The translations under genes were made by a program, and so were the position numbers. A DNA stretch of 64,000 nucleotides, from NCBI GenBank assembly GCA_018402545.1, contig JAGYIL010000001.1, positions 124,001 through 188,000 on the forward strand, in the 5' to 3' direction. Source of the stretch: Saccharospirillum sp. (GTDB lineage Bacteria; Pseudomonadota; Gammaproteobacteria; Pseudomonadales; Natronospirillaceae). The notes beneath the pieces were generated by a model. That model had not been told where the DNA came from. It saw nothing but the letters and a program-made list of their open reading frames with translations, and ran no database searches. Positions 1 to 64,000 of this stretch are shown here, in pieces; within the stretch, counting starts at the first letter, position 1; the number at the start of each line of letters is the position of its first letter.

Positions 1-875
1 AGATGATACTGAGCCTGCAGCAATTGATTGGTCGTCTGGGGTCGGGCATCACCCAACTGACCTCTGCCAGCGAAGAGATGTCCGCCGTTGCACAGGAAAA
101 TACGAGGATCATCACCGAACAGAAGAACGAGACCGACCAAGTCGCCACGGCAATGAATGAAATGACCGCCACCGTGCGTGAAGTCGCGCAAAATGCGGAA
201 GAAGCGTCTGGCTCAGCCCAGGAGTGTGAGCAGCTAACCCGCGAAGGGGGTGGGCTGGTTCGCAACAACATTAAACAGACCGAAGAGCTGGCCGATGAAG
301 TGGCCGAAGCCACCCGGGCAATCGTCGAGTTGAAGGAAGACAGCGATAAAATCGGTACCGTGCTGGACGTGATTGCCGGCATTGCCGATCAAACCAATCT
401 GTTGGCGCTCAACGCCGCCATTGAAGCTGCCCGCGCCGGTGAAGCGGGGCGGGGCTTTGCGGTCGTGGCCGATGAAGTGCGCGGATTGTCCCGTCGTACT
501 CAGGAGTCGACCGAACAGATTGAAGCACTGATCACCAACCTGCAAAAAAAGGCTGACCAGACTGCCAGTGCCATGAAGCAAAGTTCCGAGCGGGCGGAAG
601 CCACCAAGGGCCCGGCCAATCAGGCGCGGGAAGCGTTCAAGTCAATCACCGAAGCGGTGACCCAAATTCAGGCGATGAATCAGCAAATCGCTGCGGCGGT
701 GACCCAGCAAAGTGCGGTGGCTGAAGATATCAATCGCAGCATTCTGACCATCTCCGAGTCGGCGGATCAAACCGCAACGGCCAGTGAGGAAACCTTGCAG
801 TCGAATCAGGAGCTGAGTCGATTGGGTGTCGAGCTACAGGAGCTGGCCGGCCAGTTCAGGCTGAGTAGGGTCTGA
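1..875 (+). CDS. Methyl-accepting chemotaxis protein, C-terminal part (5' end outside window)
   Basis: Cytoplasmic signalling domain of a chemoreceptor, which controls the CheA-CheW kinase complex. The 290 visible residues are almost all the long antiparallel coiled coil of the family. The conserved hairpin tip that contacts CheA/CheW lies near visible residues 124-163 ([18 protein letters not shown], then [12 protein letters not shown]). No membrane segment or HAMP domain is visible because the frame is open through base 1, so the gene starts upstream. The sequence is nearly identical in this domain to the full-length receptor at 1664-3259, which argues for a tandem duplication. Reading begins in frame at base 3; the stop TGA is 873-875. 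Confidence 0.95.
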
Positions 876-930
876 GACATCAGGCCAAAGAAGCTGAGCT
901 TTCCATTCAGGTCATTGGTTGCTGGCCGTG

Positions 931-1229
931 CTAGGGAGCCTCTGAATAACTCCCCCGGGGCTCTGGCTTATCCGAGGGGCGTTGCCACAAGGCGGACTCA
1001 TGCAGGAATTTCTGGACCTTTCAAGTGAGTCCGCCTTGTGGCAACGTTCCTCGGAAAGTCGGAATGCCGCACCACACGTAGGGCGCGGCCAAAACGTCCT
1101 GCCCCGGCGTTGCACTTCTTGACAAGGGCTACGGCCATTGCGCTTCGAAGTGCGTCGGAGTGCCGCCCACTTGGGCAAAACGTTTTGGCTCGCGCAGAGC
1201 CCTGGGGGAGTTGGCCAGAGGCTCCCTAG
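931..1229. repeat. 299-bp nested palindromic element (type D)
   Basis: The ends form an imperfect inverted repeat of about 35 bp (931-965 with 1195-1229, about four mismatches). Inside, 970-989 and 1025-1044 form a perfect 20-bp inverted repeat, extended to 28 bp with two mismatches. A further pair around 1087-1097 and 1180-1192 (CCAAAACG / CGTTTTGG) is also complementary. ORFs on both strands here are by-products of the palindromy. It resembles a MITE-like or structured intergenic element; no transposase is near. It belongs with the other palindromic elements of this window by style, but shares little primary sequence with them apart from the CCAAAACG arm also seen at 26044-26221. Confidence 0.7.
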
Positions 1230-1535
1230 ATATTGGTGCATTAATGAAGGTTTAAACATCATTAGGAGATGTGACCTGCGTCACAGAAAGTGATTCGGTC
1301 GCTTTTTTCATGAATTCAAAGTCATATGGTTATTTTTTGTAAACACCATGATTAGAAAAAGGTAATTATCGTTTTAATTGATCGACTATAAGGCCACTAA
1401 TTAACGTTCTGTAAATGCCTAACCTTCCAAGAAAGTAATGATCAAAAATCCCTTCGCAGCGCCGTTTATTACCGTTTATGAGATTCACACCCTGTTGGCG
1501 CTGGAATAAATTCCCTAGATTAATAGTTTAGTGAT

Positions 1536-1562
1536 CAAACGGATACTCAAAACTGCCAATAA
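1536..1562 (+). promoter_or_regulatory. Possible sigma-28 (FliA) promoter for the chemoreceptor
   Basis: CAAA at 1536-1539, a 15-bp spacer and GCCAATAA at 1555-1562 fit the flagellar sigma factor pattern TAAA-N15-GCCGATAA with one change in each box. Chemoreceptor genes are usual FliA targets. It would place the transcript start about 95 bp before the ATG. The rest of 1230-1663 is AT-rich with no gene. Confidence 0.4.
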
Positions 1563-1619
1563 TCTGACATGATCGAAAAATCCGATGCTCCGTATAATCA
1601 ATTGAATGAGTACAAAGAA

Positions 1620-1640
1620 GGAGATGCGAGGTGCGTCTCC
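1620..1640 (+). promoter_or_regulatory. Leader stem-loop upstream of the chemoreceptor
   Basis: GGAGATGC and GCGTCTCC pair around the loop GAGGT, 24 bp before the start codon, just upstream of a weak AGGA ribosome site. A role in translation is possible but only inferred. Confidence 0.3.
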
Positions 1641-1663
1641 AGACCGACTATTAGGACTCGGAT

Positions 1664-3259
1664 ATGTTTGATTTTATTACCCAACCTATCTACAACTTAT
1701 CGACACGCTTAAAACTCTTTCTGGGCTTTGGGCTTGTACTATTGCTTACCGCTGGTATTGCCATTACCGGTTATCAGAACCTGAATCTCGTTAGCAGCGA
1801 GTATCAACAGGTTATTGCCTCTGATTCTTTAGCTATGCGTATGGCCAATGCCCGAATAGCTGAAAAGAATTATGTGATTCGTCAGGAGCAGCGCTACCTG
1901 GATCAAGTGGCGAGTATTCTTGACGACGTGCGCAATGATGCAAACGCTATTATGGATGCAACCGATAACCCACGCAGCCGGGCAGTCATGTTGGAAGTGA
2001 CCGAGGAGGTCGGCCGGTATGAAGCCAGCTTTGACATTCTGGTCGAAGGCCTGCAAAACAATGCCAGCGACACCGAAATGGACCGGTTCGATGAAGCCCT
2101 GGTAGCCAGTGCCCAAAACTTGGAAACGATTATCGATGACTACAGCGATACTCAGGAATCCCAGATTAGACAGATCATTCAAAGGGCTGATTTGATTATT
2201 GTTTTCGCTGCGGTGGTGGCGCTTTTATTGGGAGCGCTCATTGCGATCAGTATTAATTCGATGATCAGCAAACCACTGTCCAGACTGGTAGAGGTGATGA
2301 CAGAGCTGGCTTCAGGGAATCTTGATCAGGAATTGAAAACACGACGCACCGATGAAATTGGCGTATTGATGAAGACCACCAATAAAACAATTCTGAGCCT
2401 TCAGGAATTGATTGGCCGGTTGGGTTCCGGAATTTCCCAACTGGCTTCTGCCAGTGAACAGATGTCGGCCGTTGCCCAGGAAAACACCAAAATCATTACC
2501 GAGCAAAAGAACGAAACCGACCAGGTGGCGACAGCCATGAATGAAATGACCGCCACAGTGCGCGAAGTCGCGCAGAATGCTGAAGAGGCATCCGGTTCGG
2601 CCCAACAATGCGAGCAACTGACCCGAGAAGGTGGCAACCTGGTTCGTGGCAACATTAAACAGACTGAAGAACTGGCCGATGAAGTGGCGGCGGCCACCGA
2701 GGCGATCGTCGAGTTGAAAGAAGACAGCGACAAGATCGGTACAGTACTGGATGTCATTGCCGGTATTGCCGAGCAAACCAACTTGCTGGCACTGAACGCG
2801 GCGATTGAAGCAGCGCGGGCTGGTGAGGCGGGCCGGGGCTTTGCGGTGGTGGCTGATGAAGTTCGTGGATTATCCCTACGCACCCAAGAGTCGACCGGAG
2901 AAATCGAAACACTGATCAGCAATTTGCAAAAGAAAGCCGAGCACACAGCGAACAAGATGAAAGCCAGTTCTGAACGGGCCGAAGCTATCAAAGAGCCGGC
3001 GACCCGGGCTCGGGAAGCGTTTCAGTCGATAACCGAGGCGGTCGCCCAGATTCAGGCCATGAACCAGCAAATTGCGGCAGCGGTAACCCAGCAGAGCGCC
3101 GTGGCGGAAGACATCAACCGGAGTATTCTGACCATCTCCGAATCGGCCGATCAGACCGCTACAGCCAGCGAAGAGACGCTACAATCGAACCAGGAATTGA
3201 GCCGCCTGGGTGTTGAGCTTCAGGAATTGGCTGGCCAGTTCAAGTTGAAGTCGGCCTGA
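1664..3259 (+). CDS. Methyl-accepting chemotaxis protein
   Basis: Inner-membrane chemoreceptor of 531 aa. Membrane segment 1 is about residues 17-36 and segment 2 about 177-197; between them is a periplasmic, helical ligand-binding domain of about 140 residues of four-helix-bundle type. A HAMP linker follows (about 198-250), then the methylated coiled-coil signalling domain with its tip near residues 365-404. The signalling domain is almost the same as that of the gene ending at 875, while the upstream parts cannot be compared. The ligand cannot be inferred. The ATG is preceded by AGGA with 10-bp spacing. It is followed after 7 bp by the stop of a convergent cyclase gene. Confidence 0.95.
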
Positions 3260-3266
3260 TTAGCCG

Positions 3267-4361
3267 TCAGTCGGTATAAACCACCTGGTTTCGCCCTCTG
3301 TCCTTGGCTTCGAACAGCGCCCGGTCAGCCCGGGCGAAGACCCGGTCGAACAGCACCTGCGTTGTCTCCGGGTGCTTGCTGGGGCGCATTTGCGCCACTC
3401 CGAAGCTGGCACGAATGGCCATGCTTGAGCCTTGCCAGCTAATGTCGAGTTCTTCCAGTTTCTCGCGCATTATTTCGGCCAGCGCACAGGCGGCATTACC
3501 GTCTGCCGGTAGCCATAGCGCAAACTCCTCACCCCCAAAGCGGGAAAGCGTTGCTCCTTTGGGCAGCGCTGAACGCAGAGAGTCGGCCACGGCCTTCAGA
3601 GCGACATCACCGGCCTGGTGGCCCAAGGTGTCGTTGATGTACTTGAAATCATCGAGATCAATAATGATAAGGGATCCGAGATCGGGCGATTCCTTCAGTG
3701 ATCGCTCAATACGCTGAATCAGCGCCCGGCGGTTGTGCAAACCGGTCAAGTGATCGTGGTTCACCTCCCACTCCAGACGTTCGCGCAAAATACCATTGGT
3801 AATCAGCGTTGCTGCGATTTCGAGGGCGGCGACCATGCTGTCGGAATAATCACGCGGGGCGTCACAATCATCAAAACCAAGAATGCCCCACCAGGTGCCA
3901 TCGACCATGATCGGAATGGTCAGCATCGATTGAATGTCTTGCAGTTCGAACTCGTGCTTCAAGAATGGGCCGACAGAATCACGGTGATGCCTGAGGACTT
4001 CACCATTCAGGCGCGACTGGTAAAAGGCCCGGGTATCCGCAGTGTTGACTTCAACCCGATGATGATTGAAGCGCGGGTCATTGATTTCAGAAAACTCGGT
4101 AGCGGAAGCCCATTCGAAAATAAAGTCGGTCGTATAGTGATCGGGGCCCTGGTCGATCACTTCAAACATCCAGGTTCGATTGGACGAGGTGGCCGTGCCC
4201 AGCGCGGCCAGGAAGTCAGCAATGCCATGTCGCCAGCCCCGGGGGTGGGTCAGATAGGCAGACGCCCTTGAGACCGCGAGAAACAGGTCAGAGGAATCCG
4301 GATTGGGCTTGATCAGCCCTTCCGCAGCAGATGAAGAAGGTTTAGACATGGCACAACGCAT
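3267..4361 (-). CDS. GAF-GGDEF diguanylate cyclase
   Basis: Soluble 364-aa protein that should make the second messenger c-di-GMP from GTP. Residues about 30-185 form a GAF sensor domain (RTWMFEVIDQGPD near the front, TWWGILGFDDCD near residues 156-167). Residues about 195-362 form a GGDEF domain with the active-site motif written GGEEF at residues 276-280, which is a functional variant. There is no RxxD inhibitory site in front of it, so product inhibition through that site is not expected. A second in-frame ATG lies four codons in (4349); neither start has a strong ribosome site. It stands alone, convergent with the chemoreceptor. Confidence 0.92.
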   Translation of the reverse strand: MRCAMSKPSSSAAEGLIKPNPDSSDLFLAVSRASAYLTHPRGWRHGIADFLAALGTATSSNRTWMFEVIDQGPDHYTTDFIFEWASATEFSEINDPRFNHHRVEVNTADTRAFYQSRLNGEVLRHHRDSVGPFLKHEFELQDIQSMLTIPIMVDGTWWGILGFDDCDAPRDYSDSMVAALEIAATLITNGILRERLEWEVNHDHLTGLHNRRALIQRIERSLKESPDLGSLIIIDLDDFKYINDTLGHQAGDVALKAVADSLRSALPKGATLSRFGGEEFALWLPADGNAACALAEIMREKLEELDISWQGSSMAIRASFGVAQMRPSKHPETTQVLFDRVFARADRALFEAKDRGRNQVVYTD

Positions 4362-4465
4362 GACACTACAGCAACCAGGTTAGATTGATAATGTAGCATC
4401 GAACGGTCCGGGCTGCAGTGACAACCCGGAGTTTTTAGATGGGTTCGGGAATGGCAGCCAACTTA

Positions 4466-4607
4466 GTGTCAGGTGCCGGGTGTACCTATCTGGGGAAGTC
4501 TGAAGTATGGATCGGTCCGACGCTTCGGCTTCAGTCTAGGCCCCATGGATGGGTTGAGTGGGCGGCACCCCGCCCGACCCCAGATAGGTGCACCCGGTGC
4601 CTGACAC
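4466..4607 (+). repeat. Structured intergenic element, type A, copy 1 (142 bp)
   Basis: Outer arms 4466-4495 and 4578-4607 form a 30-bp stem with three mismatches or wobbles (GTGTCAGG... with ...CCTGACAC). Inside are the family core CTAGGCCCCATGGATGGG and, unlike most copies, an enlarged arm with GGGCGG / CCGCCC. The hairpin that in other copies has the loop GGAT carries extra sequence here (CGACGCTTCGG). This is the longest copy; see the 113-bp copies at 9473, 19435, 20671, 27810 and 30109. Confidence 0.85.
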
Positions 4608-4639
4608 GGACTCCGGCTAAACAGTCAAAGCTGTCTGTG

Positions 4640-7519
4640 TTATGAAGCCCGGTAGCTGTCCGTCCCCGGGCAGCTGCACATAAAGTTGCGATCGCCGTGT
4701 ACGTTGTCGACCCGGTTGACTGCCGGCCAGAACTTGGCAGCGCGGGTGGCGGCGGTCGGGAAAACCGCCTGCTCCCGGCTGTAGGGCCGGTCCCAGTCGC
4801 TGACCAGGTCTTGCTGGGTATGGGGCGCCTGGCGCAGCGGGCTGTGCTCCTCGCTGTACTGGCCGTTTTTAACGGCCTCAATTTCTGCCCGAATGCCCTG
4901 CATGGCTTCGATGAAGCGATCCAGCTCCGCCTGGGACTCCGACTCGGTCGGCTCGATCATCAGCGTGCCCGGTACCGGGAAACTCATGGTCGGAGCGTGG
5001 AAGCCATAGTCCATCAGGCGTTTGGCGATGTCTTCCTCGGTGATGCCGGTCTCGGCTTTTAGTGGCCGAATATCCAGAATGCACTCGTGGGCCACCCGGC
5101 CATTGCGGCCCCGGTACAGCACCGAATAGTCGTCTTTCAGGCGTTCGGCAATGTAATTGGCGTTCAGAATGGCGATTTCCGACGACTGACGTAGGCCATC
5201 GCGACCCAGCATGCGGTTGTACATCCAGGTGATCGGCAAAATGCCCGCCGAGCCGTAAGGGGCCGCTGATACAGCACCCGTGCCTTCGGTTGTGCAATGA
5301 CCCGGCAGGTAGGGTGCCAGGTGCGCTTTCACGCCAATCGGTCCCATACCCGGGCCGCCGCCACCGTGCGGAATGGCAAAGGTCTTGTGCAGGTTCAGGT
5401 GCGACACGTCCGAGCCAATGAAGCCGGGCTGGGTCAGGCCGACCTGAGCGTTCAGGTTGGCGCCATCGAGGTACACCTGGCCACCGAACTGATGAACAAT
5501 CTCGCACAGCTCGCGCACGCCTTCCTCATACACCCCGTGCGTTGACGGGTAGGTGATCATGCAGGCCGAGAGCCGGTCACCAGCCGCTTCCGCCTTGGCA
5601 CGGAGGTCAGCCAGATAGACATTGCCCTCGTCGTCGCAGTTCACGATCACCACCTCCATGCTCATCATCGCGGCCGAAGCCGGGTTGGTGCCGTGCGCCG
5701 AAGCGGGAATCAGACAGACCGTGCGCTGGCCCTCGCCATTGGCCTGCTGATAGCGACGAATCGCCAGCAATCCCGCGTATTCACCCTGGGCACCGGAGTT
5801 CGGTTGCAGCGAAATGGCGTCATATCCGGTTATCTCCGCCAAATCCCGCTCCAGATCGGCCAATAGGCGGGCGTAGCCCTGGGCCTGCTCGACCGGTGCG
5901 AAGGGGTGCAGTTTGGCAAACTCCGGCCAGGTCACCGGAATCATCTCAGCGGTGGCGTTCAGCTTCATGGTGCAGGAGCCGAGCGGGATCATGCCGTGCA
6001 CCAGGGAGTAATCCTTGTTTTCCAGCGAGCGAATGTAGCGCAGCATCTCGGTTTCGCTGTGGTAGCGGTTGAATACCGGATGGGTCAGTACCGCATCGGT
6101 TCGACGCTGAGCCGAATCGATGCCGAGTGAGGCTTCGCCCAGCAGTTGGGCATCCAATTCAGCGATGTTTAGGCCGTGATCGTCGCCCAGCAACACGGAG
6201 AACAGATCAAGCAAATCGGCCTCAGTGGTGGTTTCATCCAGGCTGATGCCGATGCGGCCATCATTGAAACCACGCAGGTTGAGTGACTTGTTGCGGGCAC
6301 GTTCATGCACGCTGACATCGAAACCGCTTAGCGTCAGGGTATCGAAGAAAGAAGTGGGAACAGTAATGCCGTTTTGCTGCAGCCCCAATGCCAGAATGGC
6401 TGTCAGCCGATGCACTCGCTCGGCAATGGTTTTCAGACCCTCGGGGCCATGATAAACCGCATAAAACGCCGCCAGATTAGCCAGCAGAGCCTGAGCCGTA
6501 CAGATGTTAGACGTCGCCTTTTCACGGCGAATGTGCTGCTCCCGCGTCTGCATCGCCATGCGCAGCGCGGTGTTGCCTCGGCTATCAACCGAAACCCCGA
6601 TGATCCGACCCGGCACCTGGCGTTTCAGGTCTTCACGGGCGGCAAAGAACGCCGCGTGCGGGCCACCATACCCCATTGGTACACCAAAGCGCTGAGCCGA
6701 CCCCAGCACAATGTCGGCACCCAATTCACCGGGCGATTTCAGCAGCATCAGCGCCAGCAAATCACTGGCAACGGCGACCATGGCGCCCTGGGCCTTGGCG
6801 CTAGTAATCAACGTACCCAAATCAGCAATCTGACCATCGGTACCGGGGTATTGGAACAGGGCGCCAAAGGGTGAGTGCTCGCTAATTTGCTCAGCCGGAG
6901 CCACCACCAGCTCAAACCCAAAATGCTCGGCCCGGGTTTCCAGTACGGCCAGGGTTTGGGGGTGCACATCGTCGGCAACAAAAAAGACATTGCTCTTGCA
7001 GCGCCGGTTGGCGCGCTGGCACAAAGTCATTGCCTCGGCAGCGGCCGTGGCTTCATCGAGCAGAGAGGCATTGGCCAGATCCAGCCCGGTCAAATCCATA
7101 ATGATTTGCTGAAAGTTGAGCAACGACTCCAACCGGCCCTGAGAAATTTCCGGCTGGTACGGCGTATAGGCCGTATACCAGGCCGGATTCTCCAGCACGT
7201 TACGCACAATCACCGCTGGCAGTTGGGTATCGTAATAGCCCTGGCCAATGTAGGAGCGAAACACCTGGTTCTGGCTGGCGATCTGCTTCAGTTCAGCCAA
7301 CGCCTCAACTTCACTAAGGCCGGGCTCAACGGCCAGCGGCCGCTGCAAACGAATCGCACCCGGCACGGTCTGGTCGATCAGGTCACTGACGTTAGCCAAG
7401 CCCAGAGTGGTCAGCATGGCAGCCTGTTCAGCCGCATCCGGCCCGATATGACGCTGGCTAAAGCTGGCGCCCACCAGTTGGGCGAGGGGTTTTTGAGTGA
7501 GCGGCAACTTGGCGTTCAT
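4640..7519 (-). CDS. gcvP: Glycine dehydrogenase (decarboxylating), P protein
   Basis: P protein of the glycine cleavage system: it decarboxylates glycine with pyridoxal phosphate and passes the aminomethyl group to the lipoyl arm of GcvH. The 959-aa length matches the single-chain form of E. coli (957 aa). Both homologous halves are present, and the PLP lysine sits in the motif [17 protein letters not shown] in the second half. ATG at 7519 is preceded by GAGG at suitable distance. It lies downstream of gcvH in the same direction, but the two are separated by 361 bp filled with two REP pairs, so they may be transcribed together with differential stability. Confidence 0.98.
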
Positions 7520-7584
7520 GGTGTAGCCTCAAAAGTAATTGGTTGAAGGTTATTTGACGGTGCTCAAAATAGCCGCCGCACAAA

Positions 7585-7862
7585 GTAGGAGGCCAGTCCC
7601 CTGGGCGACAGGGAGGAAAAACAATCGCTGACACTGACCATTGCCACTAATTGTATTCACCGACCTGGGTGCTTCCAGTCGCCCACAGAGTGGCCTCCCA
7701 CTAAAAACAATCGTAGCCCGGGGCTCAAAATAGCCGCCGCACAAAGTAGGAGGCCAGTCCCCTGGGCGACAGGGAGGACAAACAATCGCTGATACTGACC
7801 ATTGCCACTAATTGTATTCACCGACCTGGATGCTTCGAGTCGCCCACAGAGTGGCCTCCCAC
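7585..7862 (-). repeat. Two BIME-like REP pairs between gcvH and gcvP
   Basis: Two units, 7585-7701 and 7746-7862, period 161 bp. Each unit has facing REP sequences of about 28 bp: GTAGGAGGCCAGTCCCC... at one end and ...GGGGACTGG-type complement GAGTGGCCTCCCAC at the other. Each REP has its own short hairpin (CCAG/CTGG and CCAC/GTGG), and the two also pair with each other. They match the arrays at 14582-15175 and 23272-24027 but are inverted relative to them. The 7520-7880 gap holds nothing else. Confidence 0.85.
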
Positions 7863-7880
7863 GAAATCAAACAGGCCTGA

Positions 7881-8276
7881 TTAATCCTCTGACGAGGAAA
7901 CCGTGGCCTGGTATTGATCCGCAGTCAGCAGGGCATCCAGTTCGGTGTCATCACTGGGTGTCAGCGTAAAAATCCAGCCAGATTCGTAGCAGTCTTCGTT
8001 GATGGTCTCGGGTGCATCTTCCAACTGGTCGTTCACGCTGGTGACGGTGCCCGACACCGGGCTGTAGATGTCGCTTGCGGCTTTGACCGATTCTATGACC
8101 GCGACTTCGCCACCGGCGCTCAGTTCCTGGCCTACTTCGGGCAACTCTACAAACACTACGTCACCGAGCTGGGTTTGAGCATGGTCGGTAATGCCGATGG
8201 TGACGGTGCCATCGCCGTTGTCGCGTACCCACTCGTGGCTTTTCGCGTATCGCAGTTCGGTTGGGATGGCGGTCAT
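7881..8276 (-). CDS. gcvH: Glycine cleavage system H protein
   Basis: Lipoyl carrier of the glycine cleavage system, shuttling the aminomethyl group from GcvP to GcvT. The 131-aa length is standard. The lipoylated lysine lies in [15 protein letters not shown]. The open frame extends upstream to 8330, but the ATG at 8276 has AAGGAC eight bases before it and gives the usual N terminus ([17 protein letters not shown]). It is transcribed away from the XRE-cupin regulator; the 281-bp gap between them holds the operator-like site at 8440-8455. I found no glycine riboswitch pattern in that gap. Confidence 0.97.
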
Positions 8277-8439
8277 CGGAGTGTCCTTAAAAGTTGATCT
8301 GAAAGTCAGGTTTGGCACGCCCAGAAACACGAAACCGGCGCGGGCGCCGGTTCTGGTTGGGAACCCGGATACAGGTATTGGGGTTGCCAGTTATCTACGC
8401 AGAAAGGGTAGCAACGGCCTTTCACGATGACAACAAATA

Positions 8440-8455
8440 TTTCTTATAGGAAACA
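8440..8455. promoter_or_regulatory. Operator-like site shared with gcvT
   Basis: TTTCTTATAGGAAACA is an imperfect palindrome between the divergent gcvH and XRE-cupin genes. The same 16 bases with one change occur at 9652-9667 upstream of gcvT. The placement suggests it is the binding site of the XRE-cupin protein encoded at 8558-9211; this is an inference from position and repetition. Confidence 0.6.
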
Positions 8456-8557
8456 GTAGATGCTCATCAGAGAACGACCGTTCCCAGCCCGGAATGCCTG
8501 TGCGATACTCGGCGCCTTAGCCGATACAAGCCACACACGCAGCGAGCCCAGAGACGC

Positions 8558-9211
8558 ATGCCAGACGAACCTCTTTTTCTCAAACAGGGAGCCGCCCAAG
8601 AGGACGAAACCCAGGCCATGCGTGTCGCGCGTAAAAGCGCCACCGAAGCCACTCTGGAGCCGCTGCAACTGGGCCAGCGCGTCCGCGCCATCCGCCTGAG
8701 CCAGAACCTGACCCTTGAAGAAGCCAGCAAACGCACTGGCCTCGCCCGCTCGACGTTGTCGAAAATCGAAAACGAGCAAATATCGCCGACATTCAGCGCC
8801 GTCAACAAACTGGTCCACGGCCTCGGCATCGATATCCCCCAGCTGTTCGCCCGGCCCCGCACGGGCGCCAGCGCCGGCGGCCGCCGCGACATCACCCGCA
8901 AAGGCGAGGGCAAACCCCACCCCACGCCCACCTACGAACACGAACTGCTGGCTACCCAACTGACTCAAAAGAAAATGGTGCCATTCCGCACCCGAGTCCA
9001 CACCCGCACCTTCGACGAGTTCAGCGACTGGATCCGCCACGAAGGCGAAGAGTTCCTATTCGTCCTCTCGGGCTCCCTCCTCTTCTACACCGAATTCTAC
9101 GAGCCCGTCACCCTCAACGAAGGCGATTCCGCCTACTACGACTGCACCATGGGGCATGCCCTGGTCTCAACCAGCGAGCAGGATGCCGAGGTTTTGTGGG
9201 TGACGGCTTAG
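8558..9211 (+). CDS. XRE-family regulator with C-terminal cupin domain
   Basis: DNA-binding protein of 217 aa. Residues about 36-95 form a lambda-repressor-type helix-turn-helix (LGQRVRAIRLSQNLTLEEAS, then SKIENEQISPTFSAVNKL), and about 140-215 a cupin_2 sensor domain (HEGEEFLFVLSGSLLFY, LNEGDSAYYD). This architecture is typical of regulators of small-molecule catabolism. It is embedded between gcvH-gcvP and gcvT, and a repeated 16-bp site lies upstream of both, so it probably controls glycine cleavage. Ligand unknown; glycine or a one-carbon compound would be natural guesses. Confidence 0.9.
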   Translation: MPDEPLFLKQGAAQEDETQAMRVARKSATEATLEPLQLGQRVRAIRLSQNLTLEEASKRTGLARSTLSKIENEQISPTFSAVNKLVHGLGIDIPQLFARPRTGASAGGRRDITRKGEGKPHPTPTYEHELLATQLTQKKMVPFRTRVHTRTFDEFSDWIRHEGEEFLFVLSGSLLFYTEFYEPVTLNEGDSAYYDCTMGHALVSTSEQDAEVLWVTA

Positions 9212-9260
9212 TTGGGAGGTTGCTCCAGGGCGGGTTGAATTTAATTCTGCGGCAGAAGTC

Positions 9261-9390
9261 GCTTTGGCTACCGGGTACTGGGTTGGCGGGTCGCTGCAAG
9301 TACACCGAGACGTCGGACCGCCCTGTAAGCTCGGCGCTCCCCATCCATGGGGAGCGACGTCCCGCCAACCCAGCACCCGGCGTCCAAAGC
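9261..9390. repeat. Structured intergenic element, type B, copy 1
   Basis: Arms 9261-9290 and 9361-9390 are complementary (GCTTTGG...ACCGGG with CCCGG..TCCAAAGC, then GGGTTGGCGGG with CCCGCCAACCC). The interior shares CTGCAAGTACA, TGTAAGCTCGGCG and the hairpin CCCCATCCATGGGG with the copy at 26297-26410 on the opposite strand. The outer arms of the two copies have different sequences, both self-complementary. Confidence 0.8.
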
Positions 9391-9472
9391 TCGTTTGGTT
9401 GGGTTGAATTCCAGCCGTATTGAACAAGTCTCGAGGAATGGAGCCGGTATCAAGGAGTTCGCACCAGTCTGA

Positions 9473-9585
9473 GTGGCAGGTGCCGGGTGGTCCTATCTGG
9501 GGAAGTCTGAAGCATGGATGCTTCAGTCTAGGCCCCATGAATGGGTTCACGCCGACCCCAGATAGGACCACCCGGTGACTGCCAC
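9473..9585 (+). repeat. Structured intergenic element, type A, copy 2 (113 bp)
   Basis: Outer arms GTGGCAGG..CCGGGTGGTCC and its complement at the other end pair over about 30 bp. Inside, hairpin 1 is CTGAAGCATGGATGCTTCAG and hairpin 2 is CCCATGAATGGG, linked by the core TCTAGGCC and followed by TTCACGCCGACCCC. With copy 1 of type B it fills most of the 9212-9748 gap between the regulator and gcvT. Confidence 0.9.
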
Positions 9586-9651
9586 GGGCTACAGGCACCA
9601 AAGTAACCCCGAACTCTGAACCGTGGCGCAAAAGACAACCATTCCCTCATG

Positions 9652-9667
9652 TTTCTTATTGGAAACA
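9652..9667. promoter_or_regulatory. Operator-like site upstream of gcvT
   Basis: TTTCTTATTGGAAACA differs at one position from the site at 8440-8455. It lies 82 bp before the gcvT start codon, a normal position for control of the gcvT promoter. Confidence 0.6.
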
Positions 9668-9748
9668 AGGTTTTGTTGTTGCATTATGCCGGTCACGCCA
9701 TTTTTCCAGAGTAGACTTCGGGTCTGCTCACACGTAAACAGGTGACTT

Positions 9749-10876
9749 ATGACTGACAATACAGACTCCCTGAACACCACGCCGCTGACCGACCTTCATA
9801 TTGAAATGGGTGCCCGTATGGTGCCGTTTGCCGGTTACTCCATGCCCGTGCAGTACCCGCTTGGGGTAAAGCAGGAGCACCTGCATACCCGGTCTGCGGC
9901 CGGGTTGTTTGATGTCTCGCATATGGGTCAGTTGAAATTGCATGGTGAGCAGGCAGCGGCCGAGCTTGAGAAGCTAGTGCCGGTCGACATTATCGACTTG
10001 CCCGTTGGCAAGCAGCGGTATGCCATTTTTACCAGCGAAACCGGCGGCATTCTGGATGACCTGATGGTCACCCGCTATGAGGATTGTTTGTATCTGGTCG
10101 TGAACGCAGCCTGCAAGGAAGCGGATATTGCTCACCTGAAAGCCCATTTGGGCAACGGTGTAACGCTGGAGCGGCTCGATGACCGGGCGCTGGTAGCGCT
10201 GCAGGGGCCGAAGGCCGTGGACGTGCTGGCGCGGTATGAGCCGGCCGTCGCCGACATGGTGTTTATGGATAACTGGCAGCTAACGCTCGATGGCGTTGAC
10301 TGCTATGTCTCGCGCAGTGGCTATACCGGTGAAGACGGCTACGAAATCTCCATTCCGGCGGCCGAAGCCGACCGCCTGGTCCGGCGCTTTTTGGCCGAGC
10401 CTGAAGTTGAACTGATCGGCCTGGGCGCGCGGGATTCACTGCGGCTTGAAAGCGGCTTGTGCTTGTATGGCCACGATATAGATACCACCACCACGCCGCT
10501 CGAAGGCAGCCTGATCTGGGCGATTAGCAAGCCACGCCGTGCCGATGGCGAGCGCCCGGGCGGCTTTTTGGGCGCTGAGGTTATTCTGGCGCAGATCGCG
10601 AACAAAGACTGGCAGCGCAAGCGGGTTGGCCTGGTCGGAACGGGCCGGGCGCCGGTGCGGGAAGGCACGGAGCTGTTCAGTGCCGAAGGTGATCGTATTG
10701 GCGTCGTGACCAGCGGCACCTTTGGGCCGAGTGCCGAAGCATCGATAGCCATGGGGTATGTTGAAACTGCCTATAGCGCGCTCGATACCGGAGTGTTTGC
10801 CGAAGTGCGTGGCAAGCGCTTGCCGATGACCGTCAGCCGCATGCCCTTTGTCGAACAGCGCTACTACCGCGGCTGA
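9749..10876 (+). CDS. gcvT: Aminomethyltransferase (glycine cleavage T protein)
   Basis: T protein: releases ammonia from the aminomethyl-lipoyl arm of GcvH and moves the one-carbon unit to tetrahydrofolate. At 375 aa it is close to E. coli GcvT (364 aa). Family motifs are seen from start to end: RMVPFAGYSMPVQY, GLFDVSHMGQ, SRSGYTGEDGYEIS and a C-terminal GCV_T barrel ending PFVEQRYYRG. It is separated from, and opposite to, gcvH-gcvP, whereas the common arrangement is one gcvTHP operon. Its 3' end overlaps the convergent lipoprotein gene by 13 bp. Confidence 0.97.
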   Translation: MTDNTDSLNTTPLTDLHIEMGARMVPFAGYSMPVQYPLGVKQEHLHTRSAAGLFDVSHMGQLKLHGEQAAAELEKLVPVDIIDLPVGKQRYAIFTSETGGILDDLMVTRYEDCLYLVVNAACKEADIAHLKAHLGNGVTLERLDDRALVALQGPKAVDVLARYEPAVADMVFMDNWQLTLDGVDCYVSRSGYTGEDGYEISIPAAEADRLVRRFLAEPEVELIGLGARDSLRLESGLCLYGHDIDTTTTPLEGSLIWAISKPRRADGERPGGFLGAEVILAQIANKDWQRKRVGLVGTGRAPVREGTELFSAEGDRIGVVTSGTFGPSAEASIAMGYVETAYSALDTGVFAEVRGKRLPMTVSRMPFVEQRYYRG

Positions 10877-11439
10877 GCGGGTAAACCGTGTAACTGGCTG
10901 CCTGGCAGCCGGTTACCCTCGGCATCGGCGACCACCGCGCAGTTCACAATAACCTCAGTCAGCGTCAGTTCTACCCAGCCTTCTGCCTCCGCATCGAGCA
11001 GTTCTGCTTCCGACTTCAGCTCTTGCCGGTGGTCCGGCATCAGCCAGCGTACTTCCACCATCTGCCAGACAGGGCTGTAGGGCCGGTTATTGCTGGTCGG
11101 GCCAATCGGGTCGGGAGCGGAGGGGATGATGTTGATCTGCTCCCCCGCCGGAAAGGTGTACACCCGCTCCAGAATGGTTTTCAGCCCCGGTGGTTTGGGG
11201 CGGGGCGGAATGGCATCGCGAAAGCGGGGAGTGAAGTTGGCGCCCTTGGCGATCGCCATGGTTCTGGGCCAGGCATCGGTGGTTACGTAATAATACACCT
11301 TACCGTTGTACCAACTGGCTACCAGTGGCAGCGTAATGGACGGTGTGGAAACCGCCGGTACCGCAGAGCCCGAGGGCTGCAAGGCGCTGCAACCGGTCAG
11401 CAGGGTGATCAGAACCAGCGGGATCAGACGACAACGCAT
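10864..11439 (-). CDS. Putative lipoprotein of unknown function
   Basis: 191-aa exported protein. The N terminus MRCRLIPLVLITLLTGCSA has a signal peptide and a lipobox LTGC, so a lipid-anchored envelope protein is expected. The body contains a conserved-looking segment SWYNGKVYYYVTTDAWPRTM. I do not recognise a functional family. The ATG at 11439 has AGGGG nine bases upstream. It lies 23 bp downstream of the binding-protein gene 11463-12203 in the same direction, so the two are probably co-transcribed. Confidence 0.75.
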   Translation of the reverse strand: MRCRLIPLVLITLLTGCSALQPSGSAVPAVSTPSITLPLVASWYNGKVYYYVTTDAWPRTMAIAKGANFTPRFRDAIPPRPKPPGLKTILERVYTFPAGEQINIIPSAPDPIGPTSNNRPYSPVWQMVEVRWLMPDHRQELKSEAELLDAEAEGWVELTLTEVIVNCAVVADAEGNRLPGSQLHGLPAQPR

Positions 11440-11462
11440 ACGCTACCCCTAATGAAACCCGT

Positions 11463-12203
11463 TCAATCGAAGGTGATTTCGCCCCGGGCAATCAGTGCAT
11501 CATAGGCCGAATTCAACGCATTAATGACGCGCGGGTCGGTTGCCGGGTTCATCGCCAGGTATAAATCGACCGTGCGAATGCGAAAGGCTTCCTCGACATC
11601 CGGGTAGCCGCTTTCTTCCGCAACCTTGTAGCCATTGATATCCGAGGTGATCCATAGGTCAATCAGGTCATTGGCCAGGCGTTGGGCGTTGAGTGATTCA
11701 TTCGGCAGGGTGGAGACTTCATAGCCCTGTTCCTGCAGGAAGGTCGTTGCTGCATCGCCCTCATAGCCGCCGATGCGCAGGCCGCGTATGTCTTCCAGGC
11801 TATTGATGTCGAGGGTATTGCCTTGTCTTGCCAGCAATATCCAGCTGTACTGACCGACCGGGCCCACCCATTCGAACAGGTCTTCCCGCGATTCAGTGCG
11901 CCCGGTAGAGAAAACGCCGTAGTTGGGGCGTTCAACCGCGCGTTCATAGGCAACCGACCAGGTGCGCAGGCGCAATTTGAAGTCGATACCGGCCTCGTTG
12001 AATAGCTTCTCGACAATCTCGGTGGCCGTGCCGCCAATGTCTTCAATATCGTGTTCGTAGGCAGCGCCGGTCAGGCTGTAATTAAAGGTACCGTAATTTT
12101 CGGTGTAGAGGTTGATGCGTGGAAAGTCTTCGGCAAACAAAGTCGCCGGAAGCATACAGGCGCACACTAAGGCGAGCCGTCGAACCAGGGGGTGGGTCTG
12201 CAT
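11463..12203 (-). CDS. Periplasmic solute-binding-like protein (SBP_bac_3 type)
   Basis: 246-aa exported protein with a cleavable signal peptide (LVCACMLPATLFA, cleavage before ED). The mature part follows the two-lobed amino-acid-binding-protein pattern: LYTENYGTFNY, a GTATEIVEKLFNEAGID segment, RTWSVAYERAV, the hinge SLEDIRGLRIGGYEGDA and a C-terminal helix pair. No permease or ATPase genes accompany it, so it may be a stand-alone sensor or accessory binding protein. Such orphan binding proteins are common in Oceanospirillales. Ligand unknown. Confidence 0.85.
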   Translation of the reverse strand: MQTHPLVRRLALVCACMLPATLFAEDFPRINLYTENYGTFNYSLTGAAYEHDIEDIGGTATEIVEKLFNEAGIDFKLRLRTWSVAYERAVERPNYGVFSTGRTESREDLFEWVGPVGQYSWILLARQGNTLDINSLEDIRGLRIGGYEGDAATTFLQEQGYEVSTLPNESLNAQRLANDLIDLWITSDINGYKVAEESGYPDVEEAFRIRTVDLYLAMNPATDPRVINALNSAYDALIARGEITFD

Positions 12204-12442
12204 TGAAACGTTAACCTTTTCTGTTTATTGGAGTTAACGACTTCCCGTCCGCTACAGCACATTCCGATCCCTGGTCTCCATTGGGTGCTCGCCGGAAAGG
12301 GCAGCGCACTTCTTTGGAGCAGCGACGACGTGAAAGAACTCGTCGCATGAATGATTGCTTTGTTCGTAGCAATAAACTAGCCAGCCGCGCAGCGTTGTGC
12401 AACCGCTATTCCGGATATCGATGCAGTTTGATAGAAATTGAC

Positions 12443-12482
12443 AAAAAAAGCCCCCGGTTTGTAGGACCGGAGGCTTTTTTAA
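12443..12482. terminator. Bidirectional intrinsic terminator
   Basis: GCCCCCGGT and ACCGGAGGC pair with one mismatch around a 7-base loop, flanked by A7 on one side and T6 on the other, so it can terminate in both directions. It follows psuG and precedes the binding-protein gene. The remaining 12204-12442 holds only that gene's probable promoter region. Confidence 0.85.
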
Positions 12483-12513
12483 GGGGAAGGGAGGCTTGTC
12501 AGACCTGGATCGG

Positions 12514-13425
12514 TCAGGCGATCAATTCACGCGCAATGCCGGCCGCCAGACGGGCGTTGTTGAACACCAGTTGAATGTTGCTGGCCAGGCTGTCGCCACC
12601 GGTGAGTTCCGCTACGCGCGCCAGCAGGAAAGGCGTCGATTCCTTACCGCTGATGCCCTGTTCGACCGACTCAGCAAGCGCCTGTTCAATGGCTTGCTGA
12701 ATCTTGGCCGGATCCATGGCGTAAGCTTCTGGAATCGGGTTGGCGATGACCACACCACCGTTCAGGTTCATGCCCCACTTGGCGTTCAAAAAGGCCGCGA
12801 TGTCCGTGTCGCTGTCGAGCCGGTAATCGACGCTGTGCTCGCTGGTGCGGGTGTAGAACGCAGGCAGCGAATCAGTCTGGTAGCCGAGTACCGGCACGCC
12901 CTGGGTTTCCAGGTATTCACGGGTCAGACCCAGGTCGAGAATCGACTTGGCACCGGCGCAGATAACGGCAACTGAGGTATGCGCCAATTCCTGCAGGTCA
13001 GCCGAGATATCAAAACTCTGCTGGGCACCACGATGTACGCCACCAATACCGCCGGTGGCAAAGACGCGAATGCCGGCCATATCGGCAATGATCATGGTCG
13101 CCGCTACGGTGGTTGCACCGTGTTCACCCCGGGCGACCACATAAGGCAGATCACGGCGCGAACATTTGGCGACGCTTTGCCCGGCTTTCGCCAGCGTATC
13201 AATTTCTTCACCGGTCAAACCGGCCTTGAGGCGGCCGTTGATGATGGCGATGGTTGCCGGTACGGCACCGGCATCGCGAATAATCTGTTCCACTTCCTTG
13301 GCGGTGGTGGCGTTATCCGGCCAGGGCATGCCGTGAGAAATAATCGTGCTTTCCAGCGCGACAACGGGCAGGCCTTTGGCCAGGGCGTCCGCCACTTCGG
13401 GTTTGATGTCCAGGTAGCTATTCAT
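12514..13425 (-). CDS. psuG: Pseudouridine-5'-phosphate glycosidase
   Basis: Cleaves pseudouridine 5'-phosphate to uracil and ribose 5-phosphate, the second step of pseudouridine breakdown. 303 aa, like E. coli PsuG (312 aa). Family motifs: VVALESTIISHGMPWPDN, GAVPATIAIINGR, VFATGGIGGVHRG and ANPIPEAYAM. The frame is open to 13440, but the ATG at 13425 overlaps the psuK stop as ATGA, the classic coupled arrangement, so I use it. Operon with the upstream kinase. Confidence 0.96.
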   Translation of the reverse strand: MNSYLDIKPEVADALAKGLPVVALESTIISHGMPWPDNATTAKEVEQIIRDAGAVPATIAIINGRLKAGLTGEEIDTLAKAGQSVAKCSRRDLPYVVARGEHGATTVAATMIIADMAGIRVFATGGIGGVHRGAQQSFDISADLQELAHTSVAVICAGAKSILDLGLTREYLETQGVPVLGYQTDSLPAFYTRTSEHSVDYRLDSDTDIAAFLNAKWGMNLNGGVVIANPIPEAYAMDPAKIQQAIEQALAESVEQGISGKESTPFLLARVAELTGGDSLASNIQLVFNNARLAAGIARELIA

Positions 13426-14498
13426 CGGTCGAGTATCCATTGATTAACAGTTGTTTCGGTAAGGTGCGGGTGGTTGGCACCGCTCGATTCCAGCGTCAGG
13501 CCGGCACAGCCGAGGCTGAACGCCGCTTTGTGTGAAAGTTCCCAGTGCGCCCGGTCGGCGTGAATCAGCCCGGCAACAAGGGCATCGCCCGCACCGGTAT
13601 CGCTGGCGATGTGGGTCGGGTAAATGCCCTGACGGTGGTGTTGCTGGTCGGTACAAAGCATCAGGCCATCGCGACCCAGACTCAGGGCCACGGTATGAAC
13701 GCCCCGTTCCAGCAACCGGCGCGCCAGTGTTTCCGGCTCGTAGCTGGCTTCGCCCAGCAGAGCCGAGGCTTCAGAGCGGTTAACCTTAAGCACTTTAAGA
13801 TGCGGCAACAGGGGCTGCAGACGAGGCGCCTTGGCCGTAGAGACAGCATCGGCGTAGAGCCTGCCTTTCAGCGGCAGGGTAGCCAGCCAGGCCAGCGTCG
13901 CCTCCGGCACATTGGCTTCAACCACCACCGCATCGGCCGCTACCAGCGTCGAGCGCATTGGCGCCAATATCTCGGGCGTCAGCGCCTCGGCAATGCCCAT
14001 ATCCGCCAGGGCGCCAATAAGCTGGCCCTGGTGATCGTTCATCGCCAGATACGTACTGGTGGGCAGGGTGGGGTGGCGCAGCAGACCATCGGTGCGAATA
14101 CCGGCGGCCGCAATACACTGGTGCAACCAATCGCCATTGGTGTCGTTACCGAGCAGGGTGATCAGCGTGACATCGTGGCCCAGATGCGCGAGATTTTCGG
14201 CAATGTTGCGGCCAACACCACCGGCGCTCTGCGACAGGCTACCCGGGTTGGAATCGCCCGGCCGGTAAGCTGAGTGGCAGCGACCGGTCAGATCCACGTT
14301 GGCGCCACCGAGCACCACAATCCGGTCCTGATCGGGCAGCAAATACCCCTTGCCCAGAATCACCCCCTGTCGCGTCAGCCGCATAATATGCCCGGCCACC
14401 GATTCACGGCTAAGCCCCAACTGATCGGCCAGTTGTTGCTGGGTGGCCATGGGTGTGGCGCGGATGGCGGCTAGAAGTTGCTGTTCGATATCGGTCAT
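13422..14498 (-). CDS. psuK: Pseudouridine kinase with N-terminal winged-helix domain
   Basis: PfkB-family sugar kinase that phosphorylates pseudouridine. Residues about 1-55 form a winged helix-turn-helix (QQLLAAIRATPMATQQQLAD, then GLSRESVAGHIMRLTRQGVI), so the protein is a fusion of a DNA-binding domain with the kinase. The kinase part begins RIVVLGGANVDLTGR and has the catalytic motif DTGAGDALVAGL near the C terminus. ATG at 14498 is preferred to an upstream TTG. The fusion suggests the enzyme also regulates its own operon; a perfect 16-bp palindrome lies just upstream. Confidence 0.95.
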   Translation of the reverse strand: MTDIEQQLLAAIRATPMATQQQLADQLGLSRESVAGHIMRLTRQGVILGKGYLLPDQDRIVVLGGANVDLTGRCHSAYRPGDSNPGSLSQSAGGVGRNIAENLAHLGHDVTLITLLGNDTNGDWLHQCIAAAGIRTDGLLRHPTLPTSTYLAMNDHQGQLIGALADMGIAEALTPEILAPMRSTLVAADAVVVEANVPEATLAWLATLPLKGRLYADAVSTAKAPRLQPLLPHLKVLKVNRSEASALLGEASYEPETLARRLLERGVHTVALSLGRDGLMLCTDQQHHRQGIYPTHIASDTGAGDALVAGLIHADRAHWELSHKAAFSLGCAGLTLESSGANHPHLTETTVNQWILDR

Positions 14499-14518
14499 TG
14501 TCGGCCTGATTAACAAAT

Positions 14519-14534
14519 GTTAATTAATTAACAA
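14519..14534. promoter_or_regulatory. Perfect palindrome upstream of psuK (operator candidate)
   Basis: TGTTAATTAATTAACA is a perfect 16-bp palindrome 20 bp before the psuK start codon and is flanked by half-site-like AACAA repeats. It is a natural operator for the helix-turn-helix of PsuK or another repressor. Confidence 0.55.
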
Positions 14535-14581
14535 GTGTGAATTGTGCCTTCATGCCTAGGGAGATTGCAAGGGTAGGTTTT

Positions 14582-15175
14582 GTGTGAGGCCACTCTGTGG
14601 GCGACAGGGAGTAGCCGGGCCGGTGAATTGGGCGATTGCCTGTGGTTAGTGTCGGTGGGTGGTTGTGCTTCCTGTCGCCCAGGGGACTGGCCTCCCACGG
14701 GGTGTGGTGGCTGGTTTGAGACTTAGGCGGGGTTGGTTTTGTGGGAGGCCACTCTGTGGGCGACAGGGAGTATCCGGGCCGGTGAATTGAGCGATTGTCT
14801 GTGGTGAGTGTCAGTGGCTGGTTATGCTTACTGTCGCCCAGGGGACTGGCCTCCTACTGTGTGCGGCGGCAATTTTGCGCCTCGGGCTATGGTTGGTTTT
14901 AGTGGGAGGCCACTTTGTGGGCGACGGGGAGTAACCGGGCTGGTGATTGGGCGATTGCCTGTGGTTAGTGTCGGTGGTTGTTTGTGCTTCCAGTCGCCCA
15001 AGGGACTGGCCTCCCACGGGGTGTGGTGGCTGGTTTGAGCCTTAGGTGGGGTTGGTTTTGTGGGAGGCCACTCTGTGGGCGACGGGGAGTATCCGGGTTG
15101 GTGAATTGGGCAATTGCCCGTGGTCTGTTCGGTGGTTGGTTGTACTTCCTGTCGCCCAGGGGACTGGCCTCCCAC
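14582..15175 (+). repeat. BIME-like REP array, four units
   Basis: Four units start at 14582, 14741, 14902 and 15060 (spacing 158-161 bp). Each has a left REP GTGGGAGGCCACTCTGTGGG and a facing right REP with GGGGACTGGCCTCCCAC, about 117 bp overall, separated by a spacer rich in GGTGTGGTGGCTGG. Each REP forms its own short hairpin; left and right REPs can pair. The repeated ORFs on both strands are artefacts of the array. Confidence 0.9.
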
Positions 15176-15266
15176 GATGTATCGTACTTATGGCAGACCA
15201 GAAAAGCGCCGCTGAGTCAGGGTAGACACTGAGCGATTACATAGAAAGGGAGTAACTGACTTCGAA

Positions 15267-15351
<85 letters not shown>

Positions 15352-15485
15352 AAAACTGACCGGGGAGCCCCAGCCAGGGAGCGGCATGGTAATGAATTCG
15401 TCACGGCCGCGCAATAGCTGAGAAGATTTTGAGTGAAGCAGGGCAGCAAACCCAAGTTTTTGAGTTCGCCCAGGAGACTAGCGGC

Positions 15486-15602
15486 GGCTGCCAGGGGTGT
15501 CTCTGTGAGGGAGTCCGCAACATGGATGTTGCGGTCTAGGCTCCATGGATGGATTGAGTGGGCGGCATCCCGCCCGACCTCGCAGAGACACCCCTGGTGG
15601 CC
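15486..15602 (+). repeat. Structured intergenic element, type A, copy 3 (117 bp)
   Basis: Arms GGCTGCCAGGGGTGTCTCTG and the complementary 15583-15602 segment pair with a quite different sequence from the other copies. Hairpin 1 is CCGCAACATGGATGTTGCGG, the core is TCTAGGCTCCATGGATGG, and the third arm carries GGGCGG / CCGCCC as in copy 1. Confidence 0.88.
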
Positions 15603-15650
15603 GACGCGGACCACTGCCACCCAATGGACCCCGAACTCCGAAACTTGAGC

Positions 15651-17627
15651 CTACTGACGAGCCATCTGCCGCTGCTCAAACCATTCGATGGCATCGGCCA
15701 GGGCGCGCGGCTTGGAATAGACATAGCCCTGAATGTAGTGACAGCCCAGTTTGGAGACCGCATTGAGTTCTTCTTCGGTCTCAACACCCTCCGCCACCAC
15801 GGTAATCGACAGCGAATTGCACAGATCGACAATCGCCTTTACCACCGCAATCTGTTTCTCCGAATTGGGCAGATCCCGAATAAAACTCTGGTCGAGCTTG
15901 ATGATCCGGAACGGAAGATCCGGCAGTTTCGACAGGTTCGCATAGCCGGAGCCAAAATCGTCCAGTGCCAGCACAATGCCGAGGCCATCCAGCGCTTCCA
16001 GACGCTGGCGGAAATCATCGTTCTGGTCTGGCAGGTGGTGCTCGGTAATCTCGATTTCCAGATAGCGCAGCGCATCCGGCTTGCGACCGTGCCAGGCCGT
16101 CAGATAGCGCAGCGTATCGTCATTAATGCTTTGCACGCTCAGGTTCACACCCAGCACCACCGGGTGAGCGCCCTCGTTCAATTGGCGGGATATGAGCAGC
16201 AGCGCCTGCTCCAGCATCCAGCGGTCCAGTTCCCGAATCGAACCGTTATGTTCCGCCAGCTCCATGAAATGCCCCGGGTAAATCAGATCGCCGGTTTCAC
16301 CCTGCAAACGCGCAAGGCACTCCAGCGCCAGAATCTCCCCGGTGCGCGAATCGATGCGCGGCTGCAGGTGAACCTCCAGATCCTGTTGTTTCAGGGCGTT
16401 CTTCAGCATCTGCGCCTTGTGCAGCCGGCGCTGGGCCTGGTCTTCATAATCGCTGTGGTACCAGTGCACCTGGTTGCGGCCCTTCTTCTTGGCATTGAAC
16501 AGCGCAATACCGGCGTTCTGGTGCAGTTCGTTCGCCGTCAGGCCATGGCCGGGCGCGCGCGCCGCACCGATCGAGACGGTAAAGCTGTAGCTGCTCTCGC
16601 CAATCGAAAACGGCTGGTTCAATTGCAGGTGCAGGTCTTTCAGGCGCTCATCGCGGTCGTCATCGGAAGGCACCTCGGTGCCGTACCAGAACATCACAAA
16701 CTCATCGGCGCCAACGCGGGCGAGGAAATCCTCCTCGTCGCTGTGGTGTTTCAGGCGTTGCGACAACTGCGTCAGCAACTGGTCGCCCGCAGCGTTGCCC
16801 ATACTGTCGTTCAATACTTTAAAGTGATCGATATCGACATGCAGGCACCAGAGATCGTCGATCTCTTCATCGTGCTCGTCGATAAAACGGCGCAGGCCCT
16901 GCTGGTTGGCAAATTCAGTCACCGGGTCGATCAACTGATCTGCCCGCAGGCGCTCGTCCGAGACCTTGTACCCGGTAATGTCGATGGCAAAGCCCAGAAT
17001 ACCGACAATGGCATCGTTCTCACCGACCAAAGGGTGGCGCTCAATCCGGTACCAGCGCGAAGGCTGGCCGGTCAGGTCCATTTTCAGTTCCAGCACCTGG
17101 TGGCGGCCGGTGTTCAGTGCCTGTTCGTCCGACGCCATAAACACCTCGGCCAGTTGGGCGTTCAGCACCTCGGCATCGGTTTTGCCTTTGGCATCGACGC
17201 CATCGCACCAGTGGTTGGTCAGGGTGTTGTTCACCACCAGATAGCGCCCAAAACGGTCTTTCAGCCAGACCGGGAAGGTCAGGTTGTTGTACACGCTCTG
17301 CAGCAGCACATGGTCGTCGCGCAGCTGCTTGCTGGTGTCGAGCATGTCTTTGGCCTGAATCAGCGCATTTTGCAGATGTTTCTGGTCGTTCTGCGCCAAT
17401 GAAAGCGAAATGGCCGCATAAACCCGAAAGGTGGCCACCAGCAACGCCAGGCTGCCGATGGTGCAGAGCAGGCCCATCATGCCGCTGATCATCGGAATGT
17501 TCAGGCTCAGCAACCAGACCGCAATGGCCAGCAACACGCCGGAACAGAAGCCAAGGCCGACCAGAAGGCCGAGTTTTTTTGCCAGCGGGGTTTTCTGGCC
17601 GGTCAGTGGGCCGGTCTTTGAGCTCAT
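15651..17627 (-). CDS. Membrane PAS-GGDEF-EAL protein (c-di-GMP phosphodiesterase candidate)
   Basis: 658-aa signalling protein. Two membrane segments (about residues 19-40 and 45-68) are followed by a PAS sensor (about 105-222), a GGDEF domain (about 232-395) and an EAL domain (about 410-655). The GGDEF motif is degenerate, GADEF at 306-310, so cyclase activity is doubtful. The EAL side looks active: LEVHL at 417-421 in place of EAL, then VNLS, EITEH, LDDFGSGYAN, IKLDQSF, AEGVE and QGYVYSKP. Predicted net role is c-di-GMP hydrolysis, perhaps GTP-tuned by the degenerate GGDEF. Single gene. Confidence 0.93.
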   Translation of the reverse strand: MSSKTGPLTGQKTPLAKKLGLLVGLGFCSGVLLAIAVWLLSLNIPMISGMMGLLCTIGSLALLVATFRVYAAISLSLAQNDQKHLQNALIQAKDMLDTSKQLRDDHVLLQSVYNNLTFPVWLKDRFGRYLVVNNTLTNHWCDGVDAKGKTDAEVLNAQLAEVFMASDEQALNTGRHQVLELKMDLTGQPSRWYRIERHPLVGENDAIVGILGFAIDITGYKVSDERLRADQLIDPVTEFANQQGLRRFIDEHDEEIDDLWCLHVDIDHFKVLNDSMGNAAGDQLLTQLSQRLKHHSDEEDFLARVGADEFVMFWYGTEVPSDDDRDERLKDLHLQLNQPFSIGESSYSFTVSIGAARAPGHGLTANELHQNAGIALFNAKKKGRNQVHWYHSDYEDQAQRRLHKAQMLKNALKQQDLEVHLQPRIDSRTGEILALECLARLQGETGDLIYPGHFMELAEHNGSIRELDRWMLEQALLLISRQLNEGAHPVVLGVNLSVQSINDDTLRYLTAWHGRKPDALRYLEIEITEHHLPDQNDDFRQRLEALDGLGIVLALDDFGSGYANLSKLPDLPFRIIKLDQSFIRDLPNSEKQIAVVKAIVDLCNSLSITVVAEGVETEEELNAVSKLGCHYIQGYVYSKPRALADAIEWFEQRQMARQ

Positions 17628-17735
17628 GGTCTTCCTCGTAATGCGGGCGGGTCAGACTGACTCGCAGACCTAGCGGTCTGCAGGGGCGGCTCCCAACACA
17701 GCATGTGGCGGTGTTGGGGCCGGGACAGTATAAGC

Positions 17736-19391
17736 TTACTTGATGCGTTTGTATTTGATGCGTTTCGGGCCCTGGTTACCGGTCCGCTTGTGGTAATCCG
17801 CATCGTATTCGGTGAAGTTGCCTTCAAAGAATACCGCTTTGGAATCCCCTTCAAACGCCAGAATGTGAGTCGCCACCCGGTCGAGGAACCAGCGGTCGTG
17901 CGAGATCACCATCACCGCGCCCGGGAAGGCCAGAATGGCTTCTTCCAGTGCACGCAGGGTTTCAACGTCGAGATCGTTGGTCGGTTCGTCAAGCAGCAAG
18001 ACGTTGCCGCCCTGTTTCAGCAGCTTGGCGAGGAACAGGCGGTTGCGCTCACCGCCCGACAACTGCTTCACATACTTCTGCTGGCTGCTGCCTTTGAAGT
18101 TGAAGCGGCCGAGGTAAGCGCGCGACGGAATCTCGTAGCCGTTCACGGAAATCAGATCCTGGCCGTCGGAAATCTCTTCCCAGGCGGTTTTACTGTCGTC
18201 CAACTCACGCATCTGCCCAACAAAGGCCAGATCGACCGTTTCACCGACGGTAATCTCACCGGTATCCGGTGATTCCTGCCCGGCGATCATCCGGAACAGC
18301 GTAGATTTACCCGCACCGTTACCCCCAATGATGCCGACAATCGCACCCGGCGGCACAACGAAGCTGAGGTCTTCATACAGCAGGTTACCGTTGTAGGTCT
18401 TGGAAACACCGTCGACCTCAATCACCTTATCACCCAGGCGCGGGCCAGGTGGAATGTAGATCTCATTGGTCTCATTACGCGTCTGGAACTCACGCGAGCT
18501 GAGTTCTTCAAACTGACGCAAACGCGCCTTCGACTTGGCCTGGCGCCCCTTGGCGTTCTGGCGCACCCACTCCAGTTCGGCCTTGACCGCCTTTTCATGC
18601 GATTGCTGCTGTTTGGATTCCATCTCCAAACGCTTTTCCTTGTTCTCCAGCCACTGGCTGTAGTTGCCTTCGAACGGAATGCCGTGGCCACGGTCCAGCT
18701 CGAGGATCCAGCCGGCGACGTTATCGAGGAAGTACCGGTCGTGGGTAATGGCCACCACGGTGCCGGTAAACTCGTGCAGAAAACGCTCCAGCCAGGCGAC
18801 GGATTCGGCATCCAGGTGGTTGGTCGGCTCATCGAGCAACAGCATATCGGGGCTGGACAGCAACAAACGGCACAAGGCTACCCGGCGGCGCTCACCCCCG
18901 GAGAGGTTCTTGACCGGCGCATCCCAGGGCGGCAGGCGCAGCGCATCGGCCGCGATTTCCAGCCGGTTTTCCAGGTTATGGCCATCGGCCGCCGCCAGAA
19001 TGTTCTCCAGCTTCTGCTGCTCGGCCGCGAGCTTGTCGAAATCCGCATCCGGCTCGGCATAGGCCGCATAAACCGCTTCAAGCTGAACCTGGGCATCCTT
19101 CAGATGCGCCAGCGACTCTTCAACGGTCTCACGCACCGTCTTGGTCTCATCCAGCTCAGGCTCCTGCGGCAAATAGCCAATGTTCAAATCAGGCTGAGGC
19201 CGCGCCTCACCCAGATAATCCTTATCAACCCCGGCCATAATACGCAGCAGGGTAGACTTACCCGTGCCATTCAGGCCGAGCACCCCGATCTTCGCCCCCG
19301 GGAAAAAAGACAACGAAATGTCTTTCAGAATCTGTTCTTTCGGCGGTACAACCTTGCCGACGCGGTTCATAGTAAAAACGTATTGAGCCAC
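17736..19391 (-). CDS. ettA: Energy-dependent translational throttle protein EttA (ABC-F)
   Basis: Ribosome-binding ABC-F ATPase that gates entry of the 70S ribosome into elongation according to the ATP/ADP ratio. 551 aa (E. coli EttA 555). Two ATPase domains: Walker A GLNGTGKST with signature LSGGERRRVAL, and Walker A GGNGAGKST with signature LSGGERNRLFL. The linker carries the basic KGRQAKSKARLRQFEEL segment typical of EttA. The GTG start at 19391 has AAGGTG upstream. Single gene. Confidence 0.96.
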   Translation of the reverse strand: MAQYVFTMNRVGKVVPPKEQILKDISLSFFPGAKIGVLGLNGTGKSTLLRIMAGVDKDYLGEARPQPDLNIGYLPQEPELDETKTVRETVEESLAHLKDAQVQLEAVYAAYAEPDADFDKLAAEQQKLENILAAADGHNLENRLEIAADALRLPPWDAPVKNLSGGERRRVALCRLLLSSPDMLLLDEPTNHLDAESVAWLERFLHEFTGTVVAITHDRYFLDNVAGWILELDRGHGIPFEGNYSQWLENKEKRLEMESKQQQSHEKAVKAELEWVRQNAKGRQAKSKARLRQFEELSSREFQTRNETNEIYIPPGPRLGDKVIEVDGVSKTYNGNLLYEDLSFVVPPGAIVGIIGGNGAGKSTLFRMIAGQESPDTGEITVGETVDLAFVGQMRELDDSKTAWEEISDGQDLISVNGYEIPSRAYLGRFNFKGSSQQKYVKQLSGGERNRLFLAKLLKQGGNVLLLDEPTNDLDVETLRALEEAILAFPGAVMVISHDRWFLDRVATHILAFEGDSKAVFFEGNFTEYDADYHKRTGNQGPKRIKYKRIK

Positions 19392-19434
19392 CGGTTCACC
19401 TTTTGGGTTCGTTTCTGGTTAGTGCCTGGAGTTC

Positions 19435-19547
19435 GTGCCAGGTGCCGGGTATACCTATCCGGGGTCGGCGTAGACCCGTCCATGGGGCCTAGACTGAAGC
19501 ATCCATGCTTCAGACTTCCCCGGATAGGTACACCCGACACCTGGCAC
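19435..19547 (-). repeat. Structured intergenic element, type A, copy 4 (113 bp, inverted)
   Basis: Same element on the minus strand: arms GTGCCAGG... / ...CCTGGCAC, hairpin CTGAAGCATCCATGCTTCAG, and GTCCATGGGGCCTAGA as the complement of the core. An additional outer pairing GTTAG / CTAAC lies about 15 bp outside each arm. Confidence 0.9.
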
Positions 19548-19694
19548 TTGGCTGGTAGCTAACTCCGAAGCTGAGTAATTTGAGTGCCGCTAGAGTATTG
19601 AAAAGGCCCTGCTTTGGAAAGGCCGCAACAGGCGGCCATAACCCACGATTACATTGGATGGGTGTTCAGAATTAAGAGGTGGCAATTCAACCAA

Positions 19695-19801
19695 GGACCG
19701 TCAGGTTTGCTCATTGAAGACCGTGATGCCGCATGGATGCGGCATTCGAGCCCCCACGGACGGGTTTACGGCGTGTCTTCAAGGAGCATACCTGACGGTC
19801 C
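19695..19801 (+). repeat. Structured intergenic element, type C, copy 1 (107 bp)
   Basis: The 27-bp arms 19695-19721 and 19775-19801 (GGACCGTCAGGT...GAAGAC and complement) have only two mismatches. The interior has hairpin ATGCCGCATGGATGCGGCAT and hairpin CCCACGGACGGG followed by TTTACGGCG. Layout matches type A although the arm sequences differ. Together with the inverted type A copy it fills the 19392-19868 gap. Confidence 0.85.
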
Positions 19802-19868
19802 GATCCGACTGGCACCCTAAACCGAGCAACCACCAAAACAGTCTCGATGAATATCGAGACTGTTTCTC

Positions 19869-20489
19869 TTATCCCTTAAAGCCCTTGCCAACCACATAGA
19901 CTTCCCGCGAGCGGGCCCGCGAAGAATCCGGTTTGCGAATGACTACTTTATCGAACGACGTTCGCAGGTCTTTAACGTATTCATCGTAGCCTTCGCCGTG
20001 GAAGACCTTTGCGACAAAACTGCCTTTTGGCTTGAGTACCTGCCGCGCCATATCGAGCGCCAGCTCGACCAGATACATCGACGACGCCTGGTCGGCCACA
20101 TCCACACCGCTGATGTTCGGCGCCATATCGGAGATCACCACATCGGCCAGCGTGCCATCCAGCGTGGCCATAATCTCATCGAACACCGCTTCTTCAGTGA
20201 AATCGCCCTGAATAAACTCCACACCTGCGATCGAATCCATCGGCAGAATGTCCGATGCGATCACCCGGCCCTTGTGCCCCACCAGCTTGGCCGACACCTG
20301 CGACCAGCCCCCGGGCGCTGAACCCAGGTCCATCACCAGCATGTTCGGGTGGATCAGTTTGTCCTTGGTGTTGATTTCCAGCAATTTATAGCTCGCGCGC
20401 GAGCGGTAACCGTCGATCTGCGCCTGCTTCACGAAGGGGTCGTTTACATGCTCTTCGAGCCACCGAGTGCTGCTTTTGGATCGGGCCAT
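19869..20489 (-). CDS. rlmE: 23S rRNA (uridine-2552 2'-O) methyltransferase RlmE/FtsJ
   Basis: Methylates U2552 of 23S rRNA late in 50S assembly, with SAM as donor. 206 aa from the ATG at 20489 (a TTG two codons earlier is possible). The K-D-K-E tetrad is visible: [31 protein letters not shown] and [11 protein letters not shown]; the SAM loop is [13 protein letters not shown]. In enterobacteria it precedes ftsH; here no ftsH follows within the window, and a type C element lies behind it. Confidence 0.96.
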
Positions 20490-20670
20490 AGCCAATTAAC
20501 CGTGCTGATTCATCGAATAAGCCGCCATTGTACGCTGTGGCCGGGCAGGGCGTAAAACCACAGCACTGACACAAACCGGTCCGGTGCGTATAATTCCGCC
20601 CCATTCGGCAGACAAGGCTCATATTCTACACTCGGTTACTAACCCAAGTTTCAAAGTGACCACAATGTAA

Positions 20671-20783
20671 GCGTCGGATGCCGGTTTGGCCTCTGCGGGG
20701 AAGTCTGAGGCATGGATGCCGAAGCCTAGGCCCCATGGACGGGTTCACGCCGACCCCGCAGAGGCCTAACCGTTAGCCGACGC
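20671..20783 (+). repeat. Structured intergenic element, type A, copy 5 (113 bp)
   Basis: Arms begin GCGTCGGATGCCGGTTTGGC and end in the complement ...TAGCCGACGC. Hairpin 1 is CTGAGGCATGGATGCCGAAG (one mismatch), core CCTAGGCCCCATGGACGGG, then TTCACGCCGACCCC. It occupies the 20490-20841 gap. Confidence 0.9.
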
Positions 20784-20841
20784 GGACTCAAGCCACTAAG
20801 CCAAACCTCCACCATGTCGGGGACACCGACCAGGATTTTGT

Positions 20842-22491
20842 ATGATTCGCCTTAATGAACTTGCCCTACCGCTCGACCACCCGCCCGAAGCCCTGCGCCC
20901 GGCCATTGTTGCCCGGTTGAAGCTGGCCGATGCCGACCTGTTGTCCTTTACCGTGTTCAAGCGCAGCTATGATGCGCGCAAGAAGAACTCGGAAATCAAA
21001 TTTGTCTACATCGTCGATCTTGAGGTGAATGACGAGGCTGCCGTGCTCGAACGCTTTGCCGACGACCAGCACGTTCGCCCGGCACCCGATACCGCCTATT
21101 ACCCGGTCGCCAAAGCGCCTGCCAGCATCACCGAACGCCCTGTCGTCATCGGGTTCGGCCCCTGCGGCCTGTTCGCCGCGCTGATTCTCGCGCAAATGGG
21201 CTTCAAACCCATCGTCCTGGAGCGCGGCAAAGACGTCCGCCGTCGCACCAAAGACACCTGGGCCCTGTGGCGCAAGCATGAGCTGTCGCCGGAATCGAAC
21301 GTCCAGTATGGCGAGGGCGGGGCGGGCCTGTTCTCCGATGGCAAATTGTACAGCCAGATCAAAGACCCGAAATTCTATGGCCGCAAAGTCATGCACGAAT
21401 TCGTGCGGGCCGGCGCGCCGGAAGAAATTCTGTTCGTCAGCAAACCCCACATCGGCACGTTCCGGCTGACCGGCGTCGTCGCCAAAATGCGCGAAGAAAT
21501 CATTGCCCTGGGGGGTGAAATTCGTTTTGAAAGCAAAGTCACCGAAGTGACGCTCGATGATGGCCGGGTAACCGGCGTCACCCTCGAAAACGGCGACCAC
21601 ATCGACAGCCGCTACGTCGTGATGGCGCTCGGCCACAGCGCGCGCGACACCTTCCGCATGTTGCACCGGCAGGGCGTCTACGTCGAAGCCAAACCCTTCG
21701 CCATTGGTTTCCGCATCGAACACCCGCAATCACTGATCGACAAAGCCCGCCTCGGGAAATACGCCGGCCACCCCGAACTCGGCGCCGCCGACTACAAACT
21801 CGTGCACCACGCCAAAAACGGCCGCGCCGTCTACAGCTTCTGCATGTGCCCGGGCGGGACCGTGGTCGCCGCCACCTCCGAACCCGGGCGGGTCGTCACC
21901 AACGGCATGAGCCAGTATTCGCGCAACGAACGCAACGCCAACTCCGGTATCGTCGTCGGCATCAGCCCCGAGAAGGACTTCCCCGGCGGCCCGCTGGCCG
22001 GTGTGGAGCTGCAGGAACAACTGGAATCCAAAGCCTATGAACTGGGCGGGAAGGATTATTGTGCCCCGGCCCAACTGGTCGGCGACTTCATTCGCAGCAC
22101 CCCGTCGAAGGCGCTGGGTGAGGTTGAACCTTCCTACCAGCCCGGCATCAAACTCGGCGACCTGGCCCCGTCGCTACCGGCCTACGCCATCGACGCCATT
22201 CGCGAAGCCCTGCCTGCCTTTGGCAAACAGATTCGCGGCTTCGACCGCGACGACGCCATTTTGACCGGCATCGAAACCCGCACCTCGTCACCCATCCGCA
22301 TCAAACGGGATAACGCCACCCTGCAAAGCATCAACACCCGCGGCCTCTACCCGGCCGGCGAGGGCGCAGGCTACGCCGGCGGTATCCTCTCGGCCGGTGT
22401 CGACGGCATTAAAGTCGCCGAAGCTCTCGCGCTGGCCATGCTGGCCGATGCGGGCGAGTCAAACGGTGTAGCGGCAGGTGCCACAGCGTGA
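20842..22491 (+). CDS. Uncharacterised FAD-dependent dehydrogenase (COG2509 type)
   Basis: 549-aa flavoprotein. A distinct N-terminal domain of about 95 residues (MIRLNELALPLDHPPEALR, FKRSYDARKKNSEIKFVYIV) precedes a Rossmann FAD-binding motif VIGFGPCGLFAALILAQMG with VLERGKDVRRR. Further on are GEGGAGLFSDGKLY, HSARDTFRML and a C-terminal FAD motif AGEGAGYAGGILSAGVDG. The family is conserved in bacteria but has no agreed substrate. The GTG start of the next gene overlaps its TGA by four bases (GTGA), so the two are translationally coupled. Confidence 0.92.
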   Translation: MIRLNELALPLDHPPEALRPAIVARLKLADADLLSFTVFKRSYDARKKNSEIKFVYIVDLEVNDEAAVLERFADDQHVRPAPDTAYYPVAKAPASITERPVVIGFGPCGLFAALILAQMGFKPIVLERGKDVRRRTKDTWALWRKHELSPESNVQYGEGGAGLFSDGKLYSQIKDPKFYGRKVMHEFVRAGAPEEILFVSKPHIGTFRLTGVVAKMREEIIALGGEIRFESKVTEVTLDDGRVTGVTLENGDHIDSRYVVMALGHSARDTFRMLHRQGVYVEAKPFAIGFRIEHPQSLIDKARLGKYAGHPELGAADYKLVHHAKNGRAVYSFCMCPGGTVVAATSEPGRVVTNGMSQYSRNERNANSGIVVGISPEKDFPGGPLAGVELQEQLESKAYELGGKDYCAPAQLVGDFIRSTPSKALGEVEPSYQPGIKLGDLAPSLPAYAIDAIREALPAFGKQIRGFDRDDAILTGIETRTSSPIRIKRDNATLQSINTRGLYPAGEGAGYAGGILSAGVDGIKVAEALALAMLADAGESNGVAAGATA

Positions 22492-23219
22492 AACTCGACG
22501 ACATCAAAAAGCTGCACCAGAAAAAATACCGCAGCCAGTTTGGCCACTACCTGGTTGAAGGCGAACACCTGGTGCTCGAACTGCAACGCGCCGCCGAACA
22601 GCAACCGGCCCTGCGCCAGGCCGAGCTGCTGGTCACAGACGCCTACGAAAGCTGGCAGAGCCCGCTGCGCACCCAGCTGATCAGCAGCAAGAAAATGGCG
22701 CAGATCAGCGATACCAAAACGCCCCAGGGCATCGTGGCCGTGGTGCCCATTTCCCCGGCATCACCCTCGGCAGAAGCCAACGACAAAACCGACATCGCCA
22801 TCTATCTCCACGAAATTCAGGACCCCGGCAACCTCGGCACCATACTGCGCACCCTGGCCTGGTTCGGCGGCTTCCGCTGCCTGCTCAGCCCCGGCAGCGT
22901 CGACCCCTACAACCCCAAAGTCGTACGCGCCAGCATGGGGGCGATTTTTCATGTGCCGATGGCGTTGGATGTGCCGTTGGACAGTCTGGCTGGGCGTTAC
23001 TCAAGCATCGCCAGCCTCGATATGAGCGGTGAAGCACTAACCGATCCCAGCTTTAAATCAGTAGACTGCTACGTTTTCGGCAACGAAGCACGAGGCGTTC
23101 CACGCGAAGCCTTAAATGACCTGAACGCCACCGCTTTCACCATTCCCGGATCTGGTGTGATTGAATCGCTGAACCTCGCCTCGGCAGTTAACCTCTGTGT
23201 TTACGAGCGCGTTCGATAA
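22488..23219 (+). CDS. SpoU/TrmH-family RNA 2'-O-methyltransferase
   Basis: 243-aa SPOUT methyltransferase acting on tRNA or rRNA. An N-terminal substrate-binding domain (about 1-90, KKLHQKKYRSQFGHYLVEGEH is its entry) is followed by the catalytic knot with motif 1 EIQDPGNLGTILRTLAWFG, motif 2 VFGNEARGVP and motif 3 IPGSGVIESLNLASAVNL. The exact nucleotide target cannot be told from sequence. Coupled by a GTGA overlap to the flavoprotein upstream. Confidence 0.93.
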   Translation: MKLDDIKKLHQKKYRSQFGHYLVEGEHLVLELQRAAEQQPALRQAELLVTDAYESWQSPLRTQLISSKKMAQISDTKTPQGIVAVVPISPASPSAEANDKTDIAIYLHEIQDPGNLGTILRTLAWFGGFRCLLSPGSVDPYNPKVVRASMGAIFHVPMALDVPLDSLAGRYSSIASLDMSGEALTDPSFKSVDCYVFGNEARGVPREALNDLNATAFTIPGSGVIESLNLASAVNLCVYERVR

Positions 23220-23271
23220 ATAGTGCCAGTTGTACAGAGGCCGCATCGAGCCTCAGGCTGGGATGGGTTTT

Positions 23272-24027
23272 GTGGGAGGCCACTCTGTGGGCGACAGGGA
23301 GTAGCCGGGCCGGTGAATTGGGCGATTGCCTGTGGTTAGTGTCGCTGGTTGTTTGTGCTTCCTGTCGCCCAGGGGACTGGCCTCCCACGGGGTGTGGTGG
23401 CTGGTTTGAGCCTTAGGCTGGGGTTGGTTTTGTGGGAGGCCACTCTGTGGGCGACGGGGGGTATCCGGGCCGGTGGATTGGGCGATTGCCTGTGGTTAGT
23501 GTCGGTGTGTGGTTGTGTTTCCTGTCGCCCAGGGGACTGGCCTCCCACGGGGTGTGGTGGCTGGTTTGAGCCTTAGGCTGGGGTTGGTTTTGTGGGAGGC
23601 CACTCTGTGGGCGACAGGGAGTATCCGGGCCTGTGAATTGGGCGATTGCCTGTGGTTAGTGTCGCTGGTTGTTTGTGCTTCCTGTCGCCCAGGGGACTGG
23701 CCTCCCACGGGGTGTGGTGGCTGGTTTGAGCCTTAGGCTGGGGTTGGTTTTGTGGGAGGCCACTCTGTGGGCGACGGGGAGTACCCGGGCCGGTGAATTG
23801 GGCGATTGCCTGTGGTTAGTGTCGGTGGGTGGTTGTGCTTCCTGTCGCCCAGGGGACTGGCCTCCCACGGGGTGTGGTGGCTGGTTTGAGCCTTAGGCGG
23901 GGTTGGTTTTGTGGGAGGCCACTCTGTGGGCGACGGGGAGTATCCGGGCCGGTGAATTGGGCGATTGCCTGTGGTTAGTGTCGGTGGTTGTTTTTGCTTC
24001 CTGTCGCCCAGGGGACTGGCCTCCCAC
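23272..24027 (+). repeat. BIME-like REP array, five units
   Basis: Units start at 23272, 23432, 23592, 23752 and 23911, spacing 160, 160, 160 and 159 bp; the last ends at 24027. Same left and right REP pair as at 14582-15175. The units are nearly identical to each other, including spacers, so the array has expanded recently or is kept uniform. It fills most of the 23220-24154 gap; the rest shows nothing recognisable. Confidence 0.92.
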
Positions 24028-24154
24028 GAGGTGCGATGGTTATTTTGAGCCTCAGGCACTAGATAGTCCGATTGCCACCAGAGCAACTCAACTACAAGGC
24101 TGGAAACTCCAGCCATGATTAGCCAAACTGGGCTTACCAGACAGGAGCCCGCCG

Positions 24155-25984
24155 GTGGAGCACAGCCTCAAGCACTTTTACATCCCTGAAGAGCAAAGCA
24201 TCTACCTGCTCTCGCATCAGGACGCCGCCAAGCTCAAAGCCTGGATCAAGCTCTGCATGCGCCAGCTTGAGCGGCTGGGGTATCAGGACATCGAACTGAT
24301 CGGCAAGGGCGCCTTCGGTTTCGTGTTTGGGGGCAAAACCCGCACCGGGGTTGATCTGGTGTTCAAGTTCTCACGCATCAACCTGCCCCAGCACGTTCAA
24401 GACCGGCTCGAAGAAGAAAGCGACCTGCAATCGCTGCTCGACCACCCCCAGATCCCCCAGGTCAAAGACTTCGTCCGCGTCGGCAAACAGGCCATTCTGG
24501 TAATGACCCGCGCCCCGGGGCTCGACCTCGACGACTACGGCCTCAAAGCCGGCCGGCTGCCCCCGCAACTGATTCTGAACATCGCCGCTCAACTCGCCGA
24601 TCTGCTGCGTTACCTGCGCACCCGAACCGACGCCCAGGGCCAATGGCGACCCATCGTCCACGGTGACATCAAACCCAGCAATCTGGTCTTCGACCCGGCC
24701 ACCGAACAGGTGCAACTGATCGACTGGGGTTCATCGGTTTTCTCGCAGCTCGACGCCGACCACCAGTTCATCTCCAACAGCGTCATGGACCTGATGTCAT
24801 CCGACCTGCAACACACCAACGCCAAACTCGGCGACGTCTACTTCATTGGCGACGAACAACTGAACGGCGGCCTCTCATCCCCGCGGTTCGACGAACAGGG
24901 CACCGCCGCCACCCTGTATGCACTTGCCTCAGGCCAGGGCTGCCGCTTCGGCCGCAAAGTCATCACACCGCAAGCGCTCGGTCTGCCCATCGAATTCGCC
25001 CGTGTGCTCGCTGCCATGCTCGACGACGACACCGGCCAGCGCCAACAGGCCGGCAACTACTTCCTCGGCCACATGACCCGCATGCGACACATCGTCGCCA
25101 TGGCCCCGGCCGATGATCTCGCTCCAATGATTCCGGTATGGGTCAGCGAACGCCACCGCGAAGTCGACACCGCCGTCTACAGCTCGCGCAAATCCTTCCT
25201 GCGTCAGGAAAACCCAGACGACACCCTGATGGATGTTGAAGACGAACAGCTCGACAAGTACTACAAAAACTACCTGCAAGGCATGGGCGAAACCGAAAAA
25301 GCCTTCGTCGCCGCCGTCAGCCGCCTTGGCCGCTACCCTATCGTCGGCGGCCTGGCGGTAAAATGGCATGCCGACGGCGTCCGCATCGAATCCGCCTTCA
25401 GCCTGCACAACCCCGAACTGCGTCGTTCGTTCCACCAGTCGGTCAACAACATGGTCAACCTCGCGCGCGGGGTCTACCGCCAGGGCACTTTCAAGGCCGT
25501 TATGTACAACGCCCGCGACACCCTACACCTGGACCGCCGCTTTGAGGCCGATGCCTTCATCCCCCCAAAAAGCCTGCGCATCCCCTATCTGGTCACCCCG
25601 GCCCCGAAAGGCGAAGACACAGAACGCATGCATTCCTACTTCGAAGACGGCCGCGACCCGGACGAATACCTGACCCTGCCGCCTTCAATCATGGATGAGA
25701 TCGAAGCCCTCGACCGCATCCACCACACCGGCTGCATCATCTTCGAAGTGCTGCCACGTAACCTCAAAATCCACAACTACTACCGCCTGCTCGACGCCAG
25801 CCAGGAAGAAAACTTCCGCAACCACCTAAACCGAATGCTGGCCGCCGTAAAAGACATCCAGGGCCTCGGCCTACGCGGTTTCATGAAACTCCCCTACAAA
25901 GACCCCAGAACCTTCGACCACATAGACCAACTACCGGCCCGCTATGCTCCCCGCAACCCCCGGGACACCCAGTTGGTTACTTAG
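24155..25984 (+). CDS. Serine/threonine protein kinase-like protein
   Basis: 609-aa cytoplasmic protein. Residues about 45-300 are a protein kinase domain: glycine loop IGKGAFGFVFGG, lysine in DLVFKFSRI, catalytic loop IVHGDIKPSNLVFD (HGD rather than HRD) and metal motif LIDWGS (DWG rather than DFG). The C-terminal half of about 300 residues (from about 320) has no recognised family. No membrane segment. The GTG start has AGGAG nine bases before it. It lies alone after a REP array. Substrate unknown; the key catalytic residues are present, so activity is likely. Confidence 0.85.
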   Translation: MEHSLKHFYIPEEQSIYLLSHQDAAKLKAWIKLCMRQLERLGYQDIELIGKGAFGFVFGGKTRTGVDLVFKFSRINLPQHVQDRLEEESDLQSLLDHPQIPQVKDFVRVGKQAILVMTRAPGLDLDDYGLKAGRLPPQLILNIAAQLADLLRYLRTRTDAQGQWRPIVHGDIKPSNLVFDPATEQVQLIDWGSSVFSQLDADHQFISNSVMDLMSSDLQHTNAKLGDVYFIGDEQLNGGLSSPRFDEQGTAATLYALASGQGCRFGRKVITPQALGLPIEFARVLAAMLDDDTGQRQQAGNYFLGHMTRMRHIVAMAPADDLAPMIPVWVSERHREVDTAVYSSRKSFLRQENPDDTLMDVEDEQLDKYYKNYLQGMGETEKAFVAAVSRLGRYPIVGGLAVKWHADGVRIESAFSLHNPELRRSFHQSVNNMVNLARGVYRQGTFKAVMYNARDTLHLDRRFEADAFIPPKSLRIPYLVTPAPKGEDTERMHSYFEDGRDPDEYLTLPPSIMDEIEALDRIHHTGCIIFEVLPRNLKIHNYYRLLDASQEENFRNHLNRMLAAVKDIQGLGLRGFMKLPYKDPRTFDHIDQLPARYAPRNPRDTQLVT

Positions 25985-26043
25985 ATTAGTTGCCAGGCGT
26001 TTACTTCTGCGGCTTCATGTTGCCGCTGCCTGGTAGCTTGGGT

Positions 26044-26221
26044 GGACCGCCGGGTATGCTTATTAGAGGCACGCCGTGAACCCTTCCCTGGGGGCTCGAA
26101 GACAGGATATGAATCCCATCCATGGGATTCACCCTCCGGGCTCGCTACGCTCATGCCAAAACGCTCCCGGCGTTTTGGTCCATGCGGTCTAACGGCCTCG
26201 AATAAGCACACCCGACAGTCC
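26044..26221 (-). repeat. Structured intergenic element, type C, copy 2 (178 bp, inverted)
   Basis: Arms 26044-26070 and 26195-26221 pair with few mismatches (GGACCGCCGGGTATGCTTAT with its partner). Inside are GAATCCCATCCATGGGATTC, the complement of the type C core (GAACCCTTCCCTGGGGGC), and an extra arm CCAAAACGC / GCGTTTTGG that copy 1 lacks. Confidence 0.75.
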
Positions 26222-26296
26222 TTCGCAGCTTGGTAGCCACAGTTAAAGAACTTCGTGGGTTAGTCGCTGTTTTGTGGGAAATGTAACCACATTCAA

Positions 26297-26410
26297 GCGA
26301 TTGGCATCCTGTCTGAGGCTGGCGGGCGTCGGTCCCCACGGATGGGGACCGCCGAGCTTACATGGATGTACTTGCAGCGTCCCGCCAGACTCAGACAGGG
26401 TGTCGATCGC
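26297..26410 (-). repeat. Structured intergenic element, type B, copy 2 (inverted)
   Basis: Arms GCGATTGGCATCCTGTCTGA and the complementary end 26391-26410 pair; the interior TCCCCACGGATGGGGA, CGCCGAGCTTACA and TGGATGTACTTGCAGCG matches the 9261-9390 copy read on the other strand. It lies in the 25985-26550 gap together with type C copy 2. Confidence 0.8.
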
Positions 26411-26550
26411 GTACCCCGTGGCACCAAGCCCAGCCAAGCCGTGTTTTGCCCAAGGTAGAACAGTTCATTGCGTAATTGGCGCCTCGTATGGCGGAAACGC
26501 TGTGGTATCATCCGCGCGCCACCCATTTCATTGGTACCAAGAGTCTGAGC

Positions 26551-27780
26551 ATGAGCAAAAATTCGCTGGATAAAAGCAAGATTCGCATCCTGTTGCTGGA
26601 AGGTGTGCACCAAAGCGCCCTGGATACGCTGACCAAAGCCGGATACACCAACATCGAATACCACAAGGGTTCGCTGCCCGAAGCCGAACTGATCGAAAAG
26701 GTCAAAGACGCCCACTTCATCGGCATTCGTTCCCGCACCCAGCTCACCGCCGAGATATTCGAGGCCGCCGACAAACTGGTCGCCGTCGGCTGCTTCTGCA
26801 TTGGTACCAACCAGGTAGACCTCGACGCCGCCGCCCTCCATGGCGTCGCCGTCTTCAATGCTCCGTTCTCCAACACCCGCTCCGTGGCCGAGTTGGTGCT
26901 GGCCGAGGCCATCCTGCTGCTGCGCGGCATTCCCGAGAAGAACGCCGCCTGCCACCGCGGTGGCTGGCTCAAAACCGCCGCCGACAGCTACGAAATCCGT
27001 GGCAAAAAACTCGGCATCGTCGGCTACGGCAGCATCGGCACCCAATTGGGTGTGCTGGCCGAAGGCCTTGGCATGAACGTTCAGTTTTACGACATCGTCA
27101 CCAAACTGCCCCTGGGTAACGCAAACCAGGTCGGTTCCATGAACGAACTGCTCGAAACCAGCGACGTCGTGACTCTGCACGTACCGGAAACCGCTTCTAC
27201 CAAGTGGATGATGGGCCCCGAACAGTTCGCCCGCATGAAGCCAGGCTCGGTCTTCATCAACGCCGCCCGCGGCACGGTAGTAGACATCGACGCCCTGGCC
27301 GGTGCCCTGAGAGAGAAAAAACTCCTCGGCGCCGCCATCGACGTCTTCCCGGTCGAGCCCCGCAGCAACGACGACGAGTTTGTATCGCCACTGCGCGAAT
27401 TCGACAACGTGTTGCTCACACCGCACGTGGGTGGTTCCACTCAGGAAGCCCAGTTCAACATCGGCATCGAAGTGGCCGAGAAGCTGGCACTCTATTCCGA
27501 CAACGGCACCTCAACCTCCGCCGTCAACTTCCCGGAAGTCGCACTGCCCGCACACCCCAGCGCGCACCGGTTGTTGCACATCCACCAGAACATTCCCGGT
27601 GTGATGTCCGAAATTAACCGGATATTCTCCGAGAACGACATCAACATCATCGGCCAATACCTGCAAACGCGGGATAAGATCGGCTACGTGGTTATTGACG
27701 TGGCGCAGGATTGCTCGCTGAAAGCGCTCGACAAAGTGAGAGAAGTAAAAGGAACGATGCGCGCGCGCATCTTGTTTTAA
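26551..27780 (+). CDS. serA: D-3-phosphoglycerate dehydrogenase
   Basis: First step of serine synthesis, oxidising 3-phosphoglycerate with NAD. 409 aa from the ATG at 26551 (E. coli SerA 410). N-terminal catalytic domain, Rossmann motif GYGSIGTQLG, active-site Arg in FINAARGTVVD and His in LLTPHVGGSTQEAQ. The C-terminal ACT domain (LLHIHQNIPGVMSEINRIF) is the serine-feedback domain of the E. coli-type enzyme. Serine synthesis feeds the glycine pool cleaved by the gcv genes in the same window. Confidence 0.97.
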   Translation: MSKNSLDKSKIRILLLEGVHQSALDTLTKAGYTNIEYHKGSLPEAELIEKVKDAHFIGIRSRTQLTAEIFEAADKLVAVGCFCIGTNQVDLDAAALHGVAVFNAPFSNTRSVAELVLAEAILLLRGIPEKNAACHRGGWLKTAADSYEIRGKKLGIVGYGSIGTQLGVLAEGLGMNVQFYDIVTKLPLGNANQVGSMNELLETSDVVTLHVPETASTKWMMGPEQFARMKPGSVFINAARGTVVDIDALAGALREKKLLGAAIDVFPVEPRSNDDEFVSPLREFDNVLLTPHVGGSTQEAQFNIGIEVAEKLALYSDNGTSTSAVNFPEVALPAHPSAHRLLHIHQNIPGVMSEINRIFSENDINIIGQYLQTRDKIGYVVIDVAQDCSLKALDKVREVKGTMRARILF

Positions 27781-27809
27781 TAACCAATTCGGAATTGCCA
27801 CCGAGCCAA

Positions 27810-27922
27810 GTGCTGTGTGCCGGGTAGACCTATTCGGGGGAGTCCGCAGCAAGGATGCTGCGGTCTAGGCCCCATGGATGGGTTCACGCCGACCCCGAAT
27901 AGGTCTACCCGGTGCGCGGCAC
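27810..27922 (+). repeat. Structured intergenic element, type A, copy 6 (113 bp)
   Basis: Arms GTGCTGTGTGCCGGGTAGAC and complement; hairpin 1 CCGCAGCAAGGATGCTGCGG; core CTAGGCCCCATGGATGGG; TTCACGCCGACCCC. Outside the arms TTGCC and GGCAA add an extra pairing. Confidence 0.9.
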
Positions 27923-28047
27923 GGAACCCAGGCAACCAAGGTGACTGGCGTTTCCTCCCCCAACTGGCATACTGGCTGTACGACATAAACCCGATGCGTC
28001 GGGTTTTTTGATATCTGCCTGTGTCCATAGAAGGGAGTTCCAACGAC

Positions 28048-28563
28048 GTGTCTGTGCAAGACCATCGCTTCAACAGTGCCTGGGTTTTGGGAAAAACCAG
28101 TCTGGTTCTGCTGCTGGTAGTCGGCCTGTCTGCCTGTATGTCCCGTGGCATGCAACAGGAGCTGACCAGTTGCACTTTCCCCGACACCACCCGCACACCG
28201 GCCCCTTCCTTTATCTGCGACCAGCAGATCGAAGGCTACCCCATTACCCGCTTAACCACCGCCCCGGCCACCGCCGATGTTGAAACCGACGACAACATCG
28301 AACGCGCCCGGCTGGAAGTACAACACGCCATGGCACTTGAATGGCTCGTTAACTGGTTTGGCGACGTCGCCGAAGAAGATGAAACCCGGGCCCAGCAAGT
28401 GATACTGGCCTGGCTAAACGAAGAGCTCCGCGTCGTTAGAACCCGTGAAAGCTCATCCGGCACTATGTGGTTACTGCTGGGCATCGCTTATTCCGAAGTG
28501 GATACACAGGTGCAACTGCGCAACCGCTTTACTGCCGCTGGTATCAAAACGACGGATCGCTAA
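28048..28563 (+). CDS. Putative lipoprotein of unknown function
   Basis: About 171 aa. After a 14-residue positive N terminus comes a hydrophobic stretch ending in lipobox LSAC, so a lipid-anchored envelope protein is likely. The rest is acidic and helical (NIERARLEVQHAMALEWLV) and I recognise no family. The GTG at 28048 is chosen because AAGGGAG lies 10 bases before it; a GTG at 28021 would lack a ribosome site. It sits between serA and the maltose genes. Confidence 0.65.
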   Translation: MSVQDHRFNSAWVLGKTSLVLLLVVGLSACMSRGMQQELTSCTFPDTTRTPAPSFICDQQIEGYPITRLTTAPATADVETDDNIERARLEVQHAMALEWLVNWFGDVAEEDETRAQQVILAWLNEELRVVRTRESSSGTMWLLLGIAYSEVDTQVQLRNRFTAAGIKTTDR

Positions 28564-28774
28564 ACCAGTTCTTACCAATTACGCGTTCACCGACACAACA
28601 AGCGGCGGTGCTCCAGGTCGCCGCAGCGAACTCATGCCACTAAGCCAACCCGGCCACCGAACTTAAGGGTGCACCCCCCGAACATCGATTGATCACGACG
28701 AATAGCCTCACTCCACCCCCAAAGGGGGTTGGATTGGGTGGATTTTTGCCGGTGGACGAAAAACCCGCCTGTGT

Positions 28775-28787
28775 TTGGCTCTGCCAA
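28775..28787. promoter_or_regulatory. Dyad upstream of malE
   Basis: TTGGC-TCT-GCCAA is a perfect 5-bp dyad about 92 bp before the malE start, in the 28564-28878 gap, which otherwise has a small CCCCC/GGGGG stem at about 28716 and no gene. It could be a LacI-type operator; this is a guess. Confidence 0.25.
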
Positions 28788-28878
28788 CCCGATATTTTTG
28801 CCCGCGTTCCGGTTGAAAGCACTCCGACGTGCACCGCCGCACGCGACAACAAAAAAGACACAGGAAGGAAGCACGGCA

Positions 28879-30060
28879 ATGATGAAAAAAACACTGATTC
28901 TGGCCATGTCTGTGGCCGCCATGACCACCGCAGGCTCCGCACTGGCCCTCGAAGAAGGCGAACTGCTGGTCTGGATTAACGCCGACAAAGGCTACAATGG
29001 ACTGCAAGCCGTAGGCGACCGCCTCGAAGCAGAACTGGGCATACCGGTCACCGTAGAAACACCGGATGCCGTGACCGAAAAATTCCAGAAAGAAGCCGCC
29101 ATCGGCCAGGGCCCCGACATCTTCATCTGGGCCCACGACCGCATTGGTGACTGGGCCAAATCAGGCCTGCTGGCCCCGGTTGAACCCGGCCGCGACGTCC
29201 GCAATGCGCTGGACGATTCCTTCTGGGGCGCCGTCACCTACAACGGCACCACCTACGGCTACCCCATGTCGGTTGAAGGCCCCACCCAGATCTGCAACGC
29301 CGACATCGTTGATGCCCCGTTTGCCTCCTGGGAAGATGTCCGCGCCGCCGCGCCCGGCCTGGCTGAAGACGGCATAGCCCCGCTGCTGTACTGGTACAAC
29401 AACGCCTACTTCAACTACGGCGTCATGACCGTAAAAGGCGGCTACGCCTTCGAACAGATTAACGGCCAATACAACGCCAAGAAAACCGGCATCAACCAGC
29501 CAGGCTCCATCGAAGCTATGGGCATGATCCGTGATTTGATTGAAGACGACGTCATGCCCGAAGGCGTCGACTACGGCGTATTCGATGCCGCCTTCAAAAA
29601 CGGCGAAGTCGCCTGCGTGATCAACGGCCCCTGGGCCTGGGGTGACTACGAGCAAGCCGGCATCGACATTCTGGTCGGCCCCTACCCAACACTCGATGGC
29701 GAAGCAGGCCAGGGTTTCACCGGCGTACTCTCCGCCACCATAAACGCCGCCTCCCCGAACAAAGACCTGGCGATCGAATTCATCGAAAACTACCTGCTGA
29801 CGCAGGAAGGCCTGGAAACCGTAAACGACGACCGCGCCCTGGGTGCCGTTACCCACAAAGCCTTCATGGCCGAATTGTCGCAGGATAACCAGACCCTGGC
29901 CGATGCCTACGCCATCTGGCAAGCCGGTGAACCCATGCCGAACATCCCCGAGATGGGCGCCTTCTGGAGCAACACCGAAGCCGCACTGACCGCCATTGTT
30001 CAGGGGCGCCAGGAAGCCGGCCCGGCGTTGAACGATGCCGCCGCGCGCATTGTTCAGTAA
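28879..30060 (+). CDS. malE: Maltose/maltodextrin ABC transporter binding protein
   Basis: Periplasmic maltose-binding protein that delivers maltodextrins to MalFGK. 393 aa; the open frame runs upstream but the ATG at 28879 follows AGGAAGGAAG and starts a clear signal peptide cleaved after SALA. The mature start EEGELLVWINADKGYNGL and the segment GPDIFIWAHDRIGDWA are typical of E. coli-type MalE, as is NGPWAWGDYEQAGIDILVGP. First gene of the cluster malE-malF-malG; a terminator-like hairpin lies behind it. Confidence 0.96.
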   Translation: MMKKTLILAMSVAAMTTAGSALALEEGELLVWINADKGYNGLQAVGDRLEAELGIPVTVETPDAVTEKFQKEAAIGQGPDIFIWAHDRIGDWAKSGLLAPVEPGRDVRNALDDSFWGAVTYNGTTYGYPMSVEGPTQICNADIVDAPFASWEDVRAAAPGLAEDGIAPLLYWYNNAYFNYGVMTVKGGYAFEQINGQYNAKKTGINQPGSIEAMGMIRDLIEDDVMPEGVDYGVFDAAFKNGEVACVINGPWAWGDYEQAGIDILVGPYPTLDGEAGQGFTGVLSATINAASPNKDLAIEFIENYLLTQEGLETVNDDRALGAVTHKAFMAELSQDNQTLADAYAIWQAGEPMPNIPEMGAFWSNTEAALTAIVQGRQEAGPALNDAAARIVQ

Positions 30061-30108
30061 CCAGTCCCACAAGGGTTAGCTCTCACACTGACCCTTGCAC
30101 CCAACCAA

Positions 30109-30221
30109 GTGTCGGGTGCTGGGTATACCTGTCCGGGGAAGTCCGCAACATGGATGTTGCGGTCTAGGCCCCAGGGACGGGTTCACGCCGACCCCGGAGA
30201 GGTATACCCAGTGCCCGACAC
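30109..30221 (+). repeat. Structured intergenic element, type A, copy 7 (113 bp), inside the mal cluster
   Basis: Arms GTGTCGGGTGCTGGGTATAC and complement; hairpin 1 CCGCAACATGGATGTTGCGG; core CTAGGCCCCAGGGACGGG; TTCACGCCGACCCC. It lies between malE and malF, so it would be part of a malEFG transcript. Confidence 0.9.
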
Positions 30222-30278
30222 GGACCAAAGGCACCAAAGCAGAGCTGACCACCAAAGCAAGTGGTGTTGAAAGTTTTC

Positions 30279-30315
30279 AGAGCTTATTGCCAGTGCCGGG
30301 ATAAGCTCTTTTTTT
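30279..30315 (+). terminator. Intrinsic terminator or attenuator between malE and malF
   Basis: AGAGCTTAT and ATAAGCTCT pair perfectly around a 13-base loop, followed by T7. It can make the binding protein more abundant than the permease subunits, the usual need for malE. Confidence 0.85.
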
Positions 30316-30356
30316 GAACCAAATCCCGACCGAATTCAAACGAGGCCGTACCCCCC

Positions 30357-31943
30357 ATGGCAAACCCAAACGCCATCCCCATGGTTCCGCAGTCCGCCGC
30401 TCAAGGTGGCTGGAAACTCTGGCTGCAGCGCGGCATCGTTAGCGCCATCTCCCTATTTTTCATGTACATCGTTTTGGTGATGTACAGCCAGGGCGAGCCG
30501 CTGTTTGCCGTGGTTACCTTGCTGTTCACCACGGCCTTCGCCTACATATTTTTGTTCGACCGCGCCTACGTATGGCGCTACGTATTCTCCGGCCTGGCCG
30601 GCATGATGCTGTTTATCGTGTTCCCGATTCTGTACACCCTGGGCATTGGCTTCACCAACTATTCCAACCTGCACCTCATCAGCTTTGAACAGGCCCAGTC
30701 CTATTTCCTGAACCAGACCTACGCCGCCGAAGACGGCGCCAATTACGACCTGGTGCTGTATGAAGACGGCACCGACTACCGCATTACCGTCGAAAACGAA
30801 AACACCGGCGACACCTATGTGGCCACCGACTCTGTGCCGATGACGCACACCGAACAAATCACCCTGGAACTCGAAGCCAGCGGCCCTTTAGACTCAACGC
30901 TGGCCAACCTGCAACCCGCCCCGCGCAACGCCGCCATTCTGCTGCGCAGCGAACTCGATCGGGTGATGCTGGTATTGCCCGATGGCACCGAGCTGATGAA
31001 ATCCCGCCTTACTCAGTTCTCCACCACCTACCCGCTGTATGAACTTAACGACAATGGCAACCTAGTTAATCAGCAAGACGGCAGCGTCATTAGCCCCAAC
31101 TTCGAAGCCGGTTACTTTGAAGACGAAAACGGCCAGCGCCTGAACCCCGGCTTCACCGTGAACGTGGGGTTCGACAACATCAAACGCGTACTCACCGACA
31201 AAGGCATGTTCGACCCCTTCGTGCAGATCTTCACCTGGACGATGCTGTTCTCCGCCTTCACCGTGGTCGCCACCTTCATCATCGGCGTGACGCTGGCTTC
31301 GCTGGTGCAGTGGGAACCGATACGCGGCCGGGCGCTTTACCAGCTGTTGCTGATTTTGCCTTACGCACTGCCCAGCTTTATCTCCATCATGATTTTCAAG
31401 GCACTGTTCAACCAGAACTTCGGGGAGATCAACTTCATTCTCGAAAGCCTGTTCGGCATCGCCCCGAACTGGAATTCCAACCCCAACACCACCCGCGCCA
31501 TGATTTTGTTTGTGAACACCTGGCTCGGTTACCCCTACATGTTCATTCTGTGCCTGGGCATGCTGCAATCCATCCCGAAAGACTTGTACGAAGCCTCCGG
31601 GCTTGAAGGCTCGGGCATGTTCAACAACTTTTTCCGCATTACATTGCCGCTGATTCTGAAGCCACTGCTGCCGTTGCTGATCGCCTCCTTCGCGTTCAAC
31701 TTCAACAACTTCGTGCTGATTGAACTGCTGACCAAGGGCGGGCCCATCATCATCGGCTCCAACCCCCAGGCCGGTGAGACCGACCTGCTGGTGAACTACG
31801 CCTACCGCCTCGCGTTCCGGGGCGACACGCAAGACTTCGCACTGGCCTCGACCATCTCGACCTTCATTTTCATGATCGTCGCGGTCATCGCCTTCCTGTA
31901 TTTAAAAGTCGCCAAAGTCGAAGTCGGCGTTAAAAAACACTGA
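30357..31943 (+). CDS. malF: Maltose ABC transporter permease MalF
   Basis: Inner-membrane subunit of the maltose importer, 528 aa (E. coli 514). Several N-terminal membrane helices are followed by the large periplasmic P2 domain (about residues 110-280) that contacts MalE, then the permease core with the EAA loop [20 protein letters not shown] that docks the ATPase. Starts 42 bp after the malE terminator and is followed after 10 bp by malG. Confidence 0.96.
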
Positions 31944-31953
31944 GGAGAGCCGC

Positions 31954-33180
31954 ATGATTAAAACCCGGGAACACAAGGCACGCGTCATCGGCGCTCACCT
32001 GGTGCTGATCGTCTTTCTCGCCTTCGTGATTTATCCGCTGGCGTATCTGGTCTCGGTCTCGTTCCGCACCGGTCATACCCTGGTCGATACCATTATTCCC
32101 AGCAACCCGACGCTGGAGCACTGGTACCTGGCGTTCGAGCAACCCTACGTGGGCATGAACCCGCAGAAGAAAGACCTCGATGGCGTCGACTCTGTTACCT
32201 TCAATAACGCGCTCGGCGACGTAACCTTCAACGCCGATGGTAGTTGGACGCTGACGGCCGCTCCCAGAGTAGAAGCCGAGTACTTCCCGCTGCGCTCCTA
32301 CCTGAGCATTGGCTTTCTGGACCGGGTAGGGCGCGTGGTATCGAGCACCGAGCCCGTGCAGTTGGTGCTCGACCAGGCCGACCAGGCCAACCGCTACGGT
32401 GACGACGTTGTGTTTATTGCTGCCGACGGCCAGGCCAGCGGCCAGCTCACCATGCCCGAGCGACCGGCGGACGCCACCCGCACCACGGTGCAATACGGCA
32501 ACGCCTACGTCTCCAAACCGACCTTCCCGGTGCTGAGCTGGCTGATGAACACCATTAAGGTAGCGGGCATCAGCGCCATGCTGATCCTGCTGCTTTCCAC
32601 CACCAGCGCTTACGCCTTCGGGCGGTTGCCGTTCAAGGGCAAGGGGCCCATGCTCAAATCCCTGCTGGTGATTCAGATGTTCCCCAACACCCTGTTCCTG
32701 GTCGCGCTCTACCTGCTGTTCGACAAACTGGGCGGCTTCGTCGACTTCCTGGCGCTGAACACCCATTCCGCGCTGATCATCGGCTACATGGGCGGCCTGG
32801 CGCTGAACATCTTTATGGTGATTGGCTATTTCGACACCATCGACCCGGCCATGGAGGAGTCGGCCGCGATAGACGGCGCCACCCCGTTCCAGACCTTCTA
32901 CAAGATCCTGCTGCCGCTGAGCGTACCGATACTGGCGGTGGTGTTCATACTGGCGTTCATCGGCTTCGTGAACGAATTCCCGCTTGCCTCGGTGATCATC
33001 AGCGACCTCGATAAGATGACCCTGGCCGTCGGCGCCCAGCAATACATACAAGACCAAAGCCAGCTCTGGGGCGACTTCGCCGCGGCCGCCGTGCTTTCCG
33101 GCGTACCCATCACCATCGTCTTCCTGATTGCCCAGCGCTTCCTGGTCGGCGGCCTCACCTCCGGCGGGGTAAAAGGCTAG
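31954..33180 (+). CDS. malG: Maltose ABC transporter permease MalG, enlarged periplasmic loop
   Basis: Second permease subunit. At 408 aa it is about 110 residues longer than E. coli MalG (296). The extra length lies in the first periplasmic loop, about residues 60-185 ([38 protein letters not shown]), while the permease core and the EAA loop [20 protein letters not shown] are normal. Good ribosome site GAGGAG before the ATG. No malK follows; the ATPase must be encoded elsewhere. Confidence 0.95.
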
Positions 33181-33225
33181 CCGCCCCACACGCCCGCGCC
33201 GGACGCACCGTTCGGCGGCAGGGCA

Positions 33226-33247
33226 GGCCCGGGTTAGTAACCGGGCC
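33226..33247 (+). terminator. GC-rich hairpin after malG
   Basis: GGCCCGG and CCGGGCC pair around GTTAGTAA, followed by only three Ts; a weak terminator or RNA-stabilising stem at the end of the mal cluster. Confidence 0.55.
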
Positions 33248-33305
33248 CATTTCCCGCTAAAGTAGAGACAACTTCATTCGCAACCGCAGAACGGGAGCAG
33301 TTTCT

Positions 33306-33965
33306 ATGTATCAACACCAGTGGGTTTCCGGCGAATCGATCTTACTGCCCATGGGCAAAGCCGTGTGCGTGGGCCGCAACTACGCCGACCACGCCAAAGA
33401 ACTGGGCAACGCCGTACCTGAATCCCCCTTACTGTTCATCAAACCCGCCAGCGCCTGCGTAACCCTGGGCGAGAGCATCAGCCTGCCACGCCCCAACCTG
33501 CATTTCGAAACCGAACTGGCCCTGCTAATAGGCGCCCAACTCTCGGCCGAACACTCCGAAAACCCCATGGCCGCGGTAACCGCCGTAACCCTGGCGCTAG
33601 ACCTGACCGACCGCACCCAGCAAGACGAACTCAAAAAGAAAGGCCACCCCTGGGAACGCGCCAAAGCCTTTGATGGCTCCTTGCCACTGGGTAGCTGGCT
33701 ACCGGTAAACCAGATGCCCGAAAACCTGAGCGACTGGGGCTATACCCTGGAACTGAATGGCAAACCGCAGCAGCATGGCCGTGTTGAAAACATGTTGTTC
33801 AGCATTCCGGATTTGCTGGCCGAGATTGTGAAAGACTTCCGGCTGGAGCCGGGCGATGTGGTGCTGACCGGCACGCCAGCGGGTGTGGGTAAGTTGGCTT
33901 CTGGCGATAAGCTGGACCTGGCGATTGAAGGGACTGAGTGGAAGCAGAGTAGTGAGGTGGAGTGA
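33306..33965 (+). CDS. Fumarylacetoacetate hydrolase family protein
   Basis: 219-aa enzyme of the FAH superfamily, same length as E. coli YcgM. Motifs: KAVCVGRNYADHAKELGN, metal ligands in LHFETELALLIG, DLTDRTQQDELKKKGHPWER and VVLTGTPAGVGKLASGD near the end. Such short forms act on acylpyruvates or oxaloacetate; the substrate here is not certain. Single gene at the edge of the accessory region. Confidence 0.92.
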   Translation: MYQHQWVSGESILLPMGKAVCVGRNYADHAKELGNAVPESPLLFIKPASACVTLGESISLPRPNLHFETELALLIGAQLSAEHSENPMAAVTAVTLALDLTDRTQQDELKKKGHPWERAKAFDGSLPLGSWLPVNQMPENLSDWGYTLELNGKPQQHGRVENMLFSIPDLLAEIVKDFRLEPGDVVLTGTPAGVGKLASGDKLDLAIEGTEWKQSSEVE

Positions 33966-34009
33966 GGGCATGGCCCTCACCAAACCATAAACCACCATTC
34001 CCAATTCCG

Positions 34010-34177
34010 TTCGCCCTGAGCCCGTCGAAGGGCCTTGGGGCCCACAACAAACCACCGAACCCATCCCAGCCCCGTTTCCGCACCAAGCACTTCGTAGGAG
34101 GCCAGTCCCCTGGGCGACAGGAAACATAACAAACCACAGACACCTCCCCCCGCTCGTCCTGAGCCCGTCGAAGGGCC
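34010..34177. repeat. Two CCTGAGCCCGTCGAAGGGCC palindromes flanking a single REP
   Basis: 34010-34034 and 34154-34177 carry the widely distributed small palindrome around GAGCCCGTCGAAGGGC, each followed by the same TTGGGG...ACAAACCACCGAA tail of about 25 bp. Between them, at about 34095-34123, is one half of the window's REP pair (GTAGGAGGCCAGTCCCC). The 20-bp palindrome is known from many unrelated bacterial genomes. Confidence 0.75.
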
Positions 34178-34731
34178 TTGGGGACCAAAACAAACCACCG
34201 AAATCCCAAAAACCGGACACATCCGCCACCCCTGAAAGAAAAATTCTTGCCAACTGAATCACAGAGTGCCATGGTGTTTAAATAACTTGTTTTGCTGTGG
34301 AGTGCTATGTAACCGGCCGGGCGGTAGCGAGTCTGAACCGCAACCTTATGGCTGCAAATTTCTCAATTTATTAAGGCAAACATGCCTATAGAAATTGACT
34401 GTTTAGCCAGTTTCCCACTGATATGACGCTATGTTTACTGAATAAGTCCCAAGTGGGATTGGTTTTTTCTGAATCTGTAGATGGGAGTTTCATCACATTT
34501 AATGCTCCTTAAGCGACGCATATCCCGGGAGTTATCCGGAATATGTGTCGCTAGAGACGCTGATATCGGTGATAGTCGTCTGAAACGACGGTTTTTCTGG
34601 TTTTGATATGTGAGTGTTTAATAGATGGATGATGGCCTTAGGCCCTTCATTACGGGGTATCAGCGGCTTGGCATGGACTGTTTTTAGTCAAGTTTGGCGG
34701 GATCAGCGGCGAAAGTGACGATGAACAAACT
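34178..34731. other. Non-coding boundary between core genome and cassette array
   Basis: No convincing gene on either strand. A long hairpin AGCGACGCATAT.../...ATATGTGTCGCT lies at about 34513-34552 (17-bp arms, two mismatches). No integrase gene or recognisable integrase fragment is seen here, although this is where an intI gene and its cassette promoter would be expected. GC content drops from here on. Confidence 0.5.
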
Positions 34732-34738
34732 GTTAGAA
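34732..34738 (+). other. Possible attI-type junction at the start of the cassette array
   Basis: GTTAGAA preceded by GAACAAACT resembles the end of class 1 attI (AAACAAAGTTAGGC). It is complementary at six of seven bases to the R'' box ATCTAAC at 35333-35339, as expected if the first cassette starts at 34733. Evidence is modest. Confidence 0.4.
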
Positions 34739-34747
34739 GGAAACACA

Positions 34748-35338
34748 TTGATAGAACAAGCCTTCAAGTTATTTGGGAAGCACTCTTTTTCAAATGCAAT
34801 TTTTTATAGCAATGAGAATTGCCTGAGATTTGAGTTGGCAGAAGGTGGCTCACGAACAAATCAGTTTGTTACCGCACTAATCAAAGCTAGAGAGATACTT
34901 GATGAACTATTTTCTAGTATCGATAAGGTGTCAGTCTGTATTGCTTTTTCTGGAGAGCGATACATAGAAAGTAAGTCTCAATTCAGAGAGTTAAAAGACT
35001 TAGGGATTCAGATTCCTAAAAATAGATTCATGATTAGAGAATGGGTCGAAGATGATGAATGGCACAGAAACTATCTAGTCTTTGATATAGACATCGCTGA
35101 TATTGAACGTTTTTTATTTGGTAAGATCGGAACTGAATTGGGCATATCACCTAGTTTTTGGTTTGATATTTACTTCTACAATACTGAGCTAGGTGTGTTG
35201 GCACACCCATATGATGACCGGGGAATGGATATTGTAGGTCCAAATAAGAATCTACTTAAGAAGACGTATGATAGAAGGAAACATTGGCTGTTAGACTACG
35301 ACATGAATCGTATGGAGAGCTGGTTTGACTCCATCTAA
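34748..35338 (+). CDS. DUF3885 family protein (first cassette gene)
   Basis: About 196 aa. The C-terminal part has the DUF3885 features WFDIYFYNTELG, HPYDDRGMDIVG and HWLLDYDMNRM. Function unknown; DUF3885 proteins are often carried near polymorphic toxins or on mobile DNA. I use the TTG at 34748 because AAGGA precedes it by six bases and it lies inside the cassette; ATG at 34721 is in frame but would start before the proposed cassette junction. The stop codon overlaps the R'' box of the following attC. Confidence 0.75.
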   Translation: MIEQAFKLFGKHSFSNAIFYSNENCLRFELAEGGSRTNQFVTALIKAREILDELFSSIDKVSVCIAFSGERYIESKSQFRELKDLGIQIPKNRFMIREWVEDDEWHRNYLVFDIDIADIERFLFGKIGTELGISPSFWFDIYFYNTELGVLAHPYDDRGMDIVGPNKNLLKKTYDRRKHWLLDYDMNRMESWFDSI

Positions 35339-35437
35339 CAAACCTGTGAACCACAGGCCAGACAACCTTGCTACGCAAGCTGGCCTTGGGCTCATCTTCG
35401 CTGGCGCTCAAATTCGCCGGTTACAGAAACGTTATGT
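35333..35437 (+). other. Integron attC site 1 (105 bp)
   Basis: R'' ATCTAAC at 35333, R' GTTATGT at 35431. L'' CTGTGAACC and L' GGTTACAG pair with an unpaired base as in folded attC sites, and the central part forms an imperfect hairpin (CCAGACAACC with GGCTCATCTT region weakly; GGCCAG/CTGGCC well). Confidence 0.8.
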
Positions 35438-35447
35438 CAGAAATCAT

Positions 35448-35960
35448 ATGAAGAAATTGACCGCTTTATTGCTGAGTATTTTTATGTCAGATGCAAACGC
35501 AGATGAGCAATGGATAGCTCAAATCACAGAAGCACACAATTTCCTGTCAGAGCGTCAAAACGTTTTGATGGAGGAATATAAGTTGGGAGAACATGAACGT
35601 TTCGATTGGGACCAAGATACGAGTTCACTGGTTTTTTCCAACGATGGCGTCCCCGCTGTCGTGGCTAACGTTCAGTTCGTAGGGTCAATTTCAACCGTAT
35701 CCAATACTTGGCTGTGGTCCTGGGCCAACCCTTCAATTGTCGATGAAGCCAAAGATCAAATGTACCGAGTGAAGAGCTTTGGCGAAAAGCACGGCTACGA
35801 TGCGCTAACCGTTGATAAATGGGAAGGTGATGAGGTTGATGGTTGGGAAATGACCTCAATGGCAGCTTTTGTGTTGAACGCCAAAGGGGCTTATCGAACC
35901 AGTGTTGATAATGGATTCACCTACATGGTCATCACAGACATCGAGTGGGTGCAAAACTAG
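35448..35960 (+). CDS. Exported DUF6882-like protein (second cassette gene)
   Basis: 170 aa. A short signal peptide ends SDANA before DEQ. The WLWSWANPS segment followed by a helical EAKDQMYRVKSFGEKHG and ending in DIEWVQ fits the DUF6882 family. Function unknown. ATG at 35448 is chosen because it gives the signal peptide and lies just inside the cassette. The TAG is directly followed by the R'' box of attC 2. Confidence 0.75.
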   Translation: MKKLTALLLSIFMSDANADEQWIAQITEAHNFLSERQNVLMEEYKLGEHERFDWDQDTSSLVFSNDGVPAVVANVQFVGSISTVSNTWLWSWANPSIVDEAKDQMYRVKSFGEKHGYDALTVDKWEGDEVDGWEMTSMAAFVLNAKGAYRTSVDNGFTYMVITDIEWVQN

Positions 35961-36038
35961 ACATAACCAGGGGCTGCAGCGGACCGTTTTTCCGGCGCGG
36001 TGCGCCTCCAAACCGGCCGCTGAGCCCAGGCGTTAAGT
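35961..36038 (+). other. Integron attC site 2 (78 bp)
   Basis: R'' ACATAAC at 35961-35967 is the exact complement of the R' remnant GTTATGT that starts the second cassette (35431). R' GTTAAGT at 36032-36038. The stem GGGCTGCAGCGG / CCGCTGAGCCC has the extra unpaired bases typical of attC. Confidence 0.88.
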
Positions 36039-36051
36039 TCTAGGAGGTCGA

Positions 36052-36609
36052 ATGCTTAGAGAGTGGGAAAAACTAGTATTTAAAGACCCTGCTAAGACAT
36101 TGCCTAGATATCGAGCAGTTCAAGAAACAGTTTCTATATCTAACGTAAATACGAAATTGGGAAACTTAAGAACTAATAGTCTGAAACCCGAGAAAGAAGC
36201 ATGGCACCTAGCACTATTTTCATATCTGATTTCTAATGCGTTGAATATTCAGGTCTTCTACTCTGAAGTTGAAAGTTCAGATTATGATGGTGTGTGTATG
36301 TGGGTGAACGATGAAACACAGAACTTTGCACCCATACATTTGAAAGAACTAGTGCCTAGTGACCTGAATCCAAGTAGCTCTGTTCAGAAGATAGTTTCAG
36401 GCTTAAAGAAATATAAAGATTCGAAGGATTTAATTGTCGCTGTGAAATTGACAAGAAATTTCACATTAAAGATTGAAGACCTTGACCTTACTGGAATAAA
36501 TATTAAACAGCTATGGCTGTTTGGAGCTATAGATCCTGCGCAAAGTGGCTGGATGTTATATTGTGATATACTTGAAGCACCAAAACTATATAGAGTGGAT
36601 ATGGCATGA
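36052..36609 (+). CDS. Hypothetical protein (third cassette gene)
   Basis: 185 aa, AT-rich coding, no signal peptide or membrane segment, ribosome site TAGGAGG eight bases before the ATG. I do not recognise it. It starts 14 bp after an R' box, as cassette genes do. The IS30 element begins about 16 bp after its stop codon and separates it from its attC. Confidence 0.75.
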   Translation: MLREWEKLVFKDPAKTLPRYRAVQETVSISNVNTKLGNLRTNSLKPEKEAWHLALFSYLISNALNIQVFYSEVESSDYDGVCMWVNDETQNFAPIHLKELVPSDLNPSSSVQKIVSGLKKYKDSKDLIVAVKLTRNFTLKIEDLDLTGINIKQLWLFGAIDPAQSGWMLYCDILEAPKLYRVDMA

Positions 36610-36624
36610 ACCTAGTATCAAGCT

Positions 36625-37681
36625 TGAACCGCGACAATAATTATCGGCCATAGTACATATCCTCTGGGGTTTTGTAGTTGAAGCGTTTTCTGGGCCGAGA
36701 GTTCAGGCGATCAGCGATGTCATCGCATTGTTGCTGTGTCAGCTCTGCCATACTGGTGCCTTTAGGTAGATACTGGCGGATAAGACCGTTGAGATTCTCG
36801 TTGCTTCCTCTCTCCCAGGAATGAAACGGGTTCGCGAAGTAGAATCGGACGTTTGCGCTTCGTTCAATTTCTTTGTACTGGTGGAACTCAGTGCCGTTGT
36901 CAGCAGTGATAGTTTTGAAAGATAAAGGATCCCTGCCGATCAGTCGTTTCGTTTTTTTGTTCAGCGACTTGGTGCTTCGATCTCGCAGCTTTCCAATCAT
37001 AACGAACCCGGTTTTTCGCTCATTGATTGTTACGATGCAATCTTTCGAGCCACGGCCCATGACCGTGTCGATTTCCCAATGCCCCTTGTATTTGCGGGTT
37101 TCGACGCTGTCGGGACGTTCGGAGATATGCCGCTTGTTGGCTAGCCGACCCCTGCTGTCATAGGCTTTATAGCGCTTTCGACGTTGTTTGAGCGACTGGC
37201 GAAGATGAGTCCATAGCGAGCCACCATTGGCCTTATCTCGCCAGATGTACTGGTAAATTGTTTCGTGGGAGATTGGTTGGAGTCCGTTCATCTTCAAAAA
37301 ACCCGTAATCTGCTCAGGACTCCATTTTTGCCGCAAATAGTATCGGACAAGCTTGAAATCTTGCTCGTCATAGTGTCGATTGCGTCGTGATCGACTCCGC
37401 CGTCCTCGGGTACGGCTGTCGGCCTTCGTGGGCCTATAAGCACCATCTGTCCTATGGCAACTATTGCGCTCAAACTCCCGATATATGGTACTTCGATGTC
37501 GGCCCATTTGACTGGCAACCTCGGCGTAACTTACGCCTTGCCAACGAAGGTGCGATATCAGTACCCTGTCTTCCAGGGTGAGCTGTCAATAAGTGGTCAT
37601 CGTTTATCTCTCTTTGGTCGGAAAGAAAAACGGCCATTTTGGCAGCTCACCCGCTTATTTGTCGAAACTGTCGCACTCAGT
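36625..37681 (-). mobile_element. IS30-family insertion sequence in the third cassette
   Basis: About 1.06 kb between a left end near GCGACA (36631) and a right end near TGTCGC (37670-37675), inverted. It contains an IS30-type transposase gene. The exact ends and target duplication cannot be fixed by eye. It interrupts the cassette between gene and attC. Confidence 0.75.
36641..37600 (-). pseudogene. IS30-family transposase with an early in-frame stop
   Basis: DDE transposase of the IS30 family. The catalytic core is intact: HWEIDTVMGRGSKD (first Asp), TADNGTEFHQYKEIE (second Asp) and SWERGSNENLNGLIRQY (Glu). The natural start appears to be ATG at 37600 (MTTY), but codon five is TGA (37586-37588), followed in frame by QLTLEDRVLISHLRWQG and the helix-turn-helix. 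The first ATG after the stop is 37507, which removes about 30 residues of the DNA-binding domain. So the gene is probably inactive, unless an unusual start is used or the base is a sequencing error. Confidence 0.7.
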
Positions 37682-37696
37682 ATATGAATTCGGCGA

Positions 37697-37751
37697 ACTT
37701 AACAAGTACGGGCTTGGGACTCGTACCTCGCCCCAGCCGTAAACGTTATGA
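37697..37751 (+). other. Integron attC site 3 (55 bp)
   Basis: R'' ACTTAAC at 37697-37703 is the exact complement of GTTAAGT that starts the third cassette at 36032. R' GTTATGA at 37745-37751. Stem ACGGGCTTGGG / GCCCCAGCCGT has unpaired bases. It is the attC of the cassette disrupted by the IS30 element. Confidence 0.85.
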
Positions 37752-37990
37752 AGTGCAAGGAGTACGCATTGGACAAGTTTGAGGCTGTCAGACTGTATTA
37801 TCTTGCCAGCAACTTTTGGCAGCTTACGCTCAATGTCGGTTCCGAATTAATCAAGCGTGGAAACCCAGGCTCGCTGATGAGAAGTGGCTGGGATGCTCCG
37901 TCTGAAGAAGAGATGGAGGAGGAGTTGAGATGGTCCGATTTACATATCATCGAACCAACGCTGTTCAATTTCTACCAAGAAGGCTACTAG
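37748..37990 (+). CDS. Small hypothetical protein (fourth cassette gene)
   Basis: 80 aa, acidic C-terminal half (SEEEMEEELRWSDLHI). The ATG overlaps the R' box. No attC follows: the stop codon is fused to a dispersed element (see 37988), so this cassette lost its site and ends the array. Confidence 0.6.
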   Translation: MKCKEYALDKFEAVRLYYLASNFWQLTLNVGSELIKRGNPGSLMRSGWDAPSEEEMEEELRWSDLHIIEPTLFNFYQEGY

Positions 37991-38060
37991 GACATGCACT
38001 CTAGCCGGCTATCGTAAAGGCGGCTACCATAGGCTATTGCTATAGGTTGAAATGGGGGGC
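37988..38060 (+). repeat. Dispersed accessory element, copy a
   Basis: TAGGACATGCACTCTAGCCG followed by GGCTATCG and CATAGGCTATTGCTATAGG. Same family as copies at 44693, 47647, 48057, 52722, 58854, 59678 and 63100. Confidence 0.6.
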
Positions 38061-38161
38061 CGGTCAGTATCGACATGCAGTAGTTCTCTTTGAGCATCCA
38101 AAATCAGGTTTGAAGCGTAGCTATGGGTTAGATCGTTAATCCGTTGTACAAGAGATACGCT

Positions 38162-38731
38162 ATGAGACTTCAAGCCCCTAGAGCTATAATCGACTTTACC
38201 ACCAAGGATGTATACGGCGAGCCCATTCAATTGAGTGCCTTCAAAGACAAAAAGGTGATGCTGTGCTTCTTTCGGGACGCCGCCTGTCCATTCTGTAATT
38301 TCCGAGTGTATGAATTGACCCACCGTTACAAAGAATGGCAAAAGAATAATGTTGAGGTTATTGCGGTTTTCAGCTCTACGAACGAAGAGGTTCGCAACTA
38401 CGTAGCCCGCCACCCCAGGCCGTTCCGGCTGGTGGCAGACCCAGATCTTGAGATTTACAACCGTTACGGGGTGGAACACTCCAGCTTTGCCCTGCTCAAG
38501 GCGCTTTTATTTAAATTGCCGCGCATCTTCATGGGTATGAAAAAGGGTGGCTACCCTTCGAAGAACCCGAATGTGAAGCTGGTACCCGCGGATTTTCTGA
38601 TCAACGAAAAGGGCCACATTGTAGATTGCTGGTATGGACGCGATACCAGTGATCATATGCCGATGAAACAGGTTCAACGCTTTATTCAGGCTTCCGGGGT
38701 AAAGAACCATTCCGCTAAACGCGTGGCATGA
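38162..38731 (+). CDS. Peroxiredoxin-like (AhpC/TSA, redoxin) protein
   Basis: 189-aa thioredoxin-fold protein. The N-terminal part KKVMLCFFRDAACPFCNFRV has a CxxC pair (about Cys42 and Cys45) where peroxiredoxins have the peroxidatic cysteine. RLVADPDLEIYNRYGVE is the typical AhpC/Bcp middle segment, and PADFLINEKGHIVDCWYGRD the late strand. It is probably a thiol peroxidase or disulfide reductase of the cytoplasm. ATG at 38162 gives the best-fitting N terminus. Confidence 0.85.
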   Translation: MRLQAPRAIIDFTTKDVYGEPIQLSAFKDKKVMLCFFRDAACPFCNFRVYELTHRYKEWQKNNVEVIAVFSSTNEEVRNYVARHPRPFRLVADPDLEIYNRYGVEHSSFALLKALLFKLPRIFMGMKKGGYPSKNPNVKLVPADFLINEKGHIVDCWYGRDTSDHMPMKQVQRFIQASGVKNHSAKRVA

Positions 38732-39142
38732 GGCCGCTATCCACCGTGGCTACTACATTTCCTTGTTAGCCGCTGGATGAGTTGGAATCGACAAGTGGGG
38801 CAGGCATAGTAAGAAAGAGTGAATGAAATAACTTCTCTGCAGCAAACAGACCAATCGAGACCCCCCACATTTGGTGGCTATCAAATACTGGTTTTCGATA
38901 GATTGAATTAATGAGAGACAAGTGGGACAGGCATAGTAAGAAAGAGTGAAAGAGAGACAAGTGGGACAGGCATAGTAAGAAAGAGTGAATGAAATACCTT
39001 CTCTGCAGAAAACAATTTGTGGAACTTGGCAAAGAAATCAGTAGAAGTAATTCAACTGCACCAAAACCAGCCAAATTGCCGGCTTCCACGCACAGCAGCG
39101 CCTCAGGTTGCCCAGTGAAGCGTATTCTTTCAAAGTGAATTG
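38732..39142. repeat. Repeated 3' flank of the RAYT gene, stacked partial copies
   Basis: GACAAGTGGGACAGGCATAG and following AAGAAAGAGTGAA occurs at about 38790, 38915 and 38955; the third copy runs without a break into the transposase gene at 39143. The full unit recurs at 45297-45484 and in diverged form at 45135-45285. No gene in this stretch. Confidence 0.75.
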
Positions 39143-40132
39143 TTAGGTAAGCAGTTCCGCCAACCCAAGCCCTGGGGTTCGCTGATAGCCGAACTGCTGA
39201 AATTTGGCTTTGATGGAAATGGCGGTACCTACCAAACCTCTAAACTGGCTTTCAAAGTGCTGAGTATTGTAGACCCAGTGTTCAGCATCGATGTTCAGGC
39301 GTTCAAGAATGGGCGGGATGCCGTTGTCGATACTTCCACGCTTGTCATCCCGTAGTTGGCGCCCGGTCCAGTCTACCAGTTCGAGGTAGTCTTGCAGTCG
39401 AAAGGGAAGGCCAGTAGGCATGTCCTGGCGCGGGTAGCCTACAAACGGGAACAGTTTTTTTGGTTGATGTGGTTCTGGTGATTCCGGGGCTTCTTGGGCA
39501 GTAGCTATCCGTTCTTTGGCAGAGGTAAATTCTGATGTTTCAGGTGTAGATGCCATTTGTGCCCGAATAGGGTTTAAGTCTACATAGGCCATGCAGGTTG
39601 CCAGCGCTTCTTCATCGAGCAAGGCCTGGGATTTGAAGCGAGATTGCCAGAAATGGCCGGTGCAGCCATCTTCTGCGTTGGCCTGGCGGGCGATGTCTTC
39701 ATTCAGGGCTCGCATGAACCAGCTGATCGACATTAGTCGTTCACGCCATTCAGCGGCCAGTTCCGCTATGGCCTTGAGTTGTTCTTCGTACAGGTCTTTC
39801 CCAGCCATATACTGCTGAGTCAGGAAGTTTCCGGAATACAGCGTGTGCCAACGTTCAATCACTTGGCTATCTGTCCAGGCCTTGGCTTTCTCGGCGTTGA
39901 TGTGTAGCACTATGTGGTAGTGGTTAGACATGACCGCATAGGCACAGATATCCAGAGCATACACCTCAGCTAGCTGCAGCATGCGCTGTTCAATCCACCC
40001 GCGCCGGTGTTCGTAGTTGTTGCGGGAATGCTCGTCACGGCCGCACAGGAAGGCACGGCGCACGCACCGGGAGGTGCAGTGGTAGTAGGGTGTCGCCTCC
40101 AGGGCGATCTGGGATTTCCTTGAACGTGGCAT
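39143..40132 (-). CDS. Y1/REP-associated tyrosine transposase (RAYT-like), copy 1
   Basis: 329-aa single-strand DNA transposase of the IS200/RAYT superfamily. The metal-binding HxH is SNHYHIVLHI (His71, His73), with CAYAVMS before it and AYVDLNPIRAQM later, both family signatures. The long C-terminal extension (from about 200) is characteristic of the large marine RAYT-like group. Differs from copy 2 at only about four residues, all within the first 55. Start ATG at 40132; a shared TGTATAAAATACTGG lies upstream of both copies. RAYTs move or maintain REP palindromes rather than complete IS elements. Confidence 0.9.
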   Translation of the reverse strand: MPRSRKSQIALEATPYYHCTSRCVRRAFLCGRDEHSRNNYEHRRGWIEQRMLQLAEVYALDICAYAVMSNHYHIVLHINAEKAKAWTDSQVIERWHTLYSGNFLTQQYMAGKDLYEEQLKAIAELAAEWRERLMSISWFMRALNEDIARQANAEDGCTGHFWQSRFKSQALLDEEALATCMAYVDLNPIRAQMASTPETSEFTSAKERIATAQEAPESPEPHQPKKLFPFVGYPRQDMPTGLPFRLQDYLELVDWTGRQLRDDKRGSIDNGIPPILERLNIDAEHWVYNTQHFESQFRGLVGTAISIKAKFQQFGYQRTPGLGLAELLT

Positions 40133-40388
40133 AGCGTCTTACCCTGACGGCCGGCTGAAGTTGAATGCTGTATAAAATACTGGGTGAACTTTGGCTGGTC
40201 AAGTGTTCAGGTGGGGACCTGCGTATAACCAACTGACATTGATCTTGTGACCGACTCCCCATTCCCTGGCATTACTCTCCAGTAATCACACGTTTGTGCT
40301 GATCGCACCAGAATATTCTGGTATCTATTCGCACCGGCGCGCCAGGATGTGCGCCACAGAAATGGACACTCATCATCAAGGGACCCCA

Positions 40389-40694
40389 ATGAGCACCCAA
40401 AGGGACATCGCCCAACTTCCCGATGACGCCAGGAGCTTCCTGCATCGGCAAGGCATCTCGTTGAACCCGCTGGTTTGGCATGCCAGTTACCGCTACCCGG
40501 ATGAAGCCCGGCAGTTCGAACCGGTGCGCACGCGGCAGCGGTTCTATTTGCTGAAAACCACGACCATTAACACAACGGCCCATAACTCGAGGCCCTGGCA
40601 AGTTGCTAGCCCTTATCGGGCAGAGGGCTTTCACCTCCAATCTTTTACCGGCTTAGCCCGGCGCACTGCATGTCCAGTTAGCCGTCAGCAATGA
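40389..40694 (+). CDS. Short ORF, probably a truncated gene
   Basis: 101 aa from the ATG at 40389 after AAGGGA. The first 60 residues look like real protein; the segment ARQFEPVRTRQRFYLLKTTT recurs at 61849 (IEPVHTRQRFYLLKTTTGIE), where it continues differently. After that point this ORF becomes low-quality sequence, so the gene is likely cut at about 40565. Family not recognised. Confidence 0.4.
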   Translation: MSTQRDIAQLPDDARSFLHRQGISLNPLVWHASYRYPDEARQFEPVRTRQRFYLLKTTTINTTAHNSRPWQVASPYRAEGFHLQSFTGLARRTACPVSRQQ

Positions 40695-40880
40695 GCCGCA
40701 GAAAGAGTAGGAACTAATGTCAGAAAGGTATCGTTTAAGTATACCGGAGAAACTATTTGTTGTGTCTTTTTGCACAATGGTATTAATATATTAACTCTAC
40801 CTAAGAGTGAGAACATAAATCATTCATAAGTATAGGAAGGATTTCACTTTTGAACTGACGTGTTAAACAAGGACAGAAAA

Positions 40881-41462
40881 ATGAAGAAAGCAATAACCTG
40901 TATGATCCTGGCTACATTAGTGTGTACTTCCGCTTATCCGTGGTCATCGCGCCCCTCTAAGCCAGAACCAATCATATCCAAGAGGCCACAAGCTGTTGGT
41001 GACATTGTAGGTAGAGACTTAAATGTTACTGGTTTAGGCGCATTTGGCCACGTAGGAATGTGGACAGGTAGTAAAGTGATGGAAGTTTTAAATGAATCTA
41101 GCGTAGTGCAACAGAATTCATTAAGAAGTTTTCACAACAAAACAAAATGGTGGGGAGCCCGGTACAACACCTCTATATTTATTGACCGGCAAAAGATGAT
41201 AGATGAGGGCTGGGCACAAAGACTTTATAACCCAGATTACACATTAAGAACTTCATTTATAGTGGGTAAGCAAGAGGAGGTTTGTACAAGCTGGGCCAGT
41301 AGCTTTTGTCGAGAAAAGAAAGTGGTGGTTAAACCTGGCCTTTGGCGCTGCGATACTTTTGTAAATTGGTCCTATTACCAAGGTGCGAGGGTCTGGGCTG
41401 ACTCTGGCCTGAATACGATAACTCCAAGGAGCTTGTTCAGTAAGCTTCGTTTCTCAAGATAA
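40881..41462 (+). CDS. Exported NlpC/P60-like (permuted papain-fold) protein
   Basis: 193 aa with a signal peptide (AITCMILATLVCTSA). GDIVGRDLNVTGLGAFGHVG places a His at residue 57 and GLWRCDTFVNWSYYQG a Cys at residue 157. The order His then Cys matches the permuted NlpC/P60 group (YiiX, LRAT-like), whose members are peptidoglycan amidases, other amidases or acyltransferases. ATG at 40881 follows AAGGACAG. First of three closely spaced + strand genes (58 and 75 bp gaps) with an exported helical protein and an Lnt-like protein, so it may work in the envelope together with them. Confidence 0.7.
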   Translation: MKKAITCMILATLVCTSAYPWSSRPSKPEPIISKRPQAVGDIVGRDLNVTGLGAFGHVGMWTGSKVMEVLNESSVVQQNSLRSFHNKTKWWGARYNTSIFIDRQKMIDEGWAQRLYNPDYTLRTSFIVGKQEEVCTSWASSFCREKKVVVKPGLWRCDTFVNWSYYQGARVWADSGLNTITPRSLFSKLRFSR

Positions 41463-41520
41463 TGTCTTTTAACCGAATATAACGATAACTTCAAAATTGT
41501 GAAAATCGGAGTTTGCAGAG

Positions 41521-42957
41521 TTGAAAAAAAAATATTTATATGGGTTACCAGTATTAACCCTGGCTGTGGGACTCTCTCTTGTTTTTATCACTCAAAACTC
41601 CAGGGAGAAAGGCGGATCACCTATTTCTAACATGATATCAAATATTACGAATATTGATATCAGTAATGATCGGCAGTTTTTAAAGACTAATACATCCAGT
41701 GTTGAAGCTTACGCTTTGGACGACGCGGATAAAAGACAATTAATTCATGACTACTACGATCTAAATGACACCCCTGACTTATCAAGTAAAGAATACAGAG
41801 AACAATACGCCAAAATTTCCGGTGTGTTAGAAAATGGGATTAGTAATTTTGACAGTGTAGAGGAGCTAAACGTCGAGCTGGACAATATGCTGCTAACAGA
41901 TGAATTGACCAGGTCACAAAAAGCTTTCTTATTGTGGGGTTTAATAGAAAAAGAAATAGAGAAGTCGGAACTCGATTACACAGCAATTGAAATGCTCACA
42001 GATAGTGCACACTTTCTAAACCCAATTGAAGTTGCAGAAATGGTTATAGCTGAAATCGACAGCGGACGACATGACTTACATGTGAATAACGAGCTAATTA
42101 AACTATTAGGAGTCAGCCATTATTTATACCAAGACCTCAAGGTCGGCCAACTATTCCAAGAAAACCCAAGTTCCGCAAACATTATTGTAGAAAATGGAGA
42201 GAGAATAATTGAATATTTCGACATTCTTTTATTGACGCCCCCCAGCAAAGAAGTATTACCTCAAGTAGTGGAAATATACCCCAGAATAGCCAGTGCGGAA
42301 AAGCATGATCTTTTAATTAGTGTTTTAAATCAAGACACAGATCTTTTCTCAGATGATAAGTATTTAGATGCGAGATTGCAATTGGCGCTATCAAATAGCG
42401 ACAAGTCAGAACTTGGGTTATCCAACCTAGTCGAGTTTGTTTCAGAATCTAATTATTCTGAAGAAGTTCTAAGTAATTTCAACGATAAATTCATTCGACA
42501 GGCTGCTAATCAGCTGTTATCAGATGAAGCATTGACCGAGGACAGTAAATCCGAAGAGGTGTTTTTTTCGGATGCTTCCCGGTATGTGATGGAACGATAC
42601 ATCACAACCCAAAACTCAGAATATCCGGTATCAACGTTTATGGATGAACCAGTAATAAGTACAATACAATTTAGAGATCAATTTTTAATGACTAGTCTAC
42701 TAAAAACAAATACCAAAAGAGAACGTGTCAACTATACGCTGGATTATATTATGGAGGCTCCGCCACACCATCGTTTAGCACTTGTGGTCGGCTTGAGTGA
42801 CGATGACGATTTCTTGAATGAATTCCAAGAAAACGACAATTTGAAATTAATGCTAAAAGAAGACTTCAGCGGCCGAAACAATTCAGAAGGTGTAAATTAT
42901 GTCTTTAGCCACTTTGAAGATCTCGATGTGATTAAGGGGCTGCTCAAACCGAACTGA
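41521..42957 (+). CDS. Exported helical protein of unknown function
   Basis: 478 aa. A single N-terminal membrane segment (about residues 6-24) anchors or exports it; the rest is acidic and mostly helical, with repeat-like helical pairs (for example ELTRSQKAFLLWGLIEKEIE) resembling an alpha-solenoid. I recognise no family. The TTG start follows GGAG. It lies between the NlpC/P60-like gene and the Lnt-like gene. Confidence 0.7.
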   Translation: MKKKYLYGLPVLTLAVGLSLVFITQNSREKGGSPISNMISNITNIDISNDRQFLKTNTSSVEAYALDDADKRQLIHDYYDLNDTPDLSSKEYREQYAKISGVLENGISNFDSVEELNVELDNMLLTDELTRSQKAFLLWGLIEKEIEKSELDYTAIEMLTDSAHFLNPIEVAEMVIAEIDSGRHDLHVNNELIKLLGVSHYLYQDLKVGQLFQENPSSANIIVENGERIIEYFDILLLTPPSKEVLPQVVEIYPRIASAEKHDLLISVLNQDTDLFSDDKYLDARLQLALSNSDKSELGLSNLVEFVSESNYSEEVLSNFNDKFIRQAANQLLSDEALTEDSKSEEVFFSDASRYVMERYITTQNSEYPVSTFMDEPVISTIQFRDQFLMTSLLKTNTKRERVNYTLDYIMEAPPHHRLALVVGLSDDDDFLNEFQENDNLKLMLKEDFSGRNNSEGVNYVFSHFEDLDVIKGLLKPN

Positions 42958-43032
42958 TCGATTTTATAATACTTATCAGCTTTGTTGCAAGACGCCTGAA
43001 AAGGCAGTCCTCTATACTAAAGGTACAACTTT

Positions 43033-44613
43033 ATGAATAAAGACGCATGCAACAAAGCTGACTCCAGTGTGGGCCGGTTTAAACAAGCCAAGACCAGGTC
43101 TATTTCCTTATTTTCGGGGCTATTTTTCTTCTTTATTTTTGAGCCCTTCAACCTATGGTTCCTAGCATTTATTTTTATTGCATTGGTATTCCATACCTGT
43201 AAAAAGCTCAGATTAAAAGAAGCTGCACTAAATGGCTTTCTCTTTGGAGTAGGTTTTTTCTCAGTATTCTATTATGGACTCTTGTCGGCATTTTCAATGA
43301 TAGAGACATCAACACATTCGACCTACATTGCTTACATCATCGCTGTAATCATTGGCGCTGGCTACTTTTCCACAAAGTACATACTCCTTTCCTTAGTTCT
43401 TTCCAATGATAATATCAATACTTCAACTAGGGTTTTGTATCCTCCATTGATTTGGTTTAGTTTTGAATACTTCCGATCTGAAGTACTTGGTCTTCCATGG
43501 TATTTGGTTGGTTATTCAGCTACGAATAACTGGATTTCCGGTTGGTACCCGGTTATTGGAGTTCAAGGAGTTTCATTACTTATCCTTTTGGGCTCATCGC
43601 TGCTAACATTGTTATTCATTGAAAAAAAATACGTACGGATGTTAACTTTTTATATATCGTGTATTTTCATTTTTGGCCTACTTTTTAGCAAAACTTCTTT
43701 TGTCAGTAAGTTAGATGAGAATGCTATATCAGTAGCACTAGTTCAGACAAATTTAAAACAGCAAGGAAAATGGGATGAAAACAGAACTGCTACTATAGAA
43801 AATAACTTGAAAGAAGTATTGCGGAGCATACCCCGAACCAGTTTAGTGGTTTTTCCAGAAATGGCAATTCCAGCTTATCTATCAGAAATGAGCAGTATAA
43901 CCTCTACTTTCCAAGAATACGCACTTGACATGGATTCATTAATTGTCATGGGAATGGCAACATCCGACTATGCAGGGAAAGCTTACAATAGTGCTATTGG
44001 AATAGGAAATGAAATGAACATATATAATAAACAAAAGCTATTTCCTTTTTGGGAGTATACTCCTAAAAATGAGTGGGCAACTATTTTCGGAAACATGTTG
44101 GGTTTGTCCGAATTCGGTTACTCCCAAGGAGTTAAAAATCAGGAAGGATTCAAGATTGGACGCAACGAACTTAACGGCTGGATAAGCCCTGTTATTTGTT
44201 ACGAATCTTTTTTTTCCAGTTTGGTGAGAAACACATCATCAACAGCCAATGCAATTGTGATGCTGAGTAATGACTCATGGCTGGTTAATGAGTCATTGAA
44301 AGAACAAAGCCTTCAGGTGAGTAGAGTACGTGCTGCTGAGAACCGAAGATATATGGTTAGGTCAACGCAGGATGGCATAACAGCCATTATTGACCCGTAT
44401 GGCCAAATAAAGGACATGGCACCAGCAAACATCCCGCATGTTTTAAAGGGAGAATTCTACTTGATGAGTGGCAAGACGCCCTACCAAGTGTTTGGAAATA
44501 TACTGCTTATAACTATTATCCTCATTCTAATCGCGTGCATGTTAATTATTAGGGGAAAGCAATTAGTTTTCCTGGATATATATGGACGCCCGACACCTGT
44601 CAAGCCGCAGTAG
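43033..44613 (+). CDS. Apolipoprotein N-acyltransferase-like protein (Lnt paralogue)
   Basis: 526-aa inner-membrane enzyme of the Lnt family: about eight N-terminal and one C-terminal membrane segments around a periplasmic nitrilase domain. The catalytic residues fit E. coli Lnt: Glu276 in VFPEMAIP, Lys333 in YNKQKLFPFWEY, Glu341 and Cys389 in VICYESFF. It should transfer an acyl chain to a protein or another amine. Its AT-rich codon use and accessory location suggest an additional, acquired copy, not the housekeeping lnt. Third gene of the possible operon. Confidence 0.88.
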   Translation: MNKDACNKADSSVGRFKQAKTRSISLFSGLFFFFIFEPFNLWFLAFIFIALVFHTCKKLRLKEAALNGFLFGVGFFSVFYYGLLSAFSMIETSTHSTYIAYIIAVIIGAGYFSTKYILLSLVLSNDNINTSTRVLYPPLIWFSFEYFRSEVLGLPWYLVGYSATNNWISGWYPVIGVQGVSLLILLGSSLLTLLFIEKKYVRMLTFYISCIFIFGLLFSKTSFVSKLDENAISVALVQTNLKQQGKWDENRTATIENNLKEVLRSIPRTSLVVFPEMAIPAYLSEMSSITSTFQEYALDMDSLIVMGMATSDYAGKAYNSAIGIGNEMNIYNKQKLFPFWEYTPKNEWATIFGNMLGLSEFGYSQGVKNQEGFKIGRNELNGWISPVICYESFFSSLVRNTSSTANAIVMLSNDSWLVNESLKEQSLQVSRVRAAENRRYMVRSTQDGITAIIDPYGQIKDMAPANIPHVLKGEFYLMSGKTPYQVFGNILLITIILILIACMLIIRGKQLVFLDIYGRPTPVKPQ

Positions 44614-44639
44614 TCCGTGGGCAAATAGGGTGACTGATA

Positions 44640-44764
44640 GGACAGGCACATTTAGAAAAGGGAACTTGAACTGCTTCGTTCTTAATAGAGGCTAATAGGA
44701 CATGCACAATAGTCGACTATCATGGTCATGTCTTTCATAGTTTTTCTCTATTGATTATGATGGG
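44640..44764 (+). repeat. Diverged RAYT-flank segment followed by dispersed element copy b
   Basis: 44640-44690 (TGATAGGACAGGCACATTT, then AGAAAAGGGAACTTGAACTG) matches 45135-45180. Directly after it, 44693-44764 is a dispersed element copy (TAATAGGACATGCACAATAG, then TCGACTATCA). The two cores are alike, TAGGACAGGCAC and TAGGACATGCAC. Confidence 0.65.
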
Positions 44765-44773
44765 TGTCTACTG

Positions 44774-45115
44774 TTGATTGGGAAGATAAAGCTCTTGGAG
44801 AGATCATTGCTAAGAATATTGATTGTTGTGGTTTCCTTTAGTCACTGGGCAAACGCCTCCGGCGACACACAAGACGGAAATGGATCCTGGTGGATGGTGG
44901 CAGGCAAGAAGGGTACTTGCGTAGAGTCTGTTGGACAGTTAGATTGGTTAAACCCAGAGACTGTAGTCGATGATTATAGTTGTACCATCTTGAGCGATGA
45001 AAACTCGATCATTATAGTAGAGTGCACTTCAGGTCCACTAGCAGGCTCGAATTACGTATTCTCAAAAAATAAAGCTCTATGTGAATTGTCTGCAAATATA
45101 CTTAAAACCCAGTAG
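44774..45115 (+). CDS. Small exported hypothetical protein
   Basis: 113 aa. A signal peptide (LRILIVVVSFSHWANA, cleavage before SG) precedes a small domain with three or four cysteines (GTCVESVG, YSCTIL, VECTSG, ALCELS), suggesting disulfides. Family not recognised. The TTG start is uncertain. Confidence 0.55.
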   Translation: MIGKIKLLERSLLRILIVVVSFSHWANASGDTQDGNGSWWMVAGKKGTCVESVGQLDWLNPETVVDDYSCTILSDENSIIIVECTSGPLAGSNYVFSKNKALCELSANILKTQ

Positions 45116-45134
45116 ATGCTAATTGGCCGGCCAA

Positions 45135-45484
45135 CAGGGCTAACAGGACAGGCATATTTAGAAAAGAGAACTTCAACTGCTTCGTTTTCAGAAAATGATT
45201 TTGGGAATTTGGCACAGAAGTCAGTGAAAGTAGTTCATCTGCATAAAAACCGGCCAAACTGCCTGTTTCCACGCACCGACTAGTAGGACAAGTGGTAGAC
45301 AAGTGGGACAGGCATAGTAAGAAAGAGTGAATGAAATACCTTCTCTGCAGAAAACAATTTGTGGAACTTGGCAAAGAAATCAGTAGAAGTAATTCAACTG
45401 CACCAAAACCAGCCAAATTGCCGGCTTCCACGCACAGCAGCGCCTCAGGTTGCCCAGTGAAGCGTATTCTTTCAAAGTGAATTG
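45135..45484. repeat. RAYT 3' flank, one diverged and one exact copy
   Basis: 45135-45285 is a diverged copy and 45297-45484 an exact copy of the sequence following the first RAYT gene. The exact identity starts at AGACAAGTGGGACAGG (45297, equal to 38955) and continues through the transposase gene. Confidence 0.8.
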
Positions 45485-46474
45485 TTAGGTAAGCAGTTCC
45501 GCCAACCCAAGCCCTGGGGTTCGCTGATAGCCGAACTGCTGAAATTTGGCTTTGATGGAAATGGCGGTACCTACCAAACCTCTAAACTGGCTTTCAAAGT
45601 GCTGAGTATTGTAGACCCAGTGTTCAGCATCGATGTTCAGGCGTTCAAGAATGGGCGGGATGCCGTTGTCGATACTTCCACGCTTGTCATCCCGTAGTTG
45701 GCGCCCGGTCCAGTCTACCAGTTCGAGGTAGTCTTGCAGTCGAAAGGGAAGGCCAGTAGGCATGTCCTGGCGCGGGTAGCCTACAAACGGGAACAGTTTT
45801 TTTGGTTGATGTGGTTCTGGTGATTCCGGGGCTTCTTGGGCAGTAGCTATCCGTTCTTTGGCAGAGGTAAATTCTGATGTTTCAGGTGTAGATGCCATTT
45901 GTGCCCGAATAGGGTTTAAGTCTACATAGGCCATGCAGGTTGCCAGCGCTTCTTCATCGAGCAAGGCCTGGGATTTGAAGCGAGATTGCCAGAAATGGCC
46001 GGTGCAGCCATCTTCTGCGTTGGCCTGGCGGGCGATGTCTTCATTCAGGGCTCGCATGAACCAGCTGATCGACATTAGTCGTTCACGCCATTCAGCGGCC
46101 AGTTCCGCTATGGCCTTGAGTTGTTCTTCGTACAGGTCTTTCCCAGCCATATACTGCTGAGTCAGGAAGTTTCCGGAATACAGCGTGTGCCAACGTTCAA
46201 TCACTTGGCTATCTGTCCAGGCCTTGGCTTTCTCGGCGTTGATGTGTAGCACTATGTGGTAGTGGTTAGACATGACCGCATAGGCACAGATATCCAGAGC
46301 ATACACCTCAACTAGCTGCAGCATGCGCTGTTCAATCCACCCGCGCCGGTGTTCGTAGTCGTTGCCGGAATGCTCGTCACGGCCGCACAGGAAGGCACGG
46401 CGCACGCACCGGGAGGTGCAGTGGTAGTAGGGTGTCGCCTCCAGGGCGATTTGGGTTTTCCTTGAACGTGGCAT
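45485..46474 (-). CDS. Y1/REP-associated tyrosine transposase (RAYT-like), copy 2
   Basis: 329 aa, same features as copy 1 (SNHYHIVLHI, AYVDLNPIRA). The frame is open to 46540, but the ATG at 46474 gives the MPRSRK start shared with copy 1. With its 3' flank it forms a direct repeat of about 1.18 kb with 38955-40140; the four differing residues all lie near the N terminus, so the homogenised part is the 3' two thirds and flank. Confidence 0.9.
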   Translation of the reverse strand: MPRSRKTQIALEATPYYHCTSRCVRRAFLCGRDEHSGNDYEHRRGWIEQRMLQLVEVYALDICAYAVMSNHYHIVLHINAEKAKAWTDSQVIERWHTLYSGNFLTQQYMAGKDLYEEQLKAIAELAAEWRERLMSISWFMRALNEDIARQANAEDGCTGHFWQSRFKSQALLDEEALATCMAYVDLNPIRAQMASTPETSEFTSAKERIATAQEAPESPEPHQPKKLFPFVGYPRQDMPTGLPFRLQDYLELVDWTGRQLRDDKRGSIDNGIPPILERLNIDAEHWVYNTQHFESQFRGLVGTAISIKAKFQQFGYQRTPGLGLAELLT

Positions 46475-46580
46475 GTGTCTCACCCTGACGATTGTTGCTT
46501 GAGTGCTGTATAAAATACTGGATATACTTGTAGGGCTCAAGCTTTAAGGGGGGGGTACCTGGGTAGTTGTTATTCTAAAC

Positions 46581-46607
46581 AGGTATTAAATGAACATTTT
46601 AATACCT
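46581..46607. promoter_or_regulatory. Inverted repeat upstream of higBA
   Basis: AGGTATTAAA and TTTAATACCT are a perfect 10-bp inverted repeat around TGAACAT, about 65 bp before the toxin gene. It may be a second operator or a terminator for the rightward side. Confidence 0.45.
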
Positions 46608-46630
46608 AATTAGTCTTTCTTTTGCCTAGT

Positions 46631-46644
46631 TATCATATATGATA
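46631..46644. promoter_or_regulatory. Operator candidate for the HigBA pair
   Basis: TATCATATATGATA is a perfect 14-bp palindrome 26 bp before the start codon of the toxin gene, overlapping where a -10 box would be. XRE-type antitoxins repress their own operons at such sites. Confidence 0.6.
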
Positions 46645-46669
46645 CCTTCAGGGTCTAGGGGCAGTAGCA

Positions 46670-46999
46670 ATGAAATGGGAGATTGTCTTTTACGGAGACG
46701 TACGGAACGACATTCTTAGCATGCCACCGAAGATTCAAGCCAGGATGATCCGGCTTTTGGAAATGATGGAAAAGCATGGAGCCCATCTTGGTGAGCCACA
46801 CACAAAGCCGATGGGTAATGGGTTATTTGAGGTTCGTGCCAAGGCAAAAGAAGGCATTGGTAGAGGCTTTTTCTGTTATATGAAGGGCGAGTCAATTGTT
46901 GTGCTCCATGCCTTTGTGAAGAAAGATCAGAAAACACCCAATAGAGAACTGGAGCTTGCGAGAAACCGACTTCAGGAGGTGAAAAAGTATGAGTCTTAA
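46670..46999 (+). CDS. higB: HigB-like toxin (RelE/Gp49 superfamily)
   Basis: 109 aa, the size of phage-type HigB/Gp49 toxins that cleave mRNA on the ribosome. MKWEIVFYGDVRNDILSMPP and KPMGNGLFEVRAKAKEGIGR, then FCYMKGESIVVLHAFVKK, are the family pattern. Toxin-first order with an antitoxin gene overlapping by 11 bp is typical of higBA. Confidence 0.9.
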   Translation: MKWEIVFYGDVRNDILSMPPKIQARMIRLLEMMEKHGAHLGEPHTKPMGNGLFEVRAKAKEGIGRGFFCYMKGESIVVLHAFVKKDQKTPNRELELARNRLQEVKKYES

Positions 47000-47279
47000 G
47001 GCACTGAAAAAAGAAGCATTCAAAGATAAAGCTGTCCGCGATGAATATGAAAAGCTGGCAGGGGAATTTGAATTCATCGATCAACTTATCAGCATGCGTT
47101 CAAAGGCCGGGCTTACACAAGATGAACTGGCTAAGAGAATCGGAACCGCAAAAAGCAACATATCGAGGCTGGAGAGGGGTCGTGGTAATCCGAGCTGGGG
47201 AACTCTGCAGAAGTATGCCAAGGCTTGTGGTTACCGGGTTAAACTGGAAGCAGTCGAGGAAAAGGCGGCGAGCCTATAA
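46989..47279 (+). CDS. higA: HigA-like XRE antitoxin
   Basis: 96 aa. Residues about 33-90 form a helix-turn-helix (LISMRSKAGLTQDELAKRIG, TAKSNISRLERGRGNPS). It should neutralise the upstream toxin and repress the operon. Starts within the toxin gene (11-bp overlap). Confidence 0.92.
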   Translation: MSLKALKKEAFKDKAVRDEYEKLAGEFEFIDQLISMRSKAGLTQDELAKRIGTAKSNISRLERGRGNPSWGTLQKYAKACGYRVKLEAVEEKAASL

Positions 47280-47331
47280 AAAGGCAGTCTTTTTTATGTT
47301 CAGTGGTTTGTAGACCGGTTACGATCTCCCG

Positions 47332-47649
47332 ATGAAGATTTCAAGTAGACAGTACTTTTGGTTGGTACTCTCCGGTTTGATACTGGGGCTTGTTTTCGCT
47401 ATTGCCAATGCTTTCTATGTGGAAGTCATTAATTCATACTTGAGTTTAAAGATGGGAGCGTTAGTCTCATTGGTTCTGTCAGGTATTTGTTATTGCACCG
47501 TAATCTGGGAAATGTGGGACCGGTGGAGGCTAAAGCTTGTTGCTGCACTATTTCTGCTTGGTCTATTAATGATTCTGATACACCCAGTGCTTGTGATAAT
47601 CCTGTACTTAGGTCCTGTTGCTTATTGGGTCGGTCTCTTCAGTGACTAA
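47332..47649 (+). CDS. Small integral membrane protein
   Basis: 105 aa with four predicted membrane helices (about 8-30, 40-60, 66-84, 86-102). No family recognised. The TAA stop is part of a dispersed element (copy c). Confidence 0.6.
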   Translation: MKISSRQYFWLVLSGLILGLVFAIANAFYVEVINSYLSLKMGALVSLVLSGICYCTVIWEMWDRWRLKLVAALFLLGLLMILIHPVLVIILYLGPVAYWVGLFSD

Positions 47650-47715
47650 TAGGACATGCACATTAGCTGGCTACGCAATGTCTTATCGCAAATGTTTAGC
47701 GCTGGAATCAAACCC
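47647..47715 (+). repeat. Dispersed accessory element, copy c
   Basis: TAATAGGACATGCACATTAG, then CTGGCTACGC. The first 35 bp match the family; the remainder diverges. The element provides the stop codon of the upstream gene. Confidence 0.6.
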
Positions 47716-47980
47716 GCTCAAGCGGTTTGGCCTGAAGATCGGCTTTATTGATAATATGGAAGATCTAAGCAGGGTTGATCGGGCTTTATTGGTAACTTTA
47801 CCCAAGCCATTGTGTTTGCGATTGTTGCGCCTTTATTTCTTTAATGGTGCTCGCCATTATAAGAACGAATTGCACCGTTATAATTTGTTTCATCGGCAAT
47901 TTGAGTTATTTGCGAGAAAGTACGGGGTTGGTATCGCCAGTGTGGAGATGAAAAAGCTATGTCCTTGGATTGGCCCATAG
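47678..47980 (+). CDS. Hypothetical protein (uncertain)
   Basis: 100 aa from the ATG at 47678, basic (KRFGLKIGF, RLLRLYFFNGARHYKNELHR). The frame is clean and the composition protein-like, but there is no ribosome site and no recognised family; it may be a gene remnant. Confidence 0.4.
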   Translation: MSYRKCLALESNPLKRFGLKIGFIDNMEDLSRVDRALLVTLPKPLCLRLLRLYFFNGARHYKNELHRYNLFHRQFELFARKYGVGIASVEMKKLCPWIGP

Positions 47981-47992
47981 GTATATCGCGGG

Positions 47993-48030
47993 TGTAATAG
48001 CCCCTATTTAAACCGGACACCTAGGTGTAA
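47993..48030 (+). repeat. Solo IS3-type terminal repeat (remnant)
   Basis: TGTAATAGCCCCTATTTAAA followed by CCGGACACCTAGGT resembles the ends of IS150-group IS3 elements. A second copy is at 61012-61050. No transposase is nearby. Confidence 0.5.
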
Positions 48031-48056
48031 GAAAAGCCAGGGCATTCTTCAGGGGC

Positions 48057-48219
48057 TAATAGGGCATGCGAATTAGTCGACTGTCAGAACCATAGGTTCA
48101 TAGGTCAGTGCTATCGCCTGTAATGGGTTTCCTCGTTAGAGATTGGATGAATGCTAGAGTACCCAGGTTTTCGACATCCATAACGGATAACATTGTAATT
48201 CTTATTTGTTGACAAGGGG
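48057..48219 (+). promoter_or_regulatory. Dispersed element copy d followed by a module shared with the 63.2-kb region
   Basis: 48057-48129 is copy d (TAATAGGGCATGCGAATTAG, ending GTGCTATCGCCTGTAATG). About 45 bp later, 48171-48214 reads TCGACATCCATAACGGATAA and ends in TTGACA, the consensus -35 box; a similar stretch lies at 63199-63245. ATCC-ATAAC-GGAT is a small dyad. The rest of 47981-48481 shows no gene. Confidence 0.5.
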
Positions 48220-48481
48220 TGTTACTTTTGATGGCCACGTAGTTCGGTAATGCCCCCACTATCTATCTGGCTGAAGTCTGAATCACCGCATGTGTCAAAA
48301 TCACAGAGTTTTGTCTTTCAAGCGGCTTTTTAGTCTCATTCAATGACAATTTTCAGGCAGTAAGTGATTAAAAAACATACGTTCTTTTCCAAAAAAGTTG
48401 ATTTTGATCACAAAAAAATCGATGAATTCATTCAAATGCGATAATCTCCCCTTTAAGACCATTTCATTTTGGAGAGCATTG

Positions 48482-51400
48482 ATGTCGTTCAACAGGCTTT
48501 TATCAGCGGGCCTCGTCGCCTTGCTTAGTACGTCATTTTTAACCGCTTGTATTGGGGGTGACGGGGGTTCGATTGATTCCAAAACGAAAGAAGATACCAG
48601 CCTTGAATACATCTGGCAGCACGACACCTTTATTAAAGCCTCTGATGCAGCATCCTATGATCATTTCGGTGAAGATTCAGACACAGACGGAACAACGTTA
48701 GTCGTTGGTGCTCGAGGATACATTCCCTATTCTGCATCAGGAGCAATTGCCCCTGAAGACACCGGTGCTGTTTACGTCTACACACGCAGCGGAGAATCCT
48801 GGGTAGAAGACGCAATTATTACCAACCCAACAGCGAATGACGCTTCACCTAATGTGTACTTTGGCAACAAGGTTGCCGTGAGTGGCGACACTATTGCAGT
48901 TGCAAGCATCCCGGAAGGACGGAATCTGGGTAAATCATTCGTCTGGCTTTTCAGAAAGGCTGGAACAACATGGAGCTTAGAGCAAACTCTGGAGGCCCAT
49001 CCTGGCGCTAATGGGACGAGCTTCGCATTCGATATCGATCTAGATGGCGACACCCTTATAGTATCAGCCCCGTCAGAGAGAAGTGCTGAAACAAGGGTAA
49101 TTAATGGCAGCAGCGCTCCAACCTACGGTTCAGGAACATTTGGTGGCGCGTACGTATTTATTCGATCCGGCACAATCTGGTCACAGCAAACTTACTTGAA
49201 ACTCCCTTTTGACACGGGGAGGGATGTTCCCGGATTTGGTAGCTCGGTCAGTTTGGACGGAGATAGAGTGGTGCTTGGCACTCCTCAGCTATCGTTGTCT
49301 GAATTTGGAGTGTTCGGGCCAGAGACAGACTTTGATGCATTGCATGCAGCATCTTACTCGGGCTTAGGTGTCGGGGCGGCGGTGACTTATGTTCGATCAG
49401 GCACTAGTTGGTCCATGGAGAATCTAATCTCTTTCGGAATCTTGAAAGATTCTAGTAACAATGATGTTCAAAATACCAGTCGAAACTTTGCAGACCACGT
49501 CAAACTCAAAGATGATGTCCTCCTCATTTCTACGACCGATGACTCTTATGGCTCCAATACTATTAGTCAAGGCGAAGAGCTGAACAATTTGACAAAGGGC
49601 ACAGTTAATGCAGGAGGTGTATATCTCTATCGCTTTCAAAACAATCAATGGAGTGTAGAGGCACATTTCAGAGCTTCGAATCCAACTGGTGGTGATGACT
49701 ACGGTGCTAGCGTGGATATTTTTGGTGATCGCGTCGTTATTGGTGCTCCTAGTGAAGATGCTCAGATAGCTGGCGTGAAAAATGGGGATGGTGTTGCTGA
49801 TAACTCAAATCGACATGAGGAATCAGGAGCCGCATATATTGTAGAGTTGATCGATGGGAAATGGACTCAAATTGCCTATCTAAAAGGTCCTTTCAATCAT
49901 GTTGATGGAGAAGTCGGTGCGTCTGTCGCATTTATTGATGCAGAAACTGTAGCCGTCTCTTCGCCTAATGACATCGTCGATCTTCCTGGGATCAACAAAG
50001 GGCAGTTCTTTGATATCCCCGGTTATCGTGGGGGAGGAGGTATGTATGTATTTAATCGAATTGAAAATCCGCAGAGCGATTCAGTCGCACCGGTAACTAC
50101 CACTTCCATTTCAGTTGGCGCCTTTAACGCAAGCAATGCACCTGCATCGACAAAGTTAAGTTGCACCGATAGTGGACCGGGTGACGCCTCATGTTCAGCG
50201 ACATATTATACGACGGATGGCAGTAAGCCAGTTGCCGGTCAAGGCACGACGCAGACGTATACCGCTGATGCCGATATCTCATTAAATCAGTCTGGCACCA
50301 CCGAACTGAAAGCTTACTCTGTCGATTCTGTTGGAAATGAAGAGTTTGTTAGAACCTTTACTTTCACTTTCGATACAGACCTTCCCACTTCCATCTCAAA
50401 TGCTTCTACAGGATCATACTCAGATCCTCAGTTAGTCAGTTTTCAATGTGATGACGCAAGTAGTGGTTGTTCCGTTTTCTATACTTTAGATGGTGCCGAT
50501 CCTTCAGAGAACTCCTCAAAATATGAAGACGAGCCTATTTCTGTAACCGAAAGTGTGACGCTGAAATTTGTTGCAATTGATGATGCTGGCAATGCCGAAG
50601 ACACTATTAACAGCCTAGCACTTGTGATCGACATTGATGCGCCGGAAACCACAGCGAGTCTAGCGGCTGGAACCTACAGCACTACTCAGTCTGTGACTTT
50701 GTCTTGCACTGACGACGGTGTTGGGTGTGATGCGACCTATTACACTACTAATGGTTCCGATCCAACGACGTCGTCGGCGCAGTACACTGTCCCGCTTGAG
50801 ATCAGCACCTCAACAACGTTGAAGTTTTTCTCGACTGATACAGTGGGTAATCAAGGGTCGACTCAAACTGCCGAGTATGTCATTGATACGGTTGATGCCA
50901 CGCCGCCGGCTGTCAGCAGCGGTGGACTTACCCCGGGTGATGGGGCAACGGGTGTAGCCCGCGATAGCGTGATCACTGCCGCCTTCGATGAAGATATTTT
51001 TGCCGTCACCGTCGATGACACCACCTTCACTTTGGCCACCGATACCGCGGTCAATGGAACGGTGAGCTTCGACGCCCTGACCAACGTTGCAACCCTGACG
51101 CCCGACGGCAAAATGGCAGTGTTGACCCCTCACACCGCAACGCTGACGACCGGAATCACTGACCTGGCGGGTAATCCACTTGCCGCAGATGAAGTCTGGA
51201 CCTTTACCACAGCGGATGGTGCGTGGCAGGCAACCCCGGACACCGTCGATACAAGTGCGCAGGATAACAATGGCGGCCGTGTGGTGGTCGATGAACAAGG
51301 TGTGGCCACCGCCGTGTGGCTGCAGTTTGATGGCACCATCAACAGCGTAGTAGCTAATCGCTACGTGCCAGACACCGGCTGGGGCAGTTCGCCGGCCTCA

Positions 51401-52477
51401 CTTGAAGCTGCCAGCGGAAATGCGTCAGGTGTCGAACTTGCGGTAGATAGCGACGGCAATGTGTTCGCCGTTTGGCAGCAGGTCGACGGCAGTGGCGTCT
51501 CGCACAGCTGGGCTGCCCGATATGAGGCTGCATCCGACTCCTGGGGCGCAGCTGAACAGCTGGATACTGGTGCCAGCGACTCCGGTGCAGTGAAGGTCGC
51601 TGTAGATGGAAACGGTAACGCCATCGCGGTCTGGAATCAGTTCGACGGTACCCGAGTCAACCTTTGGGCCAGTCGTTTTGACTCGGGCATCTGGAGCACC
51701 GCCGAACTAATCGAGAACGAAGACAGCAATGAGGCGCTGGAGCCGGCACTCGCTATGGATTCCTCTGGCAATGCCGTGGTGGTTTGGGTATTGGGCGACG
51801 GCATCCTGACGGGTGACGTTAAGGCGACCCGCTTCAGCGGAGGGGCATGGAACACTACCCCGGTCGATCTTGAGACCCGCGCTGACTTGGATCTTGGCTT
51901 CGCTCCCCAGATAGCAATGGATAGCAATGGCAATGCGATTGCCGTCTGGGGCCAGGCCGATGATAGCGGTAACTTTAATACCTGGGCCAACCGCTACAAC
52001 GCAGTAGCTGGCACCTGGAGCGGCGCAGAGACGATTGCCGATGGCAACGGCAATGTGATGGCGCCGCAAATTGCTGTGGATGGCAGCGGTAACGCCCTGG
52101 CGGTTTGGCTGCAGGACAATGGAAACGACGTTTGGAGCAACCGCTTTACGGTGGCCGGCCCAAGCTGGGGAACCCCGGAAATCATCGACAACCTGGCGGG
52201 CGCCCCCATGTCTCCGCAGATTGCGATGGATGCCACCGGTCATGGTATTGCCATCTGGTTTCAGGAAGACACCGTGCCGCAATCCAGCACGCTGGTGAAC
52301 CGTTATGTGAAGGGTGCTGGCTGGAGCGGAGCCACCGCGATAGAGAGCGACGATACCAACGAAAACAACCTCGACAAACCGTCGCTTGGTATGAATAGCA
52401 AGGGTGAGGCCATGGCCGTTTGGCATCAGAGGCAGAGCGGTGGGACATTTGATCTTTGGTCGAGCAGTTTTGACTAG
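48482..52477 (+). CDS. Large multi-propeller surface lipoprotein
   Basis: 1331 aa. Signal peptide with lipobox LTAC (about residue 24). Residues about 50-550 hold FG-GAP-like propeller repeats (GDRVVIGAPSEDA, GDTLIVSAPSE). Three Ig-like chitobiase/HEX C-terminal-type repeats follow (ATYYTTDGSKP, VFYTLDGADP, ATYYTTNGSDP), then an SbsA-like Ig domain (AFDEDIFAVTVD, WTFTTADG). The last part (about 920-1331) has about seven repeats of DSDGNVFAVWQQ type, likely a second seven-bladed propeller. It may bind polymers or mediate adhesion. ATG at 48482 follows GGAGAGC. The 5' part is AT-rich, the 3' part from about 50.9 kb is GC-richer. Confidence 0.85.
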   Translation: MSFNRLLSAGLVALLSTSFLTACIGGDGGSIDSKTKEDTSLEYIWQHDTFIKASDAASYDHFGEDSDTDGTTLVVGARGYIPYSASGAIAPEDTGAVYVYTRSGESWVEDAIITNPTANDASPNVYFGNKVAVSGDTIAVASIPEGRNLGKSFVWLFRKAGTTWSLEQTLEAHPGANGTSFAFDIDLDGDTLIVSAPSERSAETRVINGSSAPTYGSGTFGGAYVFIRSGTIWSQQTYLKLPFDTGRDVPGFGSSVSLDGDRVVLGTPQLSLSEFGVFGPETDFDALHAASYSGLGVGAAVTYVRSGTSWSMENLISFGILKDSSNNDVQNTSRNFADHVKLKDDVLLISTTDDSYGSNTISQGEELNNLTKGTVNAGGVYLYRFQNNQWSVEAHFRASNPTGGDDYGASVDIFGDRVVIGAPSEDAQIAGVKNGDGVADNSNRHEESGAAYIVELIDGKWTQIAYLKGPFNHVDGEVGASVAFIDAETVAVSSPNDIVDLPGINKGQFFDIPGYRGGGGMYVFNRIENPQSDSVAPVTTTSISVGAFNASNAPASTKLSCTDSGPGDASCSATYYTTDGSKPVAGQGTTQTYTADADISLNQSGTTELKAYSVDSVGNEEFVRTFTFTFDTDLPTSISNASTGSYSDPQLVSFQCDDASSGCSVFYTLDGADPSENSSKYEDEPISVTESVTLKFVAIDDAGNAEDTINSLALVIDIDAPETTASLAAGTYSTTQSVTLSCTDDGVGCDATYYTTNGSDPTTSSAQYTVPLEISTSTTLKFFSTDTVGNQGSTQTAEYVIDTVDATPPAVSSGGLTPGDGATGVARDSVITAAFDEDIFAVTVDDTTFTLATDTAVNGTVSFDALTNVATLTPDGKMAVLTPHTATLTTGITDLAGNPLAADEVWTFTTADGAWQATPDTVDTSAQDNNGGRVVVDEQGVATAVWLQFDGTINSVVANRYVPDTGWGSSPASLEAASGNASGVELAVDSDGNVFAVWQQVDGSGVSHSWAARYEAASDSWGAAEQLDTGASDSGAVKVAVDGNGNAIAVWNQFDGTRVNLWASRFDSGIWSTAELIENEDSNEALEPALAMDSSGNAVVVWVLGDGILTGDVKATRFSGGAWNTTPVDLETRADLDLGFAPQIAMDSNGNAIAVWGQADDSGNFNTWANRYNAVAGTWSGAETIADGNGNVMAPQIAVDGSGNALAVWLQDNGNDVWSNRFTVAGPSWGTPEIIDNLAGAPMSPQIAMDATGHGIAIWFQEDTVPQSSTLVNRYVKGAGWSGATAIESDDTNENNLDKPSLGMNSKGEAMAVWHQRQSGGTFDLWSSSFD

Positions 52478-52854
52478 GGAGTCGCTCTGACTGGTCATTA
52501 GGGTAAAGAAGCGCTCACGATGCTGCCACTAAGCTGGCAGCTAGAGAGCGTTTCTAGCTTTGAATGTTGTGAAGCTAACAGAACACTCAGTGGAATAAAG
52601 TTTAAAAGCGAGCTTAGCAAGACGGATATACAGCCCCTCCCCAAAGGGCTGCTGGTTGAGGGTTAGGTTCATGCCACCCGGTAAACAGGCCACCAGTAAA
52701 CCGAGGCACATTCACCTGAAGTAATAGGGCATGCGTATTGGTTGGCTATTAAAGCCAGAAATCTAATAGGCTGGTGCTATTAACTTGAATGCTCTACATC
52801 ATAAACCGCTAGTTTGGGTGGCCCCGTCAATAGTCGACTGGCTGTCACACGGTG
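52478..52854. other. Intergenic stretch with dispersed element copy e
   Basis: No gene. 52722-52791 is an element copy: TAATAGGGCATGCGTATTGG, later GGCTGGTGCTATTAACTTG. Here the 5' TAATAG and 3' CTATTA are complementary, showing the dyad nature of the family. Confidence 0.6.
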
Positions 52855-55008
52855 TCAGGCAAGCCCTTTGAGCAAGGTTTTTGGTGCCGTGTATTGCCAT
52901 GTATTGCTCGGCTTGCCGATGTAGTAACCCTGGGCATAATGCACTCCCAGCTCCTTTAAGCAATCCAGAGCGGTTTCGCTGTCAACGAACTCACCCACCA
53001 GATCGAGGCCATAGCTTTCAGCGACTTTCACCATGGCCCGAACAATGGCCTGGTGCTTCTCGTTCTCGGCAATATCGGTGATGAACTGGCCGTCGAGTTT
53101 AAGGACGTTGACCGCAAAGTGATTGAGGTATTCAAAGCTGGCCAGGCCAGTCCCAAAGTCGTCGATGGCGACCTGAAACCCCAGGGCTCGCAAGCCCTGT
53201 ATATTGGTAATGGCGTTGTTACGGTTTTCTACTTTGTCGGTTTCTGTAATCTCGATGCAAACCAGGCAAGGGTTAACATTGTTCACTTCCAGGCTGTTGG
53301 TTAACCAGGCCACCATGTCTCTGTCACTCAAGGTGGCACCGGTTATGTTTACGTTCAACATCCCCGACTCGCCAAGGCTACTCTGCATTTCCTCGAAGTG
53401 ACTGAACGTATAGTCCAGCACCTGCCGGTCAAACTCGGTCAGGTAGTTGAACACTTGGAATACGGGCAGAAAATCGCCCGGGTTGGCGAGGTAAGGCCGT
53501 CCGTCCCGTGTTTTGGTGTTAAGCCGGGCCAGCACTTCTGCTTTGGTCGTTTTGCCGTTGCTCAGGCTTCGAATGGGTTGCAGCCATAACTCCAGCCCGC
53601 CATTTTCAACGGCATTCCGGTAGCGTTGGAATACCCCTATCATGCTCTGACGCGAGGCCACATCCAGTATGGATGCCTCACTGCTGATGCGCATGTTGGG
53701 CTCCTTGACGGCGGTTGACCACAGGGTGTTGAGTTTGGCCAGGTTTTCCGTCATATCAGACCCCAGCTGGTTAAACGAGGCTATCGCACCATCAATGGTG
53801 AAGCTGGTGTCATCAACCGTGATCCTGACTTCCAGCAGGTTCTCCAACTGTTGCATGTTTAAGTGCTTTGAGGGTAATACAGCCACGAGCGTTAAATCGC
53901 TCACCTTTGCAATCGTTGCTGTCGGGAGCAGCAGCTGGAGCGTATTGAACAGCCAGGTTTCGAGGTTACCGAGTTGCTCCCACGACAGAGTTTGCAAGTA
54001 GATTTGGTTGTTCACAGGCTTATAGAACACCCCGGCAAATGCATTGAGCTGCTGCTTTTCAGACCACCGGATAAGGCCACGTTCATTAAATGCCGGTGAC
54101 CGGTGATCGTGTTCTGCCTGCCATGTCGAACTTCGCAGGGCCCGGTCCCGGTCTACCCGCATGGCTTGCAGGGTATCCATGGTAATAAAAACCGCCAGGA
54201 GCAAGAGCGCCAGCGAGGCCATCTCCGCCATTTCATTGATTTGCGAGTAGCCGCCTTTACCAAAGTAGGCCATGCTCAGATGCGCAATAAAGACCAGCAG
54301 CAGGGCGTGGCTAAGGGTGGACCGGCTGGCTAACTGGGCTATACCAATAAGCACAGGCAGTACCAAAAAGAGTGAAACCTGGGAAAATACCCCAAGGCCA
54401 ACAGCAGGCAGCAGCAATGGCAGAGCAACCACAGCAGCGACCAGCGCGATGCTTTGCCAGTTTACGGGTTGCTTGTGGGTTAGCCATTGGCCCACCAACG
54501 GCAGGAAGACGACGGTGCCAGTGAACTCGCTCAGCAGGTAAATCAGCAACCCGAGAAAGGCCGATTCCAGGGTAAGGCCGGTTGACAGAACAATCAGCAG
54601 GGTTCCTATTAGGGCAGACGGCAGCAGTGAAAAAACAACCAGCAGGCCCAGTCCGGTGAGGCGCCGCTTAGGCACGGAATCCGCAAAACGCCAGCGTTTG
54701 TCTACCTGCCAGTAAAGTAAGGGGCCTATCAGGGTTAATAAATTCAAGGTGCCAATTAGCCAGCCCAGAGGCCCCAGTACACCCTATAACCAAAGTGCCG
54801 CGGCAACCCCCAGAAACAGTTGTGGCCGGTGCGTAAGTGCTGCCACGGCGAAACCGGTTACGGGCCAGAACATGTAGCCCTGAGTGCCAACGGGAGACAA
54901 CCATACCGGTAGTTGCATCGATACAATCAGGGCAATACCGATGAAAACCTGCTGTAATGCGAGAGGCATGCGTCCCTCGGTCGCTGCTGGTGAGGGTTGA
55001 GTGGTCAT
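52855..55008 (-). pseudogene. MASE1-type membrane EAL phosphodiesterase gene with an internal amber codon
   Basis: A single frame of 718 codons is broken by one TAG at 54784-54786 (codon 75). The piece before it (MTTQPSPAATEGRMPLALQQ to AALWL) and after it (GVLGPLGWLIGTLNLLTLIG) together look like a MASE1 sensor with about eight membrane segments. A degenerate central region without a GGDEF motif follows, then an EAL domain: ELWLQP, IEITETD, AIDDFGTGLASF, LKLDGQF and AQGYYIGKP. Active-site residues look present. Either the gene is inactivated, or translation restarts at TTG 54747, or the base is a sequencing error. Confidence 0.75.
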
Positions 55009-55626
55009 AGGCTTGCTGACCAGTCCAAACCTGATTCGGAGCCGGACGCGTCTCCAGTCAGTGGCTTCATGGGTGGCATCCAGCGGCCTTGACGCAGGCG
55101 ACTGTTTAAAGGGTGCAGCAAGTCTGAGTAGTGTGCGATGCAGGCCTTGTGTGACAAGGGCTGTTTAAAGACCGCAGGTATCGTTACCGTCGATCTTTTG
55201 TAACTTGCTGCTTCGATTCTCAGAGGTTGCTCCAGGGGCTACAAACGGTAGGTCTGTATTGTTATTGCCCAATTGCCGTAGACCCCTTCGATACGGTCGA
55301 TCTTCCCAGACCGATCAGTCATGAAGGGCTAAAATGCGTTTTCCGTACTAAGACCAATGGGTCATCCACAGGCGCTAGCTATCGAACCCATTATTCCATA
55401 GCCTGCTGCTATTGGCTGGGAAAGGCGTCAGAACAGGAGCTATCAGCACAGGAACCAGGGGGTAAGTAGATTAGCCGGGAATTTACTCTACAAAGTTCAT
55501 AGGTCGGTAGAAATGCCGGCAAAAGCCTCCCGTGTTGGTCGCAGGATAGGGTGAGTGTCCCTCAGCTGACCGGTGGACTGCCTGGGTAGGCACAGTCAAC
55601 ACACCTAAGATATTGGAGCTATTCAA
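55009..55626. other. Non-coding stretch
   Basis: No convincing gene; an 80-codon open frame at 55227-55469 lacks a ribosome site and protein-like composition. A perfect small hairpin CCTTGT-GTG-ACAAGG lies at 55145-55159. CATAGGTCGGTAGAAATG at about 55498 vaguely recalls the 3' part of the dispersed element. Confidence 0.4.
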
Positions 55627-55917
55627 ATGAGCGCATTTTTAGTAGTGGATACCAAAATTAAAAATCAGGCAGCTTATGAGGAGTACAAACAACTGGCAAA
55701 GCCGATCGCGGAGAAGTTTGGCGGTGTTTATCGGGCCAGAGGCGGTCTGATGGATATCCGGGAAACTGAGCTTTGGTCGCCTTCCCGGATTGTCATCATC
55801 GAATTCCCGGACATGGAAAGCGCCCGGGGGTTTGTAGATTCAGATGAATACGCCCCGGTGAAACCCAAACGTACTGATAACGCCGAATGTACTTTGTTCA
55901 TTGTAGAGGGCAACTGA
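55627..55917 (+). CDS. DUF1330 family protein
   Basis: 96-aa ferredoxin-fold dimeric protein (SAFLVVDTKIKNQAAYEEYK, ARGGLMDIRETELWSPSRIV, IIEFPDMESARGFVDSDEY). Family function unknown, often stress- or catabolism-associated. GGAG before the ATG. It precedes the permease at 55963 by 45 bp, so the two may be co-transcribed. Confidence 0.88.
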   Translation: MSAFLVVDTKIKNQAAYEEYKQLAKPIAEKFGGVYRARGGLMDIRETELWSPSRIVIIEFPDMESARGFVDSDEYAPVKPKRTDNAECTLFIVEGN

Positions 55918-55962
55918 ATTGTATGCGCTTCAAACCGCTTATGCACGCTAAGCCAGCTGCAT

Positions 55963-56733
55963 ATGCTTGATGCCACATCCCTGCTGATAATTGCGGGCAC
56001 GTTTCTGGTCGCAGGGGCCGTTAAAGGCGTAGTCGGACTCGGTCTTCCGTCCGTTAGCCTTGCCATACTCACTGTTGCGATGGATCTGCCAACCGCGATG
56101 GCGCTGCTGCTTGTTCCTGCCTTTGTTACGAATATTTGGCAGTCTATTGTGGGTGGAAACGCGAGGGCAATTCTGGTTCGACTTTGGCCATTCTTTGCGA
56201 TGGCCACACTCACGGTCTGGATCGGAGCGGCAGCGCTCACTCGCATCAACCTCTCTTTATTGACTGCGCTGCTTGGCGGGTTGTTGATTACATACTCAGT
56301 GGTGAGTCTGGTTGGCTTCCGAATGGTTATATCAAATCGTCACGAGCACTGGGCAGGGCCAATAGTTGGTTTCATAAACGGCGTGCTCACCGGTATGACG
56401 GGATCATTCGTCGTGCCTGGTGTGATGTTTCTGCAGGCGATAGGGCTGTCGCGAAACATGCTTATTCAAGCAATGGGCATGCTGTTCGCAGTCTCCACCG
56501 CAGCCCTGGCTGTGGCGTTGCAGCAATCCAGCTTTCTGACACCGCAGAGCGGTGCAATCTCCGTCGTAGCGGTAATACCCGCGATCGCCGGTATGGTTCT
56601 CGGTCAAAAAATTCGGAATGGCTTGTCCGAACAGACGTTCCGTTCCGTGTTTTTTGTTTCCCTGTTTATTCTCGGCACCTACATCATTGTGAGCTCGCTT
56701 CGAGCATTTTACCAGGCAGGGGCAGGGCAATAA
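55963..56733 (+). CDS. TauE/SafE (TSUP) family permease
   Basis: 256-aa inner-membrane protein with about eight hydrophobic segments. GAVKGVVGLGLPSVSLAILT in the first and FINGVLTGMTGSFVVPGVM in the fifth are the paired TSUP motifs. Members export sulfite, sulfoacetate or other organic anions; the substrate is unknown. Confidence 0.9.
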   Translation: MLDATSLLIIAGTFLVAGAVKGVVGLGLPSVSLAILTVAMDLPTAMALLLVPAFVTNIWQSIVGGNARAILVRLWPFFAMATLTVWIGAAALTRINLSLLTALLGGLLITYSVVSLVGFRMVISNRHEHWAGPIVGFINGVLTGMTGSFVVPGVMFLQAIGLSRNMLIQAMGMLFAVSTAALAVALQQSSFLTPQSGAISVVAVIPAIAGMVLGQKIRNGLSEQTFRSVFFVSLFILGTYIIVSSLRAFYQAGAGQ

Positions 56734-57286
56734 GCCATCGGGCCTGCGCGCTATGTGACTATTGAGGAAATTGTTCTGATAGCTTGTTTAAATGTGCTGG
56801 GGTGGGTTTCCACCCTGGCTGTCACCGTTGGGCCCCAAACGAGGCACGTTAGATCACCTTCCCGCAAGGCGTGCGCGTTCACATGATTACGCCCGAAGGG
56901 GGAGGAACCAGCCGCCAACGCCCTTGAACACCCGGCAGGAGATCCCGAGATAGACGTGACCAAAGCAGAAGCTGGCGTGCAAAGCGAAGCCGGAGAAATT
57001 AAAGATCAGGCTCGCAAATCCTGGATGCCCGGGGAAAACCTGTTAACGCTATCGCCGACTTACAATGAGAAATAGGCCATTAGTACGCCTGCAGTGGTGC
57101 GCTCTGGGGCTCATGAAGCTGCCATTGGTCGGTATTAACGGTATTCACAGGCCGTCTGCATATCTTGCGCCAGGCCGTCGTATCGACCTGTGTTAGCGCC
57201 GCCGCAAACACGACCGCTTTCATGCCCTCGCATACCCCGGCTGTCAGGTTGGCCATGCCATGATACCCGCAAGAGGGTGTGCGGTG
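56734..57286. other. Non-coding stretch
   Basis: No convincing gene. A short coding-like stretch at about 56946-57074 (VTKAEAGVQSEAGEIKDQAR on the + strand, ending in TAG) could be the end of a decayed gene; it has no start or ribosome site. Confidence 0.3.
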
Positions 57287-58660
57287 TCAGGGTAGAAAAA
57301 TGGACTTCACGTTGATGAATTCCTTCATACCAAAGCCCCCGTGTTCACGACCATAGCCAGAGTTCTTGACGCCGCCAAAGGGCATGTTCGGGTCTGCCAC
57401 GCCGAACGAGTTAATGCGAACCATACCGGTATCGAAATAATCGCGAGCAAGCATCAGGGCGTGCATCTCATCTTTGCAAAAAATCCCACCACCCAGGCCA
57501 TAGCGGCTTTCATTGGCCAGCCTCATGGCGTCTTCGTCACTGCTGGCGCGTATGACTGAGGCAACAGGACCAAAAATTTCATCGTCATAAGCGGGCATGC
57601 CAGGGGCAAGCTCCGACAAAACGGTGGCCGGGTAATACGCACCTGTGCGGTCGGTTGGCTCTCCTCCGCACAGTATTCTTGCCCCTTTGGCAACACTGGC
57701 ATCGACCTGTGCCTTGACGGTATCAAATTGCTCCTGGCTTGAAAGCGGACCAAGTTGGCTGTTTTCATCAGTGGGGTCACCCAGTTGGATTGTCTTCATT
57801 TGAGCGACGAAGGCGTCTACAAAGGCATCGTAAATTTTGTCAGTTACGATGAATCGCTTTGCTGAAATGCAGGTCTCGCCGTTGTTGTACAGCCGCCCCA
57901 TAACGGAATATTTCACGGCGGTTTCAATGTCGGCATCCTGCAGCACAAGGTAGGCATCGTTCGACCCCAGTTCGAGTACGGTTTTCTTCAGTGCTTTCGC
58001 GGCTACAGCAGCGATGTGTCGCCCTGCTTCATCGCTTCCGGTCAGTGTAATGCCGCGGACTTTGGGGTGGGCGATCAGTGTATCGCTGGTATCGTGGTTA
58101 ATAATGATGACCTGAAACAGCGCTTCAGGCAGGCCTGCCTCTATGCATAGTTCACGCAGACGCAGGCCAGAGCCGGTACAAATACTGGCGTGTTTCAGCA
58201 TACAGCCGTTGCCGGCCATCAGGTTGGCCGCCAGCACGCGAACCGGCTGATAAAGGGGGAAGTTCCACGGCTGAATCGAATAGATGACACCGATCGGCTG
58301 GTAGCTGACAATCCCTCGTTTTTCGTCGGCACCGTGCGTGCGTTCCTCGTCGGCCAGCAGTTCAGGGCCGTATTGGGCGGTGTAATCAAGAATCGCCGCG
58401 CATATCTCGACTTCAATGTAGCCGTCTTTCAGGAGCTTTCCGGTTTCAGTGGTCATCAGCGCCGCCAGTTCATCGGCATTGGCGCGCAGCGTCTGTGCGA
58501 TTCGCTCAAGGTACGGAGCCCGGTCCCGGTGGCTCAGCTTGCGCCACTCCAGAAAGGCTGTATGACAGGCCTCAAGACGCTCCGTCGCTTCCGCTTCGGA
58601 CATGATGTTGTAGGTTTTGATTTCTTTTTCAGTCGCGGGGTTCACCGTAGTGATGGTCAT
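57287..58660 (-). CDS. NAD(P)-dependent aldehyde dehydrogenase (succinate-semialdehyde type)
   Basis: 457 aa. Cofactor and active-site motifs: YSIQPWNFPLYQPVR, LTGSDEAGRHIA, catalytic Glu in TVLELGSNDAYLVL, catalytic Cys in NNGETCISAKRF and YDDEIFGPVASV. The close resemblance is to short GabD-like succinate-semialdehyde dehydrogenases, but the substrate is not proven. ATG at 58660 follows AAGGAG; the open frame extends further without a ribosome site. Confidence 0.92.
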   Translation of the reverse strand: MTITTVNPATEKEIKTYNIMSEAEATERLEACHTAFLEWRKLSHRDRAPYLERIAQTLRANADELAALMTTETGKLLKDGYIEVEICAAILDYTAQYGPELLADEERTHGADEKRGIVSYQPIGVIYSIQPWNFPLYQPVRVLAANLMAGNGCMLKHASICTGSGLRLRELCIEAGLPEALFQVIIINHDTSDTLIAHPKVRGITLTGSDEAGRHIAAVAAKALKKTVLELGSNDAYLVLQDADIETAVKYSVMGRLYNNGETCISAKRFIVTDKIYDAFVDAFVAQMKTIQLGDPTDENSQLGPLSSQEQFDTVKAQVDASVAKGARILCGGEPTDRTGAYYPATVLSELAPGMPAYDDEIFGPVASVIRASSDEDAMRLANESRYGLGGGIFCKDEMHALMLARDYFDTGMVRINSFGVADPNMPFGGVKNSGYGREHGGFGMKEFINVKSIFLP

Positions 58661-59118
58661 GGTATTTGCTCCTTGCGAATCTGCCGGGAAATACAGCACG
58701 ATACTCTAAGTCATTGAATAGCCAGTGAACGCGCTGTATCCCCAAAACCTAAGGCTAACTTCACAGGCACAGACAGTCTGTGCAACAGCGAACACAACAT
58801 GCGGGTATCCGGTTCATAGCCCGCTTGATGCAATAGCGCTCAGGAGTGCTCAGATAAACAGGCACAATAAATGACTATCAGACTTATACCGTACATTGGC
58901 GGGTGCTAATGGTTGTAAGGGTCTTACTCGGCGGCCGCTTGCAAGGTGGCTGTCACCCGGGAGCTCACGGCTGCAGTATGCTTTTCGAGACGGCAGATCG
59001 TTCCGAATCAGACACGATAAATACGCCATTGAGCTGGAAATCTGCATTATGCCCCCCACCTCTTGTTCACTTGGCCAAAAAGAAGGCCTGAACCCGACGT
59101 TTCAAACGGAGGTTTATT
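58661..59118. other. Intergenic stretch with dispersed element copy h
   Basis: No gene. 58854-58920 (AACAGGCACAATAAATGACT, then ATCAGACTTATAC, GGGTGCTAATGGTTGTAAGG) aligns with copy f at 59697-59766 but lost the 5' TAATAGG. Confidence 0.5.
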
Positions 59119-59664
59119 ATGACCGATCAACCATTTCTAACCGATGTTAAAACACTGCGTGAGCGCGCTCGCAAACACATAGAAGAAGGCGCGGTAACGG
59201 AAGGCTACTCGGCAGACCGGGAAAACGTTACGAAGATTCTAAATGAGGCGCTGGCCACCGAAATTGTGTGCAACCTCCGTTACAGAAGCCACTATTTCCG
59301 TGCAGATGGCATCAAAGCCAATGTTGCAGCCCAGGAGTTTCTTGAGCATGCCGAACAGGAGGCTCAGCATGCCGACTGGCTGGCCGAGCGTATTGTTCAA
59401 TTGGGTGGCAAGCCGAACTTTTCACCCGAAGGGCTGTTGAGCCGGTCCCATGCTGAATTCGTCGAAGGCGATAGCCTCAGAGAGATGATCAAGGAAGATC
59501 TGATTGCCGAACGTATCGCGATCGACAGCTATCGGGAAATTGCCCGGTACCTTGGCAGTGAGGATCCGACTTCAAGGCGGGTGATTGAAGAAATTCTCGC
59601 GCAGGAAGAGGAGCATGCCGAAGACATGGCCGGCCTTCTGAAAGACCTGCCTATGGATGCCTGA
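59119..59664 (+). CDS. Ferritin-like (bacterioferritin-type) protein
   Basis: 181-aa four-helix diiron protein. Helix A has NEALATEIVCNLRYRSHYF, helix B FLEHAEQEAQHADWLAERI, helix C EDLIAERIAIDSYREIARYL and helix D ILAQEEEHAEDMAGLL, each with the Glu or ExxH metal ligands. Probably stores iron or protects against oxidants in the cytoplasm. GGAGG before the ATG. Confidence 0.9.
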   Translation: MTDQPFLTDVKTLRERARKHIEEGAVTEGYSADRENVTKILNEALATEIVCNLRYRSHYFRADGIKANVAAQEFLEHAEQEAQHADWLAERIVQLGGKPNFSPEGLLSRSHAEFVEGDSLREMIKEDLIAERIAIDSYREIARYLGSEDPTSRRVIEEILAQEEEHAEDMAGLLKDLPMDA

Positions 59665-59677
59665 ATGCTACACCAGC

Positions 59678-59766
59678 TATTAGGACATGCACCAGCTATT
59701 AGGACATGTACATTGGTCGACTATCAAACTCATGCATTGCTTAGCTTGGCGCTATTGACTGTAATG
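59678..59766 (+). repeat. Dispersed accessory element, copy f (with duplicated 5' part)
   Basis: TATTAGGACATGCACCAGC followed directly by a full copy TATTAGGACATGTACATTGG, TCGACTATCA, then CTTGGCGCTATTGACTGTAATG. It begins 13 bp after the ferritin stop codon. Confidence 0.7.
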
Positions 59767-59932
59767 AGTGCCCGCTCTGTCGGGATGAGACAGTCCCAGG
59801 AGGGCACGGGTCGAATACAGCCTGATACTGGCCAGATCCGCAAAAAGTCGCTAGTCTGAAGCAAACTAAAGCGGGAGCATCGTCCTCATGGATAGAAAAA
59901 CGAGAGTTAACCGTTAAACGTGGGCAACTACA

Positions 59933-60328
59933 ATGACCATGCGCAAAGCTCGTTTAATTGTCGCGGTGGTAGGTATCCTCCTACCTTATTTGGCGCGAAT
60001 GCCTCGAGGCATCGAGTGGTTGAAGCAGTATACGGATACCGATTTCGGAGGCTGGCTGTTTTTTGCTGCTTTAAATGCGGTAGCCTGGGGTTGCATCCTC
60101 GCTTTAAGCTTCAAGTATGAGCGGCCTGCTTCATTGTTGGCGCCATGCATTCTTGGTTTTGGCTATTTGGCATGGGCGTATGGCACATTAGACTTGAGCG
60201 CCAACCCAAACGCGGCTATCGCGCTGGTCATTATCCCATTCTATGCGCTTGTGCCGATCGCAGTCGGCGGCATACTCGGTTACATCGTGGATCGTATGTT
60301 GCGGCGCAAAAAATTGCCAAACCAGTAG
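59933..60328 (+). CDS. Small integral membrane protein
   Basis: 131 aa (129 from the second ATG at 59939) with four membrane helices (about 8-24, 42-60, 66-84, 92-118) and a basic C terminus. No family recognised. Confidence 0.65.
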   Translation: MTMRKARLIVAVVGILLPYLARMPRGIEWLKQYTDTDFGGWLFFAALNAVAWGCILALSFKYERPASLLAPCILGFGYLAWAYGTLDLSANPNAAIALVIIPFYALVPIAVGGILGYIVDRMLRRKKLPNQ

Positions 60329-60527
60329 TTGCAGTTCGTTCCGGGCTTGGCGTCCCTCTACCGAACGCCCTTTTCTCCGCTCTATAAAAGCGTTCAACGG
60401 GGCTACCCAGTTATAAGAGAGTGGAAGTGTTGAGAATCGGAATTATCAGGTGACCCGGGAGACTTTATGGCTACGAAACTGGTTCCGAATCTACTTGATA
60501 TAATTTCAATTACTTTGGGAGAGTAGT

Positions 60528-60923
60528 ATGTCGAGTAGGTTGAGGCTCGTTTGTAAGTCGATCATTCTAATCAATGCAATGGCTACTTCTGTATTTATCT
60601 ATATTTATATTGACGTGCTGCATATTTATTTTGACATGGATTCTGTGCTTGCTATTCTGCTTAGTGCATTTACATACACAATAGTAAGTTATTTCTTCAA
60701 GAACGTTGTTACAAAACCGATCCTTGTCAGAACAAAGAAAGCTCTTGAATTATCCTCATTGTCTGCCGGTGTAATTTTATTGCTTACTTATGCACTGTTA
60801 CCATTTGGATTTACACCTGTTGCATATGACGTGGTGTTTTTCCTACCATTGATGGTTATATCGTTCTTTCTATTTTTGTTAGCTATTTCCATATCAGTAC
60901 TCTATGTTTTTATTAAAGATTAA
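60528..60923 (+). CDS. Small integral membrane protein
   Basis: 131 aa, strongly AT-rich, four membrane helices (about 10-32, 38-58, 74-95, 100-128). GGGAG before the ATG. No family recognised. Confidence 0.65.
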   Translation: MSSRLRLVCKSIILINAMATSVFIYIYIDVLHIYFDMDSVLAILLSAFTYTIVSYFFKNVVTKPILVRTKKALELSSLSAGVILLLTYALLPFGFTPVAYDVVFFLPLMVISFFLFLLAISISVLYVFIKD

Positions 60924-61352
60924 TAAAAAAACATACTGCAACACCAGCGTTTTTATGCATGTCTGACGTCAGCTATCTTGGCCGGTTAAGTGCTGTTAAT
61001 GGGTCAGAAAGTGTGGTGGCCTCCATTTAAACCGGACATCTTGGTTGGTAGACAAGTTCGTTCTTCGGCTACCAGTAGAACGGGTGCTTGGAATTGCTAT
61101 ACTAGGTGTGTGCACATAGAGCATTGTCGAGACACCCAGAATAGTCGAGTAACGAGTGAAGAAGCCATAGTCAGAAGTATATATCATGGCACTCAGGTTC
61201 AGTGGTGCTTGCTCTGCTAATTCCGGGGCCGCGGTCTTAAGGTGGACTATCTGGTATTCAGCGGAGGTTATAGTACAGGGTTATGGTAATATGGCGTTCT
61301 CTTCAGGAACGCTGTCTATTCTATTCGTCTACCCAAGCCCAGGAGCTGTACT
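60924..61352. other. Non-coding stretch with a solo IS3-type end
   Basis: 61012-61050 (TGTGGTGGCCTCCATTTAAA, then CCGGACATCTTGGTTGG) matches the remnant at 47993-48030. Nothing else recognisable. Confidence 0.5.
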
Positions 61353-61841
61353 GTGACCACTAATGATATCCTACGACGCGTACGTTATACCTTCGATCTG
61401 AAAGACCGCACGATGGTCGATATTTTCGCCCTGGCCGACTACGAGGTTACCGGTGAGCAGGTGGTTGGATGGTTAAAAAAGGAAGAAGACAGTGAGTTCC
61501 TTAAGATGACGGATAGAGAGCTGGCTGTGTTTCTTAATGGTTTCATCAATTTCAAGCGTGGTAAACGTGATGGTCAGCAACCAGAGCCCGAAAACCGCCT
61601 GAACAATAATAAGGTATTCCAGAAGCTCCGAATTGCGTTGAACATGAAAGCTGACGATATTCTGGACGTTCTTAAGGTGGTCGATTTCCAACTGAGTCAA
61701 CATGAGTTAAGCGCTTTTTTCCGCAAGCCGGGCAACTCGAATTACAGGGAATGCAAAGATCAGGTGTTGCGCAATTTTTTACTCGGTGTGCAGCTGCAGT
61801 TAAGGCCCGGTGATACTGGTTCGGAACCGGTAGCAGGGTAG
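61353..61841 (+). CDS. DUF1456 (YehS-like) family protein
   Basis: 162 aa made of two related halves: DILRRVRYTFDLKDRTMVDI with LAVFLNGFINFKRG, and KVFQKLRIALNMKADDILDV with LRNFLLGVQLQLRPG. This duplicated fold is DUF1456, a small cytoplasmic protein of unknown function. The GTG start follows AGGAG. Confidence 0.92.
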   Translation: MTTNDILRRVRYTFDLKDRTMVDIFALADYEVTGEQVVGWLKKEEDSEFLKMTDRELAVFLNGFINFKRGKRDGQQPEPENRLNNNKVFQKLRIALNMKADDILDVLKVVDFQLSQHELSAFFRKPGNSNYRECKDQVLRNFLLGVQLQLRPGDTGSEPVAG

Positions 61842-61848
61842 TCGGTTC

Positions 61849-62019
61849 GGATACGCCATCGAACCGGTACACACGCGACAGCGTTTTTACTTGCTGAAAA
61901 CCACAACCGGTATTGAGTTTCTCAGCCGGGATTCAAATCGCAAGCGTGGCACTTTTTTCGATATCAATGGTCAGGTGCAGTTGTCGGGTGGGCAATGGTC
62001 ATGCGGGTGTCACGGTTGA
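61849..62019 (+). pseudogene. Fragment related to the ORF at 40389
   Basis: In-frame stretch of 56 codons beginning GYAIEPVHTRQRFYLLKTTT and continuing GIEFLSRDSNRKRGTFFDIN up to TGA at 62017. No start codon. The DNA is clearly related to about 40520-40565. Part of it (ATGGTCA...GGTGTCACGG) recurs at about 63128-63160. The parent gene is not in the window and the family is not recognised. Confidence 0.5.
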
Positions 62020-62162
62020 GATGCCTCGGCGCCTGCATTCCTGGCTCTCTGTTATTCCATCGAAAATAGGACCTAATAATTACCAATGGACATATTGGTA
62101 TTGCATTGGCATTAATATTCCGCTCTACTTGGGTTTTCAGACTTAACCTGAGTCAGCACTAT

Positions 62163-63050
62163 ATGAAGCGGTTCCTACAAAAACTGATCTGCCTGCTTAC
62201 CTTGCTCCCCGCAGCTTACGCCGACCCTTTGACGGTACTGGTCCCGCCAGATGTCTGGGAGGACTATCAAACCCTGCTCGACGGCCGCGACCCGCTCGCC
62301 ATCACCGATTTCTCCGGGCCTGGCAGTCGCCGCGATGTGGTCGAGGTAATCCTGATGCAACAGGCCCTGGAGCGGTCACGCGCTGATTTCGAACTAACCT
62401 TTGTCACAGAAGCCGACTATGAAGTTACCCTTAAGGCGTTAGCCGAGGGTACTGCCATTGCCTCAGCAACCAGCGCCTGGCTCAGCGACCTGACCGAGCG
62501 CTGGCAGGAGCTGTACATCACCACTGCCGTGATCGAGCGCGGGCAATTTGAGGCGGGTTTTTATACCCCGGTCAACAACAGCCAGGCCCTGGCTGCTAGT
62601 ACCGACTCTGAGCTGCGACGCTTGCGGGCAATCTCCAGCCGCAACTGGGCGGTCGACTGGGAAACACTGAACGCCTTTGGCCCCCAGTCTCTGACTCATG
62701 CCGACACCTGGGGAGACATGGTCGAAGCGGTGTTCGAAGGTAGCCAGGATTACCTGCTGGCGCCGTTTCAACAGAGCGAAGGCATGCAGCTCCAACTCGA
62801 CGCCGGCACACTGGTACCCATTCCAGGCGTCAAGATCGGCCTGACCGGCACCCGGCATTTCGCTATATCCCGGGCGCACCCCGAAGGCAGCTATTTCAAC
62901 TCATCCTTGCACCTGGGGCTGATGCGACTCAAGAAAGCCGGTGTCATCACCCAGGCATACAAGGACGCCGGGTTTATCAATCGCCGGGTCGAGGATTGGC
63001 GAGCGGTCACTGTTGATACGCTATTGACCACCAATCGGGAGTCGCGTTAG
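62163..63050 (+). CDS. Periplasmic binding-like protein
   Basis: 295 aa from the ATG at 62163, which starts a clear signal peptide (FLQKLICLLTLLPAAYA, cleavage before DP). The mature part resembles a two-lobed SBP_bac_3-like fold (VDLLTTNRESR end, GTRHFAISRAHPEGSYFNSS late motif typical of this orphan family). No transporter genes nearby. Ligand unknown. Confidence 0.75.
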   Translation: MKRFLQKLICLLTLLPAAYADPLTVLVPPDVWEDYQTLLDGRDPLAITDFSGPGSRRDVVEVILMQQALERSRADFELTFVTEADYEVTLKALAEGTAIASATSAWLSDLTERWQELYITTAVIERGQFEAGFYTPVNNSQALAASTDSELRRLRAISSRNWAVDWETLNAFGPQSLTHADTWGDMVEAVFEGSQDYLLAPFQQSEGMQLQLDAGTLVPIPGVKIGLTGTRHFAISRAHPEGSYFNSSLHLGLMRLKKAGVITQAYKDAGFINRRVEDWRAVTVDTLLTTNRESR

Positions 63051-63759
63051 TTACAGCATGGTCATCGTACGTTAAACGAAAGCAACGGATGGGTGGAACA
63101 ATAGGTCATGTACATTAGGCGAGTATTATGACAATGGTCAGGTGGGTGTCACGGGTGAGATCCGTGGCAAAGGTTTAATAGATATTCTAGGACATACGAT
63201 TTCGATATCCATAAAGGATAATTTCGTAACCAATAATTATTGACAATTGGACAGAATTTTTTAGGCGAATGTCTTTGTGTATTATTTGATGCCTGAGCAT
63301 ATAAACAGGGTAGGTGATTTATATAAGCCCATTCTAGGTTTTGTAAGAATCGTTCAGATGGGCTCTAGATGTATAACTAATGTCTAATTTGTACGTTTTT
63401 GCGTTGTATAAAAAGTTTTCGGACTATCTGTAGGATAGCGCCGAGCAAAGGGGCTGGATAAAGTACTGGATGGTTGATCCCAGCTCATCCCTCAATTCAG
63501 CTATTTGTTGTCCATTGCTACTGCCATTTGAACCATTTCTTTTATTTTTCTAAAAAATACAATAACGTTAACAACGTAACTCCAATCGAACCGGAGACTA
63601 GTGCGACTGACGATCCTCTTCGTTAGTGACCCTCGGGTCTGGCTCGGCGGAACCAATCGGCAGGAACCCTTCCTGAATTGGACGGAAGAACAGCCAAAAC
63701 CAAGAAAACTTGCGGGTTTGACGGCGATCTGTAGCCGGGACCAAAGTTGAGGAGTATCT
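63051..63759. other. Intergenic stretch upstream of the NHL lipoprotein
   Basis: No gene. 63100-63135 is dispersed element copy g (AATAGGTCATGTACATTAGG). 63199-63245 (TCGATATCCATAAAGGATAA, ending TTGACA) matches the module at 48171-48214. CCAAT..CAGGAA / TTCCTG..ATTGG is a hairpin at about 63644-63682. Confidence 0.5.
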
Positions 63760-64000
63760 GTGAGTATTTTCAAGTCTTTGGCTGCCCTGATTGCGGCCAC
63801 CCTGCTTGTCGGGTGTATAGAGCCGGAAGTTGACACCGGTTCAGCATGTGACGTGACCGATTTATCTGTCTTTACCGGAGGTACTGAGGGATTCGCCGAC
63901 GGTACCGGTGCTGCAGCGCAATTCAGTAGCCCATTAGATATCACCACCGACGGCACGAATCTATTTGTGGCAGACGGCGGTAATGATGCAATCCGCAAGA
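63760..64000 (+). CDS. NHL-repeat lipoprotein, N-terminal part (runs off window)
   Basis: 80 codons are visible. The GTG at 63760 follows TTGAGGAG. A signal peptide ends in lipobox LVGC (Cys19), then a linker and the first propeller repeat GTEGFADGTGAAAQFSSPLD and LFVADGGNDAIRK, the typical NHL repeat. It should be a lipid-anchored beta-propeller protein on the cell surface or in the periplasm, in the same general class as the lipoprotein at 48482. Confidence 0.85.
   Translation, partial: MSIFKSLAALIAATLLVGCIEPEVDTGSACDVTDLSVFTGGTEGFADGTGAAAQFSSPLDITTDGTNLFVADGGNDAIRK

Follow-up and report, generated by a model that had tools for sequence, protein, structure and literature searches.

A mobile, structured repeat with two predicted CsrA/Rsm sites is dispersed through a Saccharospirillum genome and other Gammaproteobacteria

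Introduction

A 64,000-nt stretch of a Saccharospirillum sp. genome (the window) carries several copies of a repeat whose arms differ from copy to copy and pair with their own partners. Such repeats are generally regarded either as inert or as sites on DNA. What kind of molecule does this pairing preserve, how did the repeat spread, and what might bind it? A preliminary description had left the choice between a structured RNA and a hairpin-DNA mobile element.

Results

The preliminary description listed seven copies of the repeat, here called E1 (starts at 4466, 9473, 15486, 19435, 20671, 27810 and 30109), five of them exactly 113 bp long. All seven copies and all five lengths were recovered, with corrected ends for the copy listed at 15486 (Table 1). 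Four further copies (9261, 19695, 26044 and 26297) lie in the same window. The 26044 copy, which is absent from the covariance model (CM) matches, holds a second repeat, E2, nested in its hairpin-1 loop; in G001, a genome of another species, the counterpart of the 19695 copy has a nested insert inside its hairpin-2 loop. The minus-strand position of the 19435 copy, the CsrA-like A(N)GGA loops, the head-to-head dimers and the class-wide spread are points beyond the earlier account. At gathering scores, Rfam returned a single match in the whole window, a tRNA. When one E1 copy and its flanks were searched at E up to 10, seven weak matches were obtained, none near gathering score, and a weak rsmX match lay beside E1, not on it.

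Table 1. Copies and remnant of E1 in the window
Feature	Position	Strand	Support and remarks
E1 long form; hairpin-1 insert and third hairpin	about 4466-4607	+	CM match 4459-4612, 94.5 bits
E1 subtype C; dimer with 9473 copy	9261-9390	-	CM match 9256-9397, 74.4 bits
E1 subtype A, 113 bp; dimer with 9261 copy	9473-9585	+	CM 135.4 bits; G001 counterpart in place
E1 with third hairpin	about 15481-15607	+	CM match 15474-15612, 106 bits; G001 counterpart damaged
E1, 113 bp; dimer with 19695 copy	19435-19547	-	CM 136 bits; counterpart in G001
E1 subtype B	19695-19801	+	CM match 19688-19806, 74.2 bits
E1, 113 bp	20671-20783	+	CM 121.4 bits; compensatory changes versus G001
E1 subtype B; dimer with 26297 copy	about 26044-26221, ends by eye	-	E2 match 26132-26176, arms read
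E1 subtype C	26297-26410	+	CM match 26290-26415, 76.8 bits
E1, 113 bp	27810-27922	+	CM 138.7 bits; in G001 just a short remnant
E1 remnant, outer-arm parts	about 28564-28640	+	full copy at G001 site
E1, 113 bp, malE-like/malF-like gap	30109-30221	+	CM 136.2 bits; same site in G001 and G004

A covariance-model search of this genome and its relatives, as the preliminary description had suggested, found at least 150 copies in the Saccharospirillum sp. genome (150/150 scored candidates matched) and matches in 50 of 274 sampled Gammaproteobacteria genomes, its own included. The repeated structured element is confirmed as real and is more extensive than first noted. Statistics on position, strand and loops in this genome refer to 142 E1 copies.

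The E1 unit, about 113 nt long, has an outer stem of about 30 bp, almost free in sequence, that closes a three-way junction bearing two short hairpins; a third hairpin occurs in the 4466 and 15481 copies. Set against dinucleotide shuffles, the folds of six of the seven listed copies (all but the 4466 copy) had z-scores of -5.3 to -11.3; 0/200 shuffles were as good. We gauged covariation by pair counts with shuffle and slide controls. In an alignment of 25 copies, 28 of 47 pairs showed two-sided change, and 0/500 shuffles equalled either the two-sided-change count or the covariation score, which upholds the earlier claim of covarying stems whose arms differ yet pair with their own partners. In the class-wide alignment, paired cells amounted to 95.2%, versus 56.8% when shuffled and 34–44% when slid, and the covariation score was 0.905 versus 0.189.

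Comparison with G001 revealed how single copies change where they stand. Across 16 same-strand counterparts with 470 outer pairs, 73 changes were two-sided, 61 of them from one Watson–Crick (WC) pair to another, and 57 were one-sided (39 WC/GU, 4 WC/AC, 13 WC/mismatch and 1 GU/mismatch). When two loosely placed counterparts are omitted, the remaining 14 copies and 411 pairs show 55 two-sided changes (46 WC to WC) and 48 one-sided changes, including 33 WC/GU and 3 WC/AC. The outer stems of the 142 copies contain 333 GU versus 15 AC pairs, with GU:AC counts of 117:7 at sense sites and 105:5 at antisense sites, while those of other genomes contain 143:23. Antisense-site copies are intact to the same degree as sense-site copies. 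Because Watson–Crick pairs are swapped in place and one-sided changes pass through G·U, not A·C, one folded strand of E1, the + strand, is under selection in place.

Other changes were also seen in these comparisons. Partial hairpin deletions are present, and at two sites the orientation of E1 is reversed between the two species. The preliminary description had proposed looking for empty sites in orthologous gaps; for three copies that lack a full counterpart in G001 (model matches starting at 27803, 15474 and 4459), the G001 sites were aligned and none proved cleanly empty. The first of these situations was a brief E1 remnant, another was a copy damaged and carrying a nested insert, and the remaining site was unclear.

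Overlap with called genes never exceeds 15 nt in any of the 142 copies. Their gaps are co-directional in 91 cases, convergent in 38 and divergent in 13, compared with 131, 46 and 71, respectively, among gaps of at least 150 bp in the same stretches. Relative to co-directional neighbour genes, 45 copies are sense and 46 antisense (31 and 32 for single copies). Close pairs are oriented head-to-head (-,+) in 19/19 cases in this genome and in 24/29 elsewhere, some visibly joining unlike subtypes, and in three species an E1 separates a malE-like from a malF-like gene. No replication-strand bias was seen when counts and GC skew were inspected, with no formal statistic. Two candidate properties were rejected. 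Self-transcription was discarded as the mean upstream sigma70-like score was 5.31 versus 5.30 for shuffled sequence and some head-to-head gaps leave only 25–61 nt between model matches; a general role as intrinsic terminator was discarded as a T-run occurs within 60 nt after only 6/142 copies.

Both hairpins present GGA in their loops. Class-wide, GGA was found in 114/114 hairpin-1 rows and 43/45 hairpin-2 rows, counts that are favoured somewhat by retrieval with a model itself containing the loops; in the Saccharospirillum sp. genome, it was found in 137/142 loops of each hairpin. The loops follow the pattern A(N)GGA(X), in which N and X vary and GGA is near-invariant, and the two GGAs are spaced 22–25 nt apart in 111/112 rows. 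The published high-affinity CsrA/RsmE site is ANGGAX placed directly on a stem, and AGGGA pentaloops are strong (PMC4005645); the CsrA SELEX consensus is RUACARGGAUGU, and the ligands mostly have four or fewer stem pairs (PMC7652899). The E1 hairpins carry A(N)GGA(X) in a loop directly on the stem, as CsrA/Rsm sites do, and loops CANGGAUG and C-AGGGA-G agree with the published CsrA/RsmE site and the SELEX consensus. Hairpin 1, with about 8 pairs, is longer than most SELEX ligand stems. A csrA gene is present in the Saccharospirillum sp. genome. CsrA was present in 50/54 E1-positive and 24/26 E1-negative genomes, so that its occurrence is non-discriminating, and it was not found in one E1-positive genome (G233; 10 matches, 98% completeness).

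The GGA loops also receive insertions. All 14 copies of E2 found in the Saccharospirillum sp. genome (nine placed by coordinates, five by flank reading) sit in the GGA loop of an E1 hairpin 1, and in G001 E2 occupies one E1 loop of each type, hairpin 1 and hairpin 2.

In Methylotuvimicrobium buryatense, the E1 unit resides within a MITE with terminal inverted repeats (TIRs). The ends of the E1 carrier are CAGCAATTCCC, and CAGCAATTCCCAATTTG ends occur at 260 places at up to one mismatch (reversed control, 0). We fetched 30 loci by end sequence and read end-bounded elements of up to 400 bp; among 31 elements, 20 have perfect 9-bp target site duplications (TSDs), 4 have duplications with one mismatch and 7 have none or an offset one. 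Consequently, the E1 unit is mobile. In the Saccharospirillum genus, 29/142 E1 copies bear both TIR ends, and 0/29 of these show target duplications of 4–10 bp. A conserved structured core is common to carriers whose ends differ. Mobilisation by Y1/RAYT received no support, as no E1 lay in the 15 Y1_Tnp loci read and Y1_Tnp was not found in 2/9 E1-bearing genomes. A 44-nt E1 core query matched three plasmid records and no phage; the model confirmed the match on Marinobacter adhaerens pHP-187. A Stenotrophomonas copy as query gave no plasmid or phage match, and a Sodalis copy gave none in E. coli.

Discussion

Selection on the structure in place and on one strand, combined with the mobility of the unit, favours an RNA-like module carried on a DNA transposon. 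The preliminary description was right that structure is selected, as the in-place, one-strand changes indicate, and parts of both its structured RNA and its mobile element are favoured; hairpin DNA as the moving form is not. On balance, E1 is probably a MITE-borne structured RNA module with two predicted CsrA/Rsm sites that serves as dispersed docking. We infer RNA as the selected molecule and CsrA as its ligand, and likewise that host genes are affected at all. The + strand of E1 would arise when transcription reads through from one side or the other, and one CsrA/RsmA dimer would clamp both loops of a single unit, so that many copies would offer dispersed CsrA docking. In cis, E1 could protect or help to process the 3′ portions of host transcripts, and the copies could collectively act as CsrA decoys. 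Several results speak against this reading: E1 orientation is random with respect to co-directional neighbours, antisense copies are no less intact than sense ones and no promoter signal precedes E1, two sites carry it flipped between species, the occurrence of CsrA is non-discriminating, and hairpin 1 exceeds most SELEX ligand stems in length.

If so, mobile DNA would have repeatedly written the docking site of a global post-transcriptional regulator into intergenic regions, where selection then kept the copies. E1 would then amount to a mobile CsrA regulon or to a dispersed buffer for CsrA. In many Gammaproteobacteria, the availability of CsrA would depend in part on abundant elements that escaped every Rfam model here, and a small transposon could, by spreading, rewire a global regulon. 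It is an even call whether E1 represents a family of RNA modules, new to description and found across the class, that transposons carry and that has two ideal predicted CsrA/Rsm sites at fixed spacing and at least 150 copies in a genome. The open-access literature searched yielded no description of E1 or of a link between MITEs and CsrA, and E1 sequence words matched just papers with unrelated titles.

E1 resembles the Csr/Rsm sRNAs (CsrB/C, RsmX/Y/Z) in having several hairpins whose stem-borne loops read A(N)GGA(X), but differs in its fixed layout of two sites, its outer stem of 30 bp, its at least 150 dispersed copies and its lack of promoter or terminator signals, and in scoring below the gathering score of their Rfam families (in the window, and for one copy searched laxly). 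Bacterial MITEs (Correia/NEMIS, ERIC and similar) are short, non-coding elements with inverted terminal repeats and many copies. E1 is like them in all these respects, with TSDs in M. buryatense, but has a conserved structured core across differing ends and stays under selection once inserted. RsmU of Xanthomonas campestris is an RsmA-binding 3′ UTR RNA with several GGA motifs, and RsmA binding persisted when all four of these motifs were mutated (PMC7694677). It is a single locus, unlike the dispersed E1, and is compared here by its described features.

Alternatively, E1 could play a REP/BIME-like role, its long stem blocking 3′ exonucleases or ending transcription at gene ends and its loops serving another protein; we find this doubtful. 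The genomic distribution of E1 is REP-like in its avoidance of genes, few divergent gaps, head-to-head pairs and occupation of the malE-/malF-like gap: REPs are extragenic, mostly downstream of genes, and form head-to-head dimers, often of unlike units, with strand-asymmetric hairpins (PMC3733652). However, a barrier needs neither GGA in both loops nor fixed spacing, and an end role sits poorly with the scarcity of T-runs. E1 is also about three times REP length or more and, in M. buryatense, is borne on a MITE with TIRs and TSDs. A REP/BIME element (GTAG and CGTC superfamilies) is a palindrome of 20–40 bp (PMC3733652), whereas E1 has about 113 nt, a three-way junction and a variable outer stem. 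In place of a GTAG/CGTC foot tag, NGTC precedes hairpin 1 in many copies, inside the junction. The earlier statement that E1 is not a REP is therefore borne out for size and for transposase association, no Y1/RAYT link having been found.

It is unlikely that selection acts on the + strand as a single-stranded DNA hairpin, whether as transposition intermediate, insertion target or protein-bound site. The GU excess, unrelated to transcription direction, and the position of E2 in the hairpin-1 GGA loop would suit such a hairpin, and hairpin DNA with GGA in its loop is reported to have bound CsrA (PMC4005645). Against it, the TIRs and 9-bp TSDs in M. buryatense are as in a double-stranded DDE-type MITE, the loci and genomes described above gave no link between E1 and Y1_Tnp, and selection acts on unmoved copies too. 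We give almost no weight to the already disfavoured reading without function, in which template switching during replication, a process that corrects palindromes, creates covariation in long palindromes without selection: partial hairpin deletions do occur, but template switching should treat GU and AC equally, against in-place one-sided counts of 39:4 (33:3 without the loose pairs), and unpaired loops and junction bases would not stay conserved. CsrA aside, a repeat family whose single copies undergo compensatory evolution in place, on one strand, is unusual.

E1 copies and their structure

E1, the repeated element of ~113 nt, is a real, widespread and strand-specific structured family. All seven window copies claimed by the preliminary description were found, five of them at exactly 113 bp. 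Six were folded (the 4466 copy lay outside this test), with z-scores of -5.3 to -11.3 and none of 200 shuffles as good. The covariance-model check that the description had proposed was run with R1, built from 25 own-genome copies; it matched in the genome and its relatives, and added copies to the window (Table). Across the whole genome, all 150 scored candidates were E1 matches; as these were drawn from 2250 first-look candidates, the total of at least 150 copies is a lower bound. Compared with Rfam 15, the window gave a match to a tRNA and to nothing else.

Table. Coordinates of added E1 copies and other repeats in the window
Feature	Position	Strand	Basis or remark
E1 copy added by R1	9256-9397	minus	covariance-model match
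E1 copy added by R1	19688-19806	plus	covariance-model match
E1 copy added by R1	26290-26415	plus	covariance-model match
E1 copy around nested insert	~26044-26221	minus	read by eye
~1.2-kb unit	38955-40183		Y1-like ORF
~1.2-kb unit	45297-46521		Y1-like ORF
Dispersed repeats, D11 and D12	37968-63134		~36-44 bp
160-bp tandem repeat	7558-7866
160-bp tandem repeat	14549-15185
160-bp tandem repeat	23239-24037
160-bp tandem repeat	34087-34143
Repeat with GCCCTGAGCCCGTCGAAGGGC	34007-34202		short palindrome

The E1 three-way junction is closed by arms of ~30 bp, which have the form GTG...CAC in the majority of own copies. Hairpin 1 has ~8 pairs plus an AG/CT step past a T.T mismatch, and hairpin 2 is CCC(A)/(T)GGG atop a GGC/GCC step, followed by unpaired TTYAC. 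A MAFFT alignment of 25 own copies shows two-sided change in 28 of 47 pairs (13.6 when shuffled). Across 114 class-wide rows, the covariation score is 0.905 versus 0.189, and 95.2% of cells are paired, compared to 56.8% when shuffled and 34-44% when slid; this alignment was fitted to the E1 structure and leans toward it. Two-sided change in 45 of the 47 class-wide pairs is weakly informative by itself, because the shuffled value is 42.9 and 45 is reached in 6 of 500 shuffles.

Variants of E1 carry a third hairpin or, within a GGA loop, the ~70-bp repeat E2, whose own hairpins also present GGA loops. All 14 E2 matches in own stretches lie inside hairpin 1 (9 by coordinates, 5 from flanking letters), and the related species' genome G001 has one E2 nested in each E1 loop type. 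At four Methylotuvimicrobium (M.) buryatense loci (L087, L109, L122 and L146), hairpin-1 loops are enlarged by another repeat with GGA hairpins on its reverse complement, an E2-like nested module in opposite orientation; a different insert occupies this loop at L102.

Selection on one strand

Selection acts on one strand of E1, and it acts in place. The 142 own copies (150 best rows minus 7 repeats of window copies and one antisense re-hit) hold 333 G.T versus 15 A.C pairs in the outer stem, together with 128 other mismatches; a recurrent tandem G.U at two positions accounts for 169 of the 333. This excess is a property of the outer stem, since the inner stems hold seven of each (loop-closing A.X left out).

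For 28 own copies we looked for counterparts in the collinear region of G001: 16 have same-strand counterparts and 2 flipped ones; 3 were flagged and uncounted, and 7 had no counterpart at the threshold used. Among the 470 stem pairs of the 16 counterparts, 340 are unchanged. Two-sided changes number 73 (61 WC to WC, 7 WC/mismatch, 3 GU/WC and 2 AC/GU) and one-sided changes 57 (39 WC/GU, 4 WC/AC, 13 WC/mismatch and 1 GU/mismatch). Removing two loosely placed counterparts leaves 14 copies and 411 pairs, with 55 two-sided changes (46 WC to WC) and 48 one-sided ones (33 WC/GU, 3 WC/AC, 11 WC/mismatch and 1 GU/mismatch). Between malE-like and malF-like genes, an E1 copy occupies the same place in three species, with stems that differ yet remain paired.

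Mutational correction of a palindrome would yield GU and AC equally, which the one-sided counts above do not show. Nor does fresh transposition account for these changes.

Loops and possible CsrA docking

GGA is present in hairpin 1 of all 114 class-wide rows, in hairpin 2 of 43 of the 45 rows not selected by the hairpin-2 pattern, and in 137 of 142 own copies for either hairpin, fractions that lean high because the loops are part of the model used to find the rows. Of the 32 loops in the 16 ortholog pairs, 21 differ, and GGA is kept in both species in 28; many of the differences are at the N and X positions of ANGGAX. The distance between GGA starts is 22-25 nt in 111 of 112 rows, and a CsrA dimer can bridge two sites at such a spacing. 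E1 contains both ANGGAX loops and AGGGA pentaloops.

In PMC4005645, the high-affinity CsrA/RsmE site is proposed to be ANGGAX placed immediately on a stem; the paper also shows C-G closing pairs for RsmZ and describes pentaloops of AGGGA as strong. PMC7652899 gives RUACARGGAUGU as the CsrA consensus. By its loop sequences, E1 fits the published definition as a putative CsrA-binding RNA, and we lean modestly toward its copies being candidate CsrA docking sites. The occurrence of CsrA does not discriminate, because the gene was found in 50 of 54 E1-positive and 24 of 26 E1-negative genomes; of the four positive genomes without a match, three are 67-88% complete and one (G233) is 98% complete.

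Placement and orientation

No own copy (0 of 142) overlaps a gene by more than 15 nt, according to calls from a crude caller. Of the copies, 91 are in co-directional, 38 in convergent and 13 in divergent gaps, compared to 131, 46 and 71 available gaps of at least 150 bp in the same stretches, which were chosen for holding E1 copies. All 19 own dimers are head-to-head, as are 24 of the 29 dimers elsewhere, among which a few loci count twice. With this arrangement, each transcript, arriving from either side, would end with one sense copy.

Copies in co-directional gaps divide almost evenly by orientation, with 45 sense and 46 antisense (31 and 32 among singles). These numbers count against CsrA docking, as does the state of the antisense copies, which are no worse preserved than the sense ones. 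Transcription reading through at a low level from the opposite side may make the + strand of antisense copies, or these copies may act as DNA hairpins. Also against CsrA docking, at two sites E1 is flipped together with its inner flanks between the own genome and G001.

Carriers

In M. buryatense 5G, E1 lies in near-identical 165-bp units with ends CAGCAATTCCCAATTTG / CAAACTGGGAATTGCTG. Among 31 end-bounded elements in the fetched loci, 165 to 400 bp long, 30 retain the E1 core; the 9-bp duplications are perfect in 20 elements and carry one mismatch in 4, and the other 7 show none or an offset one. The unit around E1 in another genome (G072) has different ends, and in the own genus both TAACTCAAGTTTCGGAGTT ends are present in 29 of 142 copies. 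As the ends differ among the three, one core travels on different carriers. No duplications were found beside the 29 own-genus copies with both ends, and their outside flanks are complementary beyond chance (89 versus 68). As a MITE or REP, E1 is an odd variant.

Distribution across bacteria

Among 38 genomes searched, the own one and relatives, R1 matched 18, and a pattern scan of GTDB contigs gave at least 118 E1-like stretches; titles among the matches listed include Stenotrophomonas, Xanthomonas, Arenimonas, Marinobacter, Microbulbifer, Rheinheimera, Methylotuvimicrobium, Cellvibrio and Saccharospirillum. The genus of the window is probably near to the last of these, to judge by 84% identity over 1254 bp to a MAG named Saccharospirillum. 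The class-wide model R2 matched at least 50 of 274 class genomes and, in a phylum-wide draw of 398, at least 32, own included in each; these are lower bounds under strict filters, with 12 (class) and 8 (phylum) candidates scored per genome. All 32 phylum-draw matches belong to the own class, in a draw whose number of other-class genomes is not given.

At L328 (G490:C1, 818-2055), six E1 hits, of which one is partial, form a same-strand tandem array with a spacing of ~227 bp. On the Marinobacter adhaerens plasmid pHP-187, a copy (L338, 1456-1578) lies immediately upstream of a sodium:solute symporter gene.

Other repeats in the window

The two ~1.2-kb units are 98.6% identical over 1229 bp and adjoined by direct repeats GACAAGTGGGACAGGCATAG; each has an ORF of 329-351 aa with a weak Y1_Tnp match (24 and 22 bits, cut-off 23). 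E1 hits are absent from this part of the window, which also holds the D11 and D12 repeats, built around TAATAGGACATGCAC...TAGTCGACTA and perhaps REP-like sites of the Y1-like genes. AGGAGGCCAGTCCCCTGGGCGACAG is shared by the 160-bp tandem repeats, in either orientation. At the position of the block starting at 7558, G001 has an E1 copy instead.
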